NCBI GenBank assembly: GCA_903823665.1
Contig: CAIJTR010000202.1
Location: forward strand, 1 to 64,000
Origin: an uncultured Rhodospirillales bacterium
GTDB lineage: Bacteria; Pseudomonadota; Alphaproteobacteria; Acetobacterales; Acetobacteraceae
DNA: 64,000 nt
Reading direction: 5' to 3'
Position 1 is the first letter of the stretch. Every line of letters starts with the position of its first letter. The notes beneath the pieces are model-generated. The model saw nothing but the letters and a program-made list of their open reading frames with translations, did no database searches and was not told where the DNA came from. A program made the translations under genes and the position numbers. This document shows positions 1 to 64,000 of this stretch, piece by piece.

Positions 1-390
1 TCGGCCATAGGGATTGCCGGTCAGCCAGGCCATGACCAGCTTGTATCCGGCCGGTGCGGCCTGGATCACATCATCCAGCTGCCCCGCGACGGTGGCACCG
101 AACACCCACAGGGCTGCGCCGAAGATACCAAGCCCGAGCAGGAACACGCCCGCCAGTGCCACGCCCCGGTTGATGCCGCTGTGCCGCGCAATCAGTCGTG
201 TGGCCGCGCACAGACCGATGGCGAGCAGGATGGAACCAAACAGCAGAACCAGAATGTCGGATAGCTGCCACAATGCGGCGGCGAGTGCTGCGATGACGAG
301 AACGATCAACAATCGCCCGGTGAATGTACCGAGCGATAGGGCCGGAGAATCGGGTTGGTCCATGTCTTTGACCGGCTTTGAATTGAGCAT
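1..390 (-). CDS. AI-2E/PerM-family transporter, N-terminal part
   Basis: The reading frame is open from its ATG to the left edge of the window, so only the first 130 residues are present. After a polar N-terminus (about 25 residues) come two hydrophobic stretches (about 28-60 and 75-100) separated by a short basic loop with RLIARHSGINRG. This pattern is typical of AI-2E/PerM (YdiK-like) membrane exporters, whose full length is about 350 residues. A GAGG ribosome-binding site six bases upstream supports the ATG chosen. The gene diverges from the macA-like gene. The substrate cannot be told from this fragment. Confidence 0.75.
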   Translation of the reverse strand, partial: MLNSKPVKDMDQPDSPALSLGTFTGRLLIVLVIAALAAALWQLSDILVLLFGSILLAIGLCAATRLIARHSGINRGVALAGVFLLGLGIFGAALWVFGATVAGQLDDVIQAAPAGYKLVMAWLTGNPYGR

Positions 391-714
391 TGCAAACCTC
401 GCGCTGCCCTAAGGCACCTGTGCAGCCGCCCTCGTGACGTTGCTCCAGGAAAAAACTTCGGTCGTGTCGCAGCACCTACCGGCGCATTTACCATTTTTGT
501 AAAACCAGCAATATTCGATATGAAATCAAAAATTTAGGATCGTAAAATACTCACGCTTTTAGGAATGCGTATTTTCCGAAGCTTACTTCACCACTGGGTT
601 TTGTTAATATTTTACCTCGCTAGAGGACGCGCGAGCCTAATAACAAGCTCACCCCGATCATTACCCAGATCTTGCAACCGGTGAGATCAAGCGCGGCAAA
701 CTGGAGCCCGACCA
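391..714. promoter_or_regulatory. Divergent intergenic region, A+T rich
   Basis: This 324-bp gap separates two divergent transporter genes, so both promoters should lie in it. The centre (about 490-620) is markedly A+T rich against G+C-rich surroundings. One possible plus-strand promoter is TTGTAA near 498 with TATGAA about 16 bases further on. This is weak and unproven. I see no gene, repeat or convincing operator. Confidence 0.4.
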
Positions 715-2013
715 ATGACTGAACCGGCGGAGGTGGCTCTTGCGAAACCGGGCATCGCCGCCGCCGCACCGCCAAATGCCGGTGAGCATGGCAAGGTCGC
801 AGTATCGCCACCCAACGCTGGCCTGTCAGTGCCCTCGATCAAACGGCCAGAACCAAACCCAAGCACGCATCGCTGGCTCGTTGATGGTGCAATACTGTTG
901 CTTGTCATCATCTCAGGCATCACTTGGTGGGCAACGCACCAGACACCGGACGTGCAATATGTGTCGGTGCCGGTCTCGCGTGGGCCGATCACGCGAATGG
1001 TCACAGCAACTGGCACGGTGAACCCAGTTCTGACGATCATCGTCGGCAGCTACGTATCGGGGGTCATTCAGGAAACCTCTTGCGACTACAACACGAAAGT
1101 CAAAAAAGATCAGGTCTGCGCCAAGCTGGATCCACGGCCTTATCAGAGCGTCGTCAATCAGGATCAGGCCAACCTTGATGTGGCGACAGCGCAGCTCGAA
1201 AAAGACAAGGCGGTAGGCCGCTACACCCAGATTAGCTTTGAGCGCAACCGCCAGCTCGCCTCGCGCAATTACGTGTCGCAGGACATCGCCGACACCGCCC
1301 GCAGCGCCAATGAGCAGGCACGTGCGCAGGTGACGCTGGATGGTGCCACGATAGACCTGCGAAGGGCGGAACTGGGATCGGCCAACGTCAATCTCGGCTA
1401 CACCAACATCGTCTCTCCTGTGGACGGCACTGTGGTGTCACGCAACGTCACCGTGGGGCAGACTGTGGCAGCGACATTTCAGACGCCCACGTTGTTCCTA
1501 ATCGCCAGCGATCTTACGAAAATGCAGGTTGATACAAACGTCAGCGAAAGTGATATCGGTTCAGTCCTCGAGGGCGACAAGGCGCATTTTTCGGTCGATG
1601 CTTTTCCGGGGCGCGTGTTCGAAGGTGCCGTGGTGCAGGTGCGGCAGTCACCACAGACCGTGCAGAACGTGGTCACGTATGATGTTGTGGTGGCCATCGA
1701 TAACGGCGATCTGGCGCTGAAACCCGGCATGACGGCATCGACGCAGATCGTAACGGATGAACGTACGGACGTGCTTCGGGTGCCAGATCAGGCACTGCGC
1801 TACGTGCCGTCGGGAACCGTAACAGCAAAACCGGGAGCAGCCAGGATTTGGGTGTTACAAGACGGCGTGCCGGTGGAAGTCGCAGTCACCGTAGGCCTCG
1901 ACGATGACAGTATGACGGAAGTTGTGTCCGGTGCCGTGAACCCAGGCGATCTGGCGATCACCGCAGAAATCCGCGCTGCCACGGCCACGGCGATCCCTGG
2001 GCCGAAGCTGTAG
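715..2013 (+). CDS. MacA-like periplasmic adaptor (HlyD/membrane-fusion family)
   Basis: 432 residues. The protein starts with a cytoplasmic Pro/Ala-rich stretch of about 55 residues and a single membrane anchor (about 56-76). A periplasmic membrane-fusion fold follows: a biotinyl-lipoyl half (GSYVSGVI), a coiled-coil hairpin (about 145-215), the returning lipoyl half (VDGTVVSRNVTVGQTV) and beta-barrel segments. Such adaptors link an inner-membrane MacB-type ABC transporter to an outer-membrane TolC-like channel for export of macrolides, peptides or lipids. The MacB gene begins six bases after the stop, so the two form an operon. GGAG eight bases upstream supports the start. The soluble N-terminal extension is longer than in E. 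coli MacA. No outer-membrane channel gene is nearby. The substrate is unknown. Confidence 0.9.
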   Translation: MTEPAEVALAKPGIAAAAPPNAGEHGKVAVSPPNAGLSVPSIKRPEPNPSTHRWLVDGAILLLVIISGITWWATHQTPDVQYVSVPVSRGPITRMVTATGTVNPVLTIIVGSYVSGVIQETSCDYNTKVKKDQVCAKLDPRPYQSVVNQDQANLDVATAQLEKDKAVGRYTQISFERNRQLASRNYVSQDIADTARSANEQARAQVTLDGATIDLRRAELGSANVNLGYTNIVSPVDGTVVSRNVTVGQTVAATFQTPTLFLIASDLTKMQVDTNVSESDIGSVLEGDKAHFSVDAFPGRVFEGAVVQVRQSPQTVQNVVTYDVVVAIDNGDLALKPGMTASTQIVTDERTDVLRVPDQALRYVPSGTVTAKPGAARIWVLQDGVPVEVAVTVGLDDDSMTEVVSGAVNPGDLAITAEIRAATATAIPGPKL

Positions 2014-2018
2014 CCCTG

Positions 2019-4124
2019 ATGGCCGAAGCCGTCATCCGGGTCGAGAATATCACACGCACCTATCACGTTGGCGATCAGTACGTGCATGCACTGGCAGGTG
2101 TCAGTCTGGTGATCAAAGACGGCGAGTTTGTGGCCATCATGGGGTCGTCGGGATCCGGGAAATCGACGTTGATGTCGATCCTGGGGTGCCTTGACCGTCC
2201 CAACACCGGCAAGTATTTCCTCGACGGCGTTGATGTCGCGAAACTTGATGAGCCTGCTCTGGCGCGTATTCGGGGCGAGCGGCTGGGATTTGTGTTCCAA
2301 AGCTTCAATCTGCTGGCCCGCACGAGTGCTTTGGAAAATACTGCACTGCCTCTGATCTACGCTAGCTCTGGGCCAGTGAGCCGCGCTGATCGTGAGGCGC
2401 GGGCGCGGGTGTCGCTTGAACTGCTTGGTCTTGGGGCGCGTGAAGGCAACACGCCTGCACAATTATCAGGCGGCCAGCAACAGCGTGTCGCCATCGCGCG
2501 TGCGTTGATCAACGCGCCCAGTTTGTTGTTGGCCGATGAACCCACCGGCAATTTGGACACGCGGACTTCGCACGAAATCATGGACACGCTGGTGGCACTC
2601 AACCGTGATCGTGGTGTGACGATCGTGCTTGTTACCCATGAGCCAGATATAGCCGCCTACGCCGGGCGGGTGGTGACGATGCGCGATGGCTTGATTGTGT
2701 CAGATGCGAAGCCGGAAAATCCCGCGGTTGCGTCGGGAGTCGTACTCGATACGACGTTGTTCGGCACCGCCAAGAAAACCGCTCATGACGCGACATCGGC
2801 TGGGCACGCGGCTTTCGGTGCCCTGGCCGCAATGATCTTCACCGCCGCAGCAGAGGCCGTTTTGCGCAACCGCACTCGCTCCGCCCTGACGATGCTAGGT
2901 GTGTTCATCGGCGTTGCCGCGCTGATAGTGATGGTATCCGTCGGCCAAGGTGGCAATGAGGCGGTGCTTAAGCAGATACAAAGTCTAGGAACAAACCTGC
3001 TTGTGGTAGTGCCGGGCGCTGTCACCTCCGGCGGCCTGCGCGCGGGCGCAGGAAGTGCCTCGGTGATCACAATTGGTGATGCGCAGGCGATCCGGCGGGA
3101 GGACAACGCTATTGGCAGTGTCAGTTACCTGATCCGGCAATCAGGGCAGATTGAAAACGGCAATAAGAATTGGTCGACGTCCATACAGGGTGTCAGCCCA
3201 AACTTTCCACCCGTCACCAACTGGCAAATCGGCTCCGGCCGCGCCATCACCGAGGATGACGATAGCCGCGCGGCATTGGTGATCGTTCTGGGCAACACGG
3301 TGGCGTATCAATTGTTCGGCGACACCGAAAGCCCATTGGGGCGTTTAGTTCAGGCCAAGGGAGTGCCATTGCGCGTGATCGGCGTGCTCGCTGCGAAAGG
3401 GCAGACGGCATTTGGCCAGGATCAGGACGATGTGGTGATGATCCCGTTCAGCACGGGGGAACGCAAAGTTCTTGGCGTCGCCGCTCCGACTGCTGCACAG
3501 GCACCGCTAAACTGGGTTTATCCGGCACCGCCGAATCCATACACGCTTACGCCGCGCCTTGCTGGTTTCGTCAACCAACTTTTTCTTCAGGCGGCAACTG
3601 CTGATGCGGTGCAGCCGGCGATCCGGCAGGTGACCGAGACGTTGCGCCGCCGCCATCGCATCCCACCCGGCAGCACGGCGGATTTCGCGGTTCGCAACCT
3701 CAGCCAGATTGCCGAAACGGCGGCGAGTAGCGGGCGGATTATGGCGCTGCTGCTGGCGGCTGTGGCCTCCATCTCGCTCCTGGTCGGCGGGATCGGGATC
3801 ATGAACATTCTGCTGGTGTCAGTGACCGAACGCACGCGGGAGATTGGGTTGCGCATGGCTATTGGTGCCAGACGCCTGCATGTGTTGCTACAATTCCTGA
3901 CTGAGGCGGTGCTAATGAGCGTCACCGGCGGCGTGGCAGGTATCCTGGTCGGGCTGGCTCTGTCGCAAATCATCGGACTTGCCACAGGCTGGCCAGTGCC
4001 GACCTCGCCCACCGCGATTGCCGGTGGCTTCTTGTTTTCGGCAGCCGTGGGGATCTTCTTTGGCTACTATCCAGCGCGCAAAGCAGCCCAACTCGACCCA
4101 ATAGAGGCATTGCGCTACGAGTAA
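2019..4124 (+). CDS. MacB-like ABC exporter (fused ATPase and permease)
   Basis: 701 residues. The N-terminal ATPase (about 1-235) has Walker A GSSGSGKST, signature LSGGQQQR and Walker B LLLADEPTGNLD. The permease has a first membrane helix at about 285-305, a large periplasmic domain (about 310-570) and three C-terminal helices. Before and within these is the MacB/FtsX-family motif GIGIMNILLVSVTERTREIG. MacB proteins are mechanotransmitters that drive substrates from the periplasm through the adaptor to the outer-membrane channel. Length and architecture match the family (about 650 residues), with a slightly long linker between the domains. It is co-transcribed with the upstream adaptor. MacB-type antibiotic, lipopeptide or lipoprotein export cannot be told apart from sequence. 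Confidence 0.92.
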   Translation: MAEAVIRVENITRTYHVGDQYVHALAGVSLVIKDGEFVAIMGSSGSGKSTLMSILGCLDRPNTGKYFLDGVDVAKLDEPALARIRGERLGFVFQSFNLLARTSALENTALPLIYASSGPVSRADREARARVSLELLGLGAREGNTPAQLSGGQQQRVAIARALINAPSLLLADEPTGNLDTRTSHEIMDTLVALNRDRGVTIVLVTHEPDIAAYAGRVVTMRDGLIVSDAKPENPAVASGVVLDTTLFGTAKKTAHDATSAGHAAFGALAAMIFTAAAEAVLRNRTRSALTMLGVFIGVAALIVMVSVGQGGNEAVLKQIQSLGTNLLVVVPGAVTSGGLRAGAGSASVITIGDAQAIRREDNAIGSVSYLIRQSGQIENGNKNWSTSIQGVSPNFPPVTNWQIGSGRAITEDDDSRAALVIVLGNTVAYQLFGDTESPLGRLVQAKGVPLRVIGVLAAKGQTAFGQDQDDVVMIPFSTGERKVLGVAAPTAAQAPLNWVYPAPPNPYTLTPRLAGFVNQLFLQAATADAVQPAIRQVTETLRRRHRIPPGSTADFAVRNLSQIAETAASSGRIMALLLAAVASISLLVGGIGIMNILLVSVTERTREIGLRMAIGARRLHVLLQFLTEAVLMSVTGGVAGILVGLALSQIIGLATGWPVPTSPTAIAGGFLFSAAVGIFFGYYPARKAAQLDPIEALRYE

Positions 4125-4389
4125 TAACGGCGGCGTTACGGAAATCTACAAGAATTTTAATCTAGTTGTCAGTCCAATGAACGAAATTGTCAGGCTCTAT
4201 TCTATAACTCTCTACGACATTACGACCCTGAATACCGCCTACGAAAGCGATCACCTTACTGACGCAGATAAATAAAACATCAATCTGACTCTTTAATGAG
4301 TCAACAAACATCTAAATGTCGGCTCTCTCGCCAGCATGTTCGAAAGCTGTCACGCCGCTCACTCGCAAGCAACTGACCAACGTGATCGT

Positions 4390-5718
4390 TCAATGCTCGT
4401 AGTGTGTGTTGGCGCGCTGCAGTGTCGCAAGTCGTTGCTGTAGACGTGCGACATCGTCGGCCGGCAGGAAGGCGCTGCAGCCGGCAACGACTCGCTCGCC
4501 GCGCGCGACCAGGCTTTGTCGAACCAGATCGCCGTCCACCGTCAACGCCACGTCCTGCAGAAGCCGCATCAGCCGCAGGCTCACTGCCGCATCACCGGTC
4601 GCATAGGCGCGGATCTGCTCAATAGCTGTGTTGAGCAAGCCATCCAAATCAATCCACGGCACCACCACTCGAAGGACATGGGGCGGGCTGTAGAGGCGGG
4701 TTTCCGCCGGAAATCGCTTGAGCCAGCGGATCAGAATGCGGCTGAGCTGATCGATACAGCTGATCGCCGTGCTTGGGTCGTTCACCGCTGGCGAAATGGC
4801 GCGCAACGCGATGTCCACGATCTGAATGACGCCGAACTCCACATCCTGTTGCAGCGCGCGCATCGGCCCAATATCGAACGCGCCGGTCAGTTCGACCGCG
4901 TGCGATGGCTCGATCCTGTCCTGACGCGATACAATCAGCAGCGGCACTCCAGCCGGCACGAAATGGCCGACCGGACGCATTACCCGCACGCGCGGATGCC
5001 GGTCCTGCGCAAACCGCAGCAACTGCTTCGTATCGATAAAGCGGATATAGCCGGATACCTCGCTGAACAGTGGATATTCAGGCTCTGACGCGACGAACGG
5101 AGCGGGGGGTGGGCGATAGAACCGGCCGCGGTCATCTGGCATCAACTCGTCGATCACCCCCTCCGTCTCGCGGGCGATGCGGTCGACGATGTGGTTCACG
5201 CTGATCGACTGCGAGATGTGCTGGATGAAGAACAGCAGCCAGCCCACGCAGACAACCGCCAGGGCCATGGCACCGGTGACGGTGGCCACCGGTGCGAACG
5301 GATGTGGCAGCGAGCGGGCAGCCGGTAGGGCCGCCATGCAGTAGCAGAACGTGCCGAGGAACATTCCGAGCGTCCACTGTGTGCCGCGATCGCGCACGAA
5401 GCTGATGAGAATGCGCGGCGAGAACTGCATCAAAGCCAAGGTGAGCGTCATCAGCAGGATGGCGAATACGATGGAGACCACCGTCATGATCGAGGTGGCA
5501 ATCACGCTGAGGATGGACTGCGCGACCACGGGATCTGCCCGCGAGGGAAACAATGTCTCCGGCACCCAGGCCGAGAGCATCGGTATTGCTTCTTCCGCCG
5601 CTGACAGCACAGCACCTGCCAAACCCAGCACAAGCGCGATAACCATCGGGCGGATGAGAAATCCACCCCGCAGCGCATAGGCGATGGAACGGAATTGCAG
5701 GGGGAGGCCCCTTAACAC
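4390..5718 (-). CDS. DUF2254 membrane protein
   Basis: 442 residues starting at GTG. Four hydrophobic segments lie in the first 170 residues (about 20-40, 65-95, 110-135, 140-165), followed by a long soluble domain. The soluble part carries the DUF2254 hallmark SPAVNDPSTAISCIDQL (about 310-326). The family is found in bacterial inner membranes and has no established biochemical role. It is the last gene of a three-gene minus-strand operon behind the SPFH protein and a small membrane protein. Only one base separates its start from the preceding stop. Co-occurrence with an SPFH scaffold suggests a membrane-organisation or stress role, which is inference only. Confidence 0.85.
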   Translation of the reverse strand: MLRGLPLQFRSIAYALRGGFLIRPMVIALVLGLAGAVLSAAEEAIPMLSAWVPETLFPSRADPVVAQSILSVIATSIMTVVSIVFAILLMTLTLALMQFSPRILISFVRDRGTQWTLGMFLGTFCYCMAALPAARSLPHPFAPVATVTGAMALAVVCVGWLLFFIQHISQSISVNHIVDRIARETEGVIDELMPDDRGRFYRPPPAPFVASEPEYPLFSEVSGYIRFIDTKQLLRFAQDRHPRVRVMRPVGHFVPAGVPLLIVSRQDRIEPSHAVELTGAFDIGPMRALQQDVEFGVIQIVDIALRAISPAVNDPSTAISCIDQLSRILIRWLKRFPAETRLYSPPHVLRVVVPWIDLDGLLNTAIEQIRAYATGDAAVSLRLMRLLQDVALTVDGDLVRQSLVARGERVVAGCSAFLPADDVARLQQRLATLQRANTHYEH

Positions 5719-5719
5719 G

Positions 5720-6037
5720 TCACGCCAGTCCGGCCAGCACCAGGGAGCAGCCAGCCTTCAGCAGCAGCAGGACAGCTGCGTGATCCCACACGCACAGGCT
5801 GATGGGCGACAGCCTGGACCGGGTCATGGTCGCGATCACGGTGACCACGAGCGCCGAGAACCCGAACACCACGCGCAGCAGCACCAGATATTCCTTGAGC
5901 GGGTCCACGCTTGCCAGTGCCGACGGCACGCAGATGACAGTAACTAGCGCCACCTGGCGGAGCATGATCCGGACATGACGTCTCGACTGATCGTCAAGCC
6001 AAGGCAAGGTCTTACGGGATCCGGCCGGGTTGCGCAT
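5720..6037 (-). CDS. Small membrane protein of unknown function
   Basis: 105 residues with a basic, soluble start (about 1-22) and three predicted membrane helices (about 25-42, 47-67, 80-103). I recognise no family. It lies 12 bases after the SPFH gene and one base before the DUF2254 gene, in the same direction. That spacing argues that it is a real, co-translated member of the operon. Its codon use has the same high third-position G+C as its neighbours. It may be an accessory subunit of the DUF2254 protein. Confidence 0.65.
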   Translation of the reverse strand: MRNPAGSRKTLPWLDDQSRRHVRIMLRQVALVTVICVPSALASVDPLKEYLVLLRVVFGFSALVVTVIATMTRSRLSPISLCVWDHAAVLLLLKAGCSLVLAGLA

Positions 6038-6049
6038 CGGCCGGCACCA

Positions 6050-7051
6050 TCACGGCTTGATCTGCAGAAACGGCACGGGTGAGCCGGCACCGCCCAGCAT
6101 GGTCTGCGGCGGCTGGCCGTTCCACAGCTTCATCGTATCGGCGGCCATCACCTGGCCGTAGCCCTGCACGCCACCGGCGGCTTCGACACGCAGGCGGATG
6201 GCGTTGGCGTCGGCTTGGGCCTGGATTTCGGTCGCGTGGGCACGGGCGGAGGCGTTCAGAAGTGTGCTCTGGCTCTCGCCGCGGGCGTGCTCGATGGCGG
6301 CATCGGCCTGGCCCTTGGCTTCGGCCGCGACCTGTTCAGCCTCCACCTGCTTCTGCTTGAGGATCTGTTCGGCACGGTAGGCGTTGGTTTTGGCCAACGT
6401 GTTCTCGTTCACCGCGCGCTCATATTCCGTGCTGAAGCGGAAGCCAGTGATTTGCAGATCGACCAGTTCAATCCCGAACAAGCGCCTCAGATCAGCAGAG
6501 ATGACGGTCTTCATCAGCCCGATCACCCGCTCGCGTTCTGCTGCGATGTTGAGCACGTCCTCGCGGCCGAAGATGGTCAAGGTGCGGTCGGCGACGATGG
6601 CAAAGAGGTTGCGATCGATATCGACATTGCCGACACCACCGGTGTTGTAGAGCAAATTGTAGACAGCATCGGCGGGGATGCGGCGGGTAAGCGACACGCC
6701 GAGTAGGATCACCTGACCGTCATGGCTCAGCACCCGCAGATCCGCCGGCGGGGTGATGGTGTCGGTGCTGACCTGCATCCTATCAACGACGGTCACGAAG
6801 GGCAGTTTAAGATGCACGCCCGGGGTGATCGGCATGGTTGGTGCCTCGTTGACCCGGCCAAATGTGCGGGTGAAGGCCAGTTCGGTCGGCTGAATGGTGT
6901 AGACAGCGTTGCCGATCAGGACGACCGCCAGCAGGACGATAACTCCCGCGATAAGCGGCAGGCACAGGCGAGTGCGATCCGCCTGCAGCCTAGGTGGCGG
7001 ATTATTGCCCCAGGGGAATTGATCCGAGAACTTCCCCGATATGTCAGTCAT
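6050..7051 (-). CDS. SPFH/Band-7 (prohibitin/HflC-like) membrane protein
   Basis: 333 residues. A membrane anchor (about 31-52) is followed by an SPFH domain (about 53-220) containing FGRVNEAPTMPITPGVHLKLPFV. A long Ala/Glu/Gln-rich coiled coil (about 215-300) follows, of the kind that drives oligomerisation in prohibitins, HflK/C and flotillins. HflC-type proteins form ring-shaped complexes that corral proteases such as FtsH in the inner membrane. No HflK partner or HtrA-type protease is adjacent, so this is not the canonical hflKC operon. It heads an operon with a small membrane protein and a DUF2254 protein. I therefore prefer the generic SPFH label over hflC. Confidence 0.85.
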   Translation of the reverse strand: MTDISGKFSDQFPWGNNPPPRLQADRTRLCLPLIAGVIVLLAVVLIGNAVYTIQPTELAFTRTFGRVNEAPTMPITPGVHLKLPFVTVVDRMQVSTDTITPPADLRVLSHDGQVILLGVSLTRRIPADAVYNLLYNTGGVGNVDIDRNLFAIVADRTLTIFGREDVLNIAAERERVIGLMKTVISADLRRLFGIELVDLQITGFRFSTEYERAVNENTLAKTNAYRAEQILKQKQVEAEQVAAEAKGQADAAIEHARGESQSTLLNASARAHATEIQAQADANAIRLRVEAAGGVQGYGQVMAADTMKLWNGQPPQTMLGGAGSPVPFLQIKP

Positions 7052-7433
7052 GTCCGGCTCCGCGTGCTAAGATCAGCACACGACGAAGCTGCACGAGACG
7101 GCATAGGTAAGCCATACCAAACGGCCGGCTTTCCTATAGGAGAGACATAGTGGGTGGGCCTAGCGTTTGTTTGGACCAGCGCCGATCGCGCATCGGCAGT
7201 GATTGATCGCTTCGCGGCAATGTCCGCTTCCGGTGCGCCGTGAACGAGCGATATTTAGCCGATATTGGGCGCGAAGGGGACCATTTTCTGACAGTTGCAT
7301 GCGCCGCCGGCCTGTCTCTACACGCCAGAACCCCACACCCCTCAAACGCTTGTTGAGCCGCCCCAAATCCTGCCCTTTCTAATCGTTCCCATCACCGATC
7401 GCGATGTGCGGTCGGCTCGAAGCGGGGTCGAAC
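7052..7433. other. Intergenic junction between core genes and trb operon
   Basis: This 382-bp stretch separates the divergent SPFH gene and trbB. It must hold the promoter of each and is the probable left edge of the accessory block. I see no gene, no tRNA fragment, no insertion-sequence end and no clear direct repeat of the tRNA-Gly 3' end. The traG and copG-like genes that usually precede trbB in related mobile elements are absent. Confidence 0.5.
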
Positions 7434-8402
7434 GTGGCGGTCCAGTCCTTCCAGTCCGAGGCGGTTTCACGAGGCGCGCGCATGCTGCGCACCGCCCTCG
7501 GTCCGGCCATCGCCGCCTTCCTCGAATACCCGGCCATCGTCGAGGTCATGCTGAACCCCGACGGCAGGCTCTGGATCGACAGATTGTCGACCGGACTGGC
7601 CGATACGGGAGAGCGCCTCTCGGCCGCCGACGGCGAACGCATCGTCCGCCTCGTTGCGCACCATGTCGGCGCCGAGGTTCACGCCGGCGCGCCGCGCGTC
7701 TCAGCCGAGTTGCCCGAGACGGGGGAGCGGTTCGAGGGTCTTCTGCCGCCCGTCGTGGCGGCCCCGGCCTTCACGATCCGCAAGCCCGCGGTCGCCGTTT
7801 TCACGCTCGATGATTACGCGGCCGCTGGAATCATGACGCCGGCGCAAGCGGCGGTCCTACGATCGGCGGTGGCCGAGCGCCGCAACATCCTCGTCGCTGG
7901 CGGCACTTCGACCGGCAAGACCACCCTCACCAACGCCTTGCTCGCCGAGGTGGCCAAGACCGCCGACCGTGTCGTGCTGATCGAAGACACACGCGAACTT
8001 CAATGCCAGGCGCCCAACCTGGTCGCGCTGCGCACCAAGGACGGCGTCGTCTCGCTCTCCGATCTCGTGCGCTCCTCGCTGCGGCTGCGCCCCGACCGGA
8101 TCCCGATCGGCGAGGTGCGCGGCGCCGAGGCGCTCGATCTCCTCAAGGCCTGGGGCACCGGCCATCCAGGCGGCATCGGCACCATCCACGCCGGCACTGG
8201 CATTGGCGCGCTGCGCCTGCTCGAGCAGCTCATCCAGGAAGCCGTCATCACCGTACCGCGCGCCCTCATCGCCGAGACCATCAACGTGGTCGCGGTGCTC
8301 ACCGGCCGCGGGTCGCAGCGGCGGCTCGCGGAACTCGTCCAGGTCACCGGGCTGGGACAGGCCGGCGACTACGCAATTTCACCAGCAGGAGACCAGCCAT
8401 GA
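7434..8402 (+). CDS. trbB: TrbB, conjugation ATPase (VirB11 family)
   Basis: 322 residues from the GTG chosen here. An upstream in-frame ATG at 7404 would add ten residues that do not look like the family's N-terminus. TrbB is the cytoplasmic hexameric ATPase that powers pilus assembly and substrate transfer at the base of the P-type secretion channel. Visible motifs are the N-terminal [14 protein letters not shown] and [12 protein letters not shown], Walker [11 protein letters not shown] (about 155-164), the Asp/Glu box [10 protein letters not shown] and the [12 protein letters not shown] His box. Length and order agree with other TrbB proteins. Its TGA overlaps the trbC ATG (ATGA), so it is the first gene of a translationally coupled operon. 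No traG or copG gene lies upstream. Confidence 0.93.
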
Positions 8403-8728
8403 TCCGCCGACCGTTTCCCATCCGCCAGCATATCGCCACCGCCGCCGCGATCGGCTTCGTGACGCTGACCAGCGCCCCCGCCTGGGCCGCCGGCTCGAAC
8501 ATGCCGTGGGAGCAACCGCTCAATCAGATCCTGCAATCGGTCGAAGGGCCGGTGGCCAAGATTCTCGCGGTGATCATCATCATCGTCACCGGACTGACCC
8601 TTGCGTTCGGCGACACCTCCGGCGGCTTCCGCCGATTGATTCAGATCGTCTTCGGTCTGTCGATCGCGTTCGCCGCGTCGAGCTTCTTCCTGTCGTTCTT
8701 CTCCTTCGGCGGCGGGGCGCTGATCTGA
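8399..8728 (+). CDS. trbC: TrbC, pilin precursor (VirB2 family)
   Basis: 109 residues. A Sec-type signal peptide ends near APAWAAG (about residue 32). Two hydrophobic helices follow (about 52-70 and 78-103) with a short glycine-containing loop, FGDTSGGFRR, between them. This is the compact topology of TrbC/VirB2 prepilins, which are processed (and cyclised in RP4) to form the conjugative pilus. The start overlaps the trbB stop, and the end overlaps trbD as TGATG. The assignment rests on topology and position as much as on sequence, as is usual for this fast-evolving family. Confidence 0.88.
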   Translation: MIRRPFPIRQHIATAAAIGFVTLTSAPAWAAGSNMPWEQPLNQILQSVEGPVAKILAVIIIIVTGLTLAFGDTSGGFRRLIQIVFGLSIAFAASSFFLSFFSFGGGALI

Positions 8729-9006
8729 TGGCGACGCTGGCCGCGGACGAGACCGTTCCAGGCTTCGTCGCTCCCGTTCACCGTGCGCTGACCGAGCCGA
8801 TCCTGCTCGGCGGGGCGCCTCGCGCCGTTGCGATCCTGAACGGGACGTTGGCCGCGGCTCTGGGTCTCGGCCTTCGCCTGTGGATCCCCGGGCTGCTGCT
8901 TTGGGTGATTGGACACACCGCATCGGTTTGGGCGGCGAAGCGCGATCCGATGTTCGTCGATGTGGTGCGCCGCCATCTGCGCATCCCCGGCCATCTCGGC
9001 GTCTGA
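8728..9006 (+). CDS. trbD: TrbD, inner-membrane channel component (VirB3 family)
   Basis: 92 residues. The order is a polar N-terminus with VHRALTEPILLGGAPR, a hydrophobic hairpin (about 35-63) and a basic tail ending IPGHLGV. This is the standard TrbD/VirB3 pattern. VirB3-type proteins sit in the inner membrane with the VirB4-type ATPase, which is encoded immediately downstream. The ATG shares its A with the trbC TGA, indicating translational coupling. Confidence 0.9.
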   Translation: MATLAADETVPGFVAPVHRALTEPILLGGAPRAVAILNGTLAAALGLGLRLWIPGLLLWVIGHTASVWAAKRDPMFVDVVRRHLRIPGHLGV

Positions 9007-9030
9007 GGCCCACTCAATGGACATCGCCCC

Positions 9031-11472
9031 ATGATGAACCTCGCCGAATATCGCCGCCCGACGACCCGTCTCGCGGATTTCCTGCCATGGGCGGCGCTGG
9101 TCGACGAAGGCGTCGTCCTCAACAAGGATGGCAGCTTCCAGCGTACCGCCAGATTCCGCGGTCCCGATCTCGATAGCGCGGTGCCGGCCGAGCTCGTCGC
9201 CGTCGCCGGGCGGCTGAACAATGCGTTGCGGCGCCTGGGATCGGGATGGGCGGTCTTTGTCGAGGCCCAGCGCCATCCCGCCTTCCACTATCCGGAAAGC
9301 CGCTTTCCCGACGCCGCGTCGGCCCTCGTCGAGGCCGAGCGCAAGGCGGAATTCGAAGAGGAAGGCGTTCACTTCGAGTCCAGCTACTTCCTGACGTTCC
9401 TCTATCTGCCCCCGGCCGAAGACGCCGCCCGCGCCGAGCGGTTCCTCTACGAGGGGCGTGAGCGGGCTGAAGGAGCCAATGCCCGCGAGGCGTTGCGCGG
9501 CTTCGTCGATCGCACCGGTCGCGTGCTTCAGCTCGTCGAGGGCTTCATGCCCGAGAGCGCTTGGCTCGATGACGCCGAAACGCTGACCTATCTGCACGCC
9601 ACCATCTCGACCAGGCGTCAGCGCGTCCGCGTGCCCGAAATTCCCATGCATCTCGACGCCGTGCTGGCCGACCAGCCGCTGACCGGCGGCCTGGAGCCGA
9701 TGCTCGGCGCGGCGCACCTGCGCGTGCTGACCGTCGTTGGCTTCCCGACTTCGACCACGCCAGGGCTTCTCGACGAGCTCAATCGGCTCGCCTTCCCGTA
9801 TCGGTGGTCCACCCGCGCGATCATGCTCGACAAGACCGATGCGACGAAGCTGCTGACGAAGATCCGGCGGCAGTGGTTCGCCAAGCGCAAGTCCATCGCC
9901 GCGATCCTCAAGGAGGTGATGACCAACGAGGCGTCGGCGCTGCTCGACACCGATGCCCACAACAAGGCGATGGACGCGGATGCCGCGCTCCAGGAGTTGG
10001 GTTCGGACATTATCGGGCAGGCTTACGTCACCGCGACCGTCACAGTCTGGGACAACGATCCCCGGAACGCCGACGAAAAGCTGCGTCTCGTCGAGAAGGT
10101 CATCCAGGGCCGCGACTTCACCTGCATGGCCGAGACGGTCAACGTGGTCGAAGCATGGCTCGGGTCATTGCCCGGCCATGCCTACGCCAATGTCCGTCAG
10201 CCGCCGGTCTCCACGCTCAACATCGCGCACATGATCCCGCTCTCGGCGGTCTGGGCCGGCCCGGCGCGCGACGAGCATTTCAAGGCGCCGCCACTGTTCT
10301 TCGCGCGGACCGAAGGTTCGACGCCGTTCCGCTTCAGCCTCCACGTCGGCGATGTCGGTCACACGCTCGTGGTCGGGCCGACCGGCGCCGGCAAGTCGGT
10401 GCTGCTGGCACTGATGGCGTTGCAGTTCCGCCGATACGCCGGCTCCCAGATTTTCGCCTTCGATTTTGGCGGCTCGATCCGCGCAGCGGCGCTGGCGATG
10501 GGCGGCGACTGGCACGATCTCGGCGGTGCTCTGTCCGGCGATGCGACCGAACCCGTGGCTTTGCAGCCGCTGGCTCTGATCGACAATGCGGCCGAACGCG
10601 GTTGGGCGGCGGAATGGATCGCCGCCATTCTCTCGCGCGAGAAGATCAGCGTCACGCCTGAGGCGAAGGATCACCTGTGGTCGGCGCTCTCGTCGCTTGC
10701 CAGCGCGCCGATCGCGGAACGCACGCTGACCGGTCTGTCGGTACTGCTGCAATCGCAAGCCCTGAAGCGCGCCCTGCAATCCTATTGTCTCGGCGGTCCC
10801 TACGGCCGCCTGCTCGACGCCGAGGCCGAACGTCTCGGTGAAGCCAGTGTCCAGGCATTCGAGACCGAGGGTCTCATCGGCACCGGCGCTGCGCCTGCGG
10901 TGCTGGCGTATCTCTTCCACCGCATCGAGGGCCGGCTCGACGGGCGGCCAACATTGCTGATCGTCGATGAAGGCTGGCTCGCCCTCGATGACGAAGGCTT
11001 CGCCGGCCAACTCCGCGAATGGCTGAAGACGCTGCGCAAGAAGAACGCGAGCGTCATTTTCGCCACCCAATCCCTCTCGGATATCGATGGCAGCGCCATT
11101 GCGCCCGCCATCATCGAGAGTTGCCCGACGCGGCTGTTCCTGCCGAACGAACGCGCGATCGAGCCGCAGATCACCGCCATCTATCGCCGCTTCGGCCTGA
11201 ACGACCGGCAGATCGAGATCCTCGCGAGAGCGACGCCCAAGCGCGACTACTACTGCCAGTCGCGACGGGGCAATCGCCTGTTCGAATTGGGCCTCGGCGA
11301 CGTCGCGCTGGCCTTCACTGCCGCTTCATCGAAGTCCGACCAGGCCGCCATTGAGCGCCTGCTCGCCGAGCACGGGCGCGACGGCTTCCTCTCTGCCTGG
11401 CTGCGCCTGCGGGACGCCGGTTGGGCCGCCGATCTCATCCCCGCCCTGCGAAACCTGGAGATACAGCCATGA
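9031..11472 (+). CDS. trbE: TrbE, conjugation ATPase (VirB4 family)
   Basis: 813 residues, full length for TrbE. The N-terminal CagE/TrbE/VirB half (about 1-430) opens with LAEYRRPTTRLADFLPW. The C-terminal ATPase has Walker A GPTGAGKS (about 447-454), a downstream FDFGGS, Walker B LLIVDEGW (about 640) and an ATQS motif. VirB4-family ATPases are the essential energisers of type IV secretion, recruiting the coupling protein and driving pilin extraction. It begins 24 bases after trbD, and its stop overlaps the trbJ start (ATGA). Nothing suggests inactivation. Confidence 0.95.
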   Translation: MMNLAEYRRPTTRLADFLPWAALVDEGVVLNKDGSFQRTARFRGPDLDSAVPAELVAVAGRLNNALRRLGSGWAVFVEAQRHPAFHYPESRFPDAASALVEAERKAEFEEEGVHFESSYFLTFLYLPPAEDAARAERFLYEGRERAEGANAREALRGFVDRTGRVLQLVEGFMPESAWLDDAETLTYLHATISTRRQRVRVPEIPMHLDAVLADQPLTGGLEPMLGAAHLRVLTVVGFPTSTTPGLLDELNRLAFPYRWSTRAIMLDKTDATKLLTKIRRQWFAKRKSIAAILKEVMTNEASALLDTDAHNKAMDADAALQELGSDIIGQAYVTATVTVWDNDPRNADEKLRLVEKVIQGRDFTCMAETVNVVEAWLGSLPGHAYANVRQPPVSTLNIAHMIPLSAVWAGPARDEHFKAPPLFFARTEGSTPFRFSLHVGDVGHTLVVGPTGAGKSVLLALMALQFRRYAGSQIFAFDFGGSIRAAALAMGGDWHDLGGALSGDATEPVALQPLALIDNAAERGWAAEWIAAILSREKISVTPEAKDHLWSALSSLASAPIAERTLTGLSVLLQSQALKRALQSYCLGGPYGRLLDAEAERLGEASVQAFETEGLIGTGAAPAVLAYLFHRIEGRLDGRPTLLIVDEGWLALDDEGFAGQLREWLKTLRKKNASVIFATQSLSDIDGSAIAPAIIESCPTRLFLPNERAIEPQITAIYRRFGLNDRQIEILARATPKRDYYCQSRRGNRLFELGLGDVALAFTAASSKSDQAAIERLLAEHGRDGFLSAWLRLRDAGWAADLIPALRNLEIQP

Positions 11473-12209
11473 CCCGTATTCGCCTTCGCCAATTGGCGGC
11501 GTCGAGCGCGCTTGCCCTTTCGCTTGCCGTCGCCGCGCCGCCGGCCTTCGCACAATGGATCGTCTTCGATCCGAACAACTTCTCCCAGAATGTGCTGACT
11601 GCCGCGCGCGAGCTTCAGCAGGTCACCAACCAGATCACCTCGCTGCAGAACGAAGCGCAGATGCTGATCAACCAGGCGCGCAATCTCGCGAGCCTGCCTT
11701 ACTCGTCGCTGCAACAACTTCAGTCGTCGATCCAGCGCACCCAGCAGCTCCTCGCCCAGGCACAGAACATTGCCTACAACGTTCAGCAGATCGACCACGC
11801 GTTCCAGACCACCTATGGCGGCGCGAACGCCAGCCAGTCCAATCAGGCCCTGATCGCCAACGCCCAACAGCGGTGGCAGAACTCGGTCGGAGGCTTCCAG
11901 GACGCCTTGCGCGTCCAGGCCGGCGTCGTCGGCAATCTCGACACCAACCGCACACAGATGTCGGCGTTGGTCACGTCCAGCCAGTCCGCGACCGGCGCGC
12001 TCCAGGCGACGCAGGCGGGCAATCAGATGCTCGCCCTCCAGGCGCAGCAGATCGCCGACCTCACGGCCGCGGTCGCGGCCCAGGGACGCGCGCAGACGCT
12101 CCAATCCGCGCAGCAAGCCGCGGCTCAGGATCAGGCGAAGGAACAACTTCGCCGCTTCCTGACGCCCGGCTCGGGCTACCAGCCCACCACCATCACGATG
12201 TTTCACTGA
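11469..12209 (+). CDS. trbJ: TrbJ, periplasmic minor pilus component (VirB5 family)
   Basis: 246 residues. The signal peptide ends at PPAFAQW. A long alpha-helical, Gln/Asn-rich body follows, with coiled-coil potential (ELQQVTNQITSLQNEAQML) and repeated AQ/QA patterns. VirB5-type proteins sit at the pilus tip and help contact recipients. I place the start at the ATG overlapping the trbE stop rather than at upstream in-frame codons, because the signal peptide begins there. It overlaps the next gene as TGATG. Confidence 0.9.
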   Translation: MTRIRLRQLAASSALALSLAVAAPPAFAQWIVFDPNNFSQNVLTAARELQQVTNQITSLQNEAQMLINQARNLASLPYSSLQQLQSSIQRTQQLLAQAQNIAYNVQQIDHAFQTTYGGANASQSNQALIANAQQRWQNSVGGFQDALRVQAGVVGNLDTNRTQMSALVTSSQSATGALQATQAGNQMLALQAQQIADLTAAVAAQGRAQTLQSAQQAAAQDQAKEQLRRFLTPGSGYQPTTITMFH

Positions 12210-12586
12210 TGACGCCGCGCATCGCCCCGGCAATGGCAGCACGGGCGGCGGCAATGGCGTTCGTGATGATCGCGATCGCCGCGACCGCCATCCAGTTCCG
12301 GCATGGCGATCATAAGCCCGCTGAGGGTTCGCCACCTTTGCCCGCGGTCGTCGATGCCGATCCCCTGCGGGCCGATCTGGCCCGCTGCCAGATCCTTGGA
12401 GAAGCCGGCGCGCACGACGCTGGCTGCCTGCACGCATGGGCCGAGAACCGGCGTCGCTTCCTTGGCGGCGGCGCCCGTCCCTCGGAACCCTCGCCGGCCG
12501 AAATGTTCCCCGGAACGCGAACGTCGCCAAGCGTCGGAACGGGCGCTGGGCCGCTCGATCAACCCACGCCGAAGGACGAGCGATAA
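12209..12586 (+). CDS. TrbK-like small exported protein (putative entry exclusion)
   Basis: 125 residues. An N-terminal hydrophobic segment (about 9-27) acts as signal or anchor. A short conserved-looking core holds a Cys pair (RCQILGEAG...CLHAWAENRRRFLG), followed by a Pro/Ser-rich tail. Its place between trbJ and trbL is where TrbK sits in RP4-type operons. In RP4, TrbK is the lipoprotein that blocks redundant mating. This protein has no lipobox and matches the alternative type often annotated in alphaproteobacterial trb operons. The role is inferred from position. It is coupled to trbJ by TGATG and lies one base before trbL. Confidence 0.65.
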   Translation: MTPRIAPAMAARAAAMAFVMIAIAATAIQFRHGDHKPAEGSPPLPAVVDADPLRADLARCQILGEAGAHDAGCLHAWAENRRRFLGGGARPSEPSPAEMFPGTRTSPSVGTGAGPLDQPTPKDER

Positions 12587-12587
12587 G

Positions 12588-13883
12588 ATGGGCGGCACCG
12601 GCGTCATTGACCGTTTCCTCGCGGTCTTCACCCAGTACATCGACAGCGGCTTCGGCTTGCTCGGCAGCGAGGTTGCCTTCATCGCGACCACGCTGATCGT
12701 GATCGACGTGACGCTGGCCGCGCTCTTCTGGTCCTGGGGCGCCGACGACGACATCATCGCGCGGCTGGTGAAGAAGACGCTGTTTGTCGGCGTCTTCGCC
12801 TACCTGATCGGCAACTGGAACAGTCTCTCCCGCATCGTCTTCGAGAGCTTCGCCGGGCTCGGTCTGAAAGCATCCGGCACGGGAATGGCCGAGGCGGATT
12901 TCCTTCGCCCTGGCCGCATTGCTCAGGTCGGCCTCGATGCCGGCCGCCCCATACTCGACTCGATCTCCGGCCTGATGGGCTACGTCTCGTTCTTCGAGAA
13001 CTTCATCCAGATCACGGTGCTGCTCTTCGCCTGGGTGATGGTGCTGCTCGCTTTCTTCATTCTCGCGATCCAGCTCTTCATCACCCTCATTGAATTCAAG
13101 CTGACGACGCTTGCCGGGTTCGTGCTGATTCCGTTCGGGCTCTTCGGCAAGACCGCCTTCGCCGCCGAGCGCGTGCTCGGCAACGTCGTGTCCTCCGGCA
13201 TCAAGGTGCTGGTGCTCGCCGTCATCGTCGGCATCGGCTCGACGCTGTTCGCCCTGTTCACCGCGGGCTTCGGCGGCGCGCAGCCCTCGATCGACGACGC
13301 CATGGCGATCGTGCTCGCCGCGCTGGCGCTGCTCGGCCTCGGCATCTTCGGGCCTGGCATCGCAAACGGGCTGGTGTCGGGCGGACCGCAGCTCGGCGCC
13401 GGCGCTGCCGTCGCCACCGGCCTGGCCGCTGGCGGCATTGTCGCGGCTGGCGCCGGTCTCGCGGCGGGCGGCGCGGGACTCATCGGTGGCGCCGCTGCCG
13501 GCGCGGCACGCCGCGGTTCGGCACTCGCCGGTGGCGCGACCGCCGCCTATCGCGCGGGCGGCGCCTCCGGGGTTGCGACCTCTGGCATCTCCAAGGCCGC
13601 CGAGGCGGTCACCAGTCCGCTTCGGCGTGCCGCTGCGAACCTCAAATCCAGCTTCGAAGCCGGCGGGCGGGCCGTCACGGGAGAAGCGGCGAGTGGTGGC
13701 GGGGAAGCTGCCGGCGCTGCGTCCTCCGCCGGATCGTCGGCGTCCGGCAGCCCGCCCGATTGGGCGAAGCGGATGAGGCGCTCCCAGACCATCAGCCATG
13801 GCGCATCCGCCGCCAGTCACGCGGTCAAGTCAGGTGACGGCAGCGGCGGCGGTGCGTCCGTCGATCTCTCGGAAGGGGAATGA
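12588..13883 (+). CDS. trbL: TrbL, polytopic inner-membrane channel protein (VirB6 family)
   Basis: 431 residues. At least five or six membrane helices lie between about residues 25 and 270, with the TrbL motif ELKLTTLAGFVLIPFG-like segment EFKLTTLAGFVLIPFG (about 165-180). A Gly/Ala-rich region (about 265-340) and a Ser/Gly-rich polar tail follow. VirB6/TrbL proteins form part of the inner-membrane translocation pore. The low-complexity C-terminus is usual for this family. The stop overlaps the trbF start (ATGA). Confidence 0.92.
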   Translation: MGGTGVIDRFLAVFTQYIDSGFGLLGSEVAFIATTLIVIDVTLAALFWSWGADDDIIARLVKKTLFVGVFAYLIGNWNSLSRIVFESFAGLGLKASGTGMAEADFLRPGRIAQVGLDAGRPILDSISGLMGYVSFFENFIQITVLLFAWVMVLLAFFILAIQLFITLIEFKLTTLAGFVLIPFGLFGKTAFAAERVLGNVVSSGIKVLVLAVIVGIGSTLFALFTAGFGGAQPSIDDAMAIVLAALALLGLGIFGPGIANGLVSGGPQLGAGAAVATGLAAGGIVAAGAGLAAGGAGLIGGAAAGAARRGSALAGGATAAYRAGGASGVATSGISKAAEAVTSPLRRAAANLKSSFEAGGRAVTGEAASGGGEAAGAASSAGSSASGSPPDWAKRMRRSQTISHGASAASHAVKSGDGSGGGASVDLSEGE

Positions 13884-14569
13884 GCATGTTCCGACGACCA
13901 TCCGTGCGTTACGGGCGCACCCCTGAGCCGGAAACGCCCTACCAGAAAGCCGCCCAGGTCTGGGACGAGCGGATCGGTTCAGCCCGGGTTCAGGCGAAGA
14001 ACTGGCGGTTGATGGCCTTCGGTTCGCTTGTCCTATCAGGTTGCCTCGCCGGCGGGCTGGTCTGGCAATCGGCGCGCGGCACCATCACCCCCTGGGTGGT
14101 CCAGATCGACAAGCTCGGCCAGGCCCAGGCGATTGCGCCGGCCAGCGCCGACTTTCAGCCGAGCGATCCGCAGATCGCCTATCATCTCGCGCGTTTCATC
14201 GAAGATGTCCGCGGGCTGCCCGCCGATCCGATCGTGCTGCGCCAGCAATGGCTGCGCGCCTACGACTTCACGACCGATCGCGGCGCGGCGGCGCTGAACG
14301 ATTACGCGCGCACAAATGATCCCTTCGGCAACCTCGGCAAGATCCAGATCTCCGTCGAGGTATCCAGCGTCATCCGCGCCTCGCCGGAATCGTTCCGCGT
14401 CGCCTGGATCCAGCGCCGCTACGAGAACGGCAGTTTGAGTTCGACCGAACGCTGGACCGCCATCCTCTCCGTCGTGCTCCAGACCCCGCACGACGCCGAC
14501 AAGCTGCGGAAGAACCCGCTCGGGGTCTTCGTCAATTCCATCAACTGGTCGAAGGAGCTGGGGCAATGA
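13880..14569 (+). CDS. trbF: TrbF, assembly factor (VirB8 family)
   Basis: 229 residues. The start region PETPYQKAAQVWDERIGSAR is typical of TrbF. One membrane anchor (about 43-63) and a periplasmic VirB8-like NTF2-fold domain (about 70-225) follow, with FVNSINWSKEL at the end. VirB8-type proteins nucleate assembly and contact VirB9 and VirB10. Both ends overlap neighbours by four bases. An alternative ATG two codons downstream is possible. Confidence 0.93.
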   Translation: MSMFRRPSVRYGRTPEPETPYQKAAQVWDERIGSARVQAKNWRLMAFGSLVLSGCLAGGLVWQSARGTITPWVVQIDKLGQAQAIAPASADFQPSDPQIAYHLARFIEDVRGLPADPIVLRQQWLRAYDFTTDRGAAALNDYARTNDPFGNLGKIQISVEVSSVIRASPESFRVAWIQRRYENGSLSSTERWTAILSVVLQTPHDADKLRKNPLGVFVNSINWSKELGQ

Positions 14570-15588
14570 AGCCGCTGTCTTTCCGTAATCCGGCTCTTCC
14601 GATTTTCCGTAGAGCCGCACTCCCGGCATTGCTGCTTTCCGCCTCGGCGCTCGCGGGCTGCGCGCATCTGACGAAGCCGCCGGAGATCGCGCTCGATGAC
14701 GTGGCGGCGCCGGCTGTGTTGCAGGCGGATCCGCCAGCGCCGGTGCAGGTCGTGGAACTGCCGACGCCGCTGCCGCTTCCCGGCCAGTTGAAACCGCTCC
14801 CGAAAGGCAAGGCTCCGCCGGAGTCTGGCGACCCAACGGTTCGCGTCAATCAGGCCAACGCCGCCGCCCGCGTGCAACCGGTGCGGGACGGCTTTATCAA
14901 CGCCGTGCAGGTCTATCCCTTCTCCGGCGGCGCCCTCTACCAAGTCTACACGGCGCCGGGTCAGGTCACCGATATCGCCCTCCAGGAGGGCGAGCAACTC
15001 GTCGGTTCGGGCCCCGTCGCCGCCGGCGACACGGTGCGCTGGATCATCGGCGACACCGAAAGCGGCGCGGGCGCCACCAAACGTATCCACATCCTGGTGA
15101 AGCCGACGCGGCCAGACCTTCTGACCAACCTCATCATCAACACCGATCGGCGGACATACCTCCTCGAACTGCGCTCGACGAGCGCGACCTACATGGCGTC
15201 CGTGTCCTGGCAGTACCCGCAGGACCAGCTTATCGCACTTCGCCGTCAGAACGCCGCAGCCGCGACGGCGGCGCCGATCGACGCTGGCATCGACGTCTCG
15301 AAACTTCGGTTCCGCTATCAGATCACCGGCGACAACCCGGCATGGCGGCCGCTTTCGGCGTTCGATGACGGTTCCAAGGTCTATATCGAAATGCCGCGCG
15401 GTCTCGCCCAGGGCGAAGCGCCGCCGCTCTTCGTGATCGGACCTGAAGGCGACGGCCAGCTCGTCAATTACCGCGTCCGCCAGAACTACTACATCGTCGA
15501 TCGGCTGTTCGCCGCCGCCGAACTTCGCCTGGGAGGGGAACACCAGCAAACCGTGCGCATCTCTCGCACTGATGGGAGGGTGCGATGA
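14566..15588 (+). CDS. trbG: TrbG, outer-membrane complex protein (VirB9 family)
   Basis: 340 residues. The export signal ends in a lipobox-like LAGC (about residues 27-30). A Pro-rich linker and a VirB9/CagX domain follow (YPFSGGALYQVYTAPGQVTDIALQEGE and later FRYQITGD). VirB9 proteins build the outer-membrane ring with VirB10 and a lipoprotein. The lipobox suggests that this TrbG is itself lipidated, perhaps replacing the separate TrbH lipoprotein, which is absent here. That last point is inference. ATGA overlaps link it to trbF and trbI. Confidence 0.92.
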   Translation: MKPLSFRNPALPIFRRAALPALLLSASALAGCAHLTKPPEIALDDVAAPAVLQADPPAPVQVVELPTPLPLPGQLKPLPKGKAPPESGDPTVRVNQANAAARVQPVRDGFINAVQVYPFSGGALYQVYTAPGQVTDIALQEGEQLVGSGPVAAGDTVRWIIGDTESGAGATKRIHILVKPTRPDLLTNLIINTDRRTYLLELRSTSATYMASVSWQYPQDQLIALRRQNAAAATAAPIDAGIDVSKLRFRYQITGDNPAWRPLSAFDDGSKVYIEMPRGLAQGEAPPLFVIGPEGDGQLVNYRVRQNYYIVDRLFAAAELRLGGEHQQTVRISRTDGRVR

Positions 15589-16790
15589 GCGGAGACCCGG
15601 AAGGGAATGCCGGGCGAGCAGCGCCGGGGGCTCCAGACCCGTCGCTGCGGCTGCGGTCCGAGCGGCCGCGCGTCACCCGGCTTTCGCGCAAGGTACTGGC
15701 TGGCGGTGCGGCGATCGCTTTGGTCGCGGTCTCCGCCGCCGTGTTCTGGGCGCTCCAGAACAACGGCAAGCGCGGAGCACCGGAAGAACTTTACAGCACC
15801 GACCATCGCACGACCGCCGATGGCCTGGCGGGTCTCCCCCGCGACTATGCCGGCATTCCTCGACAGGCGCCCCAGCTCGGGCCACCGCTGCCCGGCGATC
15901 TCGGCCGGCCAATGCTTAACGCCGGAGCAGCGCCGAGCACCGTGGTTCCGACCGGACCTGCCGTGGATCCAGAAGCGCAGCGCCGCGCGCAAGAAATCGA
16001 AGCCGCACGGCTGAGCCGCTTGTTCGCGTCTACGAATATCCGCGAGCTGCCGGCACCGACGCTTCCGCCCGTGGCGATGCCGGATGGCGCAACGGCGCCA
16101 GGTCAGGCGCCGCAACTCTCGGCGGACGCGGCGTTCGCGCAGAATGGCCAGGACCGCAAGCTGGCCTTCACCAACGCCTCGGTCGATCGGCGGACGACCA
16201 GCCCGGACCGGCTGGCCGTGCCCGCCTCGGCCTATGTGGTGCAAGCGGGCACCGTCATTCCCGGCGCGCTGCTGACGGGCATCCGTTCCGATCTTCCCGG
16301 CCAGATCACCGCCCAGGTGACCGAGAACGTCTACGACAGCCCGAGCGGCCGGTCGCTGCTGATTCCCCAAGGTGCGCGTCTCATCGGCACCTACGACAGC
16401 CAGGTCGCGTTCGGACAGTCGCGTATCCTGCTGGTCTGGACCCGTTTGATCATGCCGAACGGCAAATCGATCGTGCTGGAACGCCAGCCAGGCGCCGACG
16501 CGGCTGGATATTCGGGGCTGGAGGACGAGGTGGATAACCATTGGGGCATGCTGTTCAAGGCCGCGATGCTCTCGACCCTCCTGAGCGTCGGGTCCGAAGC
16601 GGGCACGGGCAGCAACGAGAACTCGCTTGTCCAGGCGCTGCGGCAGGGCGCGTCCCAGAGCTTCAACCAAACCGGCCAGCAGATCGTGGGCCGCTATCTG
16701 AACATCCAACCTACCCTGACGATCCGCCCGGGCTTCCCGGTGCGCGTGATCGTCAACCGGGATCTCGTGCTCGAACCTTATCAAGGCTGA
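15585..16790 (+). CDS. trbI: TrbI, envelope-spanning channel protein (VirB10 family)
   Basis: 401 residues. A cytoplasmic N-terminus and a membrane helix (about 39-58) lead into a Pro-rich periplasmic linker (about 75-190). The C-terminal TrbI/VirB10 beta-barrel domain includes VVQAGTVIPGALLTGIRSDLPG and SLLIPQGARLIGTYDS. VirB10 proteins span both membranes and gate substrate exit. The gene is complete. It is followed 11 bases later by the DUF2274 gene. Confidence 0.94.
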   Translation: MSGDPEGNAGRAAPGAPDPSLRLRSERPRVTRLSRKVLAGGAAIALVAVSAAVFWALQNNGKRGAPEELYSTDHRTTADGLAGLPRDYAGIPRQAPQLGPPLPGDLGRPMLNAGAAPSTVVPTGPAVDPEAQRRAQEIEAARLSRLFASTNIRELPAPTLPPVAMPDGATAPGQAPQLSADAAFAQNGQDRKLAFTNASVDRRTTSPDRLAVPASAYVVQAGTVIPGALLTGIRSDLPGQITAQVTENVYDSPSGRSLLIPQGARLIGTYDSQVAFGQSRILLVWTRLIMPNGKSIVLERQPGADAAGYSGLEDEVDNHWGMLFKAAMLSTLLSVGSEAGTGSNENSLVQALRQGASQSFNQTGQQIVGRYLNIQPTLTIRPGFPVRVIVNRDLVLEPYQG

Positions 16791-16801
16791 GGAGGAGAGA
16801 G

Positions 16802-17077
16802 ATGGCACAGCTGAAACTCGGCGCGATTGCCGACGACAAGCCGATCAAGCTGACGGTCGAGCTGCCGGCGGCGATACACCGCGACCTCGTCGCCTATGCC
16901 GACGCCCTAGGTCGCGAAACCGGACAGGATACGATCGATCCCGCGAAACTGGTTGCGCCGATGCTGGCGCGCTTCATCGCCGGCGACCGCGCGTTCGCCA
17001 AACTGCGCAGCGTCAGGAAACCCACTTTGGCGCGTCAGGCGCCGGGCGGCCCGACGCCAACGAGCGAGCAAGGCTGA
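16802..17077 (+). CDS. DUF2274 protein, last gene of the trb operon
   Basis: 91 residues. It begins with the family pattern LKLGAIADDKPIKLTVELPAA, then a helical middle (HRDLVAYADALG) and a Pro/Thr-rich tail. DUF2274 proteins are repeatedly found directly after trbI in proteobacterial mobile elements. They resemble ribbon-helix-helix DNA binders in size and layout, but the function is not established. A GGAGGAG ribosome-binding site precedes the ATG. Its last 65 bases are shared with the end of the convergent LysR gene. Confidence 0.88.
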   Translation: MAQLKLGAIADDKPIKLTVELPAAIHRDLVAYADALGRETGQDTIDPAKLVAPMLARFIAGDRAFAKLRSVRKPTLARQAPGGPTPTSEQG

Positions 17078-17933
17078 GAAAACGCCGCAGCGCGGGATTG
17101 TCGTTGCCCGGCAGCCAGACCGCGCTGTACGGCAACATGTCTTCCACGGTCGCCAGCGGGCGGAAGACGACCTCGGGATACCGCGTCGCGGTCGCTGCTT
17201 CGCTTGCGATGCTGATGCCAAAGCCCAGGGCGACCAGATGCATGAGAGTTTCGCCGCCGACACCATGCCGCTCGATCGATGGACTTCGCCCGAAGGCCGT
17301 CGTCCGGCGGACGATGTAGTCGTGTATCTCAGGCCCAGGCGCGGCTCGGCTGACGATGAAATCCTCATCCTTCAGGGACTCCCAATGGATCGCGTCGCCT
17401 TCGGCCAAAGCATGGTGCTCCGGCAAAGCGGCAAACACCCGTGCCTCCCACAATACGACGCTATCGCAGTGTGCCACCACCGGTGTCCCGGCTACGAAAG
17501 CGACGTCGAGATGGCGCTCTGTGATCCGGGCGAGATGTTCACTGGTAGAGCCTTCGACGATCTCCATGGCGATCGCGGGGTGGTGCTCGCGATAGCTGCC
17601 CAGCAGGTTGCGCAGGTAGCCACCTGAGACCGACGCCAGAATGCCGATGCGGATCACGCCCTCGGCGCCGCGTCCGGCACTGGCGGCCGCCTTCATCGCG
17701 TGATCAATCTCCGAGAGAGCTGGGCGCGTCCTCTCCAGAAATCGGCGCCCCGCCTCCGTGAGCCGGACACCGGTCGAGTCGCGCTCAAACAGCGACACCC
17801 CCAGTTTGTCCTCCAGCGCCCGGACGCGGCGGCTGACGGCCGACTGCCGGACACCGAGAACCTGTGCGGCGCGGCTGAAGCTCAGATGCTCGGCTACCAA
17901 AAGCGCCTGTGTGACGGAAACGAGGTCGATCAT
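17013..17933 (-). CDS. LysR-family transcriptional regulator
   Basis: 306 residues. The N-terminal winged helix-turn-helix (about 4-62) has LSFSRAAQVLGVRQSAVSRRV and RLTEAGRRFLE. A periplasmic-binding-protein-like effector domain (about 90-295) follows. Full length for LysR. It converges on the trb operon and its final 22 codons lie inside the DUF2274 gene, so transcription of either could interfere with the other. LysR genes are common at this place in trb modules, so it may control conjugation genes, though no target is visible. It also lies downstream of brxHI in the same direction, 420 bp away. Confidence 0.92.
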   Translation of the reverse strand: MIDLVSVTQALLVAEHLSFSRAAQVLGVRQSAVSRRVRALEDKLGVSLFERDSTGVRLTEAGRRFLERTRPALSEIDHAMKAAASAGRGAEGVIRIGILASVSGGYLRNLLGSYREHHPAIAMEIVEGSTSEHLARITERHLDVAFVAGTPVVAHCDSVVLWEARVFAALPEHHALAEGDAIHWESLKDEDFIVSRAAPGPEIHDYIVRRTTAFGRSPSIERHGVGGETLMHLVALGFGISIASEAATATRYPEVVFRPLATVEDMLPYSAVWLPGNDNPALRRFLSLARSLASGRPAPDAPKWVS

Positions 17934-18353
17934 GCATCTGCCTCCTAGGTGATTCTACGCACGAGTGCAGTGCAGCAAGATTGGCGCAGACATTGAGGCA
18001 AAACGGCGGCGTTGATTTTTCTGGCATTATTAAAGAAATTTAACTATGTGCGCTGATGGCATTGGCGATCCTACCATCTGATTGGCTCGCTAATTTCTCG
18101 GTATCAGTGACAATCGGCGTTGCGCACCTTTAGGTGTTTCGTCGTGGGGCAACCTCTAGCCCAGGACGATTCGCTTCTCCATCCGAGCAGATCACTATTG
18201 GGCATCCCGCATCCATTTCAGCGGATTGTTGCAACGTAGGCGATCCAGTTTATTTGGGAATTGGCGTAAGAACCATGCGAAATAGGAAATATTTTCTTGT
18301 CTTTCCAAATTCTGGAAGTTTTTACCAGTCGAGGGCTATCTGCTGCGAAAGAC
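17934..18353. other. A+T-rich gap between LysR and the end of the BREX operon
   Basis: 420 bp, visibly richer in A+T than the flanking genes (for example around 18010-18050 and 18280-18320). The LysR promoter should be near its left end. I see no convincing gene: the short plus-strand frame at 18134-18445 has no family resemblance and runs into brxHI. No inverted repeats of insertion-sequence type are evident. It may be the seam between the trb module and the BREX module. Confidence 0.45.
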
Positions 18354-20429
18354 CTATTGTACGGCGTCCAATAGCCGAGGCGTGCGCGCCAGCGTCTTTT
18401 GAATGCCGTCTCGATCTAAAAGGCGCGCCTCTATTGTCGACGTAGCGATTTTCTCGGGGAGACATGAGCCGAATTTCAATTCCCTGATCATTTCTGAGGA
18501 AACTAAAGGACGAACCCAAACTGTTTCTATTTTTGATAAAGACTTGATCGCAGCCGCATCGCTCCCGCCTCTGATCGTAATACAAAAATCGTCCGAGCGC
18601 GATCCGGCTCCAGGAATGACTTGCGCCAGTGCCGCATTCGCCCGGCCGCCGGCAAAGGTCCAGATACGAAAAATATCCTGTCCATTATGGACGATCGGAA
18701 TTGTTGTCGCGTCGACGAATGGCAGCCGCTCTTGAACCTCCTCCAACTTAGATACCGCCCTGCGCGAAAGCCTACACCCAGGTGCAGCTCCAGCGATGAC
18801 TGCCTCCGCTGCACGACACACTGCGAATGATGCGGGCCTTCCACTACCAAGCCAGCGTGCTCGACCCTCTCCCTCAGCGGCCACAACGGAAACGCGACGT
18901 CGCGGCCAATTAACGTCGACTACGCGCCAACTACGTCCAGCCAAAAGTATGACAATCGGCTCGCCGTCCGGTAACGGAGCAACCGCTAGCGGGTGGATAG
19001 CACCGAGTTCGGTTCGTCCGAATGTAACTGAAAGGAGCATCGGACTACTAAAGCTGACGACGAGATCGCCGAAATGCCTTCGACCGAATTCCTGCTCAGC
19101 CAGCGCTCCCAGCCCAAGGATACCGGCATCCAAGCTCAGCATCCCAGTAGCAATCATGTGTTCAACAACATCCGCTTGGTCGCTCGGCGATATGGCTTCG
19201 AACGTCACTCCAAGCCAACTGTCCAAATCACTGACCGCGATGCCTTTTTCTTGCAGCACTAAAGCCATTATCTGCTGCGCGTAGATGTGAGCGGGCTGAG
19301 CGGGAGGTTCCACATGTTCGACGTACCCCTCTCGCCAAAGGCGGGCGATACCTAGAGCCAAAAGCAGTTCGGAATCACTTGTCGCTAGGAAGAGAAAATT
19401 GCGAACAGAGCCTGCTCTTCGACCGCTCCTCCCCATCCGCTGGAGAAAACTAGCGACAGATGGCGGTACACCTACCTGTATTACGCGGTCGAGTTCACCA
19501 ACATCGATTCCCAGCTCCAACGTCGATGTAGCGACAATTGCGCAGTCGGGCTCTGCAGCGAAGGCAGCCTCGGCTTGGCGCCGTTCGTCGGCAGACAGAG
19601 AACCATGGGAGACAAACGTCCGAACTCCTGCACGACGCAAACCGGCTGCAAGTTCCTCAACCCTGGCGCGGCTGTCTGCAAATATGAGCCTCCGTTCACC
19701 CCGATGGACGCGCGACAGGACTGTCACAGCGTTTTCAACCGAGCCAACGTGATCGGCCAAAACGTCTCCGGTGGTTAGCCCTGCGCCCGAGCCGACAATT
19801 CTCCCGCCCCTGTTCCGAGTAAGCCACGTCAACAAGTCATCTGGATTTCCGACTGTTGCCGATAGGCCAATTCGCTGAATGCGTTGTCCGGTGAGCCACT
19901 CAAGACGCGCAAGAATTGCGAGTAGGTGCCATCCCCGGTCGTCACCAGCGAATGCATGAAGCTCGTCGACAACAACCGCCCTTAGACCGCCTAGCAAAGA
20001 TTGATGGTCGATCCGGGCCGACACCAAAATTGCTTCAACCGACTCTGGTGTGGTGAGAAGAACGTCCGGTGCGTCCCGCAGCATCCTCTTGCGTGCCGGC
20101 TCGCCAACGTCACCATGCCATACGCCCACGGTGCGGCCAACGAAACCGGCGTATCGGCTGAGCCGGGGCTCAAGGTTGTTCAGCAAAGCCTTTAATGGGC
20201 ACAGATAGAGAATCGAAAGACCACTCCAGGACTGGTTTGCTGCGCGTGACAGCAGTGGCAAGAACGCCGCTTCGGTCTTTCCGCCAGCCGTCGGCGCAAG
20301 GAGGAGTACGTCATCTCCAGCGTGGATCGGAGCAATCGCGTCCCTTTGGGTCGCCCGTAGATCAACCCATCCCAGCGTATTGACGATGTGATATCGTAGG
20401 GCCGGGTGAAGCTGATCGAATGATTTCAC
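18354..20429 (-). CDS. brxHI: BrxHI, Lhr-like DEAH-box helicase of type 2 BREX
   Basis: 691 residues. Superfamily-2 helicase motifs are clear: Walker A APTAGGKTE (about 45-53), DELH box (155-158), LSATVGNP (about 189-196), the TSTLELGIDVG motif V region and QRMGRSGRR (motif VI). A C-terminal Lhr-type region follows. BrxHI is the helicase specific to type 2 BREX and is thought to act on DNA during host/phage discrimination. It is the last gene of the operon and overlaps brxD by four bases (ATGA). Its base composition is visibly less G+C rich than pglW-pglX at the other end of the same operon. Confidence 0.92.
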   Translation of the reverse strand: MKSFDQLHPALRYHIVNTLGWVDLRATQRDAIAPIHAGDDVLLLAPTAGGKTEAAFLPLLSRAANQSWSGLSILYLCPLKALLNNLEPRLSRYAGFVGRTVGVWHGDVGEPARKRMLRDAPDVLLTTPESVEAILVSARIDHQSLLGGLRAVVVDELHAFAGDDRGWHLLAILARLEWLTGQRIQRIGLSATVGNPDDLLTWLTRNRGGRIVGSGAGLTTGDVLADHVGSVENAVTVLSRVHRGERRLIFADSRARVEELAAGLRRAGVRTFVSHGSLSADERRQAEAAFAAEPDCAIVATSTLELGIDVGELDRVIQVGVPPSVASFLQRMGRSGRRAGSVRNFLFLATSDSELLLALGIARLWREGYVEHVEPPAQPAHIYAQQIMALVLQEKGIAVSDLDSWLGVTFEAISPSDQADVVEHMIATGMLSLDAGILGLGALAEQEFGRRHFGDLVVSFSSPMLLSVTFGRTELGAIHPLAVAPLPDGEPIVILLAGRSWRVVDVNWPRRRVSVVAAEGEGRARWLGSGRPASFAVCRAAEAVIAGAAPGCRLSRRAVSKLEEVQERLPFVDATTIPIVHNGQDIFRIWTFAGGRANAALAQVIPGAGSRSDDFCITIRGGSDAAAIKSLSKIETVWVRPLVSSEMIRELKFGSCLPEKIATSTIEARLLDRDGIQKTLARTPRLLDAVQ

Positions 20430-21745
20430 GCGTCAAGCTCAACATCGTCGACCGAAGTCGCACCTGCGCTAGCACGCTCGGCGACAGACAGCTCTCGTTC
20501 ATCAATAGTTGGCGCATAATGTCGCCGCGGATCGAATTCCGTAAACTGATCAACTCTGTCAAGTACGTCCGCAACGAGTTTCTTGAGGAAAATGCGAGGC
20601 GCAACCCCAACGCGCCCCCCAAATCGGCCAGCGACCGCACGAGCAAGATCTGCAAGATAAGCGTTGTCGACAACCGCGCGGACGCGCCCGCCCTGGCTCG
20701 CTTGCTCTGCAAAAAGGTCACGAACCCGCGCGCCTACCTGCACCAGGGCATCGAGATCAAACCCGGGAAGCCTTATTTGCACAGCCCGCGGATTATCGAA
20801 GCGCGCATCGGTCGCAAAGTCCGTGTGGATGCGCTGGGCTAAGGGAGGGAGGCGCTGAACACCCTGCGGCCCATCAAAGAAAGCAGACGTTCCAGTCACG
20901 ACAAGGAATAATCCCGGATACCGACCGGCATCCATTTCGTCGAGAAGCTGTCGGAGAGCGTTGAGTCCCTTCTCGCGAGTGTCGGCGCGCATTCGTTGTA
21001 ATGTCTCAACCTCATCAAGCACTAAGACAAGTCCTGGCCGCCCCGAATCTCGAAGGATGGTCAGCAGCCCAGCCAGAAAGTGCATTGCTCCGAACGGATC
21101 GAGATCGCCCTTCACGCCAGCAGCGCGCTTTACTGCGGCAGCGACGTTCGGCTGACCACCGAGCCAAGCGATCAATCCCTCAGCAAGCGCCGCCTCATCG
21201 GCTAGTAGAGCACGCCGGTAGGCACGCAACACAGCGGCAAAAGCCGGCGCGGTACGAGAAATTGTCGACAGCCTCTGCTCAACGAGAGCGTCAGTCGCAG
21301 CAACCAGTCCCTCCGCGTCACTGGAATCGATGTTCCCAGAAGCGAGTGCATCCTCCTCAAGGGTGTAAAACCACGCATCGACGATTGATCGAAGTGCGCC
21401 GTCCGGGGTGTCGGCAGTTGCGAGCCGTTCTGCGAGGCGACGATAGACCGTCTCCCAACGATGCAGGGGGGTTTCTGTCTCGGAGACTTGAACTTCACTT
21501 GTTGCAAAACCGCTGGTGGAGCGGGCGCGCTCTTCAAGCCATCGGGCAAAGAAAGTTTTACCGCTCCCATATTCGCCGCGAACCGCTTTGAAACCGCCCC
21601 GGCCCAGGGCAACGGCTGCAAGGTCAGCATCAATCGCGGCTTCGAACCTATCCATCCCCACTGCGAAAGCGGCGAGGCCCTCTCGCGGTACTGTCCCTCG
21701 GCGAAGCGCATCGAGTATCTCAGCGCGCCGCTGGGGGCCGGTCAT
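20426..21745 (-). CDS. brxD: BrxD, AAA-like ATPase of type 2 BREX
   Basis: 439 residues. Walker A is GEYGSGKTFF (about 57-66), and Walker B-like LVLVLDEVETLQR lies near 240. A sensor-like segment LFLVVTGTSAFFDG follows, and the C-terminal half is a winged-helix-like helical region. BrxD ATPases occur in type 2 BREX and resemble the BrxC/BrxD class of DNA-associated P-loop proteins. Four-base overlaps with pglZ upstream and brxHI downstream imply translational coupling. All motifs needed for ATP binding are present. Confidence 0.92.
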   Translation of the reverse strand: MTGPQRRAEILDALRRGTVPREGLAAFAVGMDRFEAAIDADLAAVALGRGGFKAVRGEYGSGKTFFARWLEERARSTSGFATSEVQVSETETPLHRWETVYRRLAERLATADTPDGALRSIVDAWFYTLEEDALASGNIDSSDAEGLVAATDALVEQRLSTISRTAPAFAAVLRAYRRALLADEAALAEGLIAWLGGQPNVAAAVKRAAGVKGDLDPFGAMHFLAGLLTILRDSGRPGLVLVLDEVETLQRMRADTREKGLNALRQLLDEMDAGRYPGLFLVVTGTSAFFDGPQGVQRLPPLAQRIHTDFATDARFDNPRAVQIRLPGFDLDALVQVGARVRDLFAEQASQGGRVRAVVDNAYLADLARAVAGRFGGRVGVAPRIFLKKLVADVLDRVDQFTEFDPRRHYAPTIDERELSVAERASAGATSVDDVELDA

Positions 21746-24399
21746 GGTCCACCGCCGATCTCGAACTGTAGCCGCAGAAGGCGCACGTCCAATATGACTT
21801 CATCGGCAGTCGCGTCGATTGAAAGAACCTGTGCCTGATCGACGTTGAGCACACGCCTCGTCGCATTAACGAGGCCAGAGGCACGGAAGGCGGGCAACTG
21901 AAGCGTCTGCGCGAGTGCCGTTCGTGAAAGTCTCCCGCCGCGTGCAGCAAGCGCCGCGACCAGTGCTCGGATGACCAGATCGTCCGGCGCTCCACGCCCC
22001 GCAAGCCCTCGCTGGGCCGCGTAAGTCGGCGATGTCAGAAGAGAGTCAATCCAAGCATCCGCTGCTGGTGTTACCTCGAACAGGCTGATTTGCTTTGTAT
22101 CGCGACGGCGACCGGGCGATGCTGGCGTAACGCTGGGTGCGGCTGGCGGCGCTTCGCCCTCGCCCCACCAGGCGGGCTCAGCGGGAGGTGCTTCAACCCA
22201 ATCCCGTGGCGCGACCCCACTGGTCAAGACCGCCAGAGGCACCAAAACTTCCTGAGGGCTCGCGCCACCGTGATAACCACTCCGCTTTGAGGCGTAGCGG
22301 AGTCGTTCGCTCCAGGCCAGTACCGCTCCTCGTGTGCCATCAGGAGACATTACGCGACCATCCCGTACTTCGATCTCGCCATCCCGGGCCCGCCCGCCGG
22401 ATCGCCACCGGTCGCCGGGTGCGGCTTGGACATAGGTGGTACCAGCATCGAGCACGTGACCGTGGTCCCCGGTCAGAACAACCAAACGACCAGCCTCCCT
22501 TGCTGCTCTCAGCACAGGTGCTAACTGGCGCAAGACCTCCGTGGACCAAAGGACTTCGATCTGGTCCGACCCGGCTAATTGCGCATCAACCGCGTTGTGA
22601 ACAATGCCGACGACTCGTTGTCCCGTATCGGTCAAGGCGGATCGAACACGTTCATCCAGCTCTGGTCCAGCGCCGAGGTCCGCTTTGTGGAATAGTAGTG
22701 GCGGCTTCCCAGCTCGTGACATCTCGCGGAGCCGTTGATGGACGCCAAAAGCACTACGCTCCGATGCGGCATCCCCGCGGACAAGGCGCCCGGAGAGAAG
22801 GCTTGTCCGGGAAGTCTCAGTAACTGTTGGAAGGGCCGCTACAACCGGAGGGGGCGAAGCTCGGCCCGTAGGGGAGAGCTCGGTCCAACCCTGACGACCG
22901 ATATCGGCGACCAACGGCCGCGCAACGGCGAAGCTCAGCCCATCGAGAACCAGCAGCAGAACCGACACATGTGCCGCAAGAGGTGCGACAATACTATCGA
23001 GGACACGCTCGATCGGTAACGCCTCGTCGCCTGCGGAGCCCCCTGCGTTCCAATCGCGGAGCAGGGCCGCGAAAGCGCTGTTCTCTTCTTCACGGCGAAT
23101 TCCGGCGAGTTCGCGAAGCCGCGCATAGGCCGCGGCGACAGCCGGAACACCATCGCCAGCTCTCAGCGACGTGCGCACCCAGTCCACAAAGCCGCCGTCC
23201 TCAGCATAGGCCCGCGCCGCACTACCGAACCCCGAGATTGTCCGGCGCCTCCCAAAGAGCCAGCGGCACAGCCTGGCAGCCATTTGCAGACGATCAAGCC
23301 TTGCGCGATGGTCGCCAGCGCGCTCGTGGCTGAGCGTAAGGCGCACCAACCGTCCAGCGTTCGCGAGACCTTGCGCACCACCGGACTCCGCCGCTTGGAC
23401 AATGGCCTCCGCAGCCGCGACAAGCCGCGCCTCAAGCCCCGCGGTGAGTGCGCGGCTCAACCCAGCGTGTTCCGTCGCGCGAACCGTCTCCAGCCAAACG
23501 AGTGCCCGCGCTTGGTGCCTTTGCGCGGAAGGGCCATCGAGCCGCGCGATGACGCGGCCGGCGGCATCGGCCAGCAGGCTCCCCGCGTCGGGGTCAACCC
23601 TGCTCCCGCCGAACGCCGGCTCCAGCCGCACAGCTGCGTCACGCAGGCTGTCGCTCGGTCCGGCCGTCTCGAAGATGACACCGCAGACCAACCCAATTGC
23701 TAGCGCGTCGGCCCCATGGCCAGCGGACACCGCCCTGGCCACCAGAGCAGCGGCGCTGCCGCCCTCACTTGCAACCTTCTCGAGAATCTTGTCCCGAGAG
23801 GCTTGAGGCAGCGCTTGAAACCGATCCAAATTGCCTTCGCCAGCAGTCCAGCCGAGCAGCGCACCGACGTCAGCGCGCGCGTCGGTCAATCCGACCGCGT
23901 GTTCGAGACAAAAACGCCAAGCGGTATCCAAATCCAGCACTCCGCCAGGGACTGGCGGATAGCCAGCCGCTGGTGGGCGCTCCAATAACAAATCAGAGAG
24001 CCAATCCTGGCCACGCAGGCGAGGGTCGAGATCACGTGCGGAAAAAGCAGCGCGAAGCGCGTCCCATCGGCTGGCCGCCATGAGCCGGCCACGCGGAAAG
24101 CGGGCCACAACGTCCGCGCCAAGCAGATTGTCTTCGAGGTTGGTGATCAGGAGTAGCCGGGCATCAGGGGCAGCCTCGATATCGGCAAGGGCTTCCCGGA
24201 TCTCCAACACGCTTTCGCACCAGGCGATCCTAAACTGCTTCCCGCGACGCTCGATGAATTCGGGCCAAGGGCGGCGCATTGGCGACCGCACGCCAAGAAC
24301 ACGTGCCTCCGGCTCGCGGTCGAGAAACGCCTCAAGCTGGCGTCGAGAAGGTGCGAGGAGTGGGCTCACCCTTTTCCACCATCCCGTGTGAGCCGCCAT
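21742..24399 (-). CDS. pglZ: PglZ, alkaline-phosphatase-fold protein of type 2 BREX
   Basis: 885 residues. The central PglZ domain has LLVLDGLSF (about 480-488, the metal-binding Asp region), TSLLSGRLVRGD and LTGDHGHVLDAG (about 643-654). A C-terminal helical region follows. PglZ is one of the two signature proteins of every BREX system and belongs to the alkaline phosphatase superfamily. It is essential for defence, although its substrate is not settled. The start overlaps the end of pglY by 34 bases, and no better downstream start is evident. Composition and length fit the type 2 branch. Confidence 0.93.
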   Translation of the reverse strand: MAAHTGWWKRVSPLLAPSRRQLEAFLDREPEARVLGVRSPMRRPWPEFIERRGKQFRIAWCESVLEIREALADIEAAPDARLLLITNLEDNLLGADVVARFPRGRLMAASRWDALRAAFSARDLDPRLRGQDWLSDLLLERPPAAGYPPVPGGVLDLDTAWRFCLEHAVGLTDARADVGALLGWTAGEGNLDRFQALPQASRDKILEKVASEGGSAAALVARAVSAGHGADALAIGLVCGVIFETAGPSDSLRDAAVRLEPAFGGSRVDPDAGSLLADAAGRVIARLDGPSAQRHQARALVWLETVRATEHAGLSRALTAGLEARLVAAAEAIVQAAESGGAQGLANAGRLVRLTLSHERAGDHRARLDRLQMAARLCRWLFGRRRTISGFGSAARAYAEDGGFVDWVRTSLRAGDGVPAVAAAYARLRELAGIRREEENSAFAALLRDWNAGGSAGDEALPIERVLDSIVAPLAAHVSVLLLVLDGLSFAVARPLVADIGRQGWTELSPTGRASPPPVVAALPTVTETSRTSLLSGRLVRGDAASERSAFGVHQRLREMSRAGKPPLLFHKADLGAGPELDERVRSALTDTGQRVVGIVHNAVDAQLAGSDQIEVLWSTEVLRQLAPVLRAAREAGRLVVLTGDHGHVLDAGTTYVQAAPGDRWRSGGRARDGEIEVRDGRVMSPDGTRGAVLAWSERLRYASKRSGYHGGASPQEVLVPLAVLTSGVAPRDWVEAPPAEPAWWGEGEAPPAAPSVTPASPGRRRDTKQISLFEVTPAADAWIDSLLTSPTYAAQRGLAGRGAPDDLVIRALVAALAARGGRLSRTALAQTLQLPAFRASGLVNATRRVLNVDQAQVLSIDATADEVILDVRLLRLQFEIGGGP

Positions 24400-27300
24400 G
24401 AGATCGACAGCCGCGCGCCGGGTTCCGCGCCGAGGCGAGACTGCAGACGGTCAAGTTCCGCCTTTGCATCTTCAATCGGGAGAACGTCCCAGGCCCTCTC
24501 CTCCAAGATCTCAGGACTCGGACTGGAGCCATCGAAGTCGCTGCCAGGCTCTACGCCGCCAGGGGGCGGCCGATTCCCGGTGTCTGCGGTGCCCGGTTGC
24601 CCGTTAGCACCCGCGCCCGCCCCACCGCCACTTGGCGCCGCTGCCGCCAGCAGACGGAAGGCATTCCGCTGAGCTTCGCGAAGCCGCGCCTCAAGTGGGA
24701 TGACGTGTTCGTCCGCCTCGAGCGCCTCTGCAACAGACCGGCCAATCTGCTCGGCCACCGCGCGTCGATGGTCCGAAAGAGCGGTGGCTGCGGCCAGCAC
24801 ATCCCACTCGAAGGACGCCAGGAAGGAGGCGAGGCCGGATGCCGCGGATATTGATCGTCCTACGGCGGCTTCGCTAGTCCGGAGGTCTGATGTTGCGAGC
24901 GACTGCACCACGGTCAACGGCTCGATACCGGCGGTCAACTCAGTCACAAGAACCGAGGCCGACAGCACTGTGATCATGCGCGGTGCGGTCTCGGGTGTTA
25001 CGCTCGCAGACGCCATCCTCGTCCGCAACACGCTCGTCAGCGTTGCCAGTGACGCACGTGCGGCGTGTGCCTTCTCCCGCAGTTCACTCGCCAATCGTGC
25101 TACTGTCGCTCCCTTGCGAACTTCTGAAGGCGTGAGGCCAAACACTTCCGCCGCGCGCTCACGCGCCTTCGTCCAGGTCGTCTCGTCAGGCAACGGCTGT
25201 GCAAGTAATTCCGCGTCGTCATCCAGCCGCTCGATAGCGCCTCGCACCGGTGCCCCACGCAGCGAAATCGTTCGATCGGCCTGCGCCGCGCAGGCGAGGA
25301 TAATGAGGTTCTCCACCTCTCTCGGCAGGCCCATCGGCCGCGGCTGATCAATCAGTGCTCGCAGCCGCTTCACCGTCATGGCGCCGCCGCCCTGCTGCGC
25401 CGCCAGCCGTGCGAAATGATTGGCCCAATGATCGTCGAGAATGAAATGCGTCAGGCCTTGGTTCATCGTGCCTAGCTTAAGCGGACCCGCGAACCCGCCA
25501 AGGATCTGACGCACCGCCCGATCCTCGATAAAGCGCCGCTGCTGTGGCTCCTCGGCGGCGGCTTCGATCTCCTTGAGCACTTTGCTCAATGCCGCGTTCT
25601 TCACTTCCTGCTCGAAGATCGGATGGGCGGGAAACCGATGAGCAAACGTCGAGTCGAGCAGCGCGCCCATCGCTTCTTTGAGTGTCGCCCCGACTGGTGG
25701 CTGAGGTCGGAACGTTCCGTCGAGCGAGACCAGATGATCCTCGGCTGAAACCTGAACAGCCAAAGCGCCGTCCTGATCCTGCCGGATGCCGTACGCGGCC
25801 TCCAGCACCATGCGCATTCTGCCCTGAAGCTGGCTTTGCTGGTTCTGGAGCAGAGACCGCGCCTGCTGCCGGTCGATCGCGGAGAGGTTGGGGGAGTTCT
25901 CCTCCAGTCGCGATCCAACCAGCAAATAATCGATGCGCAGCAGTGTGCCGAGGTCACGCAGCGCCCGATCGCCAAGCGGAGCGGCCACCCAGGCAATCGT
26001 ATCAGCCTCCTCGCCGAAGCGAGCCAGCCGCGCCTTATGGTCCGCCATCGTCCGGCCGTTCGCGTCGAAGGGCAGGCCGAGCAGCAGGGTCGGTGTTCCG
26101 GCGCGCCCTCGCAAACGCTCGTCGGACAGCTCGGCAATGCTTTCCAGCCAAACATCCACCTGGCGTCGCGTGCCGCGCCACAGATGCGGCACCTCGATGA
26201 ACCCCTGCGCGTTCAGCAACTCTCCGCCATTTGTATCGCCAATGCCCAGTGCGGCGAACAGAAGATCGCGAACCTTGCGGCGACGATTGCCGTCGTTGTC
26301 GTAGTGCGCGGCGTTGGCGAGGATAGGCTCGACATCCACACCAGTGATCTGCAGCGAGATGACGGGATTTGTGTCATCCGTCAGCTTGATTTCGCCAACC
26401 TGCGCGGCCCAGGTGCGGAGCTTGCCAAGGACGGCGCCGCCTTCGCGTCCCGGAATAGGGGATACAACGCTGCCATGATTCAGCGCTGCCAGCCGCGCCG
26501 CGGTGAGCGCCCGCAGCGACTCGACCTCCGGCACCAGGGCGGCCAGCAACAGGGTCTTCAGCAGGCGCGCATCGTTGCGCAAATTGGTCGCGGCGCGCGG
26601 GTCCGCGCGCCCTTCGGCCATGTCTTGCCAGGTGACGTTATGGGTCCGCTCCAGCAGCGGCAGCAGCTTCTGTGTCCACAGCTTCCGGGCATTCTCGAAC
26701 TGAATCCGCATGCCATCTGAAAACGGCTGGTCGCTGGTCGATATCGCGTCCCACAAATCGCCGACCGGGATCAGACTGCCCAGCCTCAGCTCATCCCTCC
26801 GTTCGACCAGCAGCGTCAGCATCAGCTTCAGCGCGGTGCGCTCCCGCTGAAGCACTGACGATGCGGCGATCAACGCCTGCACCAATGCCGGGCTGAACGG
26901 ATAGACCTGCCGGAACATCGAGCGCTCGCCGTCGGACCCGAGCAGCGTTTCAACAACTTCCTTGCGGCGGTTGAAGAACTCATCGAAGGCGTTATCGATC
27001 CGTATCTCGGCCACATCGTCGCGCGGTTTCAGAAGACGCCGCTGTGCGATCAGCGGCAGGTTCCGGTCTTCGAGGTTGATGCGGTCGAACCGCGCCTCCC
27101 AGTAGCGCAGGGTATCGGCAAACTGGAGCTGCAATGCGCCAGCCTGATTAGCACCGACGAGGTCACGTAGGTCCCGCTGGCGGGCGACGAAGGAGATGAT
27201 AGGAATAGGCCGGTCCGCACGCTGGGCCTCGACCAGCTTCGACAATTTCGCTCCCTCGGCCGAGACGAAATTCACATCGGCGGCGCGCGTCGCCAGCCAG

Positions 27301-28130
27301 AGGATGAGCTCATCGAGGAACAGGATCACCGCGTCATAGCCGAGGGCGCGCGCATGGTGGCTCATGATGGCCAGGCCGGTGTCGATATCGACGAAGGCTT
27401 CGCCCTTCGCGAGTGCCACGTCGGCATAGCCGGTGAAGAGCCGACCGATCAGATCGCCGACCAGACGTTGGCGCTGATCGCCGCTTGGCGGCTCCAGCAT
27501 AGCTGACTCGAACGACCCGGCATCCCAGGAGTCTTCGAGATCGCCCCATTCGCTTTCAGCATTGGCACGTTGGTTGAGCCTGCCAAAGAAAGCCTCATCG
27601 CCATAATGCGCGCGCTGAGCCTTGGCGTCCTCGAACAGTCGTTCGCCCAGGTAGAAACCGGGCACCGGCGCCTCGGGATGAATTCGGCGCACGTGCTCCG
27701 CGTAGCCGCCCAGCACAGCGCTTTCCACGTCCCTCGCGCCGATCATGTGGAAGGGCACCATCAGGAAGCGGCGCTGCTGGGTCCAGGTGTTGTGGCGGTC
27801 CACCACAGGCGCCAGCTCTGGAATCGCGCGGGCGCGGGCATTGCCTGCGAGCAGCAGGTTCAGGACTGCCATGAAGTGGCTTTTGCCGGAGCCGAACGAG
27901 CCGTGCAGGTAGCAGGCTGCGCTTTTGCGTTCTTCCGTAGCGCGCTGGATGAATCCTAACGCGTCGTCGAACGATTTCCGGAGTTGGTCGGTGACGACGT
28001 AATTTTTCACCGTCTCCTCGGCATGCGCGTCCGACACGCCTTCCGACAGTTTCAGAACGAAGTCGCCCTGATGCACGCGCTCTGGAATGGTGATCAGGTC
28101 GCGCAGCAGCGGTGCTTGCGTGTCGCCCAT
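24366..28130 (-). CDS. pglY: PglY, large P-loop ATPase of type 2 BREX
   Basis: 1254 residues. Walker A is HGSFGSGKSHF (about 76-86), and a hydrophobic Walker B segment VILFLDELILWLA lies at about 268-280. A long helical remainder and a Gly/Pro-rich linker near the C-terminus (about 1175-1215) follow. PglY is the type 2 counterpart of BrxC. An in-frame frame extends 54 codons further upstream, but I start at the ATG that shares its A with the pglX TAA (TAATG). That start gives the family-like beginning MGDTQAPLLRDLITIPERVHQGDF. The N-terminal region reads like BrxC/PglY family proteins, supporting the choice. Confidence 0.93.
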   Translation of the reverse strand: MGDTQAPLLRDLITIPERVHQGDFVLKLSEGVSDAHAEETVKNYVVTDQLRKSFDDALGFIQRATEERKSAACYLHGSFGSGKSHFMAVLNLLLAGNARARAIPELAPVVDRHNTWTQQRRFLMVPFHMIGARDVESAVLGGYAEHVRRIHPEAPVPGFYLGERLFEDAKAQRAHYGDEAFFGRLNQRANAESEWGDLEDSWDAGSFESAMLEPPSGDQRQRLVGDLIGRLFTGYADVALAKGEAFVDIDTGLAIMSHHARALGYDAVILFLDELILWLATRAADVNFVSAEGAKLSKLVEAQRADRPIPIISFVARQRDLRDLVGANQAGALQLQFADTLRYWEARFDRINLEDRNLPLIAQRRLLKPRDDVAEIRIDNAFDEFFNRRKEVVETLLGSDGERSMFRQVYPFSPALVQALIAASSVLQRERTALKLMLTLLVERRDELRLGSLIPVGDLWDAISTSDQPFSDGMRIQFENARKLWTQKLLPLLERTHNVTWQDMAEGRADPRAATNLRNDARLLKTLLLAALVPEVESLRALTAARLAALNHGSVVSPIPGREGGAVLGKLRTWAAQVGEIKLTDDTNPVISLQITGVDVEPILANAAHYDNDGNRRRKVRDLLFAALGIGDTNGGELLNAQGFIEVPHLWRGTRRQVDVWLESIAELSDERLRGRAGTPTLLLGLPFDANGRTMADHKARLARFGEEADTIAWVAAPLGDRALRDLGTLLRIDYLLVGSRLEENSPNLSAIDRQQARSLLQNQQSQLQGRMRMVLEAAYGIRQDQDGALAVQVSAEDHLVSLDGTFRPQPPVGATLKEAMGALLDSTFAHRFPAHPIFEQEVKNAALSKVLKEIEAAAEEPQQRRFIEDRAVRQILGGFAGPLKLGTMNQGLTHFILDDHWANHFARLAAQQGGGAMTVKRLRALIDQPRPMGLPREVENLIILACAAQADRTISLRGAPVRGAIERLDDDAELLAQPLPDETTWTKARERAAEVFGLTPSEVRKGATVARLASELREKAHAARASLATLTSVLRTRMASASVTPETAPRMITVLSASVLVTELTAGIEPLTVVQSLATSDLRTSEAAVGRSISAASGLASFLASFEWDVLAAATALSDHRRAVAEQIGRSVAEALEADEHVIPLEARLREAQRNAFRLLAAAAPSGGGAGAGANGQPGTADTGNRPPPGGVEPGSDFDGSSPSPEILEERAWDVLPIEDAKAELDRLQSRLGAEPGARLSISWRLTRDGGKG

Positions 28131-31100
28131 TATGCGGCCCTCCGGGTGCGGCCCCGACGGGGTGTGGCGGGCGGTATCCATGCGGCGACGGCCGCTTCGG
28201 TCATGCCGAGCGCCCTGGCCTCGGTTTGCACAAAATCCACGAAATAATCCCCCATGCGGGCGCCCAGGTCGGGGTCGTACTCGTTGTGCCATTGCAGGAG
28301 CCAGGGCACCAACTCACTCACGCCGGCGAGCAGAGGCAGCAAGCGTTCCGCCGGCCAGCCATCGCTGTCTTTGCGTTCTTGGTAATAGGCCGCAATAGCC
28401 AGGGCGCGTTTGAGATGGTTGTGGCCCGCCCAGATGATGACCAAGCTGCCATCGGCGTCGCGATGGCAGTGCGGGAACGACACGAAACGTTCCTTGGGTA
28501 CATCCAGGCCGCCGCGGAGCCGCCAGAAATCCGTGCTTTGAAAATCCTTGGTGACGTATTTCGGCGGCGCGGGGATGTCGCCGACCTCTTCTCGTTTGCG
28601 TCGGCACTGTTCCTCCACAACCAGGCGGTCGATAAGCTGTTCCACTTCCGGTGCCGCACCGGCCTGCATGCGGATCGCGTATGGCTCGGGTTCTTCACCA
28701 GGGCGGCGGGGATTGACGGCCAGCCATTGCTCCTGCGCCCGCCGCTCGGCTTGCGCGCGGAACGCATCGCGCCGAGCCGCCACCTCGGCATCGATTGCGT
28801 CTTCGCGCCGCTGCTTGTTCCAGGTTGCTTCCCATTGCGCCCGCTTGCGTAGTCCGGTTTCAGCGTAGCTCAGGGCGGACAGGAACGGCACGGACTCCCT
28901 CGCGACCAATTCAGTAACCAGGGCTTCCAGGTTTACGTCCGCGCGGCCGACGTAGAGAGTTGCAACAGAGAGAAAGTCCACGTCCCGCCGCAGCAGGTCG
29001 GTGAGTTGATTGGTGGAGAGCAAACGAACGTCGCTGCTGGTCCAGATGGATGGCGATTCCAGTCGGTCGAGCAGCCAGTTGCGCAGCGCGTCGCGCTCCA
29101 TCTCCTCCCACGGGTCGCTGGACCAGCGTCGCTTGTAGTCGGCGCGCTCGATTAGGCCGATCGTGAGGTCGTTCTCGATCAGTTCGATGCGCCGCTCGAC
29201 CACGTCGCGGTAGTCGGTCGGCCAGTGAGCGGGCAGCTCGATAATTGGGGTGGAGCGGTGGCGTTCGAACCAAGCCGTCTCCAACTCCCCAGCCGCCATC
29301 CGGCGAGCCATGACGATCTCGAAGGCGCGCTCCCCGAGTTGCAGTTGCGGCGGGTGCGGGTTTTCCGGGGGGGCCTCGTGAAGGTCGTAGAGACGGTAGC
29401 AACGCCAGTCGAGTTCCTCCTGCAGCGCGATCATGCGGGCGCGTGCCGCCTCCGCTTCGGCGCGGGCAGCGCTCAAGGCGTCCCGGGTTGGCAGGGCGCG
29501 GTCGCAGAGAGCGTTGGGGAGATTGGCCGAAAAGTGTAGCGCCTCGGCGTCGAGGCGACGGGCGAGCTCAAGGGGAAGCGTAGCGACCAAAGGGAAGTGG
29601 CCGACGTTCGTCGCGTTAAAAGCGTATCGTTCATCCCAAGTTGTGTTCTGGATGCGGGCACCCTGCGATCCGACTTGGTCGCCGCCCTTGTCCTTACATC
29701 TTGACTTCAGCCAGAAGCATGCGGTGGAGGAGTTGAGAAGGCCAAGAAGGCCCAGGTGTTCGTCCTCCGAAAAAGCAGCAGGCAGCTTAATGATCGGTGC
29801 TGTTTGGTTGAAAACCTTGCCGCCGCGGTCGAGGACGAAGTGGTTGTGCGAAGCGACCTCGCCGAATGTGATAGTAAGCGGGGTGCGGTTCCGCTCGATC
29901 GGGATCTGGTGATACTCCGCGAACGAGCGCCCAACTTCGCGATAGGTTCGGTTGCCAAAATCCCGGCGCGCAAGCAGCAGCGCCTTCCAAGGCCAAAGAG
30001 CGCGCTCCGTCCCCGCGTTAACAGTGAGGCAGATGTCGGCGTTGTAGGGGAAAAGAAGTACCCCACTAGACCGAGCAGACCAGTCGCGAACTTCCTCGCC
30101 GATGACTATCTCGCGCGTTGGGACCGCGCCGTTCGGCACATCACGTCGCCCAGTGATACTAAATGCTTCTACCTCGCTGACTATGCAGCCGAAGCCGATC
30201 TCCGGACGAAGGGTCGTGAGTGGCCGCCGGCCCTCCTCAATTGCCTCCTGCAACTCCGCGGCACCACCGCCAGCCATGTTCCAGGGATGCCGCGCCAGAG
30301 TATCCCGTGGCGTGTCTTCAGTGCTGACGAAAGCGCTCTGAGACTTCACTTGATCAGTTTGCATCAGGATCGCGGTCCAAAGCTGCCCACGCGCGGGATC
30401 ATCAACCGCGTCAGGGTCGCCCCGCATACCGCGGACTGTTCGCACCACTCCCGCCACCGGCGCACGGTTGCGGCCGAACAGCATTGCCGTGGAGGTGTTG
30501 TGACCCGGCAGTGGCACACCGGAGCAGCTGACCACATGAGTAAGATCCAGGCGCGCGAGGACGCGCTCAATCAGCTTCTTGCCGAACTCGCGCTTCATGA
30601 AGCTGTTGTCCACGATCAGTCCCACGAAGCCCGCTGGCACCTGATCCGTCCCCACCTGCGCCAAGTCGAAGAAGCGCTCAATGAAGGGGGCCGCGAGAGC
30701 GTATTTCCGATGACAGCTCTCGTAGATGTCGCGGTACGCGTCCCGCATCGCTGCATCGGGTGGCTGGATATACGGCGGGTTGCCCACGACGGCGTGGTAC
30801 TGGCGCCCCAGAATGCGATCGAGTTCCGCGGTGTCTTCCGCCACGTAGTGATGACGCAGCATCCGCCGGAACCCTTCTTCGGCCCCGCCCAACTCGTTAC
30901 GGGAAAAATGCCGTCCATGCAGCAGACTGTCGCCTGCCGCCAGATGCAACACGAAACCCGGCGCCGCCGCCAAGCGATTCACCTGCGCCCCCTGCAGTGC
31001 GGCCACCAGCAAGCGAAACCGCGCGATCTCCACCGCGAACGGATTGAGGTCCACGCCCGCGATCGCATCCAACGCACGCTGAGCCTGTTCGGCCGGCGGC

Positions 31101-31876
31101 AGCCCCGGTGCGAACCGCTGCCACTGCCGCAACAGCCGCGCGAATCCGCCAAGCAAGAAATGGCCGGACCCGCAAGCCGGATCGATCATCGTCACGCGTT
31201 CGTGGCCAAACTCGCGAGTGGCCGGCTCAAGCGTCCGATCTAGAATCCAGGACTCGACGAAATCCGGTGTCTGCAACAGCGCGTAGCGCTTGCGTGCCTC
31301 TTCTGAAAGATCCTGATACAGATCGCCCAGGAACCGTGTGTTCCATTCAGGATCGGTGAAATCATGCGCCAACTCGCCGGTCTCCGGCAGCACTTCGCGA
31401 AAAAAGCGAATCAAGGCCATCGCGCCGTCGCCTGACAACGGCAGGCGGAACAGCGGATTGTGCTCCGGGTCGAACAGTCCAGCGATGCCAGGAAGCCGCG
31501 CCGCTTCACCGAAGGTGGCGATCAGATATTCCGTGTCCGAGTCATGCGGCCGCGCCCGGAAATGCGCCTCTTGCCGCTCCTTCGCTAAATCCAGGCGTTC
31601 GCCAGGGCCAGACAAAAAGGGGCGATCAACCAGCAGGTTGTCTTCCAAAAAGCGCAGGAAAACGCACCCAAGCACCCAATGGACCACGGCCTGATCGAAT
31701 ACGCCGTCGAGGAAAGCCTCAAACGTGTCGCGCGTCCGGCCGAGATCGAACGCCTCTCGCCACTCGGCCTGCACAGCGTCCCGCTGTGCTCCGGCGGCGT
31801 GCGTCGTGCGCAGGTCGGCGTCGAGCACCTTTCGAAGGCGCTTCAGATCCGCGAGGAGTTTGCCGGCGTTGATCAT
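28130..31876 (-). CDS. pglX: PglX, adenine-specific DNA methyltransferase of type 2 BREX
   Basis: 1248 residues. The SAM-binding motif I is DPACGSGHF (232-240) and the catalytic motif IV is NPPY (366-369), the order of N6-adenine methyltransferases. A large C-terminal region, probably for target recognition, follows. In BREX, PglX marks host DNA at a non-palindromic site, so unmodified phage DNA is blocked. In the original Streptomyces Pgl system this enzyme is central to phage growth limitation. It starts 35 bases after pglW and couples to pglY. No frameshift or homopolymer tract of the phase-variable kind is evident. Confidence 0.95.
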   Translation of the reverse strand: MINAGKLLADLKRLRKVLDADLRTTHAAGAQRDAVQAEWREAFDLGRTRDTFEAFLDGVFDQAVVHWVLGCVFLRFLEDNLLVDRPFLSGPGERLDLAKERQEAHFRARPHDSDTEYLIATFGEAARLPGIAGLFDPEHNPLFRLPLSGDGAMALIRFFREVLPETGELAHDFTDPEWNTRFLGDLYQDLSEEARKRYALLQTPDFVESWILDRTLEPATREFGHERVTMIDPACGSGHFLLGGFARLLRQWQRFAPGLPPAEQAQRALDAIAGVDLNPFAVEIARFRLLVAALQGAQVNRLAAAPGFVLHLAAGDSLLHGRHFSRNELGGAEEGFRRMLRHHYVAEDTAELDRILGRQYHAVVGNPPYIQPPDAAMRDAYRDIYESCHRKYALAAPFIERFFDLAQVGTDQVPAGFVGLIVDNSFMKREFGKKLIERVLARLDLTHVVSCSGVPLPGHNTSTAMLFGRNRAPVAGVVRTVRGMRGDPDAVDDPARGQLWTAILMQTDQVKSQSAFVSTEDTPRDTLARHPWNMAGGGAAELQEAIEEGRRPLTTLRPEIGFGCIVSEVEAFSITGRRDVPNGAVPTREIVIGEEVRDWSARSSGVLLFPYNADICLTVNAGTERALWPWKALLLARRDFGNRTYREVGRSFAEYHQIPIERNRTPLTITFGEVASHNHFVLDRGGKVFNQTAPIIKLPAAFSEDEHLGLLGLLNSSTACFWLKSRCKDKGGDQVGSQGARIQNTTWDERYAFNATNVGHFPLVATLPLELARRLDAEALHFSANLPNALCDRALPTRDALSAARAEAEAARARMIALQEELDWRCYRLYDLHEAPPENPHPPQLQLGERAFEIVMARRMAAGELETAWFERHRSTPIIELPAHWPTDYRDVVERRIELIENDLTIGLIERADYKRRWSSDPWEEMERDALRNWLLDRLESPSIWTSSDVRLLSTNQLTDLLRRDVDFLSVATLYVGRADVNLEALVTELVARESVPFLSALSYAETGLRKRAQWEATWNKQRREDAIDAEVAARRDAFRAQAERRAQEQWLAVNPRRPGEEPEPYAIRMQAGAAPEVEQLIDRLVVEEQCRRKREEVGDIPAPPKYVTKDFQSTDFWRLRGGLDVPKERFVSFPHCHRDADGSLVIIWAGHNHLKRALAIAAYYQERKDSDGWPAERLLPLLAGVSELVPWLLQWHNEYDPDLGARMGDYFVDFVQTEARALGMTEAAVAAWIPPATPRRGRTRRAA

Positions 31877-31911
31877 GAAAGAGGGAATCCGAACTCAAAA
31901 ATCGTGAAAGG

Positions 31912-34900
31912 TCAGGCAGCGCTGCGTGCGGCCCCGGCCCGGTGGGCGTTGGCAAGCCATGGGTCGGTCAGTCGCGCCCAGTTGGCGGCGGACATGACCG
32001 GCAGGGATGCACCGTCAATCATCGGCATACCCCCATCCGCCTGGGCCACAAGCACCCATAGGCTGGGAGGGCCTCCCCTGGTGCCAGATGCTTGCGCGAG
32101 ATCTGTCAGCATCGGCATCAGATCGTACCGCGCGAGCAGTCCGGGGTTCACCAGCAGCGCCGGCCTGTCGAGGGCCAACAACGTCGCGAGCACGCGTTCA
32201 GCCGCTTTGGTGGCAAGGCGAAGGAGGTTTCGGAAACCCTTCCCGTCATGTCCTTCCGCATCCGCGGCCAGAACCACGGGCCATTTCACCTTTCGTGCCT
32301 CGGCTTCCGCACGCATCTCGCGCAGCAACAGCAATTCCAAGCTGACCCGCTCCCGCGGCGCGAACCGGCGTAGCAGTTCGGCCTCGGCGCGTGGGGCGCG
32401 GCGCGGATCGACCGTCAGAGCCAGAAAGGCCCCTGAGCGGCCAGCGCCGACGATTTTTTCTTCCAGCGACCGTGCGTCCAGCACCTCTGGCGTTGCCTGA
32501 GGCGCGGCGGCCAACGTGCCATAGCGCAAAACACCGGAGGGGCTGCCCCTGTCGGACGGGGTCACAATGCGGCTGACATAGCCACGCCCGTCGGGATCGT
32601 CGTCGCGCCAAATCCGCTCCGCGCCCACATCGTCAAGAAGGCGATCGAGATCCGGCCGTGGCGGCAACTGCGCCGCATCCGGGAACCGTCCTTTGACTCT
32701 CTCCCGAACGGCTTCCTCGGACAGCAATCGTGGGCCGGCCAGCGAGCCCAGGGAGAGCCGCAGGGCCGTCGCGGGCGACATTCCCCTCGGATACAGCTCG
32801 GCACGGGCCGAGAGCGACGCCGATTTGGAGGCGGCCGCCGCGAGTCGCAGCGTGCGACCGGGCGGTAGTGCCGTGCCGCCTGGCGGCGCGACCAGATTCA
32901 ATTCTTCCTCGACCCGCCCGGGCGAGGGCAGGGGATCCTCGAGCGCCATGCGATCGGCGATGGCACTGAGTGCGACGGCGTGCGCCGCCAGTTCAGGGCT
33001 GAGAGCCACCAGGATCGGGGCCTGATCGGCATACGAAGCAAAACGCGCGGTGTCGCTGGCCGAGGCTTCCAGTTCGATGGACGCGCGGAGAACAGCGCTT
33101 GCAAGTCTGCGGCGATCAATCTCGGAGTCCTCGACTGAACCGCGGGCGGCGAGCAACAGCGCCGCCAGCTCATCGGCTGTGGCGACACCACCGGCACTCG
33201 ACAGCAGCGACACCAATTCGGTGCGGAGCTCGTTGAGCTCCCGGCTCTTGTGCCAACGATCGCGTGCCTTGCCCAACACCGAGGCGACCGCACTACGGGC
33301 GACGCCTGCTTCGCGTGCGACGTCCCCGGCAGCGGGCCAGGACACCGGCCCGTCGGCGGGCTCAAGACCAAGGTAAAGTTCCAGCAACCGGTCTTCCGCC
33401 GTCTCATCGCCCGCGGGACGGCGCGGGATCAGGAGTTCGGAAAGCCGGTCCACGCTGGCCCAGGCCTGTGCATCCTCCGACCCACCGCCCGGCTTCAGTT
33501 CAGGTCTGATTTCGGCAAGGCGCTTGGCGCGTTCGCGGATTTCACGGCGGACCTTGTCGCTGACGCTGCGGAGATAGCGGAACCGGATGCGATCCACGGC
33601 GAGCAACTGCTGGACGGTATGCACACCCATACGATCGAGTACGTCACGCGCTTCGACGCTGTAGCCGAGCTCGGCGATCGTGCTGCGCCGATCGAGGCGG
33701 CGGGCAATGGTTTCAATACTGTCTTCGGCGATGGCGCCACGATCCAGCGGCTCGAAGGCCCGCCGCCAATCGCGCAGCATCTCCTCGGCATTGTCGAAGC
33801 GCTCCTCGGCGTTGCGACGCAGCGCCTGCGTAAAGAAGTCCCGCAGCCCCTCTCGCAACGTGGGATCAAAACGGTCCGTCGCGATTGTGGCCTCGTCCTC
33901 CGTGACGAGCGGTTCAGTCGCACCATCGCCCCAGGTGGGCGGGACACCGGCGACGAGTTCATGCAGGGTGACCGCCGCAGCATATCGCTCCGCATGCAGG
34001 TCCCAACGGCGCTGAGGCCGCAAGGCGAGGAAGGGATCGAGGTAGGGCCGTGTCCCGGCCTGGATGTTCTCGGGCGGTGTGCGGGTGAGCGAGAAATCGA
34101 ATAGGACAAGGCGCAGACGGCCGCTCCCGCCGGCAGGTGCTATGCCGATGTTGTCGGGCTTGATATCGCGATGGGCGACGCCTTGCTCTTCAAGGTGATT
34201 GAGCGCCTGGAGAAGATCTTCGCCGAAGCGGCGCATCAGATCGAGCGAGGGCATGTCATCGCCCCGCAACCGCTCGGCGAGGGTGCGATCGCCCGCCTTT
34301 TCCATGAGGATGGCAGCGCGACCGGAGACCGTTAGCGTGTCGATAATGCGGACGATGTTCTGGTGATGCAGGCGGCGCAGGACAGCCGCTTCGGCTTGCA
34401 GGCGATCACCGTGCGTCTCGTCTACGGCGACCTTGAGGACCAGTTCGTCATCCTCGCCATTGCGCCGGACCAGCAATGCGTCGGCCGTGCCGCCGCGACC
34501 GAGTTTGCGGACAACAACGAATCCGCCCTCAAGCTGGTCGTCCCGTTTCGCGATGCTCGGATCGACGGTCGTCGTGGAATCTTGCGCACGCGCATCCGTT
34601 TCGGCCAGGGCGAGATATTCGAGGAACTCACCGGCCGAAGCGATCCGATCACGCACAACAGGGGCGGTTGACGCGCGGACCAGGTCCTCGAGGAAGGTGC
34701 CGATACCATCAACTGCTTCGGCAAGCCGCAGCCCGCCGCCCTCGCGCAACTTCGCCGGCAACTCAAGTGGGCTGTCCGCCGGTGGACGACCTGTGAAGAG
34801 GTGGTAGGCGATGGCGCCGAGCGAGAAGACATCCGCCTGCGCGCCAGCTTCGCCGCCGCTGAGTGCTTCGGGTGCGAGATAGACCTTTGCCGGATCGCCG

Positions 34901-36063
34901 AAATGGTCGTCGATATTGCGGGTGCCCGACGTGACGGGAATGGCGGTCTGGCTCCCCTCGGCACGGGAAGCAACCTGCCAGTTCATGATTTGAAGCCGGG
35001 GTTGTCCCTCGGCAACGCCGTGCACCAGCACATTCTGCGGCGCCAGGCCGCGATGGTACAGGCGCTTGCCGTGCGCATGGCCAAGCGCCTCGGCCAACTG
35101 CCGGAGAAGCCCCAGACGCGCTTCCGCCGTCAGGTCCGATAGCTTTTCTCGTAAGAAGCGGTCGAGCCTGATCGAATTAGGGTCATGCTCGAATACAAGC
35201 GCAGGGCCAAGTTCCGTTTCACGGAAGTCGAGTACCCTGAGGATCCCGGGGTGATCGATCCCCTCAAGAACGCGGAACTCGCGCATGGCCATGCGGCCCA
35301 GGCGTTCGCGCTCATCAGGGGACGCGGCACGCGCATACGGATAGACCCTGACGCGGCGTGCCACTCCGAGGCTCGCGTGTTTCGCCACAAAATCCTGCCA
35401 GCCATCACCCTCACCGAGTAGAGCGCCGAGGAGGTAGTCACCGACCCGCCGATCGCGGCCGGCCGGTCGAATACCTGCTTGCTCGATCGATCGCGCAGTT
35501 GCGCGCGCAATATTCGAGTCAACTGATCCGGGTCGACCGAGCTCAGTATCCAACGTGCCCGTCAGCGCGGCGATGATGCCGGTGTCAGAGGCTCCGCGCG
35601 GGTTACCTCTCAGGAACACTCTGCGTGCTGTCCCAGGATCGATACGCGGCGGCTGTAGAACCTTTGAGAGGAAGATGACCTCCGTCACCCAAGGCACTCG
35701 ATTGGCGCCGCGGCCAAACGCATCCTGTCGCTTCAGCAGAGACGCAAGACGCTTTGCCTTCCGGTTGGCCAGCAGAAGCGGGCTATCGACGGTGTGCCTG
35801 CGGCCATCCGTCGTCCAAACCCAGCTATGGGCGTCGCCATCGATCGTGCCCGGCCGGCTCTTGATTTCGACCAGCAGGAGGCCTGCGGATGTCAGGACGA
35901 GCAAATCGACCTCGTTGACGCGCCCCTCGTCGTCCACAAACTCGAAGTTCGACCATGCCCGCCACGGGTCGTGGTCAGGCAAATGCTCGCGGAGGAACTC
36001 TAGAGCCTCGCGTTCCCACTCGTATGCAGAGGGGCTAACCACTGTCCAACGAGGTGGCTTCAT
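31912..36063 (-). CDS. pglW: PglW, NERD-domain serine/threonine kinase of type 2 BREX
   Basis: 1383 residues. The order is a NERD nuclease-related domain (about 12-110, with EVDLLVLTSAGLLLVEIKSR), a first kinase-like domain (about 208-485), then a second, canonical kinase (about 515-780). The second kinase has LGRGGTADA, Lys in LVLKV (544), HRDIKPDN (631-638) and DFS (656-658). A C-terminal helical region with helix-hairpin-helix and helix-turn-helix-like stretches follows. The first kinase reads HRGLAPQN instead of HRDLKPEN and lacks a DFG motif, so it is probably a pseudokinase. PglW is the hallmark of type 2 BREX. It opens the six-gene core. Its ATG overlaps the stop of the small upstream ORF as ATGA. 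Confidence 0.95.
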   Translation of the reverse strand: MKPPRWTVVSPSAYEWEREALEFLREHLPDHDPWRAWSNFEFVDDEGRVNEVDLLVLTSAGLLLVEIKSRPGTIDGDAHSWVWTTDGRRHTVDSPLLLANRKAKRLASLLKRQDAFGRGANRVPWVTEVIFLSKVLQPPRIDPGTARRVFLRGNPRGASDTGIIAALTGTLDTELGRPGSVDSNIARATARSIEQAGIRPAGRDRRVGDYLLGALLGEGDGWQDFVAKHASLGVARRVRVYPYARAASPDERERLGRMAMREFRVLEGIDHPGILRVLDFRETELGPALVFEHDPNSIRLDRFLREKLSDLTAEARLGLLRQLAEALGHAHGKRLYHRGLAPQNVLVHGVAEGQPRLQIMNWQVASRAEGSQTAIPVTSGTRNIDDHFGDPAKVYLAPEALSGGEAGAQADVFSLGAIAYHLFTGRPPADSPLELPAKLREGGGLRLAEAVDGIGTFLEDLVRASTAPVVRDRIASAGEFLEYLALAETDARAQDSTTTVDPSIAKRDDQLEGGFVVVRKLGRGGTADALLVRRNGEDDELVLKVAVDETHGDRLQAEAAVLRRLHHQNIVRIIDTLTVSGRAAILMEKAGDRTLAERLRGDDMPSLDLMRRFGEDLLQALNHLEEQGVAHRDIKPDNIGIAPAGGSGRLRLVLFDFSLTRTPPENIQAGTRPYLDPFLALRPQRRWDLHAERYAAAVTLHELVAGVPPTWGDGATEPLVTEDEATIATDRFDPTLREGLRDFFTQALRRNAEERFDNAEEMLRDWRRAFEPLDRGAIAEDSIETIARRLDRRSTIAELGYSVEARDVLDRMGVHTVQQLLAVDRIRFRYLRSVSDKVRREIRERAKRLAEIRPELKPGGGSEDAQAWASVDRLSELLIPRRPAGDETAEDRLLELYLGLEPADGPVSWPAAGDVAREAGVARSAVASVLGKARDRWHKSRELNELRTELVSLLSSAGGVATADELAALLLAARGSVEDSEIDRRRLASAVLRASIELEASASDTARFASYADQAPILVALSPELAAHAVALSAIADRMALEDPLPSPGRVEEELNLVAPPGGTALPPGRTLRLAAAASKSASLSARAELYPRGMSPATALRLSLGSLAGPRLLSEEAVRERVKGRFPDAAQLPPRPDLDRLLDDVGAERIWRDDDPDGRGYVSRIVTPSDRGSPSGVLRYGTLAAAPQATPEVLDARSLEEKIVGAGRSGAFLALTVDPRRAPRAEAELLRRFAPRERVSLELLLLREMRAEAEARKVKWPVVLAADAEGHDGKGFRNLLRLATKAAERVLATLLALDRPALLVNPGLLARYDLMPMLTDLAQASGTRGGPPSLWVLVAQADGGMPMIDGASLPVMSAANWARLTDPWLANAHRAGAARSAA

Positions 36064-36371
36064 GGGCTTCTGGTCCTCATGAGACCGAGCCGCCCGAGCG
36101 GTATTAACCGTGAGACGTCCGTCGTAAGTGAAATGGCGCTCGTCATCGCTCTGCCGCGGGATGGGGCCCCATGAACCCGGACCACCCCGTGAGGGGCTCT
36201 TTTCAAGCGATTAGAATTTTGGCGATCTCGCCGATTCAGGGCGTCTGTGCCCTCGGCAAGAATCAGAAGCGATAATGCTGGCGAAACCTCGCCAACACCG
36301 ATCCTCCGCGTGAACTGTTTGCGCGTCCGATCCACGCCCCAACCTGTTGTGCTGTTCCGGTGAACACTCAT
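36060..36371 (-). CDS. Doubtful small ORF linking the RHH gene to pglW
   Basis: 103 codons, basic and rich in Arg and Ser, with no recognisable domain or membrane segment. What favours it is context: its ATG overlaps the stop of the ribbon-helix-helix gene and its TGA overlaps the pglW ATG, both as ATGA. Against it, the sequence looks like translated intergenic DNA. It runs through a small hairpin (CCCC-GTGA-GGGG then CTCTTTT on the plus strand, near 36185-36202). It may instead be the pglW leader. Confidence 0.3.
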   Translation of the reverse strand: MSVHRNSTTGWGVDRTRKQFTRRIGVGEVSPALSLLILAEGTDALNRRDRQNSNRLKRAPHGVVRVHGAPSRGRAMTSAISLTTDVSRLIPLGRLGLMRTRSP

Positions 36372-36574
36372 CGACCATCGCCCGCCTGGCTAATTCGCGG
36401 CAGCGCCGGTGAATCGATTAGCTTCGGCGATGCGTCGATAAACTGCCGGATGGCTTGGCGGATGACCCACGAGACTGAGGCGTCTCGCGCCAACGCGATC
36501 TCATTTAGGGTCCGATAGTCCTGCTCTTCGAGGCTTACCGTCAGCCGCGTTGCCTTGCGAGGGCGCTCGTTCAT
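36368..36574 (-). CDS. Ribbon-helix-helix (CopG/Arc-like) DNA-binding protein
   Basis: 68 residues with the compact pattern KATRLTVSLEEQDYRTLNEIA (beta strand then helix A) and DASVSWVIRQAIRQFID (turn and helix B). This is a classic ribbon-helix-helix dimer fold. Such small proteins repress their own and adjacent operons. It sits just upstream of pglW in the same direction and is linked through the small ORF by ATGA overlaps, so it is a good candidate regulator of the BREX operon. It could also be the orphan antitoxin half of a toxin-antitoxin pair, but no toxin gene is adjacent. Confidence 0.8.
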   Translation of the reverse strand: MNERPRKATRLTVSLEEQDYRTLNEIALARDASVSWVIRQAIRQFIDASPKLIDSPALPRISQAGDGR

Positions 36575-36884
36575 GCAACTCTCCCCGGCATTCTGGGGTG
36601 ACCTTATCCCTTGTCACATCAGACTTCAACGAAGTGATGCACTTTTCACCAGTGGTATCCGATCAGAGTTTTAGACCTTGCCAACAAAGCCCGGACCCAC
36701 GGTTGCAGGCCGGCGTCTCGCTGAGCCGGTGAGGACATTTGCGGCCCGTTTGGCGGCACCCGACCGGCGCCAATCACCACGATCTATCTTTGCGCGCCGC
36801 CAAAAGCGCGCTGTGGTAGCCGAACGATCACTTCCTTGCGCTTACAAGGAGCTTACAGCCCGCTCAGTTTGGGCAAATGTAAGC
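36575..36884. other. Gap between BREX leader gene and tRNA-Gly
   Basis: About 310 bp that should contain the promoter for the ribbon-helix-helix gene and BREX. A 74-codon plus-strand frame (36678-36902) is open but basic and featureless. I do not accept it as a gene or an integrase remnant. No duplicate of the tRNA 3' end is visible. Confidence 0.4.
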
Positions 36885-36906
36885 AAAAAGCGGCCCCGAT
36901 GACCGC
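36885..36906 (-). terminator. Rho-independent terminator after tRNA-Gly
   Basis: Read on the minus strand, a short G+C hairpin (GCGG, loop, CCGC; 36906-36890) is followed by TTTTT (36889-36885). It begins about 30 bases after the tRNA 3' end. Its presence suggests that the native downstream sequence of the tRNA is still in place. Confidence 0.55.
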
Positions 36907-36936
36907 CTTTAACAGATTGATTTTCCTTAGAAAAAC

Positions 36937-37011
36937 TGGAGCGGGCGAAGGGATTCGAACCCTCGACCCCAACCTTGGCAAGGTTGTGCTCTACCCCTGA
37001 GCTACGCCCGC
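36937..37011 (-). tRNA. tRNA-Gly (GCC)
   Basis: 75 bases including an encoded CCA. The acceptor stem pairs GCGGGCG with CGCCCGC, with discriminator T. The anticodon loop lies in CTTGCCAAG, giving anticodon GCC. The T-loop has GGTTCGAATCC. All arms are intact. It marks the right edge of the accessory block. Confidence 0.97.
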
Positions 37012-37293
37012 ACTCCAGTCTCAGTCACCTTCCGGCGAGGGCGGCGTTCTAGGCGTGATTTTCGTTGGGCGCAAGGGCTGTTGGTGACACGGCCTCGAAA
37101 TCATATGAAAGATGCCCGTCAGGTTGTTTGGTGCGGACTGAAATGATGTCACTCTCCGCCTCAAGCACCTGGCATGGGAGGCACCTTTCGGTCGTGTGAC
37201 CGTCCAGCTTGCCGATCTCGTGTTTTCATGGCTTTTGCGTGATGGAACAGACGAATTTCAGATGTGCCAACGCACAGTAAGGCGAGGGACGTG

Positions 37294-38256
37294 ATGGACT
37301 ATATCATCGGCCAAACTCCAAAACCGGGCCTGCCAGGGGCGGCAAATGCCGCCGGCGCGGGTGCCGCGGTTTCGATTATCGATGGCACCGAGGCCTCGTT
37401 CATGGCCGATGTGGTGGAGGCGTCGCGCACCATTCCGGTGATGGTCGATTTCTGGGCGACATGGTGCGGGCCGTGCAAGCAACTCACGCCGGTGCTGGAA
37501 AAAATCGTCAAGGCGGCGGGCGGCCGGGTGAGGCTGGTCAAGATCGATGTCGATACCGCCCCCAATCTGGTGGCTCAGCTGAGCCGTATGGGCCTACCGC
37601 TGCAGTCCATCCCCACTGTCGTGGGGTTCTGGAAAGGCCAGATCGCCGACATGTTCCAGGGCGCTCAGCCCGAATCAGAAATCAAGCGGTTCGTGGAAGC
37701 GCTGCTCAAACTGGCCGGTGGCGCCATGCCGGCCGCGGATTTGATCGCCGAGGCGCGGCTGGCGATGGAAGCCGGGCAATACGAGAACGCGGCGGACCTG
37801 TTCAGCACGGTACTGAACGAGGACGCCGAGAGCCCGGAGGCATGGGGCGGTCTCATTCGCGCAATGCTGGGACTGGGCGATGACGAGCAGGCCGCCGAGG
37901 CACTGTTGCAGGTGCCCGAGAAAATAGCCGAGCACGCCGAAATTTCGGGCGCACGCTCCGCCATGGCGTTGGCCGCCGAGGGCCGGGCCGCACAGAGCCA
38001 GCTCGCCGAGCTGGAGGCACGTCTGGCGTCTGACCCGACCGATCATCAGGCGCGGTATGATCTTGCCACCGCCTTGAATGCATCCGGCCAGCGTGAGGCG
38101 GCGGCGGAGGCTCTGCTGGGCATTCTTCGGGTCAACCGGAATTGGAACGAAGGGGCCGCAAGGCTGCAGTTGCTCAAGCTGTTCGAGGCCTGGGGCATGG
38201 ATGATCCCGCAACCATGACAGCGCGGCGCAAACTTTCTGCCTTGCTCTTCAGCTGA
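37294..38256 (+). CDS. Thioredoxin-domain co-chaperone (CnoX/YbbN-like) with TPRs
   Basis: 320 residues. The N-terminal thioredoxin domain (about 25-140) has the redox motif WATWCGPCKQ and the cis-Pro segment QSIPTVVGF. Tetratricopeptide-like helices (about 155-315) follow. CnoX-type proteins protect clients from oxidation and hand them to GroEL. In alphaproteobacteria they often keep an active CGPC, as here. I start at the ATG after GGCGAGGGA, ten codons inside a longer frame, because the protein then begins MDYIIGQTP as expected. It heads a run of closely spaced genes of core type. Confidence 0.9.
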   Translation: MDYIIGQTPKPGLPGAANAAGAGAAVSIIDGTEASFMADVVEASRTIPVMVDFWATWCGPCKQLTPVLEKIVKAAGGRVRLVKIDVDTAPNLVAQLSRMGLPLQSIPTVVGFWKGQIADMFQGAQPESEIKRFVEALLKLAGGAMPAADLIAEARLAMEAGQYENAADLFSTVLNEDAESPEAWGGLIRAMLGLGDDEQAAEALLQVPEKIAEHAEISGARSAMALAAEGRAAQSQLAELEARLASDPTDHQARYDLATALNASGQREAAAEALLGILRVNRNWNEGAARLQLLKLFEAWGMDDPATMTARRKLSALLFS

Positions 38257-38280
38257 GGCCGACCACTTGCACACACAGAC

Positions 38281-38961
38281 ATGAAAGACATTTTGCCCCG
38301 GCTGGACGATCTGCCTGACCGGTTCGCCGTGTTCCCGCTCAGCGGGGCCATGCTGCTGCCGGGTGGGAAGATGCCGCTTAATATTTTCGAGCCGCGCTAC
38401 CTCGCCATGGTCGAGGACGCGCTCGGTGCCGGGCGCATGTTCGCCATGATCCAGCCCGACCCGGACAAGCCGCGCATGCCGAAGGGGCCGGGGCTGTATC
38501 GTGTGGGATGCCTTGGCAGGCTCACCAGCTTCAGCGAGACCGAGGATGGCCGCTATCTCATCACCCTCACCGGCCTGATCCGGTTCGACGTGATCGAGGA
38601 AATTGAGATGCAGCGCGGCTACCGTCAGGTTCGCGCAGATTTCAGCCGTTTTGCCGCTGATCTCGATGACACTCCGGCAAAGGCCGGCTTTGACCGTGAC
38701 ATGCTGCTGGCGGCGTTGAGGCAATATTTCGACCATCGCGGTTTCGAGGCCAATTGGGACGCGGTGGGCGAGATGGACGATCAGCACCTCGTCACCAGCT
38801 TGTCGATGGTCTGCCCATTCGATCCGATCGAAAAGCAGGCGCTGCTGGAGGCACATGGGCTTGCCGACCGCGCGCAAACGCTGCTGACGCTGCTGAGCAT
38901 CGACACGCATGAGCCGCCACATGATCCGGATAAAGCCCCGCCTCGCCGGATGGCCAGCTAA
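38281..38961 (+). CDS. LON substrate-binding-domain protein
   Basis: 226 residues covering the N-terminal substrate-binding domain of Lon protease without its ATPase or peptidase. Typical stretches are [31 protein letters not shown] and the later [23 protein letters not shown]. Stand-alone LON-domain proteins are widespread in proteobacteria, and their role is not clear. It lies 24 bases after the CnoX-like gene, an arrangement common in related bacteria. Complete. Confidence 0.9.
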
Positions 38962-38978
38962 AACAGGAAGCCAGACCA

Positions 38979-39176
38979 ATGACCGAAATGCAGGCTGCCG
39001 TCGATCCGCGACTGCTGGAAATTCTGGTCTGCCCCGTCACGCGCACGCCGCTGGAATATGACCGCGCAGCGGGTGAGTTGATCAGCCGGGCCGCGGGCCT
39101 GGCCTATCCGATTCGCGATGGCATTCCGATCATGCTGCCCGAGGAGGCGCGTGCCTTGGCTGAGCCAGCCGGGTGA
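38979..39176 (+). CDS. Trm112-family small protein
   Basis: 65 residues with the family pattern [17 protein letters not shown]...[24 protein letters not shown]. Trm112 proteins are small activators and stabilisers of methyltransferases in eukaryotes and archaea. The bacterial versions (YcaR-like) are usually uncharacterised. Only one Cys of the usual zinc-ribbon remains, as in many bacterial members. Its end overlaps the next gene by four bases (GTGA). Confidence 0.9.
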
Positions 39177-39526
39177 TCGAAGCCGTCGAGCTTCGTCTGC
39201 GCCGGGCAGAAAAACGGCTAGACGTATCGTTCAACGACGGCAGCGCGTTTGAGTTACCGGCCGAATATTTGCGGGTGGAAAGCCCAAGTGCAGAGGTGCA
39301 GGGCCACGGTCCCGGCCAGCGCAAAACCGTCGCCGGGCGGCGGCATGTGGGCATCATGGCGGTGGAGCCGGTGGGGCATTACGCGGTGCGCCTGGTGTTC
39401 GATGACCTGCACGACACCGGCATTTACTCCTGGGAGTTCCTGCATCAGCTTGGCCGCGAATATGCGGCACGGTGGGCGGCCTATCTGGCGGAGCTGGATG
39501 TGAAGGGGTACTCGCGCGAGCCGTAG
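39173..39526 (+). CDS. DUF971 protein (butyrobetaine-hydroxylase N-domain-like)
   Basis: 117 residues spanning one DUF971 domain. It contains [51 protein letters not shown] and a final [13 protein letters not shown]. The fold is also the N-terminal domain of gamma-butyrobetaine hydroxylases and is linked to iron-sulfur or oxygenase biology, but a specific role here is not established. It starts at GTG, coupled to the Trm112 gene. Confidence 0.9.
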
Positions 39527-39543
39527 GCGTTTGGAGGGCACAT

Positions 39544-40437
39544 ATGCGGTGGTCGATTTTACTTCTGCTCTGCGGATTTGTGGCTGGGTGTGCCGCCCCG
39601 TCCGATACGTCGGCCAAGGCATCGGCTGCAGGCGCCGCGGGGCTGCAGGACGAGAAGCTGACGATCCCGTTCACCGATGCCACAGGTCAGGTGACGCAGC
39701 TTCAAGCGCGGCTTTGCTATCCTGTGTCCACATCACCGGCACGTCTGGTTATGATCAATCACGGAACACCGGCCACCTCGGATGCGCGAGCGCGGGTGAC
39801 GCTGCAGGAATGCAACAGCCAGACCTCGCAATGGTTCCTGCGACGGGGCTATGCGGTGGGCTATGTGCTCAGGCGCGGACATGGCGCGACGGGAGGCACG
39901 TTTGCGGAGAGCTCGGCGGGCTGCTCCACGGATGCCTATGTGGCGGCGGGCCTGCAGTCGACAAAGGACATTTCCGCGGCCTTAGATCTGTTCACGCAAA
40001 AGCCCGGCATCCGGCCCGACGGGGTGGTGATGGTCGGCCAGTCTACCGGGGGCTGGGCCACAGATGCATTCAACTCCATCCCGCATCCCAACATCATCGC
40101 GATGGTGTCGATGGCTGGCGGCAGGGGCGGGCACATGAACAACGTGCCGAACCAGAACTGTAAGCCCGAGAATTTGGCCGAGGCGGCGGGAGTCTACGGG
40201 CGGACGGCAACCACGCCTATGCTGTGGGTTTATACCGCCAACGACACCTATTTCGGCCCGCCGATCGCGGAGGATATGTATGCGCATTTCACCGTGGCGG
40301 GCGGCAAGGCGGAGTTCGTCCAGCCTGGGCCATGGGGTGCTGACGGGCACAACATGTTTTTCGGCCAGAATGGCTCGGCGGTGTGGGGGCCGTTGATCGA
40401 GCATTATCTGACGGAGCGTGGTGTGGGGCCTTCGTAG
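39544..40437 (+). CDS. Alpha/beta-hydrolase lipoprotein
   Basis: 297 residues. A lipoprotein signal ends at FVAGC (about residue 15), so the protein should be membrane-anchored in the periplasm. The hydrolase core shows NHGTPATSD near the oxyanion region, nucleophile elbow GQSTGG (about residues 163-168) and a late GADGHNMFF likely supplying the catalytic His. It resembles the dienelactone-hydrolase/prolyl-oligopeptidase side of the superfamily. The substrate is unknown. GGAGG upstream supports the internal start. Confidence 0.8.
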   Translation: MRWSILLLLCGFVAGCAAPSDTSAKASAAGAAGLQDEKLTIPFTDATGQVTQLQARLCYPVSTSPARLVMINHGTPATSDARARVTLQECNSQTSQWFLRRGYAVGYVLRRGHGATGGTFAESSAGCSTDAYVAAGLQSTKDISAALDLFTQKPGIRPDGVVMVGQSTGGWATDAFNSIPHPNIIAMVSMAGGRGGHMNNVPNQNCKPENLAEAAGVYGRTATTPMLWVYTANDTYFGPPIAEDMYAHFTVAGGKAEFVQPGPWGADGHNMFFGQNGSAVWGPLIEHYLTERGVGPS

Positions 40438-40465
40438 AGAGCGATGAGTTAAGATCCGGATTCTT

Positions 40466-40557
40466 GTCATTGCGAGGAGGGCTTGCGACAAAGCAACCCA
40501 GCAGTCACGCCATGAGGCTCTGGGTTGCTTCGGCCCTAAGCGGGGTCTCGCAATGAC
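40466..40557. repeat. REP-like interspersed palindromic element
   Basis: Two nested inverted repeats: an outer arm GTCATTGCGAG (40466-40476) with CTCGCAATGAC (40547-40557), and an inner arm AAGCAACCCAG (40491-40501) with CTGGGTTGCTT (40520-40530). All arms are exact. Elements with these CAATGACG / CTGGGTTGCTT motifs are scattered in many proteobacterial genomes. It lies between the convergent hydrolase and EamA genes, where it could also act as a bidirectional terminator. Confidence 0.75.
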
Positions 40558-40599
40558 GAGATACACGGTGCTCTAAATAAAAGTCATCCCAATCGCACG

Positions 40600-41430
40600 C
40601 TAGCCGCGCTGCTTGGCGAAGATGGTGAGTGCCACGCCGCCGAGCAGGAACGCCCCGGCGAGGACGAGGCGAAGGGTGAGGGTTTCAGACAGGAACAGCA
40701 CGGCACCCAGGGCCGCGATCAGGGGCACGGTGAGCTGGACGCTGGCTGCCGTCATCGGCTGGAGCAGTGGTAGCGCGCGATACCAGATGGCGTAGCCGAG
40801 GCCTGAGGCGATGATGCCTGAGGCCAATGCGAGGCCGATGCCCTGTGCGTTCGCGTGGTCCGCCACAAGTGCCAGCAGCGCGCAGATGGGGACGGTGCGG
40901 AGGAAATTGCCTGCGGTCTCATCCAGTGGTGGGCCGCCGCTTCGTCCGCGCAGGGAGTAGGCCCCCCAGGATGCTCCAGCGGCCATCATCAGCACGGCAC
41001 CGATAGGATCGGGTGCGTGCAGGCCGGGGAGCAGCAGCCATATGAAGGCGGCGAACGCAATGGCGAGGCCCACCAGTTCCACGCCGCGCGGGTGCTGGCC
41101 GCGGAAAATGCCCCAGCCGATCATGCTCGCCTGCACCGAGGCGAACAGGATCAGTGCGCCGGTGGCGGCCCCGAGGCGCAGATAGGCGAGTGAAAAGCCG
41201 ATGGCGTAGGCGAACAGGCACAGCGCGGAGGGCCAGTTGCCCGGTGGTTTCGTCCATATCGCCCTTCCGCGTTGCAGGGTGAGCAGCGCGCCCAAGGCAG
41301 CGGCACCGGAGATCAGCCGGATGGCGGTGAAGCTGGCGGCGTCAATCCCGTCGATGCTCAGCGCCGCCCGCGCCAGCAGGGAGTTGGCGGCGAAGGCGAG
41401 CATGGCCACCAGCGTCAGCAGCGCGCTCAC
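40600..41430 (-). CDS. DMT-superfamily (EamA) transporter
   Basis: 276 residues with about ten hydrophobic helices in two EamA halves (about 5-130 and 140-272). Typical features are NSLLARAAL near the start and ASGIIASGLGYAIWYRALPLL in the second half. EamA proteins export or import small metabolites such as amino acids, nucleosides or drugs; the substrate here is unknown. Its ATG overlaps the stop of the upstream YkuD-domain gene as ATGA, so it ends a ribA-ykuD-eamA operon. Confidence 0.9.
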   Translation of the reverse strand: MSALLTLVAMLAFAANSLLARAALSIDGIDAASFTAIRLISGAAALGALLTLQRGRAIWTKPPGNWPSALCLFAYAIGFSLAYLRLGAATGALILFASVQASMIGWGIFRGQHPRGVELVGLAIAFAAFIWLLLPGLHAPDPIGAVLMMAAGASWGAYSLRGRSGGPPLDETAGNFLRTVPICALLALVADHANAQGIGLALASGIIASGLGYAIWYRALPLLQPMTAASVQLTVPLIAALGAVLFLSETLTLRLVLAGAFLLGGVALTIFAKQRG

Positions 41431-41927
41431 GCGGGTGGAAGCACTCTGATGGCGGAAAGACCTGCGGCGAGCAGGCTGAGCAATTCGTCGAGCGGCAGCG
41501 CCACGCAGCCTTCGGTGGGGGTGAGGTCGCGGCGGGCGACGTGGAGGAAGATGGCCGAGCCTGCGTGGCGGACCACTGGTGCGTCGTTCCAGCCGAGCAC
41601 GCCGATCACGTCATAGAGCGGATCATCGCGCCACAGTTTCTCATGCCGTGCCTCATGCGGGAGGCGGATTTTGGTGTTGTAGGCGGGCGAATAGGGATCG
41701 TCACACCAGCCATCGTCCGGAGCCAACGGCTCGCGCGGGACACTGGCGCGGATGAGGCCGATGCGGTCGGCGCGATAGAGCATGCGGCGCAGGGGCAGCA
41801 GGCCGGACGGGGTGGCGTGATCGCCTTCCTGCTTGTGCGGCGTGATCCCGGCGGCACCCATGGCGGCACGATAGATCCGGCCAGCGTAATCCAGCCGCCC
41901 GTCTGGGTGCAGCACGGCCACGGTCAA
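41427..41927 (-). CDS. YkuD-family L,D-transpeptidase-like protein
   Basis: About 166 residues. The YkuD core ends in IFLHVAR...PTEGCVALP, with the catalytic Cys in the EGCV motif and an upstream His. The family cross-links or modifies peptidoglycan, but this short version lacks a signal peptide and resembles the bacterial YkuD proteins annotated only as catalytic-domain proteins. I place the start at the TTG overlapping the ribA stop (TTGA); a GTG two codons later is an alternative. Couplings on both sides place it in an operon with ribA and the EamA gene. Confidence 0.8.
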   Translation of the reverse strand: MTVAVLHPDGRLDYAGRIYRAAMGAAGITPHKQEGDHATPSGLLPLRRMLYRADRIGLIRASVPREPLAPDDGWCDDPYSPAYNTKIRLPHEARHEKLWRDDPLYDVIGVLGWNDAPVVRHAGSAIFLHVARRDLTPTEGCVALPLDELLSLLAAGLSAIRVLPPA

Positions 41928-43060
41928 GGCAGCATATGGCCGAAGCGGGCGTTTTTGGTGGCGAGGTAGCCGTCGTTCACGCCATTGGGCGCCATGACGT
42001 GCGCCACCCGTCCCGCCACATCCACGCCACACGCGGCCAATGCTGCCATTTTGTCGGGATTGTTGGTCAGCAGCCGAAGCCGCCCGATGCCGAGTTCGCC
42101 CAGCATGGTGGCGGCAACGAGATAGTTCCGCTCATCCCCACCCCAGCCAAGGGCGCGGTTGGCGTCCAGCGTGTCCAGACCACTATCCTGAAGGGCATAG
42201 GCACGCAGCTTGTTCACAAGTCCGATGCCGCGCCCCTCTTGCGCCAGATACAGCAGCACGCCCGCGCCTTCCTCGGCCATGCGCGCAATCGCACCACGCA
42301 GCTGCGGCCCGCAATCGCAGCGCAGGCTGCCGAGCAGGTCACCGGTGAAGCATTCCGAATGCAGCCGCACCAGCGGTGCCTCCACCGTTTCGGGTTTGCC
42401 CACGAGGATGGCCAGATGCTCGATGCCGCTGTCCGGCGCACGGAACGCCACCACGCGGGCATCGGCAGCCCCTTCCAGCGGTACGGCTGCTTCGGCAACA
42501 CGGACGATGTTCACCGCCATAGAGAGTGGGTAAGACAGCACGTCATCCACGCTCACGCTCAACAGACCCAGCCGAGCGGCGTCTCCGCCTGCACACGCCG
42601 CGATGTCGGCCCGAACCGGTGCTGCCACCACCGCTGGCAGCAGGCGCGCCAGCTTTGTCAGCGCCAGGGCAGCAGAGGCGCTCGGCGGCGCGTCCACACG
42701 AACCGGTGGCTCGGGCAGAAGCTGCTCGGCGGTCGGGTCGGCCAAGCTGGACAGCGATTCCGGGGCGAACAAGGAATCCGTCAGGTGTATAGCCTGGACG
42801 GACTGATCCGAATCAATCGGCGTATGCAAAACGCCTGCAGCACGGACCGAGGCGAGAAGCAGCATGGCCGGGCCGACTGCGATGGCTGCAAATTCAGCAA
42901 GACCGCGCGCCCCGGCGGTTTCTGCCGGCAGAAGCACCAGCGGCTCGGTGCCGGTCATCAATACCGGTGTCCCGCGCCGCAGTTCAGACGCAGCGCGATG
43001 GACCGCCCGCAGCTTCAGCGCTGTGGCGTCCGGCAGGGACAGAGGCACCGTGGCCGCCAT
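41924..43060 (-). CDS. ribA: GTP cyclohydrolase II with long N-terminal extension
   Basis: 378 residues. The C-terminal 200 form a complete GTP cyclohydrolase II: the zinc site SECFTGDLLGSLRCDCGPQL, the active-site QEGRGIGL and the later LLTNNPDKM. This enzyme opens riboflavin synthesis by converting GTP to a diaminopyrimidine. The first 180 residues do not show the acidic active-site motifs of RibB (DHBP synthase), so the protein is not an obvious bifunctional RibBA. The extension's role is unknown. The start is at MAATVPLSLPD. Longer in-frame starts give a basic tail unlike coding sequence. Confidence 0.88.
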   Translation of the reverse strand: MAATVPLSLPDATALKLRAVHRAASELRRGTPVLMTGTEPLVLLPAETAGARGLAEFAAIAVGPAMLLLASVRAAGVLHTPIDSDQSVQAIHLTDSLFAPESLSSLADPTAEQLLPEPPVRVDAPPSASAALALTKLARLLPAVVAAPVRADIAACAGGDAARLGLLSVSVDDVLSYPLSMAVNIVRVAEAAVPLEGAADARVVAFRAPDSGIEHLAILVGKPETVEAPLVRLHSECFTGDLLGSLRCDCGPQLRGAIARMAEEGAGVLLYLAQEGRGIGLVNKLRAYALQDSGLDTLDANRALGWGGDERNYLVAATMLGELGIGRLRLLTNNPDKMAALAACGVDVAGRVAHVMAPNGVNDGYLATKNARFGHMLP

Positions 43061-43402
43061 CGTTTCGTCAGGCTTTGGATGATGGTTCAAATGCTGACCA
43101 ACTCGCGCGAGGATGGAACGTTGTCGTACTGGGTTTGGCAAAATCCGTCGAGCCCGGCGGTTTCCGACCATCCCATCGAGTTGCATTTGTGCTTTTTGCG
43201 TCAGCTCACAAGGCCTTATGCAATGGAAGCCTTATCAGAGGCTTGTGCGCGCGCAAGATTGCTGAATGATAACAGCGGCTGGCATTGCGGAGAAACTATA
43301 CGAACATGCCTGCCGTGCAGACGCATAGTTCGGCGGATGCAGCGTTCGCGTCAGATGTGGTAGCGTGTCGGTAGCGGCACGTTTTGGTGAAGGAATTGTT
43401 GT
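43061..43402. other. Divergent gap between ribA and a response regulator
   Basis: 342 bp that should hold both promoters. I searched by eye for an FMN riboswitch on the ribA side and saw no convincing RFN element. GGTGAAGGAATTGTTGT just before the regulator supplies its ribosome-binding site. No gene or repeat is evident. Confidence 0.4.
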
Positions 43403-44125
43403 ATGTCGGGCGAGCGCCCAATCCTCCTGGTCGATGACGATGACAGCCTGCGCGCAATGCTCGTTGAGCAGCTTGCCGTTGATGGCGAGTTCATTGCCAC
43501 AGAGGCAACCACCCTTGCCGAGGCTGAGGCCGTGATGGCCAAGCCTGATGCCCGCTACGACGCGCTGATCCTTGATGTTGGCTTGCCTGACGGGGATGGC
43601 CGCGATCTCTGCGTCAAGCTGCGTCGCCAGGGTCATAAGCTGCCAATCATCATGCTCACCGGCGCGGATGAGGAAATGGACGTTGTGCGCGGCCTGGATT
43701 CCGGGGCCAACGACTACATTGCCAAGCCGTTCCGCCTCGCCGAACTGCTCGCACGCCTGCGCGCCCAGATGCGCATCTTCGAGAACAGCGAGGATGCGGT
43801 GTTCACAATCGGGCCGTATCAGTTTCGCCCCTCGGCCAAGCTGCTGCTCGACGTGGCTCGCAACAAGCGGATCAGGCTGACAGAGAAAGAAGCGGCAATT
43901 CTGAAATTCCTCTATCGCAGCGGTGCCGTTCCGGTGCAGCGCCAAGTGCTGCTCAACGAGGTGTGGGGCTACAACGCCTCGGTCACCACGCACACGTTGG
44001 AGACGCACATCTATCGCCTGCGGCAGAAGATTGAACCTGATCCAAACCGGCTGCGCTTGCTGCTCACCGACGGTGGCGGCTACCGGCTTGATACGCTGGT
44101 GTCGTCCACACCGACGGTCGGTTGA
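43403..44125 (+). CDS. OmpR/PhoB-type response regulator, CenR-like
   Basis: 240 residues. The receiver domain (about 6-120) has the acidic pocket VDDDD, phospho-acceptor Asp in LILDVGLPDGDG (about 57), Thr in MLTGAD and Lys in KPF (about 107). A winged-helix DNA-binding domain follows (about 135-232) with RLTEKEAAILKFLYR and THTLETHIYRLRQKIE. The wording of the second half is close to what I know of CenR, the essential envelope regulator of Caulobacter and relatives, so I call it CenR-like. No histidine kinase is adjacent. Confidence 0.88.
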   Translation: MSGERPILLVDDDDSLRAMLVEQLAVDGEFIATEATTLAEAEAVMAKPDARYDALILDVGLPDGDGRDLCVKLRRQGHKLPIIMLTGADEEMDVVRGLDSGANDYIAKPFRLAELLARLRAQMRIFENSEDAVFTIGPYQFRPSAKLLLDVARNKRIRLTEKEAAILKFLYRSGAVPVQRQVLLNEVWGYNASVTTHTLETHIYRLRQKIEPDPNRLRLLLTDGGGYRLDTLVSSTPTVG

Positions 44126-44133
44126 GGCCTAGA

Positions 44134-44184
44134 GCAACGCCCGATCATATTGAACCGGTTCAGTGCAATATGATCGGGCGTTGC
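44134..44184. repeat. Perfect 19-bp inverted repeat between convergent genes
   Basis: GCAACGCCCGATCATATTG (44134-44152) is matched exactly by its reverse complement (44166-44184) across a 13-base loop that contains the self-complementary AACCGGTT. It lies between the stops of the response regulator and the 5'-nucleotidase gene and could terminate both. The lack of a T-run and the extreme symmetry also fit a dispersed palindromic repeat. Confidence 0.8.
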
Positions 44185-44185
44185 C

Positions 44186-45814
44186 CTAGTTCAGCCTGAT
44201 CCGCCCATCTGTGATGGGTGCGAAGGCTGGTGCGGCACCGATGGCGTCGGCCACCACCTGGTCCACCCCCGGCCCAGTGTCATAGGGGTCGATGGCGTTG
44301 TCGCGCATCACGACATAGCCATCGCCGCCGGTGCGCATGAAGTTGTTGGTGACAACAGCATAGATGCGCGTGGGGTCAAGCGGGGCGAAGCTGCCATCTG
44401 GCTCGCGGATTTCCACCTGCCGCAGCCGATCCTGCGGCAGCGCCAGTGGTGTCCACGTGAAGCGAAGCCCGGCCACCTGAGGAAACCCGCCCTGCCCGGC
44501 CCGGCTGACGCCGTTGGCCAAGGCCTGCCGCAGATCGACACCGGAAAGCTTCAAGGTGGCCAGCGTGTTGCCAAATGGCAGCACGCTGAGCACGTCTCCC
44601 AGCGTCAGATCACCCGCTGGCAGCCCGGTTCGCATGCCGCCGCCATTGATCAGCGCCAGGTCGGCCCCGTGCGTCGCACCCAGCATGGCATCGGCGATGA
44701 AACTGCCCAGCGCGCATTCGGCGAGCTTGCAGGTGTCGATATCCGTGGCCTTCGCCGCGTGGCCGACCACCCGCCTGCGCACCGCGTCAAGCTGGCTGGC
44801 ATAACTGGCAACAATTGCCGCCACCTGCGGATGCTCCGGCAGATCAAGGCCGATATGCCGCGTATCACCGCCATAAGCCAGAACCGCACCACCCTCGTCG
44901 ATATCCAGATCCAGCCTGCCGAAATACCGCCCATAACAAGCCGCCTGCACCACCACGGCCGTGCCAGCCGGACCGGTGAACGCCTGATGCGCTGGACCCA
45001 CCGCGCCCGGTTCACTGTCAGACAGCAGGGTGTGCGAATGGCCGCCGACGAACACGTCAACGCCCTCGATTCGCCCCGCCAGATGCTGATCTTCGCCCGC
45101 CCCCAGATGCGACAACGCGATCACCAGCTTTGCCCCCTGCGCCCGCAACGTCGCCGCCTCCCGCCGCAGCGCCTCATCGGGCTCGCCGAATTGGATGTTC
45201 GGGCCGGGCGACGAGGTGGTCGCCGTTTGCAGCGTCGTCACGCCGATGATCCCGATCTCCAGCCCCGCCTTGGTCAGCCGCATCGACGGTTTCAGCAGCC
45301 CCGCCAAGGCCGGCTCACCATCCGCGTCGATATTGGCCGACAGCACCGGAAACGGTGCGGATCGCACAAACTCCGCCAGGACGGCGGGGCCATTGTCGAA
45401 CTCGTGGTTGCCCACCGTCATCGCCTCGGTGCCCAGCACGCGCATGACGTCCATTTCCACTTTGCCATGCCAGGCGGTGTAGAACAGGCTGCCCTGGAAC
45501 TGATCGCCCGCGTCGAGCAACAGCACCGTCCGCCCCGCCGCCTCCGCCGCCGCGCGCTCGGCGAACAGCGCACTCGCCAGCCGCGCCGCACCGCCAAAAC
45601 AATCCGGCCGAGCGCCGGGCTTGCAGGTCAGTGACCGCCCATCCACCGCCTCATGCCGGCTGTGAAAATCATTCATGTGCAAAATCGTGAGCCGATGCGC
45701 CACGCTCGCATGGGCTGGCCGTGACGCCAGCGGCGTCATCGGCAGCGTGGCGAGAGCTCCAAGAAACAGTCGGCGATGCATGTCCATGTGGCGACGCGAG
45801 CCCCAAATTTTCAT
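44186..45814 (-). CDS. Periplasmic metallophosphatase/5'-nucleotidase
   Basis: 542 residues from the first ATG; starts 10 or 12 codons later are equally possible. A twin-arginine-like signal (RRLFLGALATLP, cut near AHA) precedes the metallophosphoesterase domain. Its metal motifs are HMNDFHS, LLDAGDQFQGS, GNHEFDNGP and the GGHSHTLL box. The C-terminal 5'-nucleotidase substrate domain (about 365-540) has INGGGMRTGLP and ALANGV. Such enzymes hydrolyse nucleotides in the periplasm for phosphate or nucleoside uptake. All metal-binding motifs are intact. Confidence 0.92.
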   Translation of the reverse strand: MKIWGSRRHMDMHRRLFLGALATLPMTPLASRPAHASVAHRLTILHMNDFHSRHEAVDGRSLTCKPGARPDCFGGAARLASALFAERAAAEAAGRTVLLLDAGDQFQGSLFYTAWHGKVEMDVMRVLGTEAMTVGNHEFDNGPAVLAEFVRSAPFPVLSANIDADGEPALAGLLKPSMRLTKAGLEIGIIGVTTLQTATTSSPGPNIQFGEPDEALRREAATLRAQGAKLVIALSHLGAGEDQHLAGRIEGVDVFVGGHSHTLLSDSEPGAVGPAHQAFTGPAGTAVVVQAACYGRYFGRLDLDIDEGGAVLAYGGDTRHIGLDLPEHPQVAAIVASYASQLDAVRRRVVGHAAKATDIDTCKLAECALGSFIADAMLGATHGADLALINGGGMRTGLPAGDLTLGDVLSVLPFGNTLATLKLSGVDLRQALANGVSRAGQGGFPQVAGLRFTWTPLALPQDRLRQVEIREPDGSFAPLDPTRIYAVVTNNFMRTGGDGYVVMRDNAIDPYDTGPGVDQVVADAIGAAPAFAPITDGRIRLN

Positions 45815-45925
45815 GCCAAGCAGACAACATCATTCTCGAAGAACCCGCCACCCCTTGCACTTGTGCTCAACCTGTCCGATTTCTAGCGAACAGGACCGGT
45901 GCGGTCCGCATTGCAGGAACACCCT

Positions 45926-46483
45926 ATGTTCATCGAGACCGAAGGCACGCCGAACCCCGCCACGCTGAAATTCCTGCCTGGGCAGGATGTGATGGGTGCC
46001 GGAACCGCCGACTTCGCCAGCGCCGACACCGCCGGACGCTCCCCGCTGGCCACCGCCATCTTCGCGCTCCCCGGCGTATCGCGCGTTTTCCTCGGCGGCG
46101 ATTTCATCACCGTCACCAAATCCGACGAGATCGGCTGGGCCGCCCTGCGCCCGCAAGTGCTCGGCGTGATCATGGAGCATTTCGTCGCCGGCCATGCCGT
46201 CATCTCCGGCGCCGATGAAGCCGCCGACGAGGACGTGTCGCCAGAGGACGCTGAGGTCGTGTTGCAAATCAAGGAACTGCTCGACACCCGCGTACGCCCG
46301 GCGGTCGCGTCTGACGGTGGTGACATCGTGTTCCGTGGCTACCGTGACGGCGTGGTCCGCCTGCACATGCAAGGTGCGTGCAGCGGCTGCCCATCCTCGT
46401 CGGCCACGCTGAAGCACGGCATCGAGAACATGCTCCGCCACTACGTGCCCGAGGTAACGCGCGTCGAGCAGGTGCTTGCTTAA
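45926..46483 (+). CDS. NifU-domain iron-sulfur scaffold/carrier (Nfu type)
   Basis: 185 residues. An N-terminal Nfu-N domain (about 1-90; MFIETEGTPNPATLKFLPG) is followed by a NifU C-terminal domain with the cluster-binding CxxC in GACSGCPSS (about 150). Nfu proteins deliver Fe-S clusters to target enzymes. The start is the ATG after a short upstream in-frame extension, because the family begins MFIET. Length and motifs are complete. Confidence 0.93.
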   Translation: MFIETEGTPNPATLKFLPGQDVMGAGTADFASADTAGRSPLATAIFALPGVSRVFLGGDFITVTKSDEIGWAALRPQVLGVIMEHFVAGHAVISGADEAADEDVSPEDAEVVLQIKELLDTRVRPAVASDGGDIVFRGYRDGVVRLHMQGACSGCPSSSATLKHGIENMLRHYVPEVTRVEQVLA

Positions 46484-46494
46484 ATACCAATGAG

Positions 46495-46516
46495 CAGGTG
46501 CTCGCTTGAGCACCTG
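46495..46516. terminator. Hairpin after the nfu gene, made from a duplicated gene end
   Basis: CAGGTGCTC (46495-46503), loop GCTT, GAGCACCTG (46508-46516): an exact 9-bp stem. The left arm lies in a near-copy (GAGCAGGTGCTCGCTT) of the last codons of the preceding gene (GAGCAGGTGCTTGCTT), 26 bases downstream. There is no T-run, so terminator activity is only likely. Confidence 0.5.
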
Positions 46517-46539
46517 ACGGGACTTTGCTACAACGCACA

Positions 46540-46557
46540 TCGTTCGACATCGAACGA
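46540..46557 (+). promoter_or_regulatory. Inverted repeat overlapping the reductase ribosome-binding site
   Basis: TCGTTCG-ACAT-CGAACGA is an exact 7-bp inverted repeat ending just before the AAAGGA ribosome-binding site of the RutE-like gene. It could be an operator or an RNA hairpin affecting translation. Confidence 0.4.
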
Positions 46558-46568
46558 AAGGACATTCC

Positions 46569-47153
46569 ATGAGCCTAGACCACGCAGCACGCGATGTGTT
46601 GTTCAACGCCGCCCGCACCCAGAACAAGTGGACCGACAAGCCGGTCACGGACGCTGACTTGGCCGCCATCTACGACCTGCTGAAAATGGGCCCGACCTCG
46701 GCCAACTCCTCGCCGGCGCGCTTCGTGTTCATCCGCACGCCCGAGGGCCGCGAGAAGCTGAAGCCCGCTCTGTCCGCCGGCAACATGGAAAAGACCATGA
46801 CCGCCCCGGTCACCGTCATCGTGGCCTACGATCCGAAGTTCTATGACCGCCTTCCGCAGTTGTTCCCGCACGTGGACGCCCGTGTCTGGTTCAGCGGCAA
46901 CGAGGCCTTGGCGCAGGAAACCGCGTTTCGCAACAGCACGCTGCAAGGCGCCTACCTCATCATGGCCGCCCGCGCGCTCGGCATCGATAGCGGTGCCATG
47001 AGCGGCTTCGACAAAGCCAAGGTGGACGAGGCGTTCTTCGCCGAAAGCGGCTTCAAATCCAACTTCCTCATCAACCTCGGCCACGGCGACCACACCGGCG
47101 TCATGGCCCGCCTGCCACGTTTGAGCTTCGACGAAGCGAGCGTGCTGGCCTAA
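46569..47153 (+). CDS. RutE/malonic-semialdehyde-reductase-like nitroreductase
   Basis: 194 residues of the FMN nitroreductase family. It shows [40 protein letters not shown] near the N-terminus and the late [13 protein letters not shown]. This wording matches the RutE/HadB branch, which in E. coli reduces malonic semialdehyde to 3-hydroxypropionate during pyrimidine breakdown. No other rut genes are adjacent, so it may serve as a general aldehyde or quinone reductase. Complete, with AAAGGA before the ATG. Confidence 0.9.
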
Positions 47154-47166
47154 TTGGACCGTATCC

Positions 47167-47192
47167 CCCGCATCGCCCAAACGCGATGCGGG
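47167..47192 (+). terminator. Hairpin after the reductase gene
   Basis: CCCGCATCGC, a 6-base loop, then GCGATGCGGG: an exact 10-bp stem 13 bases after the reductase stop. There is no T-run, so it may be a rho-independent-like or simply transcript-stabilising structure. Confidence 0.5.
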
Positions 47193-47260
47193 CTACGCCG
47201 GTTCCCGAACGCGCCGCGCTTCGATCATTCTGCGGATGGAGGCCAGCCTTGGTGCCTGGC

Positions 47261-47848
47261 TCATGCGCGGTGCGCAGGGTGCTTCGAATTGGGCGGTGAA
47301 CGGCAAGCCCGCAAAAAGTTGCCGCAAGCCCGGTGGTCGTGTCCTGCGCCCTGGGGGTATAAGTCGAGACCTAGTGTTTTGCAGGTGGACCTGCCCGTGA
47401 CACGGCCGAACCGGTCGAAATGGTTGGAGCCGCCGAAGGGTGGGCCGCCCTTGCGCAGCGGCCGTGGGGCCATCACGCCCTGGAAGTGCAGGCCGATGTT
47501 GCATTCATCGCCATCCCGCACGGTGAGTTCGTACCCCATCGTGGGCTCCACCGCCTTGATGGAAACGCCAGTGGGCAGCGTGATGTTCAACAAATCCTGG
47601 TCCCGCGGCAGGCGTAGGGCGCTGTCGTTGGCGTTGCACAGGACCTCCCACGGCAGGTGCGCGCTGTCATCCCAAAACCACGCCCCGCCGGCCACGGTGC
47701 CGATGTTCGGGCGTGCCATGGTGTAGAGCCAGCCGCCGAGTTTTTCCTCCAGCTTGCAGAACGCGAACCAGCTCGTCTCCGTCATCCACCATCGGTCGCC
47801 CATCTCGGCGAAGTGGAAGTCGTCGTCGCGGGCGGTGAAGACAGGCAT
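47261..47848 (-). pseudogene. Truncated protein of uncertain family (AttH-like?)
   Basis: From its ATG about 145 residues read well: MTETSWFAFCKLEEKLGGWLY, MARPNIGTVAGGAWFWDD and VEPTMGYELTVRDGD. They resemble proteins of the AttH/DUF7064-7065 kind that accompany CoA-ester catabolic genes. After GGSNHFDRFGRVTG (near 47,400) the frame becomes low-quality and the expected C-terminal half is missing in all three frames. I therefore consider it 3'-truncated. The family name is tentative. It follows the broken phosphotransferase gene on the same strand. Confidence 0.5.
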
Positions 47849-47860
47849 GGCAGGTCCTGT

Positions 47861-49247
47861 TCGGGCGCGTTGGCTGGCGGGGTTTGGGATAATGGCGCAT
47901 GGCAATGCCGCCGGATGCACCGCTGGCGAGTTGCGCGTCGCGCACCGCTTGCCCAGCGAAGAAGGCCAGTGCATTGGCGAAGTGGAGCTGGCCAGATTGA
48001 ATGACAGAGAGCAGCTGCTGGCGCGCAATATTCAGGGCTTGGTGGACGGAGTGATCGAGTCCGAGCATTTCGCTCAGCGCGTGCAGTTCGGCTGCTTCAA
48101 CTTGGCTACCGAGACTGTCCCAAGCCTCCAGATACTTCAAAACCTTCGCTGCGTTTCTCGCCTATGCAATCACTTGACTGTCGGTGCTGCGAGCCACCAC
48201 CACGCGGCGAAGGTCATCGAGCACATGCGTAAAAAGTGTGGAGCGATCCATATCGGGCGCAACAATCGGCTCAGGCCATGAAACGGCAACGCCACTTGCG
48301 TCGAACAGCGCTTCCACCAACAGGCGTTGGTTCAGCGCGCGGGAGACAATGGCGTGCGCAGGCTCGCCGGTGACGTTGCGATGGCGGATCACGTCCACGC
48401 GGGTAGAGACGAAAACACGATGACAGAGAATGCGGCGGTGATCGATCTTCTGCCCCGCGGCCCGTTCGTAATCGGCGATGCTGGCAGCAAAATCAGGCAC
48501 AGGCTCCATCACGCAGCGCACGGAGAACCAAGCCAGATCCTCCATGGGATCACCGAGATACGCCAGTTCGCAATCGATCAGTGCGGTGAGCCGTCCGGCA
48601 TCGAACAGGAAATTGCCTGGCCCGGCATCGCCGTGAACAAGGGCGACAGTGCCATCAGGGTCGGGCATGTTGGCGTCCAGCCATGCGAAGGCTAGATCGA
48701 GCAGCGGGTCGGCCTGCCCGGTTTCGTCATAAATGGCCCGACAGATTGCGAGTTCGGCTGTCACATGGTCCTTGATGCGCGCGCCAGTGCCGCCCCATCG
48801 AGGACGATGCCGGCCACGGGGAGGGCATGTAGCTTGGCCGGATCCGTCATCACTTCAGCGACGATATTCGGCGATGCCATGGGCGCGATCGGTCAGGATC
48901 GCCTGTATCTCCGGATGCCGGGCAATCAGGCGCGGCGCTCTGATGTCGAGATCGGCGATGGCGCGATAGACCTGCACTTCACGATGTGTGGTGTAGGGCT
49001 CAACGCCGGGTGGGCGGGGCGGGGTGCAGCGCAGGAAGACATCGGCGATCCCGCCATCGGTTCGTGTGATGTCGATCGCCCAGGAGCGGGCGCGGTTGCC
49101 ACCTGACGTTTGTGTGAAGGCATGCACCTGCCTGCCGCAGACGGCTTGCACCCATTGAAACAGCACGGCCTCGTCGCCGTCGGCTGCGATGGGCGCGTGG
49201 GTGGGTTCGGGAGCGGCAATCGCCACATTTATGTCGTTCCTCCACAC
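47861..49247 (-). pseudogene. Aminoglycoside-phosphotransferase-family protein, broken
   Basis: Three pieces in different frames together spell one APH/ACAD10-type kinase. The N-terminus (49247 to about 48855) ends LTDRAHGIAEYRR. A short middle piece reads MTDPAKLHALPVAGIVLDGAA. The C-terminal lobe (from about 48780) has the catalytic Brenner motif VHGDAGPGNFLF and the metal site LIDCELAYLGDP. An in-frame TAG at 48164-48162 interrupts the reading, which then continues as KVLKYLEAWDSLG and so on, as expected for the C-terminal helices. Two frameshifts and one stop make it a pseudogene unless the sequence has errors. The intact relatives are linked to acyl-CoA dehydrogenases, and a broken one lies 3.4 kb away. 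Confidence 0.8.
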
Positions 49248-49424
49248 AACCCCTTCAGGTCGCGTTCAGCCGGTTTGACCGGCATTTTTGTTCCATCCTT
49301 TGGGCTGGCTTCGCGCTGTAAATTAAACAGCTAGCATACCATCGACAAGCGAATTATACACTTCGATTCATCGCCGAACCGGCAGCAAGTCCGGAGCCTC
49401 AAAACCACGCATTGGAGGGCAATT

Positions 49425-49886
49425 ATGGCCGGATTGTATTTTGACGAACTCACCGTCGGCCAGGTGTTTCAGCACGCAATCCGCCGCACCATCACCGAAA
49501 CCGACAATGTCTGGTTCTCGGCGATCACGCACAACCCGGCCCAGCTGCACCTTGATGAAGAATACTGCCGCACCGAGACGGAGTTCGGCCAGCGCATTGT
49601 CAACAGCGCGTTCACGCTTGGCCTGATGGTTGGTATTTCCGTCGGAGACACCACGCTCGGCACCGCCATTGCCAATCTTGGGTGGGACGAGGTGCGCTTC
49701 CCGAAACCGCTTTTCCACGGTGATACCGTCCGCGTGGAGAGCGAAGTGGCGGAGCTGCGAGAGTCGAAGTCGCGCCCCAATGCGGGGATCGTCACTTTCA
49801 TTCATCGCGCCTACAACCAACACGGCGATCTCGTCGCCCATTGCCGGCGTTCTGGGCTGCAACGCAAGCGCCCAGTCGCCCCGTGA
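49425..49886 (+). CDS. MaoC-family (hot-dog) dehydratase
   Basis: 153 residues of a single hot-dog domain. The hydratase-2 motif region is [37 protein letters not shown], with the catalytic-type Asp/Asn-His pattern, and a [11 protein letters not shown] end is typical of this subgroup. MaoC enzymes hydrate enoyl-CoA esters. The next gene (coupled, GTGA) is a CitE-type lyase and then a CoA-transferase. That is the gene content of itaconate or mesaconate breakdown, where the MaoC protein hydrates the branched unsaturated CoA ester. Since both partners are broken, the pathway is probably dead even though this gene is intact. Confidence 0.88.
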
Positions 49887-50589
49887 CACCACGCTCCTAC
49901 CTGTTCGTTCCAGGTGACAGCTAGAAGAAGCTCGCCAAAGGGTGGGGGAGCGGGGCCGATGCGCTGATCCTCGATTTGGAAGACGCAGTGGCACCAGCGC
50001 GAAAAGGGTTGGCGCGGGGCATGGCGGCCGCAGCGCTGCAAACGGCGGCTGGGCCGCAGGCATGGGTGCGGATCAATCCGCTCGATGAGGGCGGCATCGC
50101 AGACCTCGCAGGGATCGTCCGACCGGGCCTCGTGGGCGTGATGGTCCCCAAAATCGGCGGTGTCGCGGATGTGGTGCGTCTTGGCTATTATCTTGATGTG
50201 ATGGAGGCGCGTGAAGGCCTGCCGCTCTGCAGCGTGCGCGTTCTGCCAGTTGCAACCGAGGCACCACGTGCCCGTTCGGGCTCTCCGGCTTCACCGATGC
50301 TGTGCTGCCGCGCTTGCTCGGATTGACCTGGGGTGCCGAGGATCTCAGCACGGCTCTGGGGGCCAGCACCAATCAGGACGAAACCGGTGGCTAGGCGTTC
50401 GCCTACCACATGGTCCGCTCGATGTGCCTGATGGCGGCCAAGGCGGCGGGTGTGGAGCCGATCGAGACGCTGTATGCCGATTTCCGAGACACTGACGGTC
50501 TGATGGCGAGCTGTGCCGCTGCTGCAAGGGAGGGGTTCGCCGGGCGTATTGCCATTCATCCGGCACAGGTGGACGCGATCAATGCGGCG
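49883..50589 (+). pseudogene. HpcH/HpaI (CitE-like) CoA-ester lyase, broken
   Basis: The reading starts RSYLFVPGDS at a GTG coupled to the MaoC gene. A TAG follows at once (49922-49924, where Glu is expected) before KKLAKGWGSGADALILDLEDAV. Near 50,265 the frame shifts from VRVLPVATEA to GLSGFTDAVLPRLLGLTWGAEDLS. A second TAG occurs at 50392-50394. The reading then runs through AYHMVRSMCLMAAKAAGVEPIETLYADFRD and IAIHPAQVDAINAA, where the C-terminal 50 or so residues are missing. Three lesions plus a truncation make it a clear pseudogene of a citramalyl/malyl-CoA lyase-type enzyme. Confidence 0.88.
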
Positions 50590-50958
50590 CGTGACCCGCT
50601 TCGTCTCCATTGCGGCCCTGGCCGATGCGTTGCAGCCGGGAGAGCGCGTCTTCATGCCCGGCTCCGCAGGCGAGCCAGCAGCACTTCTGGCCGAACTGGC
50701 CGCTTGCCCGGAACGCTCGCCCGGGCTGCGGATCCTGTCCACGTCCGTGCCAGGCATCAATCGCGCGGCAATCGGCGAGCTTGACCTAACGGCTATGATG
50801 ATCGGTCTGCTCATGTAGTCCGGGTTTCGACGGGCACAGCGCGAGGGCCGGTTGCATCACTTGCCGCTCACCTTTGCGGGCTTTGAAGCCTCTACCCATT
50901 CCGCCGTGCAGCGTGACTTCATCCCAACCATGGGCCTCGGCATTCCTGGTGAGCCGTG
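50582..50958 (+). pseudogene. Acetyl-CoA hydrolase/CoA-transferase, N-terminal remnant
   Basis: The remnant reads VSIAALADALQPGERVFMPGSAGEPAALLAELA and ILSTSVPGIN, the N-terminal part of the acetyl-CoA hydrolase/4-hydroxybutyrate CoA-transferase family. A TAG (50816-50818) interrupts it in frame before GFRRAQREGRLHHLPLTFAG. After about 125 codons it ends, against about 430 in intact members. The active-site Glu region is lost. Confidence 0.8.
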
Positions 50959-51488
50959 ATGGCGTTGATCCTGGGCCCACTCATCATTCCGGGAATACAG
51001 CCCGGCCCGCAGCTGATGACCGAACATCCCGACATGTTCTGGGGCCTGATCGCCAGCTTCTGGATCGGTAACATTTTGCTGCTGATCCGCAACGTTGACA
51101 TGATTGGCGTGTGGGTGAAGCTGCTGCAGATCCCGTTCCGCTGCCTGTTCCCGTTCGCGCTATTTTTCTTCTGTGTCGGCGTCTACAGCACCAACAACGT
51201 GATGTTCGGCGTCGTCGGCTACGGTGTGCTCCGCATGGGCTTTCACCCCGTACCTAACCTGCTGGGCTTCGTCCTCGGCCCCCGTCTGGAGGAGAATTTC
51301 AGACGCGCACTGACACTTTCACGGGGTGACCTCAGGTTGTGTCGAAAGCCCAATCAGCGCTGTTTTCTGTAACGCTCGGCGTGGGGCTGATTGCGGCACA
51401 GATCTTCTTTGCCTTGCGGAAATCCAGCACCGTTCGTGATCTGGAAGACAGCCTGCCTGACGCGACCGGGGTGCTGGAGAAGCCGTGA
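50956..51488 (+). pseudogene. TctA-type tricarboxylate transporter, C-terminal remnant
   Basis: IQPGPQLMTEHPDMFWGLIASFWIGN and LLQIPFRCLFPFALFFFCVGVYS are hallmarks of the large TctA membrane subunit of tripartite tricarboxylate transporters. Only the C-terminal third is present. The frame breaks near 51,335, and the last segment (AAQIFFALRKS...TGVLEKP) is read in another frame to the TGA at 51488. It ends directly against the oxidoreductase stop. The other subunits (TctB, TctC) are absent. Confidence 0.85.
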
Positions 51489-52526
51489 TCATCCGATATA
51501 GATCAGCTTCTTGCCACGGTTCTCCCCTGCGTAAATCGCCTTGAGCGCACCCGGCGCGTGCTCAATGCCCTGCGCGACATCTTCGTCATAGGTGAGCTTG
51601 CCATCACGATACCAGCCTACCAGAGCCTTGTTCGCCACGCCGAATCGCTGCGCATAGTCGAACACGATAAAACCGCTCCAGACGAGCCTGCGCGTCAAAA
51701 TCTCACGCTCATTGCGTGGCCCGGTCGGCACCGGAATCCACGTCGGGACAGAGGCAGTGCCGCATTGCACAACCCGGCCCCCAATCGCCATCTGCCGCAG
51801 CGCCTTATCCAGAATAACGCCTCCAACATTGTCGAAGTAGACGTCAATACCCTTCGGTGCCTCAGCCGCCACCGCCGCACCCCAGTCCGATGTTTTGTAG
51901 TTGTGGGCAGACGCATAACCATATCGCGAGCAGCAGGCTGCAACCTTCTCGTCGTCACCGGTCAGGCCAATCGCAGTCGCCCCTAGATTGCGGGCAATCT
52001 GCCCTACAAAGCTGCCCACGGAACCGGCGGCCGTGGACACCAGAACGGTGTTACCGGGAACTGGACGCCCAAGCTCGGTCAGCGCGAAATACGCCGTCAG
52101 GCCGTTGATACCGAGCAGCCCGACATACGCCGACAACGGGACCGCCTCAGTTGCACGCTGAATGATCGCTGCCGGTTTCACAACGGCATAGTCTTGCCAG
52201 CCAAACCAGCCATACAGAAATTCACCCAGCGCTACGTCTGCCGATCTGGACTGCGTCACAACGCCCACCGCCAGCGCCCTCATCGGCCCACCAATCGGCA
52301 CCGGCTGCGAATAATTTATCTCTGCCGAGGCCCAGCCGCGCTGAGCGGGATCAACTGAGAGGTAGATGTTACGTACCAGAAATTCGCCGTCTGCGATCTC
52401 CGGCATCGCGACCTCATCGATCGCAAAATCTTCCGGCATCGGAACGCCCTGCGGCCGGCGGGTCAAAATCACCCGCCGGTTGCGCGTGGGTAGGCTGTAG
52501 GCGGGAATCTCAGTCGGGCGGGTCAT
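51489..52526 (-). CDS. NADP-dependent MDR-family oxidoreductase
   Basis: 345 residues of the zinc-independent medium-chain reductase family (leukotriene B4 12-hydroxydehydrogenase/curcumin-reductase type). It shows LSVDPAQRGWASAE, GINGLTAYFALTELGRP, the nucleotide-binding STAAGSVGSFVGQIA and FDNVGGVILDKAL. These enzymes reduce alpha,beta-unsaturated ketones or similar enones using NADPH. The gene is intact in the midst of broken ones. Its stop abuts the tctA remnant. Confidence 0.9.
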   Translation of the reverse strand: MTRPTEIPAYSLPTRNRRVILTRRPQGVPMPEDFAIDEVAMPEIADGEFLVRNIYLSVDPAQRGWASAEINYSQPVPIGGPMRALAVGVVTQSRSADVALGEFLYGWFGWQDYAVVKPAAIIQRATEAVPLSAYVGLLGINGLTAYFALTELGRPVPGNTVLVSTAAGSVGSFVGQIARNLGATAIGLTGDDEKVAACCSRYGYASAHNYKTSDWGAAVAAEAPKGIDVYFDNVGGVILDKALRQMAIGGRVVQCGTASVPTWIPVPTGPRNEREILTRRLVWSGFIVFDYAQRFGVANKALVGWYRDGKLTYDEDVAQGIEHAPGALKAIYAGENRGKKLIYIG

Positions 52527-52672
52527 GGCGCTTCCCTCAGGCAGGATTGAACGGGTCCGGCACTTGCTTGTTAGAACTACAGAAGCATATAATACGCTAG
52601 AGATCCACTGGCCGCGCCCCTCGCTTTCGGAACGGAATTCTGGGGCCCAAGAGCCATAAACGGAAGGCGCGC

Positions 52673-53838
52673 ATGGATTTCAAGCTGACCGAGCAGCAGC
52701 TCGCAATTGATGAAGGTGTGCGCAAGGTCTGTGCGCAGTTTGATGACCAGTACTGGACGGATTGCGAATCCAATCTGCGTTTTCGGGAAGAATACTATCA
52801 GGCGATGGCCCAAGGCGGCTGGCTTGGCATCACCATGCCGGAAGAAGTCGGCGGTGCTGGCCTCGGTGTGACCGAAGTTGCGATCATGATGCAAGCCGCA
52901 AACTCCAGCAACGGCAGCTACTCCGCGGCGTCTGCCATTCACATCAACATGTTCGGCCCGCACGCCATCGTCGAACACGGCACGCCGGAGCAAAAGCAGT
53001 GCTGGTTGCGCCCGCTGATTGAAGGCAGGCAGAAGGCCTGTTTCGGCGTAACGGAGCCTGATGCCGGGCTCGACACCACCAGCATCAAAACCTTCGCCAC
53101 CCGCACCAACGAAGGCTACTTGGTCAAAGGCCGCAAAATGTGGACCTCCACCGGTCAGGTCGCCGACAAGATCCTGCTGCTCACCCGCACCAGCGCGAAA
53201 AAGAGTGCAAAAAGCCGACCGACGGCATGACGCTGTTTTACACCAACCTCGATCGCAGTAAGATCGATGTCCGCCGTATCCACAAAATGGGCCGCAATGC
53301 AGTCGACTCAAACGCGGTGTTCATCGACGACCTTTTCGTGCCGGATAAGGACCGGATCGGCGACGAAGGGCAGGGGTTCGAATACATCCTCGACAGCCTC
53401 AATCCAGAGCGCGTTCTGGTGGCTGCCGAAGCCATCGGCCTGGGCCGCGATGCCCTGGGCCGCGCGGCCGCCTACGCTAAGGAACGCGTGGTGTTCGGTC
53501 GTCCCATCGGCCAAAATCAGGGCATTCAACACCCCCTCGCCGAATGTTGGGTGCAGCTTGAGGTCGCCTATTGGATGACGATGCGCGCCGCTTGGATGTA
53601 TTATTCTGGGCAGTCCTGTGGGGCCGAGGCGAATACGGCGAAGTTCCTTGCCGGTCGTGCTGCATTCGACATCGCCACCCGTGGCGTTCTAACGCATGGC
53701 GGGATGGGCTACGCGCGGGAATATCAGGTCGAGCGTCTGTTCCACGAGGCGATCTTGACCCGCATTGCCCCGGTGACGGAGCAGCTGATTATGTCGCTTA
53801 TCGCCGAACGTGTGCTCGGCCAGCCGAAATCATACTGA
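52673..53838 (+). pseudogene. Acyl-CoA dehydrogenase with a one-base frameshift
   Basis: Two overlapping frames give one full-length acyl-CoA dehydrogenase of about 388 residues. The first has FKLTEQQLAIDEGVRKVC, GGAGLGVTEVAIMM and CFGVTEPDAGLDTTSIKT. The second has DGMTLFYTNLDRS, ERVLVAAEAIGLGRDAL and THGGMGYAREYQVERL. They join at a run of five A's (53198-53202) in CGCGAAAAAGAG, where one base is missing. Either a sequencing error or a recent inactivation is possible. All other conserved parts look sound. GGAAGG precedes the ATG. Its substrate is probably a short or branched acyl-CoA. Confidence 0.85.
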
Positions 53839-53843
53839 GCGGC

Positions 53844-54407
53844 TCAGCCGGCGCGGGTCCGTGTTTTGCGGGAAGTTGCCGGCTCGACGACCGCCTCCAC
53901 CTCCGCCTCGTCCGGCGCGAAAACGCCTACCGGCAACTCTGCATCGTCTTTCTCGACGACGGCACCGCGGATGTTCTCTTTCATCCTTTCGAGGGCAGAT
54001 TCGGTGGCGGCCACCTCCGCACTCGTCAGCCCGGCGAGGATGATCTCGTTCAGCCGGTGGCCCACCGCTACCATTTTTTCCAGGATCTCATGGCCGCGTT
54101 CGGTGATCATGATCCGTTTCGCTCGCCTGTCGCCTTTTTCCGGTACGCGTGTGACGTAACCGGCAATCTCCAGCCGGTCGATCAGCCCACCCACTGTCAC
54201 CTTGCCCACATCCAGGTCGCGTGCCAGTTCGGTCTGCAACATGCCTGATTTGGCATGCCGCGAGAGCTGGCTGAACACCCACCATTGCGAGCGGGTGATC
54301 CCCAGCGGCTTCATCGCCTGATCGAACAATGTGCGCCGCATGCGTGACACATCATGCACCAGGAACCCGATGCGACCTTCCTGTGGATTCTTCTTGTTTA
54401 CGCTCAT
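53844..54407 (-). CDS. MarR-family transcriptional regulator
   Basis: 187 residues with the winged helix-turn-helix (about 35-125), including LGITRSQWWVFSQL, ARDLDVGKVTVGGLIDRLE and VPEKGDRRAKRIMITERG. An acidic/Ala-rich C-terminal tail of about 35 residues is longer than usual. MarR proteins repress catabolic or efflux genes until a ligand, often an aromatic acid or CoA ester, binds. It converges on the acyl-CoA dehydrogenase gene. A palindrome upstream may be its own operator. Confidence 0.92.
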   Translation of the reverse strand: MSVNKKNPQEGRIGFLVHDVSRMRRTLFDQAMKPLGITRSQWWVFSQLSRHAKSGMLQTELARDLDVGKVTVGGLIDRLEIAGYVTRVPEKGDRRAKRIMITERGHEILEKMVAVGHRLNEIILAGLTSAEVAATESALERMKENIRGAVVEKDDAELPVGVFAPDEAEVEAVVEPATSRKTRTRAG

Positions 54408-54467
54408 CGCCTTCGGACTGTCCTTGCTGGCTGGTGCCTTATTCGTCGGCCTGCCGCCGCAATTTAG

Positions 54468-54495
54468 CTTATATGCACATTGTAAGTTGACTTAC
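54468..54495 (-). promoter_or_regulatory. Candidate promoter and operator of the marR gene
   Basis: GTAAGTTGACTTAC (54482-54495) is an exact 6-bp inverted repeat with a two-base centre. On the minus strand TATAAG (54473-54468) could be the -10 box, putting the palindrome over the -35 region, about 75 bases before the marR start. This is a typical autorepression layout but is unproven. Confidence 0.35.
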
Positions 54496-54665
54496 CAAAT
54501 GGAAATGCGCGTCCCTGGCGTTGGAACCAACGATCAGTCGGCCGGAATCGCATCGTTTAAAAAGGGCAGTCTGATGCGCGGCGGCATTTTGCGCAGCTTG
54601 AGCAGCAACCACACTGCTCAACCGCGCCGACATCGCCGATTTCTAAAAGTTGCCAACAGACGAAA

Positions 54666-55886
54666 TCAGACGACCCTCCCGGCAAGAACCCGCGAGTGCA
54701 CTTGACGCCGACCATGAGAGAGCACCAGTTCCTCCAGCGACTCCACGTCAAAAATGGCGAGATCACAGATTTTCCCTGGCTGCAAGCTGCCGACCTGATC
54801 ATCGATTCCAAGTGCGCGCGCAGCGTTGATTGTGACACCACGAACGCACTCCTGCACCTCAAGACCAAACAGCGTTGCACCCATCTTCATTGCCGTCATC
54901 AACGAATTGCATGGCGAGGTGCCTGGGTTGCAGTCTGATCCCAGGGCGATTGGCACATTGTGTTCGCGCAGCAGACCAATGGGCGGCTTCTTTGCATCAT
55001 TCAGGCAAGAAAATGCCGCCGGTAGCAGCACAGCAATGGTACCGGCATTGCGCATGCTGAGCACACCTTCTTCGTCAGTGTGCTCTATGTGGCGTGCCGA
55101 CAATGCGCCGTAACGTGCAGCCTTGGGGAAGCGGGAAATTTGCCCCTTTTCGAAGGCCATTTTTTCTCGGAGTGCATCGATATAGTCGGCGATTTGGTGC
55201 GCCTTGATGTATGGCAGCATGTCGTTGATCAGAAACTGCACGTAGCCATGAGGATCGTGCCTCGCGTCTTGCGGCATCGTATGCTGACTGAGATAGGTTG
55301 ACTTGATGCGCACGTCTCTCATCTGACCCAGCTGATGCGCACACTCGAGCTGCTTGATCTCGCTGTCGAAATCCAGGCCATCGCCTGATTTCATCTCGAT
55401 TGTGGTGACGCCCTCGGCAATGAGTGCGTCAACCCGGCTCAGCGCGCCCTCGATCAGCGTGTCCGAAGCCCCGGTGCAAGTCGTTGCATGAACTGCGTGA
55501 CCCGACTGCTTCAATCCCGCGCACGAGCAGCCGTCTGGCCGCGACGCGTTTTCTTGATAATCACTTCTGCCATGCGCAAGATGTGTGTGGCAGTCGATAA
55601 GTCCTGGAAGGACAAAGCGCCCTTCGCAGTCAATAACGGTTCGCGGCGTGAAAAACTGCAAATCGTCCTGCTCACCGATAAAAACAATTCGCCCATTGCT
55701 CTGCATCAGGGTACGAAGAGCGTTGCCGGGGCGGCATGAGCCGTCATCGCACATCGTCACAATATTCGCATTGATCCAGGCTGTGTCGCACGCCGTGGGT
55801 AAAAAATCATTCAGGTAACGGCCCGGGCTGTTGCGGTCTCGTCCGATGGATGGCGTGGCCTTGTTTTGTTGATCAGAGTTTTGCAT
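54666..55886 (-). CDS. HutI-like amidohydrolase, probably inactive
   Basis: 406 residues resembling imidazolonepropionase. It has the metal site GLIDCHTHLAHG, EGVTTIEMKSGDGLDFDSEI, a QHTMPQD, ARYGALSARHIEHTDEEGV, LLPAAFSCL and the late SDCNPGTSPCNSL. In HutI a segment containing the metal- or substrate-binding His of HAEQ lies between the equivalent of IADYIDALREKMAF and ARYGALSA. Here only about ten residues remain, so some 25 residues including that His are absent without a frameshift. The glycine-rich substrate loop after the HTH is also degenerate. No other hut gene is nearby. It may be a decaying HutI or a divergent amidohydrolase. Confidence 0.65.
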   Translation of the reverse strand: MQNSDQQNKATPSIGRDRNSPGRYLNDFLPTACDTAWINANIVTMCDDGSCRPGNALRTLMQSNGRIVFIGEQDDLQFFTPRTVIDCEGRFVLPGLIDCHTHLAHGRSDYQENASRPDGCSCAGLKQSGHAVHATTCTGASDTLIEGALSRVDALIAEGVTTIEMKSGDGLDFDSEIKQLECAHQLGQMRDVRIKSTYLSQHTMPQDARHDPHGYVQFLINDMLPYIKAHQIADYIDALREKMAFEKGQISRFPKAARYGALSARHIEHTDEEGVLSMRNAGTIAVLLPAAFSCLNDAKKPPIGLLREHNVPIALGSDCNPGTSPCNSLMTAMKMGATLFGLEVQECVRGVTINAARALGIDDQVGSLQPGKICDLAIFDVESLEELVLSHGRRQVHSRVLAGRVV

Positions 55887-56217
55887 TTACATTCCCCTGA
55901 CAACGTCGCTGGGCGCATCGCCGCAGCATGCTGCGGGCAAGATGTTTCGGAACGTGACGGCCAGAACAAGCCGCCAAGTGTTCGTTTTCAGCGGTGGGTA
56001 GAAGAGCCGTCCCATTTTGGTCTCCGCAGTTTTCCTGGCCCATGCGAGCGGGGGTGTTAATCTCGCCGTCAGATTTGTAGATTGCGAAGTGTCAACAGAG
56101 CGGCGAACGCAGCGTCAAAATGAGGTGCTTGATGTCAAAAATGACGTCAAAAACGCTTGCTTGATGTTCCAGATAGTGTTCCCGTCACGAATTGGTTGTT
56201 GAGTGATAAGGCTATAA
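55887..56217. promoter_or_regulatory. Divergent region with GTCAAAA heptamer repeats
   Basis: 331 bp between the amidohydrolase and the BTAD regulator. Three direct GTCAAAA copies lie at 56114-56120, 56134-56140 and 56146-56152, spaced 20 and 12 bases. The last two sit in TGATGTCAAAAA and TGACGTCAAAAA. SARP/OmpR-type winged helices bind spaced direct heptamers, and the gene downstream encodes such a protein, so these may be its autoregulatory sites. The rest shows no gene. Confidence 0.4.
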
Positions 56218-58188
56218 ATGTCTGAACCTCTGACTCTTAACCTTTTCGGTGGTTTTCGTATCGTGGGCTCGGCCGGCGGCCCGGCTTTGCCACGCAAGTC
56301 ACGCGCGTTGTTGAGCTTTTTGGTGCTTGAGGATCGACTGGTCGGACGCGATCAGGTCGGAGAACTATTGTGGCCTGAACGCGGCACTGAGCAGCAGCGC
56401 CATAGCCTGCGGCAAAGCCTATTGGTTCTGCGAGCAGCCGTCGGTAGCAGCGCCATACGTACGGGTGGTGAAGGCTTGGGATTGCAAACCCAGGCCATAG
56501 ATAGCGATGTCAAAAGCTTTTTGCGGATGTCTGCGTCTCATGAGCCGGAAAATCTCTCAAGTAGCGCGCATCTTTATATCGGGCCACTGCTCCATGGTTT
56601 TCCAGCGCTTACCGCAGGCTTTGACGACTGGCTGGCGGGGCAGCGTTCGCGCCTAGACAATATTGCAATGGCCTTGCTCACACGGCTGGCCGAACTCAAT
56701 ATCGCCGCGGGCGATCATGAGGAGGCAATCGTTCACTCGGAACGTCTTCTTGCGATTGACCCGCTGCGAGAGGACGCTCAGCGCTTGCTCATGCTGGCGC
56801 TTAATACCGCTGGGCGACGTACCGAAGCCTTGCGTCAATATGAAGTAAGTAAGGATCTGCTTTGGAGTGAGCTCGCAATTGGTCCAGCTGAAGAGACGGT
56901 CAGTTTGTTCCATCGCATCCGAGATCAGGCGAGCGTTGCGATCGCGCCGTTGCCCGCGGCATCATCTCCTGTGGTTGCCCCCATGCCGCAGAGTGGGGCA
57001 CCTTGGGTTGCGGTGTTGCCGTTTCGCAGTCTGGGCCCCGATACGGTGCCGCGCTATTTCGCCGACGGTTTGGGTGACGATATCGTATTACGGCTCGCCG
57101 CACTGGCGGAGCCGATTGTCCTTTCTGCCAGTACAACATTGATATTTCGCGATCAGGCGGTGGATCCTCGCCGCGTGGCGCATGATCTCGGCGTGCATTA
57201 CCTCGTGGCCGGCTCACTTCGGTGCGCCGGTGCCGATCTGCGCCTGGCAGTGGAACTGTTGGAAGGCTCGACCGGACGGGTTCTTTGGAGTCGTGCGTTC
57301 GAAACGCGCGATCGAGATTTGTTCGAGGCCCAGGATACGATCGCCGCCTCGGTCGTCACCACCATCATTCCGCAGATTCACGCCGCCGAATTGCGCCGCG
57401 TTCGTGCCCAGCGACCAGAGGATCTCACTGCCTACGATCTTTTCCTGCATGGCCGGGACATCATGTTCCGCCTCAACCGCACCAACTTTAATGAAGCGGG
57501 CGCGCTGCTCCGTCGAGCCATCACACGTGACGGCCACTACGCCGCACCGTGCGCGTTGCTGGCGGATTGGCATTCACTTCGCATCGGTCAGGGTTGGTCC
57601 GATGCTCCGGAGTCCGATACGCAGCAATCGCAGGTCGCCAACAACGAAGCTTTGGAGCGTGACCCATCCAACGCCAAGGCGCTTGCCATAAGTGCTCACT
57701 CTAGATCTTACCTACACCGTGACTATGACGGCGCGATCGACCTGTTTGACCGTGCGCTTGAATCGGCCCCGAACGATGCGTCCGTTTGGATGTGGAGCGC
57801 TTCTACATATGCTTATATTGGCGATGGCACCGAGGCTGTTCGCAGGGCCGAGCGGGCGTTGACGCTCTCACCCCGCGATCCTCTCATCTTCCGTTTTCAC
57901 AGCACTCTCTGTTTGGCCCACTTTACCAATGGGAACCATGACGAGGCGGCAAAATGGGGGTTCTTGGCAGCCCGGACTGGTCCTTCTTACACGTCCAACC
58001 TGCGCTACACGATTGCAGCCTTGGTCGAGGCTGGGCGTTCCGACGAAGCTGCGCCATTGATAGAGCGGCTTCATGAACTTCATCCGAATTTCATTGTTTC
58101 TGAAATGATCTCAGGCCATCCTTACCGTGATCCGGCACAGCGGGCCCGTATAGGAAAGGCGCTTGTGGTGGCAGGCCTGCAAGCATGA
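56218..58188 (+). CDS. BTAD/TPR transcriptional regulator with FlgO-like domain
   Basis: 656 residues. The order is an OmpR-like winged-helix N-terminus (about 1-95; LNLFGGFRIVGSAGGPALPRK and RHSLRQSLLVLR), then a bacterial transcriptional activation domain of helical repeats (about 95-235). A segment with VAVLPFRSLGPD and YFADGLGDDIVLRLAALAE (about 265-400) follows. This segment is seen in adenylate-cyclase-associated TPR proteins. C-terminal TPR repeats (about 415-640) complete it. No cyclase catalytic domain is present. Such proteins are signal-integrating transcription factors. It lies 31 bp before two unusual genes in the same direction and is the likely activator of that unit. Confidence 0.88.
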   Translation: MSEPLTLNLFGGFRIVGSAGGPALPRKSRALLSFLVLEDRLVGRDQVGELLWPERGTEQQRHSLRQSLLVLRAAVGSSAIRTGGEGLGLQTQAIDSDVKSFLRMSASHEPENLSSSAHLYIGPLLHGFPALTAGFDDWLAGQRSRLDNIAMALLTRLAELNIAAGDHEEAIVHSERLLAIDPLREDAQRLLMLALNTAGRRTEALRQYEVSKDLLWSELAIGPAEETVSLFHRIRDQASVAIAPLPAASSPVVAPMPQSGAPWVAVLPFRSLGPDTVPRYFADGLGDDIVLRLAALAEPIVLSASTTLIFRDQAVDPRRVAHDLGVHYLVAGSLRCAGADLRLAVELLEGSTGRVLWSRAFETRDRDLFEAQDTIAASVVTTIIPQIHAAELRRVRAQRPEDLTAYDLFLHGRDIMFRLNRTNFNEAGALLRRAITRDGHYAAPCALLADWHSLRIGQGWSDAPESDTQQSQVANNEALERDPSNAKALAISAHSRSYLHRDYDGAIDLFDRALESAPNDASVWMWSASTYAYIGDGTEAVRRAERALTLSPRDPLIFRFHSTLCLAHFTNGNHDEAAKWGFLAARTGPSYTSNLRYTIAALVEAGRSDEAAPLIERLHELHPNFIVSEMISGHPYRDPAQRARIGKALVVAGLQA

Positions 58189-58219
58189 ATTTTATCATAT
58201 TTTAGGAGTGGAGGCGGAC

Positions 58220-59101
58220 ATGACCCTGATGAATTACAACATGGGCAACATGGGCAACATGGGCAACATGGGCAACATGGGCAACATGGGCCTGGCCATC
58301 TCAAGCAGTCAGGGGCCTTATCCCTCTAGCTCTCTGCCCTTCGGTGATGCCCTCACCCATGACGGCTTGCTCCCTCCCGAACTGGATCAGCCGCCCGAAA
58401 GCGGTGCCAGGCTTCCCTTCGAAATTCTGCATGGTGCAAAATACCCATTTGCGGTCTGGGATCCGTCTTATCGCGCCCTGGCCGTGCTTGCGGAGTTTGC
58501 AGCCGGTCCGTGGCCCAAGCTGATCGATGCGGCAGATCCAGTGCCGTCTCACTTCGGCATTGAATCATTCGAACAAACGGCTGCCCATGAAATCCCAATC
58601 CTGCGGCAATATGCTGCCGTGCATCGTGCCCGCAGGCTGGCCGAACTCGTCGCGCAGGCAGACGATGCACGGCCTTACTGGGCTGATATCCTGCTATCCG
58701 GTCCCACTGTTCGCCCTTTCACCTGGACGCTCATCGATATCGGCCAGACGGTTGGGCAAATGGTCGCCATGCACTATAAGGCGAAGTATAACCGCCCGCG
58801 GCCGGTGCAGCTTTACCCTGCCTTGGTGCCGCCTCTCATCACGCCGTCGCATCCGTCCTACCCCAACGCCCACGCGCTGCAGTCCCGCCTGATGTCGGAA
58901 TGCGTAGCACTGGCCACGCCCGCCCACCGCCCGGTGTTGCTGGCCTTGGCCAACCGCGTCGGCCAGAACCGGGAAATCGCCGGCGTGCATTATCCCACCG
59001 ACCGCAAGGCCAGCATCTACGTGGCGGAGAAGGTGTTCCCGGAACTACAGACACTGCCAATGTTCAAAGAGGTGCTGCGCCACGCCAAAGCAGAATGGTG
59101 A
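58220..59101 (+). CDS. PAP2/vanadium-haloperoxidase-like protein with NMG repeats
   Basis: 293 residues from the ATG that follows GGAGTGGAGG. Residues 7-24 are six Asn-Met-Gly repeats, and a Ser/Pro-rich linker follows. The C-terminal half has the phosphatase/haloperoxidase signature in three blocks: KAKYNRPRP (187-195), PSHPSYPNAH (209-218, a variant of PSGH) and REIAGVHYPTD (251-261). These residues bind phosphate or vanadate. The protein has no signal peptide and no membrane helices, unlike lipid phosphatases, and is closer to soluble vanadium-dependent haloperoxidases. It could be a halogenating enzyme or an acid phosphatase. It sits between the BTAD regulator and a HEIGGH protein. Confidence 0.8.
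   Translation: MTLMNYNMGNMGNMGNMGNMGNMGLAISSSQGPYPSSSLPFGDALTHDGLLPPELDQPPESGARLPFEILHGAKYPFAVWDPSYRALAVLAEFAAGPWPKLIDAADPVPSHFGIESFEQTAAHEIPILRQYAAVHRARRLAELVAQADDARPYWADILLSGPTVRPFTWTLIDIGQTVGQMVAMHYKAKYNRPRPVQLYPALVPPLITPSHPSYPNAHALQSRLMSECVALATPAHRPVLLALANRVGQNREIAGVHYPTDRKASIYVAEKVFPELQTLPMFKEVLRHAKAEW
58238..58291 (+). repeat. Six tandem 9-bp units (AACATGGGC)
   Basis: Six exact copies in frame encode (Asn-Met-Gly)x6 near the N-terminus of the PAP2-like protein. Copy-number change would lengthen or shorten the tract without shifting the frame. Each unit also offers an in-frame ATG. Confidence 0.97.
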
Positions 59102-59108
59102 GGCCGCC

Positions 59109-60428
59109 ATGCCGGACTCATTCTCCACCCTCAGCGATGCCTTTGCGCAATCCCCGGCTCTGACGTCTCCGACCGTTTTGCCAAGTGTTCCGGTGTTTGA
59201 CACCGTGGCGCTTGCAAAGATGGTCCACGATGCACGAGGCGATCTGCCGGAACCCTATCGGGTGCCTTATGCCGATCATCTGCTAACCAGGCTGAAGAGC
59301 GGCAAATTCGCGCACGTCCTGCAACAGGAAATCACAGACAAACAGTCGCAGGGCTTTGACAACGAGGCCGTGCTGCTTGACGCCGCCAAGGTTGGTGACA
59401 CCGTGATCGGGGCCGTCACCAACTGGCACAAAACCTCGTTGCGTCCGGCGATGGCGACATTCTCCGCTGTGGGTACCGCCATCTCGGCAAGCTTCGGTGG
59501 GAATGAAGAAGAGCGCCTCCCGCCGCTCGTCACCTTCGCACCCACGTCCTTCTGGGGCCCGCATACGATCAACCCAGCGAAAGCGGTGCCGATCACTGGA
59601 TCGAAAATTGGCATCGTCAGCATGCCGTGGTCCTACGCCGACCAACCATTGCTGTGGATTGCCCTCTCCCACGAAATTGGCGGCCACGACACGCTCAATC
59701 GCAGGCCGCACCTGATGCACGAACTCCGGGAGAGTTTTTTGCATGACGCCGCCTTCCAGAAAAAAACGCATGGCTGGAACAGCGCCTGGTGCCGCTTTCT
59801 CGAAGAGGCCACCGCCGATGTCTGCGGCATACTTGGGGCCGGTCCCGCTTTTGCGGTCAGCCTGATCGCCTGGCTCGCCGCCGTACCCCGCGCCGGCGTG
59901 ACAGCGACCCCACTCGGAGCCGCCACGGTCGGCATGAGCTTCTTCCTGCGCGGCGGTCTGATCAACGACGATCACCCACCTGATTTGCTGAGGCTGTATT
60001 CGGCCATCGGCGTCGTCGAAGTACTCGAACATCTATCCCCCGCCACGCGGAAAAGCTGGATTAGCCGGCTGGAGGCGGTGGCGCTGGAGGCGGCCGGGGG
60101 CAGCAAGATCATCGACACCTATGACGAAGCAGGCGCATTGACCCGGCGATACGACCTCAGCACCCTCGCGGAGGCCGCCCGCGCGGCTGGCCACCACATC
60201 GCCACCGTCAAGCTTGCTTCGCTCGGCCATAAATCGATCCAGAGCATCAAAACCTGGACCGACGAGGACGAGAGCCAGGCCGAAGCGGTAAAAGCCGCTT
60301 GCATCGCCGACCAAGCCTGCGCCACCACGCCCTTGCACCTGATCGCCGGAGCAACCCTCGCCGTATTCACCCAGGGCATAGCCTACGATGTGGCAAGCCG
60401 CTGGCTGTTGGCCGAATTGCCAGGTTGA
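59109..60428 (+). CDS. Putative HEIGGH zinc metallopeptidase, unknown family
   Basis: 439 residues. A zinc-peptidase motif HEIGGH (188-193, in SHEIGGHDTLN) is followed about 40 residues later by EEATAD (232-237). That is the spacing and look of the third ligand in gluzincin-type enzymes. Hydrophobic stretches near 245-262 and 270-287 and a C-terminal helix (about 408-432) may contact membrane. There is no signal peptide. I recognise no family beyond these motifs. It starts seven bases after the PAP2-like gene, so the two are co-translated. The pairing with a vanadate-type enzyme under a BTAD regulator suggests a specialised pathway. Confidence 0.7.
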   Translation: MPDSFSTLSDAFAQSPALTSPTVLPSVPVFDTVALAKMVHDARGDLPEPYRVPYADHLLTRLKSGKFAHVLQQEITDKQSQGFDNEAVLLDAAKVGDTVIGAVTNWHKTSLRPAMATFSAVGTAISASFGGNEEERLPPLVTFAPTSFWGPHTINPAKAVPITGSKIGIVSMPWSYADQPLLWIALSHEIGGHDTLNRRPHLMHELRESFLHDAAFQKKTHGWNSAWCRFLEEATADVCGILGAGPAFAVSLIAWLAAVPRAGVTATPLGAATVGMSFFLRGGLINDDHPPDLLRLYSAIGVVEVLEHLSPATRKSWISRLEAVALEAAGGSKIIDTYDEAGALTRRYDLSTLAEAARAAGHHIATVKLASLGHKSIQSIKTWTDEDESQAEAVKAACIADQACATTPLHLIAGATLAVFTQGIAYDVASRWLLAELPG

Positions 60429-60518
60429 GAAAATGGCCCAAGCCTGAGGAGTCAACTCGCACGTTCCCCGCCAAAAATATTACGGCGAAGCGGGCGATAT
60501 ACCCTCTAGGAAGGAAAC

Positions 60519-60595
<77 letters not shown>

Positions 60596-60632
60596 ACTTA
60601 GCGGAAGTGATAACCCGAAACCGGGCTGGCTG

Positions 60633-61616
60633 TCACGCCTGGGTTGCAAGCCAGGCTGCGGCGCGGGTTTCGGCGACCTGCGGGCGGGTGCCGTCCAGCG
60701 TGTAGGCAGCAATATCCGAAATCACCACGGCGCGGTGCAGGTCGCGCGTCAGCAGGTGGTAGCCGTCCGGATAATACGCCCGTAGCGCGGATGGCGGCAG
60801 GCAACGCCACAGCAGCGCGTTCGCCGCTTTTGGCACCAACTCGTCGTGGCCGCCATACAGGAATAACCCGGCGGCGGTGAACCGCGGTGCCGCATCCAAT
60901 GCCGCATCCATCAGATCCACGAGCCCGCGCAGCGTGTCGAACCGCGTGCCGATGATCGTCAGCGGGTTGCGCGCCAGCGCCAGCAGCGCCTCATTGTTGT
61001 CAGATGGCCTGATCTTAATCGGCCCGCGCCCCACATGCAGCCCGGGCAGCAGGGTGGAGGCGAGCCATAGCCCGGCCTGCATTGCATAATTCATCCGGGC
61101 CCGTCCCCACACGGCAGGCGATGACAGCACATACCCGTCCGCGTCGATTGTGCGCATGGTCGCAGCACACAGCAGCACCGCCCCGCCCATGCTCTCGCCC
61201 ATCAGCACCAGCCGCATGCCAGGATGCCGGGCGCGTAGCAGAGCCGCGATGTCGGCGGCGTCATCGGACATCGCCTTTGTGCCCGCCCACAAATTCCGAC
61301 CAGGTGCCGCGCCAAATCCCCGCTGGTCCGGCGCGTAGATCATAATGCCCTGAGCCTGCAGCACCGCCGCCGGCAATTCCCAGCAATCCCGGCTGTCATT
61401 GTAGCCGTGCAGCGCCAGCATGACCGCGCGCACCTCCCCCTCCGGCTTCCACATGCGATAGGGCAGCACGGCACCGTCGCGCATGGTGAAGGCAAGCCTG
61501 TCCTGGGCGGGGCGCATGATCGAGGGTCCTGGCAGGGCGGACTGGGCCACGCAGCCAGCCAAGGCGAGCGTGCCCAGCAGCGCGGTTCGGCGGGAAAACG
61601 GCTGGGTTGAATGCAT
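60633..61616 (-). CDS. Alpha/beta-hydrolase (monoacylglycerol-lipase-like) lipoprotein
   Basis: 327 residues. The N-terminus FSRRTALLGTLALAGC combines a twin-arginine-like pair with a lipobox, so the enzyme should be exported and lipid-anchored. The core has LALHGYNDS (oxyanion region), DQRGFGAAPGR, the nucleophile elbow GESMGG and the late FLYGGHDELVP and DGYHLL providing Asp and His. This is the lysophospholipase/monoglyceride-lipase (Hydrolase_4) pattern. I start six codons inside the longest frame, at MHSTQPFSRR. Its substrate is presumably lipid-like. Confidence 0.85.
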   Translation of the reverse strand: MHSTQPFSRRTALLGTLALAGCVAQSALPGPSIMRPAQDRLAFTMRDGAVLPYRMWKPEGEVRAVMLALHGYNDSRDCWELPAAVLQAQGIMIYAPDQRGFGAAPGRNLWAGTKAMSDDAADIAALLRARHPGMRLVLMGESMGGAVLLCAATMRTIDADGYVLSSPAVWGRARMNYAMQAGLWLASTLLPGLHVGRGPIKIRPSDNNEALLALARNPLTIIGTRFDTLRGLVDLMDAALDAAPRFTAAGLFLYGGHDELVPKAANALLWRCLPPSALRAYYPDGYHLLTRDLHRAVVISDIAAYTLDGTRPQVAETRAAAWLATQA

Positions 61617-61690
61617 TATGTCCCTGGCTATCATGCACCGCGCCGGGACATAAAGACCTCGCTGCCTGAATTAATCGTTAAGGACACGTC

Positions 61691-61876
61691 ATGCTGCCTG
61701 ATGACATTGCCGACATCATCCATGTCGATGACCGCACCGTGGCCTGCGATGGCGGCGATGGCGGCCTTGGCCATCCCCGCGTGTTCCTGCGCATCGAGGA
61801 CCGCGACGTGGTTTGCCCCTATTGCTCGCGCCATTACGTGCTGAACGAGGGTGCCGGGCACGGCGATGGCCACTGA
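61691..61876 (+). CDS. Small CHCC-type zinc-finger protein
   Basis: 61 residues with Cys19 in the VACDGGDGGLGHPRVFLRI segment, the following His, and CPYC near residue 42: the C-H-C-C pattern of the zinc-finger family related to the NDUFS6 subunit of complex I. Bacterial stand-alone members are small and common in alphaproteobacteria. It precedes polA. Its last codons lie within the first unit of the 30-bp tandem repeat, so the repeat has grown across its end. Confidence 0.85.
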   Translation: MLPDDIADIIHVDDRTVACDGGDGGLGHPRVFLRIEDRDVVCPYCSRHYVLNEGAGHGDGH

Positions 61877-61925
61877 CGTGGGGATTGACCCCACGATGGC
61901 CACTGACGCGGGGATTGACCCCGCG
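61866..61925 (+). repeat. Two 30-bp tandem units with covarying hairpins before polA
   Basis: ATGGCCACTGA recurs at 61866, 61896 and 61926, every 30 bases and all in the polA frame. Each unit contains an inverted repeat: GTGGGG-ATTGA-CCCCAC (61878-61894) and GCGGGG-ATTGA-CCCCGC (61908-61924). The two units differ by a matched pair of changes (T:A to C:G) that keeps the stem. polA could thus begin at any of three ATGs. Confidence 0.92.
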
Positions 61926-64000
61926 ATGGCCACTGATTTGGACAGCAAGCCGCATTTGATCCTCATCGACGGCTCAGGCTTCATCTTCCGCGCCTTCCAC
62001 GCGCTGCCGATGATGAACCGGCCAGACGGCACGCCGGTGAACGCCGTGTTCGGCTTCACCAACATGCTCACCCGCATGATCAAAGAACATGTCGGCACCC
62101 ACCTCGCGGTGATTTTCGACGCCGGCCGCCTCACCTTCCGCAACCGCCTGTACGACAAATACAAAGCCCAGCGCCCGGAACCACCGGAGGAGCTGCGCCC
62201 GCAATTCGCCCTCGTCCGAAAGGCCACCGAAGCCTTCGGCGTCCCCGCCATCGAGCTGGCCGATTGGGAAGCCGACGACCTCATCGCCTCCTACGCCCGC
62301 GCCGTCGTCGAACAGGGCGGAAAGGCCACCATCATCTCGTCCGACAAAGACCTGATGCAGCTCATCCGCCCCGGCGTGGACATGATGGACCCGCTCAAAA
62401 TGCGCCCCATCGGCGAGGCCGAGGTGTTCGAGAAGTTCGGCGTCGCTCCCGGCAAACTCATCGAAGTCCAGGCGCTGATGGGCGACAGCGTGGACAACGT
62501 CCCCGGCGTTCCCGGCATCGGCCCCAAAACCGCGGCCCTGCTCATCCAGGAATTCGGTGACCTCGAATCTGTGCTCGCCGCCGCCCCCTCCATGAAGCCC
62601 TCCAAACGGCGCGACGTGCTGATCGCCCACGCCGAGGACGCCCGCATCTCCCGCCAGCTCGTCATTCTGCGCGACGATGCGCCGCTGCCGCTGCCCGTCG
62701 ACCAACTCGGCGTGCGAGAGCCAGACCGCGCCACGCTCATAGCCTTCCTCATGGAGCAAGGCTTCCGCAGCACCGTCCAGCGCCTCGGCCTGGAAGACGA
62801 CGCCGCCAAAGCAGCACCCGCAGCCCCACCGCAGGGCCTGCAAGGCCAGCTTTTCGGAGCCGAGCCAGCCGCCCCCGTCAAACCCACCAACGGTGCCGCC
62901 TACGGCCCCTATGACTGCGTCACCACCCTCGAATCCCTCAACGCCTGGATCGAAGAGGCCACCACCGCGGGAATCGTCGCCGTTGACACCGAGACCACCG
63001 GGCTAGACGCCATGATCGCCGAAGTGGTCGGCTTCTCGCTGGCCACCGCCCCAGGCCGCTCCTGCTACGTCCCGCTCCGCCACACCAACGCCGGGCCGCA
63101 AATCCCGGTGGCCGACGCCATCGCGGCGCTCGCCAAATTGCTGCACGACGTGGCTGTGCTCAAGGTGTTTCAGAACGCCAAATACGATCTGATGGTCCTC
63201 GGCCACGCCGGCATCGCCGATATCGCCCCCATCGACGACACCATGCTGATCTCCTATTCGATGGAAGCAGGGGCGCACGGCCACGGCATGGACGAACTCT
63301 CCCAGCTCCATCTCGGCCACACCCCCATCAGCTACGACAGCGTCACCGGCACCGGCAAAGGCCGTCTGCCCTTCGCCCACGTCCCACTCGACCGCGCCAC
63401 CGCCTATGCCGCCGAGGACACCGACGTCACGCTGCGCCTCTGGCTCGCCCTCAAACCCGCGCTGCGCACCGCCAAATCGCTGGCCCTCTACGAACAGACC
63501 GAGCGCCGCCTCATCCCCGTCCTCCTCGCCATGGAGCAGGCCGGCGTGAAGGTGGACAAGGCCGATTTGCAAGCCATGTCGCTCGATTTCGCCGCCCGCA
63601 TGGCCGTGATGGAAACCGAGGCCCACGCCATCGCAGGCGAAGCCTTCAACCTAGGCTCCCCCAAGCAACTCGGCGAAATCCTGTTCGACCGCATGAAGCT
63701 GCCGGGCGGCAAGCGGATGAAAACCGGGGCCTGGGGCACTGACGCCTCGGTGCTGCAAGACCTCGTCGATCAGGGCCACGAACTGCCCGCCAAAATCATG
63801 GAATGGCGGCAGCTGTCGAAGCTGAAATCCACCTATGCGGACGCATTGGTCGAGCAGATCAACCCCGCCACCGGCCGCGTTCACACCAGCTTCGCCATGG
63901 CCATCACCAGCACCGGCCGTCTCTCCTCCACCGACCCCAACCTGCAAAACATCCCCATCCGCACCGAGGAAGGCAGCCGCATCCGCCGCACCTTCATCGC
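61926..64000 (+). CDS. polA: DNA polymerase I, N-terminal two-thirds
   Basis: 691 codons are present and the gene runs off the right edge. The 5'-3' exonuclease (about 1-290) starts with LILIDGSGFIFRAFHALP and has WEADDLIASYA and SSDKDLMQL, then GVPGIGPKTA (helix-hairpin-helix). The 3'-5' proofreading domain (about 325-500) keeps DTETTGLD, FQNAKYDL and AAEDTDVTLRL, so it should be active. The polymerase domain begins at about 515, and the window ends after STDPNLQNIPIR. I take the third repeat ATG as start, since MATDLDSKPHLILIDGS is the usual beginning; starts at 61866 or 61896 would add 20 or 10 residues of MATD-type repeat. Confidence 0.95.
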   Translation, partial: MATDLDSKPHLILIDGSGFIFRAFHALPMMNRPDGTPVNAVFGFTNMLTRMIKEHVGTHLAVIFDAGRLTFRNRLYDKYKAQRPEPPEELRPQFALVRKATEAFGVPAIELADWEADDLIASYARAVVEQGGKATIISSDKDLMQLIRPGVDMMDPLKMRPIGEAEVFEKFGVAPGKLIEVQALMGDSVDNVPGVPGIGPKTAALLIQEFGDLESVLAAAPSMKPSKRRDVLIAHAEDARISRQLVILRDDAPLPLPVDQLGVREPDRATLIAFLMEQGFRSTVQRLGLEDDAAKAAPAAPPQGLQGQLFGAEPAAPVKPTNGAAYGPYDCVTTLESLNAWIEEATTAGIVAVDTETTGLDAMIAEVVGFSLATAPGRSCYVPLRHTNAGPQIPVADAIAALAKLLHDVAVLKVFQNAKYDLMVLGHAGIADIAPIDDTMLISYSMEAGAHGHGMDELSQLHLGHTPISYDSVTGTGKGRLPFAHVPLDRATAYAAEDTDVTLRLWLALKPALRTAKSLALYEQTERRLIPVLLAMEQAGVKVDKADLQAMSLDFAARMAVMETEAHAIAGEAFNLGSPKQLGEILFDRMKLPGGKRMKTGAWGTDASVLQDLVDQGHELPAKIMEWRQLSKLKSTYADALVEQINPATGRVHTSFAMAITSTGRLSSTDPNLQNIPIRTEEGSRIRRTFI

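Follow-up and report, generated by a model that had tools for sequence, protein, structure and literature searches.

The window analysed here, a stretch of 64,000 nucleotides, carries at 18354-36063 six genes, pglW, pglX, pglY, pglZ, brxD and brxHI, which by their predicted products constitute a complete, uninterrupted type 2 BREX (Pgl) operon (Table 1). The operon is flanked on one side by a trb conjugation cluster and on the other by a tRNA-Gly(GCC) gene, and its host is an alphaproteobacterium, most likely of the family Acetobacteraceae, the class having been named correctly in a preliminary description of the same DNA. That description had also reported the six type 2 genes as intact and in one direction, which is borne out by the profile matches and by open frames on the minus strand.

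Table 1. Position of the BREX genes and of neighbouring features in the window
Feature	Position	Strand	Details	Basis
HlyD, MacB-type exporter, DUF2254 and SPFH genes	715-7051			Pfam
trb mating-pair cluster	7404-17077	plus	frames open	Pfam
LysR-type regulator gene	17013-17933	minus		Pfam
brxHI	20429-18354	minus	SF2 (DEAD/DEAH-type) helicase, 691 aa, GTG start	
brxD	21745-20426	minus	ATPase, 439 aa	
pglZ	24399-21742	minus	alkaline-phosphatase fold by family, 885 aa, ATG 24399 or GTG 24369	
pglY	28130-24366	minus	BrxC-like AAA+ ATPase, 1254 aa from ATG at 28130	
pglX	31876-28130	minus	1248 aa	
pglW	36063-31912	minus	1383 aa	
Small ribbon-helix-helix (CopG-type) protein	36380-36574	minus		Pfam RHH_1, E=4e-11
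GCTTACA repeats (36840, 36851) and TGTAAGC (36878)	36840-36884		adjoining the probable attachment site	15-sequence alignment
tRNA-Gly(GCC)	36937-37011	minus		

All six proteins are matched by PADLOC models over almost their full length, with scores of 671-1535 bits, and the assignment of the operon is therefore not due to chance. PglW scores 1476 bits with the NCBIfam model NF033442 (BREX_PglW, cut-off 990) over residues 5-1374, and 1496 bits with PADLOC. Its Pfam matches to NERD and, in two stretches, to Pkinase correspond to a NERD nuclease-like domain (14-132), a pseudokinase (approximately 256-429) and an active-type Ser/Thr kinase (516-763), after which comes a C-terminal region; residues 756-848 give a weak match to RNA polymerase alpha (E=8e-4). 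The C-terminal half of PglW in type 2 BREX has been described as containing a BrxA-like triple wHTH and an iSTAND (PMC12839542). PglX, a predicted adenine-specific DNA methyltransferase of the type 2 form with a DUF7008 tail, scores 1500 bits with NF033451 (BREX_2_MTaseX, cut-off 400) and 1534.5 bits with PADLOC, and matches DUF7008 and Eco57I of Pfam. PglZ reaches 759 bits with NF033446 (BREX_PglZ_2, cut-off 200) in addition to a Pfam PglZ match. PglY is covered over its full length both by the PADLOC BrxC-PglY model (1442 bits) and by the NCBIfam BREX-2 PglY model, the latter at 1011.9 bits, which is under its cut-off of 1700. BrxD scores 658 bits with BREX_BrxD of NCBIfam (cut-off 350) and 672 with PADLOC, with a Pfam match to BrxC_BrxD, and BrxHI 888.7 bits with PADLOC, with matches to DEAD and Helicase_C. 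Since none of the best 25 of the 31 NCBIfam matches of this helicase is named BrxHI, and all are under their own cut-offs, its name rests on the PADLOC score and on gene position; the profile matches and the GTGA overlap of the two genes show that brxD and brxHI form a linked pair. Profile searches had been proposed in the preliminary description as a check on PglW and BrxHI, and both were assigned to BREX.

BrxD and BrxHI also match SngB (105 bits) and SngC (379 bits), as they might if a Shango-type or DUF499-type (BREX-related) system had been misread as BREX. However, the same proteins score 672 and 889 bits as BrxD and BrxHI, and PglW, PglX and PglZ match the models of type 2 BREX, so that the PADLOC and NCBIfam scores refute this identity and we give it practically no credence.

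Couplings of at most four bases had been claimed from pglX onward. This stands for pglX/pglY, which overlap by one base (TAATG), for pglZ/brxD (ATGA) and for brxD/brxHI, the spacing between pglW and pglX being 35 bp. For pglY/pglZ it stands only if pglZ starts at GTG 24369, with a 4-base overlap, and not with ATG 24399, where the overlap is 34 bases; the shorter overlap is supported by the similar spacing in a relative of the same family (G398, locus L241), in which the last base of pglY is 8249 and the first of pglZ 8246. The program-made reading frame of pglY begins further upstream, at 28292.

The catalytic motifs agree with those of 2-48 aligned relatives per protein. PglX has an intact SAM motif (DPACGSG, 232-238) and NPPY (366-369), PglY has Walker A (77-84) and Walker B (268-274) motifs, D486 and D645-H646 of PglZ are conserved, and the helicase motifs of BrxHI are intact. 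The earlier statement that motifs are conserved in every protein thus holds for all of them, except that the first kinase domain of PglW is a pseudokinase, with HRG and, at the DFG position, NWQ, a trait shared by most relatives. With its genes and motifs intact, the operon may well be functional.

In composition it resembles the type 2 BREX/Pgl system of Streptomyces coelicolor, with the six core genes, the NERD, pseudokinase and kinase domains of PglW, the NPPY methyltransferase PglX, the Walker motifs of PglY and the PglZ-domain aspartates, as judged from profiles and motifs. It differs in being proteobacterial, in forming a single tight operon with a small RHH gene upstream, in being probably borne on an integrative and conjugative element (ICE, see below), and in having in pglX no long G tract but only a run of seven C at codon 835. 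The shared proteins, with counterparts of the PglW kinase and of the PglX and PglY motifs tested in S. coelicolor (PMC4365076), would be compatible with Streptomyces-type Pgl action, in which phage is modified in the first cycle and restricted in the next host, instead of BREX self-marking. We consider this unlikely, since methylation of phage DNA during the first infection has no direct support according to PMC12839542, which favours a BREX-like mechanism, and since pglX has only the seven-C run where a phase-variable G tract would be expected. This run is the sole G or C run of at least seven bases in the window, and is too short to argue from as regards phase variation of pglX; runs of at least eight occur in 6 of 53 loci of the PglW scan, counted by locus rather than by gene.

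If the operon acts by BREX self-marking, as the protein families suggest, PglX would place N6-methyladenine as a mark at one site of the host's DNA, and the machinery of PglW, PglY and PglX would sense unmarked incoming DNA. The PglW kinase would then signal, and PglZ and the BrxD-loaded BrxHI helicase, perhaps also the NERD nuclease of PglW, would halt phage replication.

Kinase signalling distinguishes the type 2 branch of BREX, on which experimental work has been done in Streptomyces, and a compact proteobacterial operon with intact motifs makes a convenient test object. PglW exceeds the curated NCBIfam cut-off in 6 of the 397 genomes of the family and in 3 of the 385 of the class, own genome included in both, in keeping with the earlier remark that this is the less common branch. 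It is known beyond actinomycetes, which account for 1039 of the 1309 taxa in a 2026 survey (PMC12839542), and the definition of BREX is unchanged by the operon of the window. Three other genomes of the family have an identical gene order with tight couplings, and 53-83% identity per protein from PglX to BrxHI. PglW and PglX homologues with 46-54% identity are also found in type 2 BREX on plasmids of Sphaerotilus, Thiodictyon and Polaromonas (annotated as pglW and pglX) and in an Azospirillum oryzae record (unannotated); about half of the residues differ, and these systems are plasmid-borne, whereas that of the window lies in a probable ICE at tRNA-Gly.

The trb cluster comprises trbB, trbC, trbE, trbK/J, trbL, trbF/virB8, trbG, trbI and a small gene after trbI, with one copy of trbI in the genome (search at E up to 1e-40). 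The LysR-type gene is predicted to be the last gene of the element backbone ahead of the BREX cargo, and the genes at 715-7051 are probably further cargo beyond trbB. Two other contigs of the same genome carry genes of the element, which are therefore spread over three (integrase on C20, relaxase and putative coupling protein on C162, type IV secretion genes on C202, the contig of the window). C162 contains relaxase, RepA and Sno-type helicase frames uninterrupted by stops, and a further open frame whose translation reads like a VirD4/TraG coupling protein. The relaxase profile match was obtained on a homologue in G457, a genome of another genus, which is 94% identical to the C162 relaxase; neither the C20 integrase nor the 715-7051 genes have a match in the G457 contig. 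The ends of C162 and C20 share an exact overlap of 117 bases, and a C162-C202 junction was not found in the contig-end overlap search. If C20, C162 and C202 belong to one element between two tRNA-Gly repeats, its size would be 77 kb or more. The preliminary description made no mention of this mobile-element setting.

The element has probably integrated at the tRNA-Gly(GCC) gene. A copy of the final 47 bases of this gene (36937-36983) adjoins the integrase gene of C20, so that the genome has the tRNA 3' end twice, in C202 and in C20, and the GCTTACA/TGTAAGC repeats, which we read as integrase-arm-like, also occur near that integrase. Beyond the tRNA repeat, C20 has a sequence resembling the tRNA-Gly terminator and then GCTTACA again, and a second element in tandem is for this reason possible. 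In G402, of the same genus, the same tRNA-Gly and thioredoxin/LON flank are found, and the 1000 bases that follow the tRNA contain no GCTTACA/TGTAAGC-like repeats; its other flank matches contig C196 of the window's genome at 77%, and the tRNA-Gly repeat was not found in C196:1-14000, the site of this chromosomal flank. An apparent conserved element end at tRNA-Gly in many genomes of the family looks, in a 15-sequence alignment, mostly like the terminator hairpin of the tRNA itself, and the number of such matches therefore does not tell how many elements there are; an origin in the element seems likely for the GCTTACA/TGTAAGC-like repeats only. The small RHH protein (65 aa searched), encoded between tRNA-Gly and pglW, is possibly a regulator. 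It is 97% identical in locus L041, the only locus of the PglW scan in which it was found (E up to 1e-4), and was not found in the flanks of four other BREX loci of the family (E up to 1e-6), so it was not retained as a conserved BREX regulator, although so short a protein can escape such searches.

The stretch from trb through LysR and BREX to tRNA-Gly is thus probably one end of an ICE, and we hold it very likely that a trb-type ICE in an acetobacterial genome has a complete type 2 BREX operon as cargo at its tRNA-Gly end. With the element split over contigs and its two ends never on one contig, the operon might instead be chromosomal or on a decayed island, the adjoining trb genes being an unrelated remnant. 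G490, of the same genus, has at the same site only a partial trbI by the tRNA (157 aa aligned), and the fetched flanks of the type 2 BREX loci of G398, G542, G552 and G469, all of this family, have no trb match. Against such decay, the trb, relaxase and RepA frames are free of internal stops and their products are 85-99.6% identical to the G457 counterparts, and in L041 an identity of 97.6% sets in precisely with base 1 of tRNA-Gly in another context, with a different flank. We therefore regard a chromosomal or decayed origin as quite improbable. In gene content the ICE would be akin to the trb-type elements of the Tn4371 kind, sharing with them integrase, ParB-like, RepA, relaxase, coupling-protein-like and trb genes. 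It would differ from them in lying at tRNA-Gly(GCC) and in having BREX as cargo in the interval from LysR to the attachment site.

The operon itself is ordinary, and the modestly interesting part is the exchangeable slot in which it lies. Window positions 7311-18020 are 94.4% identical to G457:C140:29507-40216 (about 10.7 kb), where the same backbone is present on a single contig. The LysR protein is 98% identical and the adjoining cargo differs: homology ends about 90 bases past LysR, and a DruE/DrmMI/DpdE-like cassette that includes an HNH gene takes the place of BREX. A third element has a DUF499/DUF1156 BREX-related system between LysR and the tRNA, and a fourth has almost nothing there. 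Proteins past LysR were scored with PADLOC in nine of the fetched trb loci (eight proteins each in L135 and L186, five in L208, two in L138, and one large protein each in L187, L195, L199, L200 and L207). Defence matches were obtained in three of the nine, L135, L186 and L208 (type I restriction-modification), and no PADLOC match in L138 or for the single large proteins. Tentatively, the LysR-tRNA-Gly interval may be a docking slot in which whole modification-based defence systems are swapped on a conserved conjugation backbone, BREX spreading as a cassette and PglX-PglZ holding the element in its host as a toxin-antitoxin pair, a reading that we put forward as possible without favouring it. 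In S. coelicolor PglX is toxic when PglZ is missing (PMC4365076), and the operon would therefore be expected to favour retention of the element by the cell.

Hotspots of defence cargo reportedly occur in ICEs and genomic islands of Vibrio and Pseudomonas. The present slot is like them in combining exchangeable defence cargo with a conserved backbone, and differs in being in an acetobacterial trb element with type 2 BREX as cargo. A probable ICE and a close relative with another defence cassette offer a natural comparison on how such systems move, which could also address whether the carrier gains stability from its PglX-PglZ pair. In the related loci L192 and L205 the integrase gene is at the trb-LysR end itself, unlike in the window, and the element family is therefore not uniform in layout.

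The six genes form a complete type 2 BREX (Pgl) operon, as the preliminary description had proposed, each being an uninterrupted minus-strand gene on translation, and the type 2 reading is supported by PADLOC, NCBIfam and Pfam assignments. All six proteins match PADLOC models over nearly their full length (PglW 1496, PglX 1534.5, PglY/BrxC 1442, PglZ 803, BrxD 672 and BrxHI 889 bits), PglW, PglX, PglZ and BrxD exceed the curated cut-offs of NCBIfam BREX or BREX-2 models, and the Pfam domains of the six agree with both. PglY reached 1012 bits on NCBIfam against a cut-off of 1700, and the name BrxHI was absent among the best 25 of 31 NCBIfam models for the helicase. A 35-base gap separates pglW from pglX and the later junctions are short overlaps, so that the short couplings described from pglX onward hold, with the four-base pglY/pglZ overlap present only if pglZ starts at a GTG codon. 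The system is a known one and this intact copy is ordinary; its mobile setting is what makes it informative.

Coordinates of the operon, its surroundings and the related loci
Feature	Sequence	Positions	Strand
Repeat at contig start	window	1-300	
Stretch shared with G457 (C140:29507-40216)	window	7311-18020	
pglW, pglX, pglY, pglZ, brxD, brxHI	window	18354-36063	-
pglZ GTG start	window	24369	-
Run of seven G (C in pglX sense strand)	window	29367-29373	
Small RHH gene	window	36380-36574	
AAA+ ATPase/subtilase pair	L035 (own contig C20)	8204-11669	
Locus that includes the cassette in BREX place	L186 (G457:C140)	10741-30740	
13.9-kb operon	L135 (G426)	550-14434	
trbI-linked pglW locus	L049 (M. molischianum)	1080-13869	
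Type 2 BREX locus, apparently broken	L246 (G469:C2)	174097-194096	
Two tRNA-Gly 3'-end copies, at 44 and 5975	L141 (G409:C1)	2118682-2138681	

Motifs were compared in homologues from up to 56 loci (53 plus three stretches of two genomes of the class), dropping frames below 60% of the length of the window protein. The alignments held, own sequence included, 49 PglW, 39 PglX, 29 PglY, 16 PglZ, 3 BrxD and 3 BrxHI, the numbers from PglY to BrxHI being small because the loci end, and one contig of genome G148 entered twice, as L037 and L048. The claim that motifs are conserved in every protein agrees with these relatives except in the first PglW kinase. The NERD residues of PglW (E51, D53, E66, K68), its second kinase (K544, HRD 631-633, DFS 656-658), the SAM motif and NPPY of PglX, the Walker motifs of PglY, D486 and D645-H646 of PglZ, and the motifs of BrxD and BrxHI (three sequences each) are all as in the relatives. 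Catalytic residues are missing from the first PglW kinase, which has HRG in the window protein and NWQ replacing DFG (N in 42/47, W in 46/47 and Q in 44/47) and fits the pseudokinase described for type 2 BREX PglW (PMC12839542).

According to PMC4365076, resistance in Streptomyces coelicolor needs the PglY ATPase and PglW kinase activities, and PglX is a DNA methyltransferase that is toxic without PglZ. That source also describes a phase-variable G tract in pglX, whereas the window pglX has only a seven-C run, the sole G/C run of at least seven in the window. Gene content, motifs and location are what we observed for the operon; judging from its family, PglX would mark self DNA and the system would stop unmarked phage DNA, with PglW signalling or damaging, PglZ restraining PglX and perhaps also cutting, and BrxD loading BrxHI. 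The element would spread the system, and PglX toxicity may hold the element in the cell.

The operon is flanked on its left by a LysR gene and a trb mating-pair cluster and on its right by a tRNA-Gly(GCC), whose last 47 bases have one further copy in the genome, on contig C20, adjoining a tyrosine integrase gene. GCTTACA/TGTAAGC repeats occur near both copies. Contig C162, whose end overlaps that of C20 by exactly 117 bases, encodes a relaxase, a signal-peptidase-like protein, RepA and a Sno-type helicase in frames that no internal stop interrupts; these share 92-94% identity with proteins of G457, a genome of a different genus of the same family (names from Pfam on the G457 proteins). By its sequence, a further open frame reads like a VirD4/TraG coupling protein. 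In G457 the trb cluster, the C162-like part and a ParB/ArdC part like that of C20 share one 95.6-kb contig; the matches to that contig do not include the C20 integrase. The window's genome has one trbI copy at E up to 1e-40. We read the parts on C20, C162 and the window's contig (C202) as one integrative and conjugative element (ICE) of at least 77 kb, whose C162-C202 junction is missing. The repeat at the contig start has a 95% copy on own contig C30, which might explain why the contig breaks within the element. On C20, near the integrase end of the element, an AAA+ ATPase and a subtilase may form another defence pair, and a small RHH gene between attachment site and pglW was found, among the BREX loci searched, only at L041 (97% conserved).

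Window 7311-18020 and its G457 counterpart are 94.4% identical, and homology stops about 90 bases past LysR. In the BREX place, G457 carries a cassette matching HNH, LmuB, DrmMI, DpdE/DrmD and DruE models and encoding a 441-aa protein without family assignment, possibly a mixed Druantia/DISARM-like system; the contig ends short of any attachment site. In G426, 15.4 kb between LysR and tRNA-Gly contain a 13.9-kb operon for a helicase, a DUF1156 methyltransferase, an Hsp70-like protein, DUF7680 and a DUF499 ATPase. HmaB and HmaC are the best-scoring models for its methyltransferase and ATPase, and for the helicase BrxHI/BrxHII, PLD-helicase and DrmD models score better than HmaA. The slot of G522, 1.65 kb long, has a gene for a glutathione transferase, and G421 has a type I restriction-modification operon past LysR with no attachment site seen. 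From each of five further loci a single large protein was scored, and none matched a defence model at E up to 1e-15. This pattern suggests, but does not prove, that the LysR-to-tRNA-Gly stretch is a defence docking slot. Magnetospirillum molischianum DSM 120 has a second trb-linked type 2 BREX, with pglW directly after trbI in the same direction and the orientation opposite to the window's. Among the papers listed for BREX together with Acetobacteraceae, Tn4371, ICEs and tRNA, or defence hotspots, some report on elements of Vibrio, Proteus, Pseudomonas and other bacteria, and none names this element in its title or abstract opening.

Type 2 is indeed the less common branch here, with PglW above the curated cut-off in 3/385 genomes of the class and 6/397 of the family, most likely the Acetobacteraceae, own included, and, at E up to 1e-150, in none of seven sampled genomes of the same genus besides the window's own. 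Its occurrence outside actinomycetes was already known (1039 of 1309 taxa counted are actinomycetes; PMC12839542), and pglW and pglX are annotated on plasmid records of Sphaerotilus, Thiodictyon and Polaromonas. Besides the window's own, five genomes of the family have PglW, and flanks were fetched for four of these (the contig of G638 is too short); G398, G542 and G552 have pglX to brxHI in unchanged order, each protein being 53-83% identical. In the type 2 locus of G469, the pglX, pglY and pglZ frames appear broken.

The operon end also has a second genomic context, on a 6-kb contig (L041) that shares 97.6% identity with the window, beginning precisely at base 1 of tRNA-Gly and running to pglX codon 68; unrelated sequence interrupts its pglX near the contig end. 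The flank before its tRNA differs from the window's and holds a frame that we read as transposase-like. L041 is filed under an Acidobacteria MAG, and because this bin label may be wrong our claim extends to a second context and not to transfer between phyla. Within the genus, this tRNA-Gly site is also present in G402, there lacking the GCTTACA/TGTAAGC repeats, and in G490 a partial trbI adjoins it. In G409 two tRNA-Gly 3'-end copies lie 5.9 kb apart, possibly bounding a small island that uses this integration site too.
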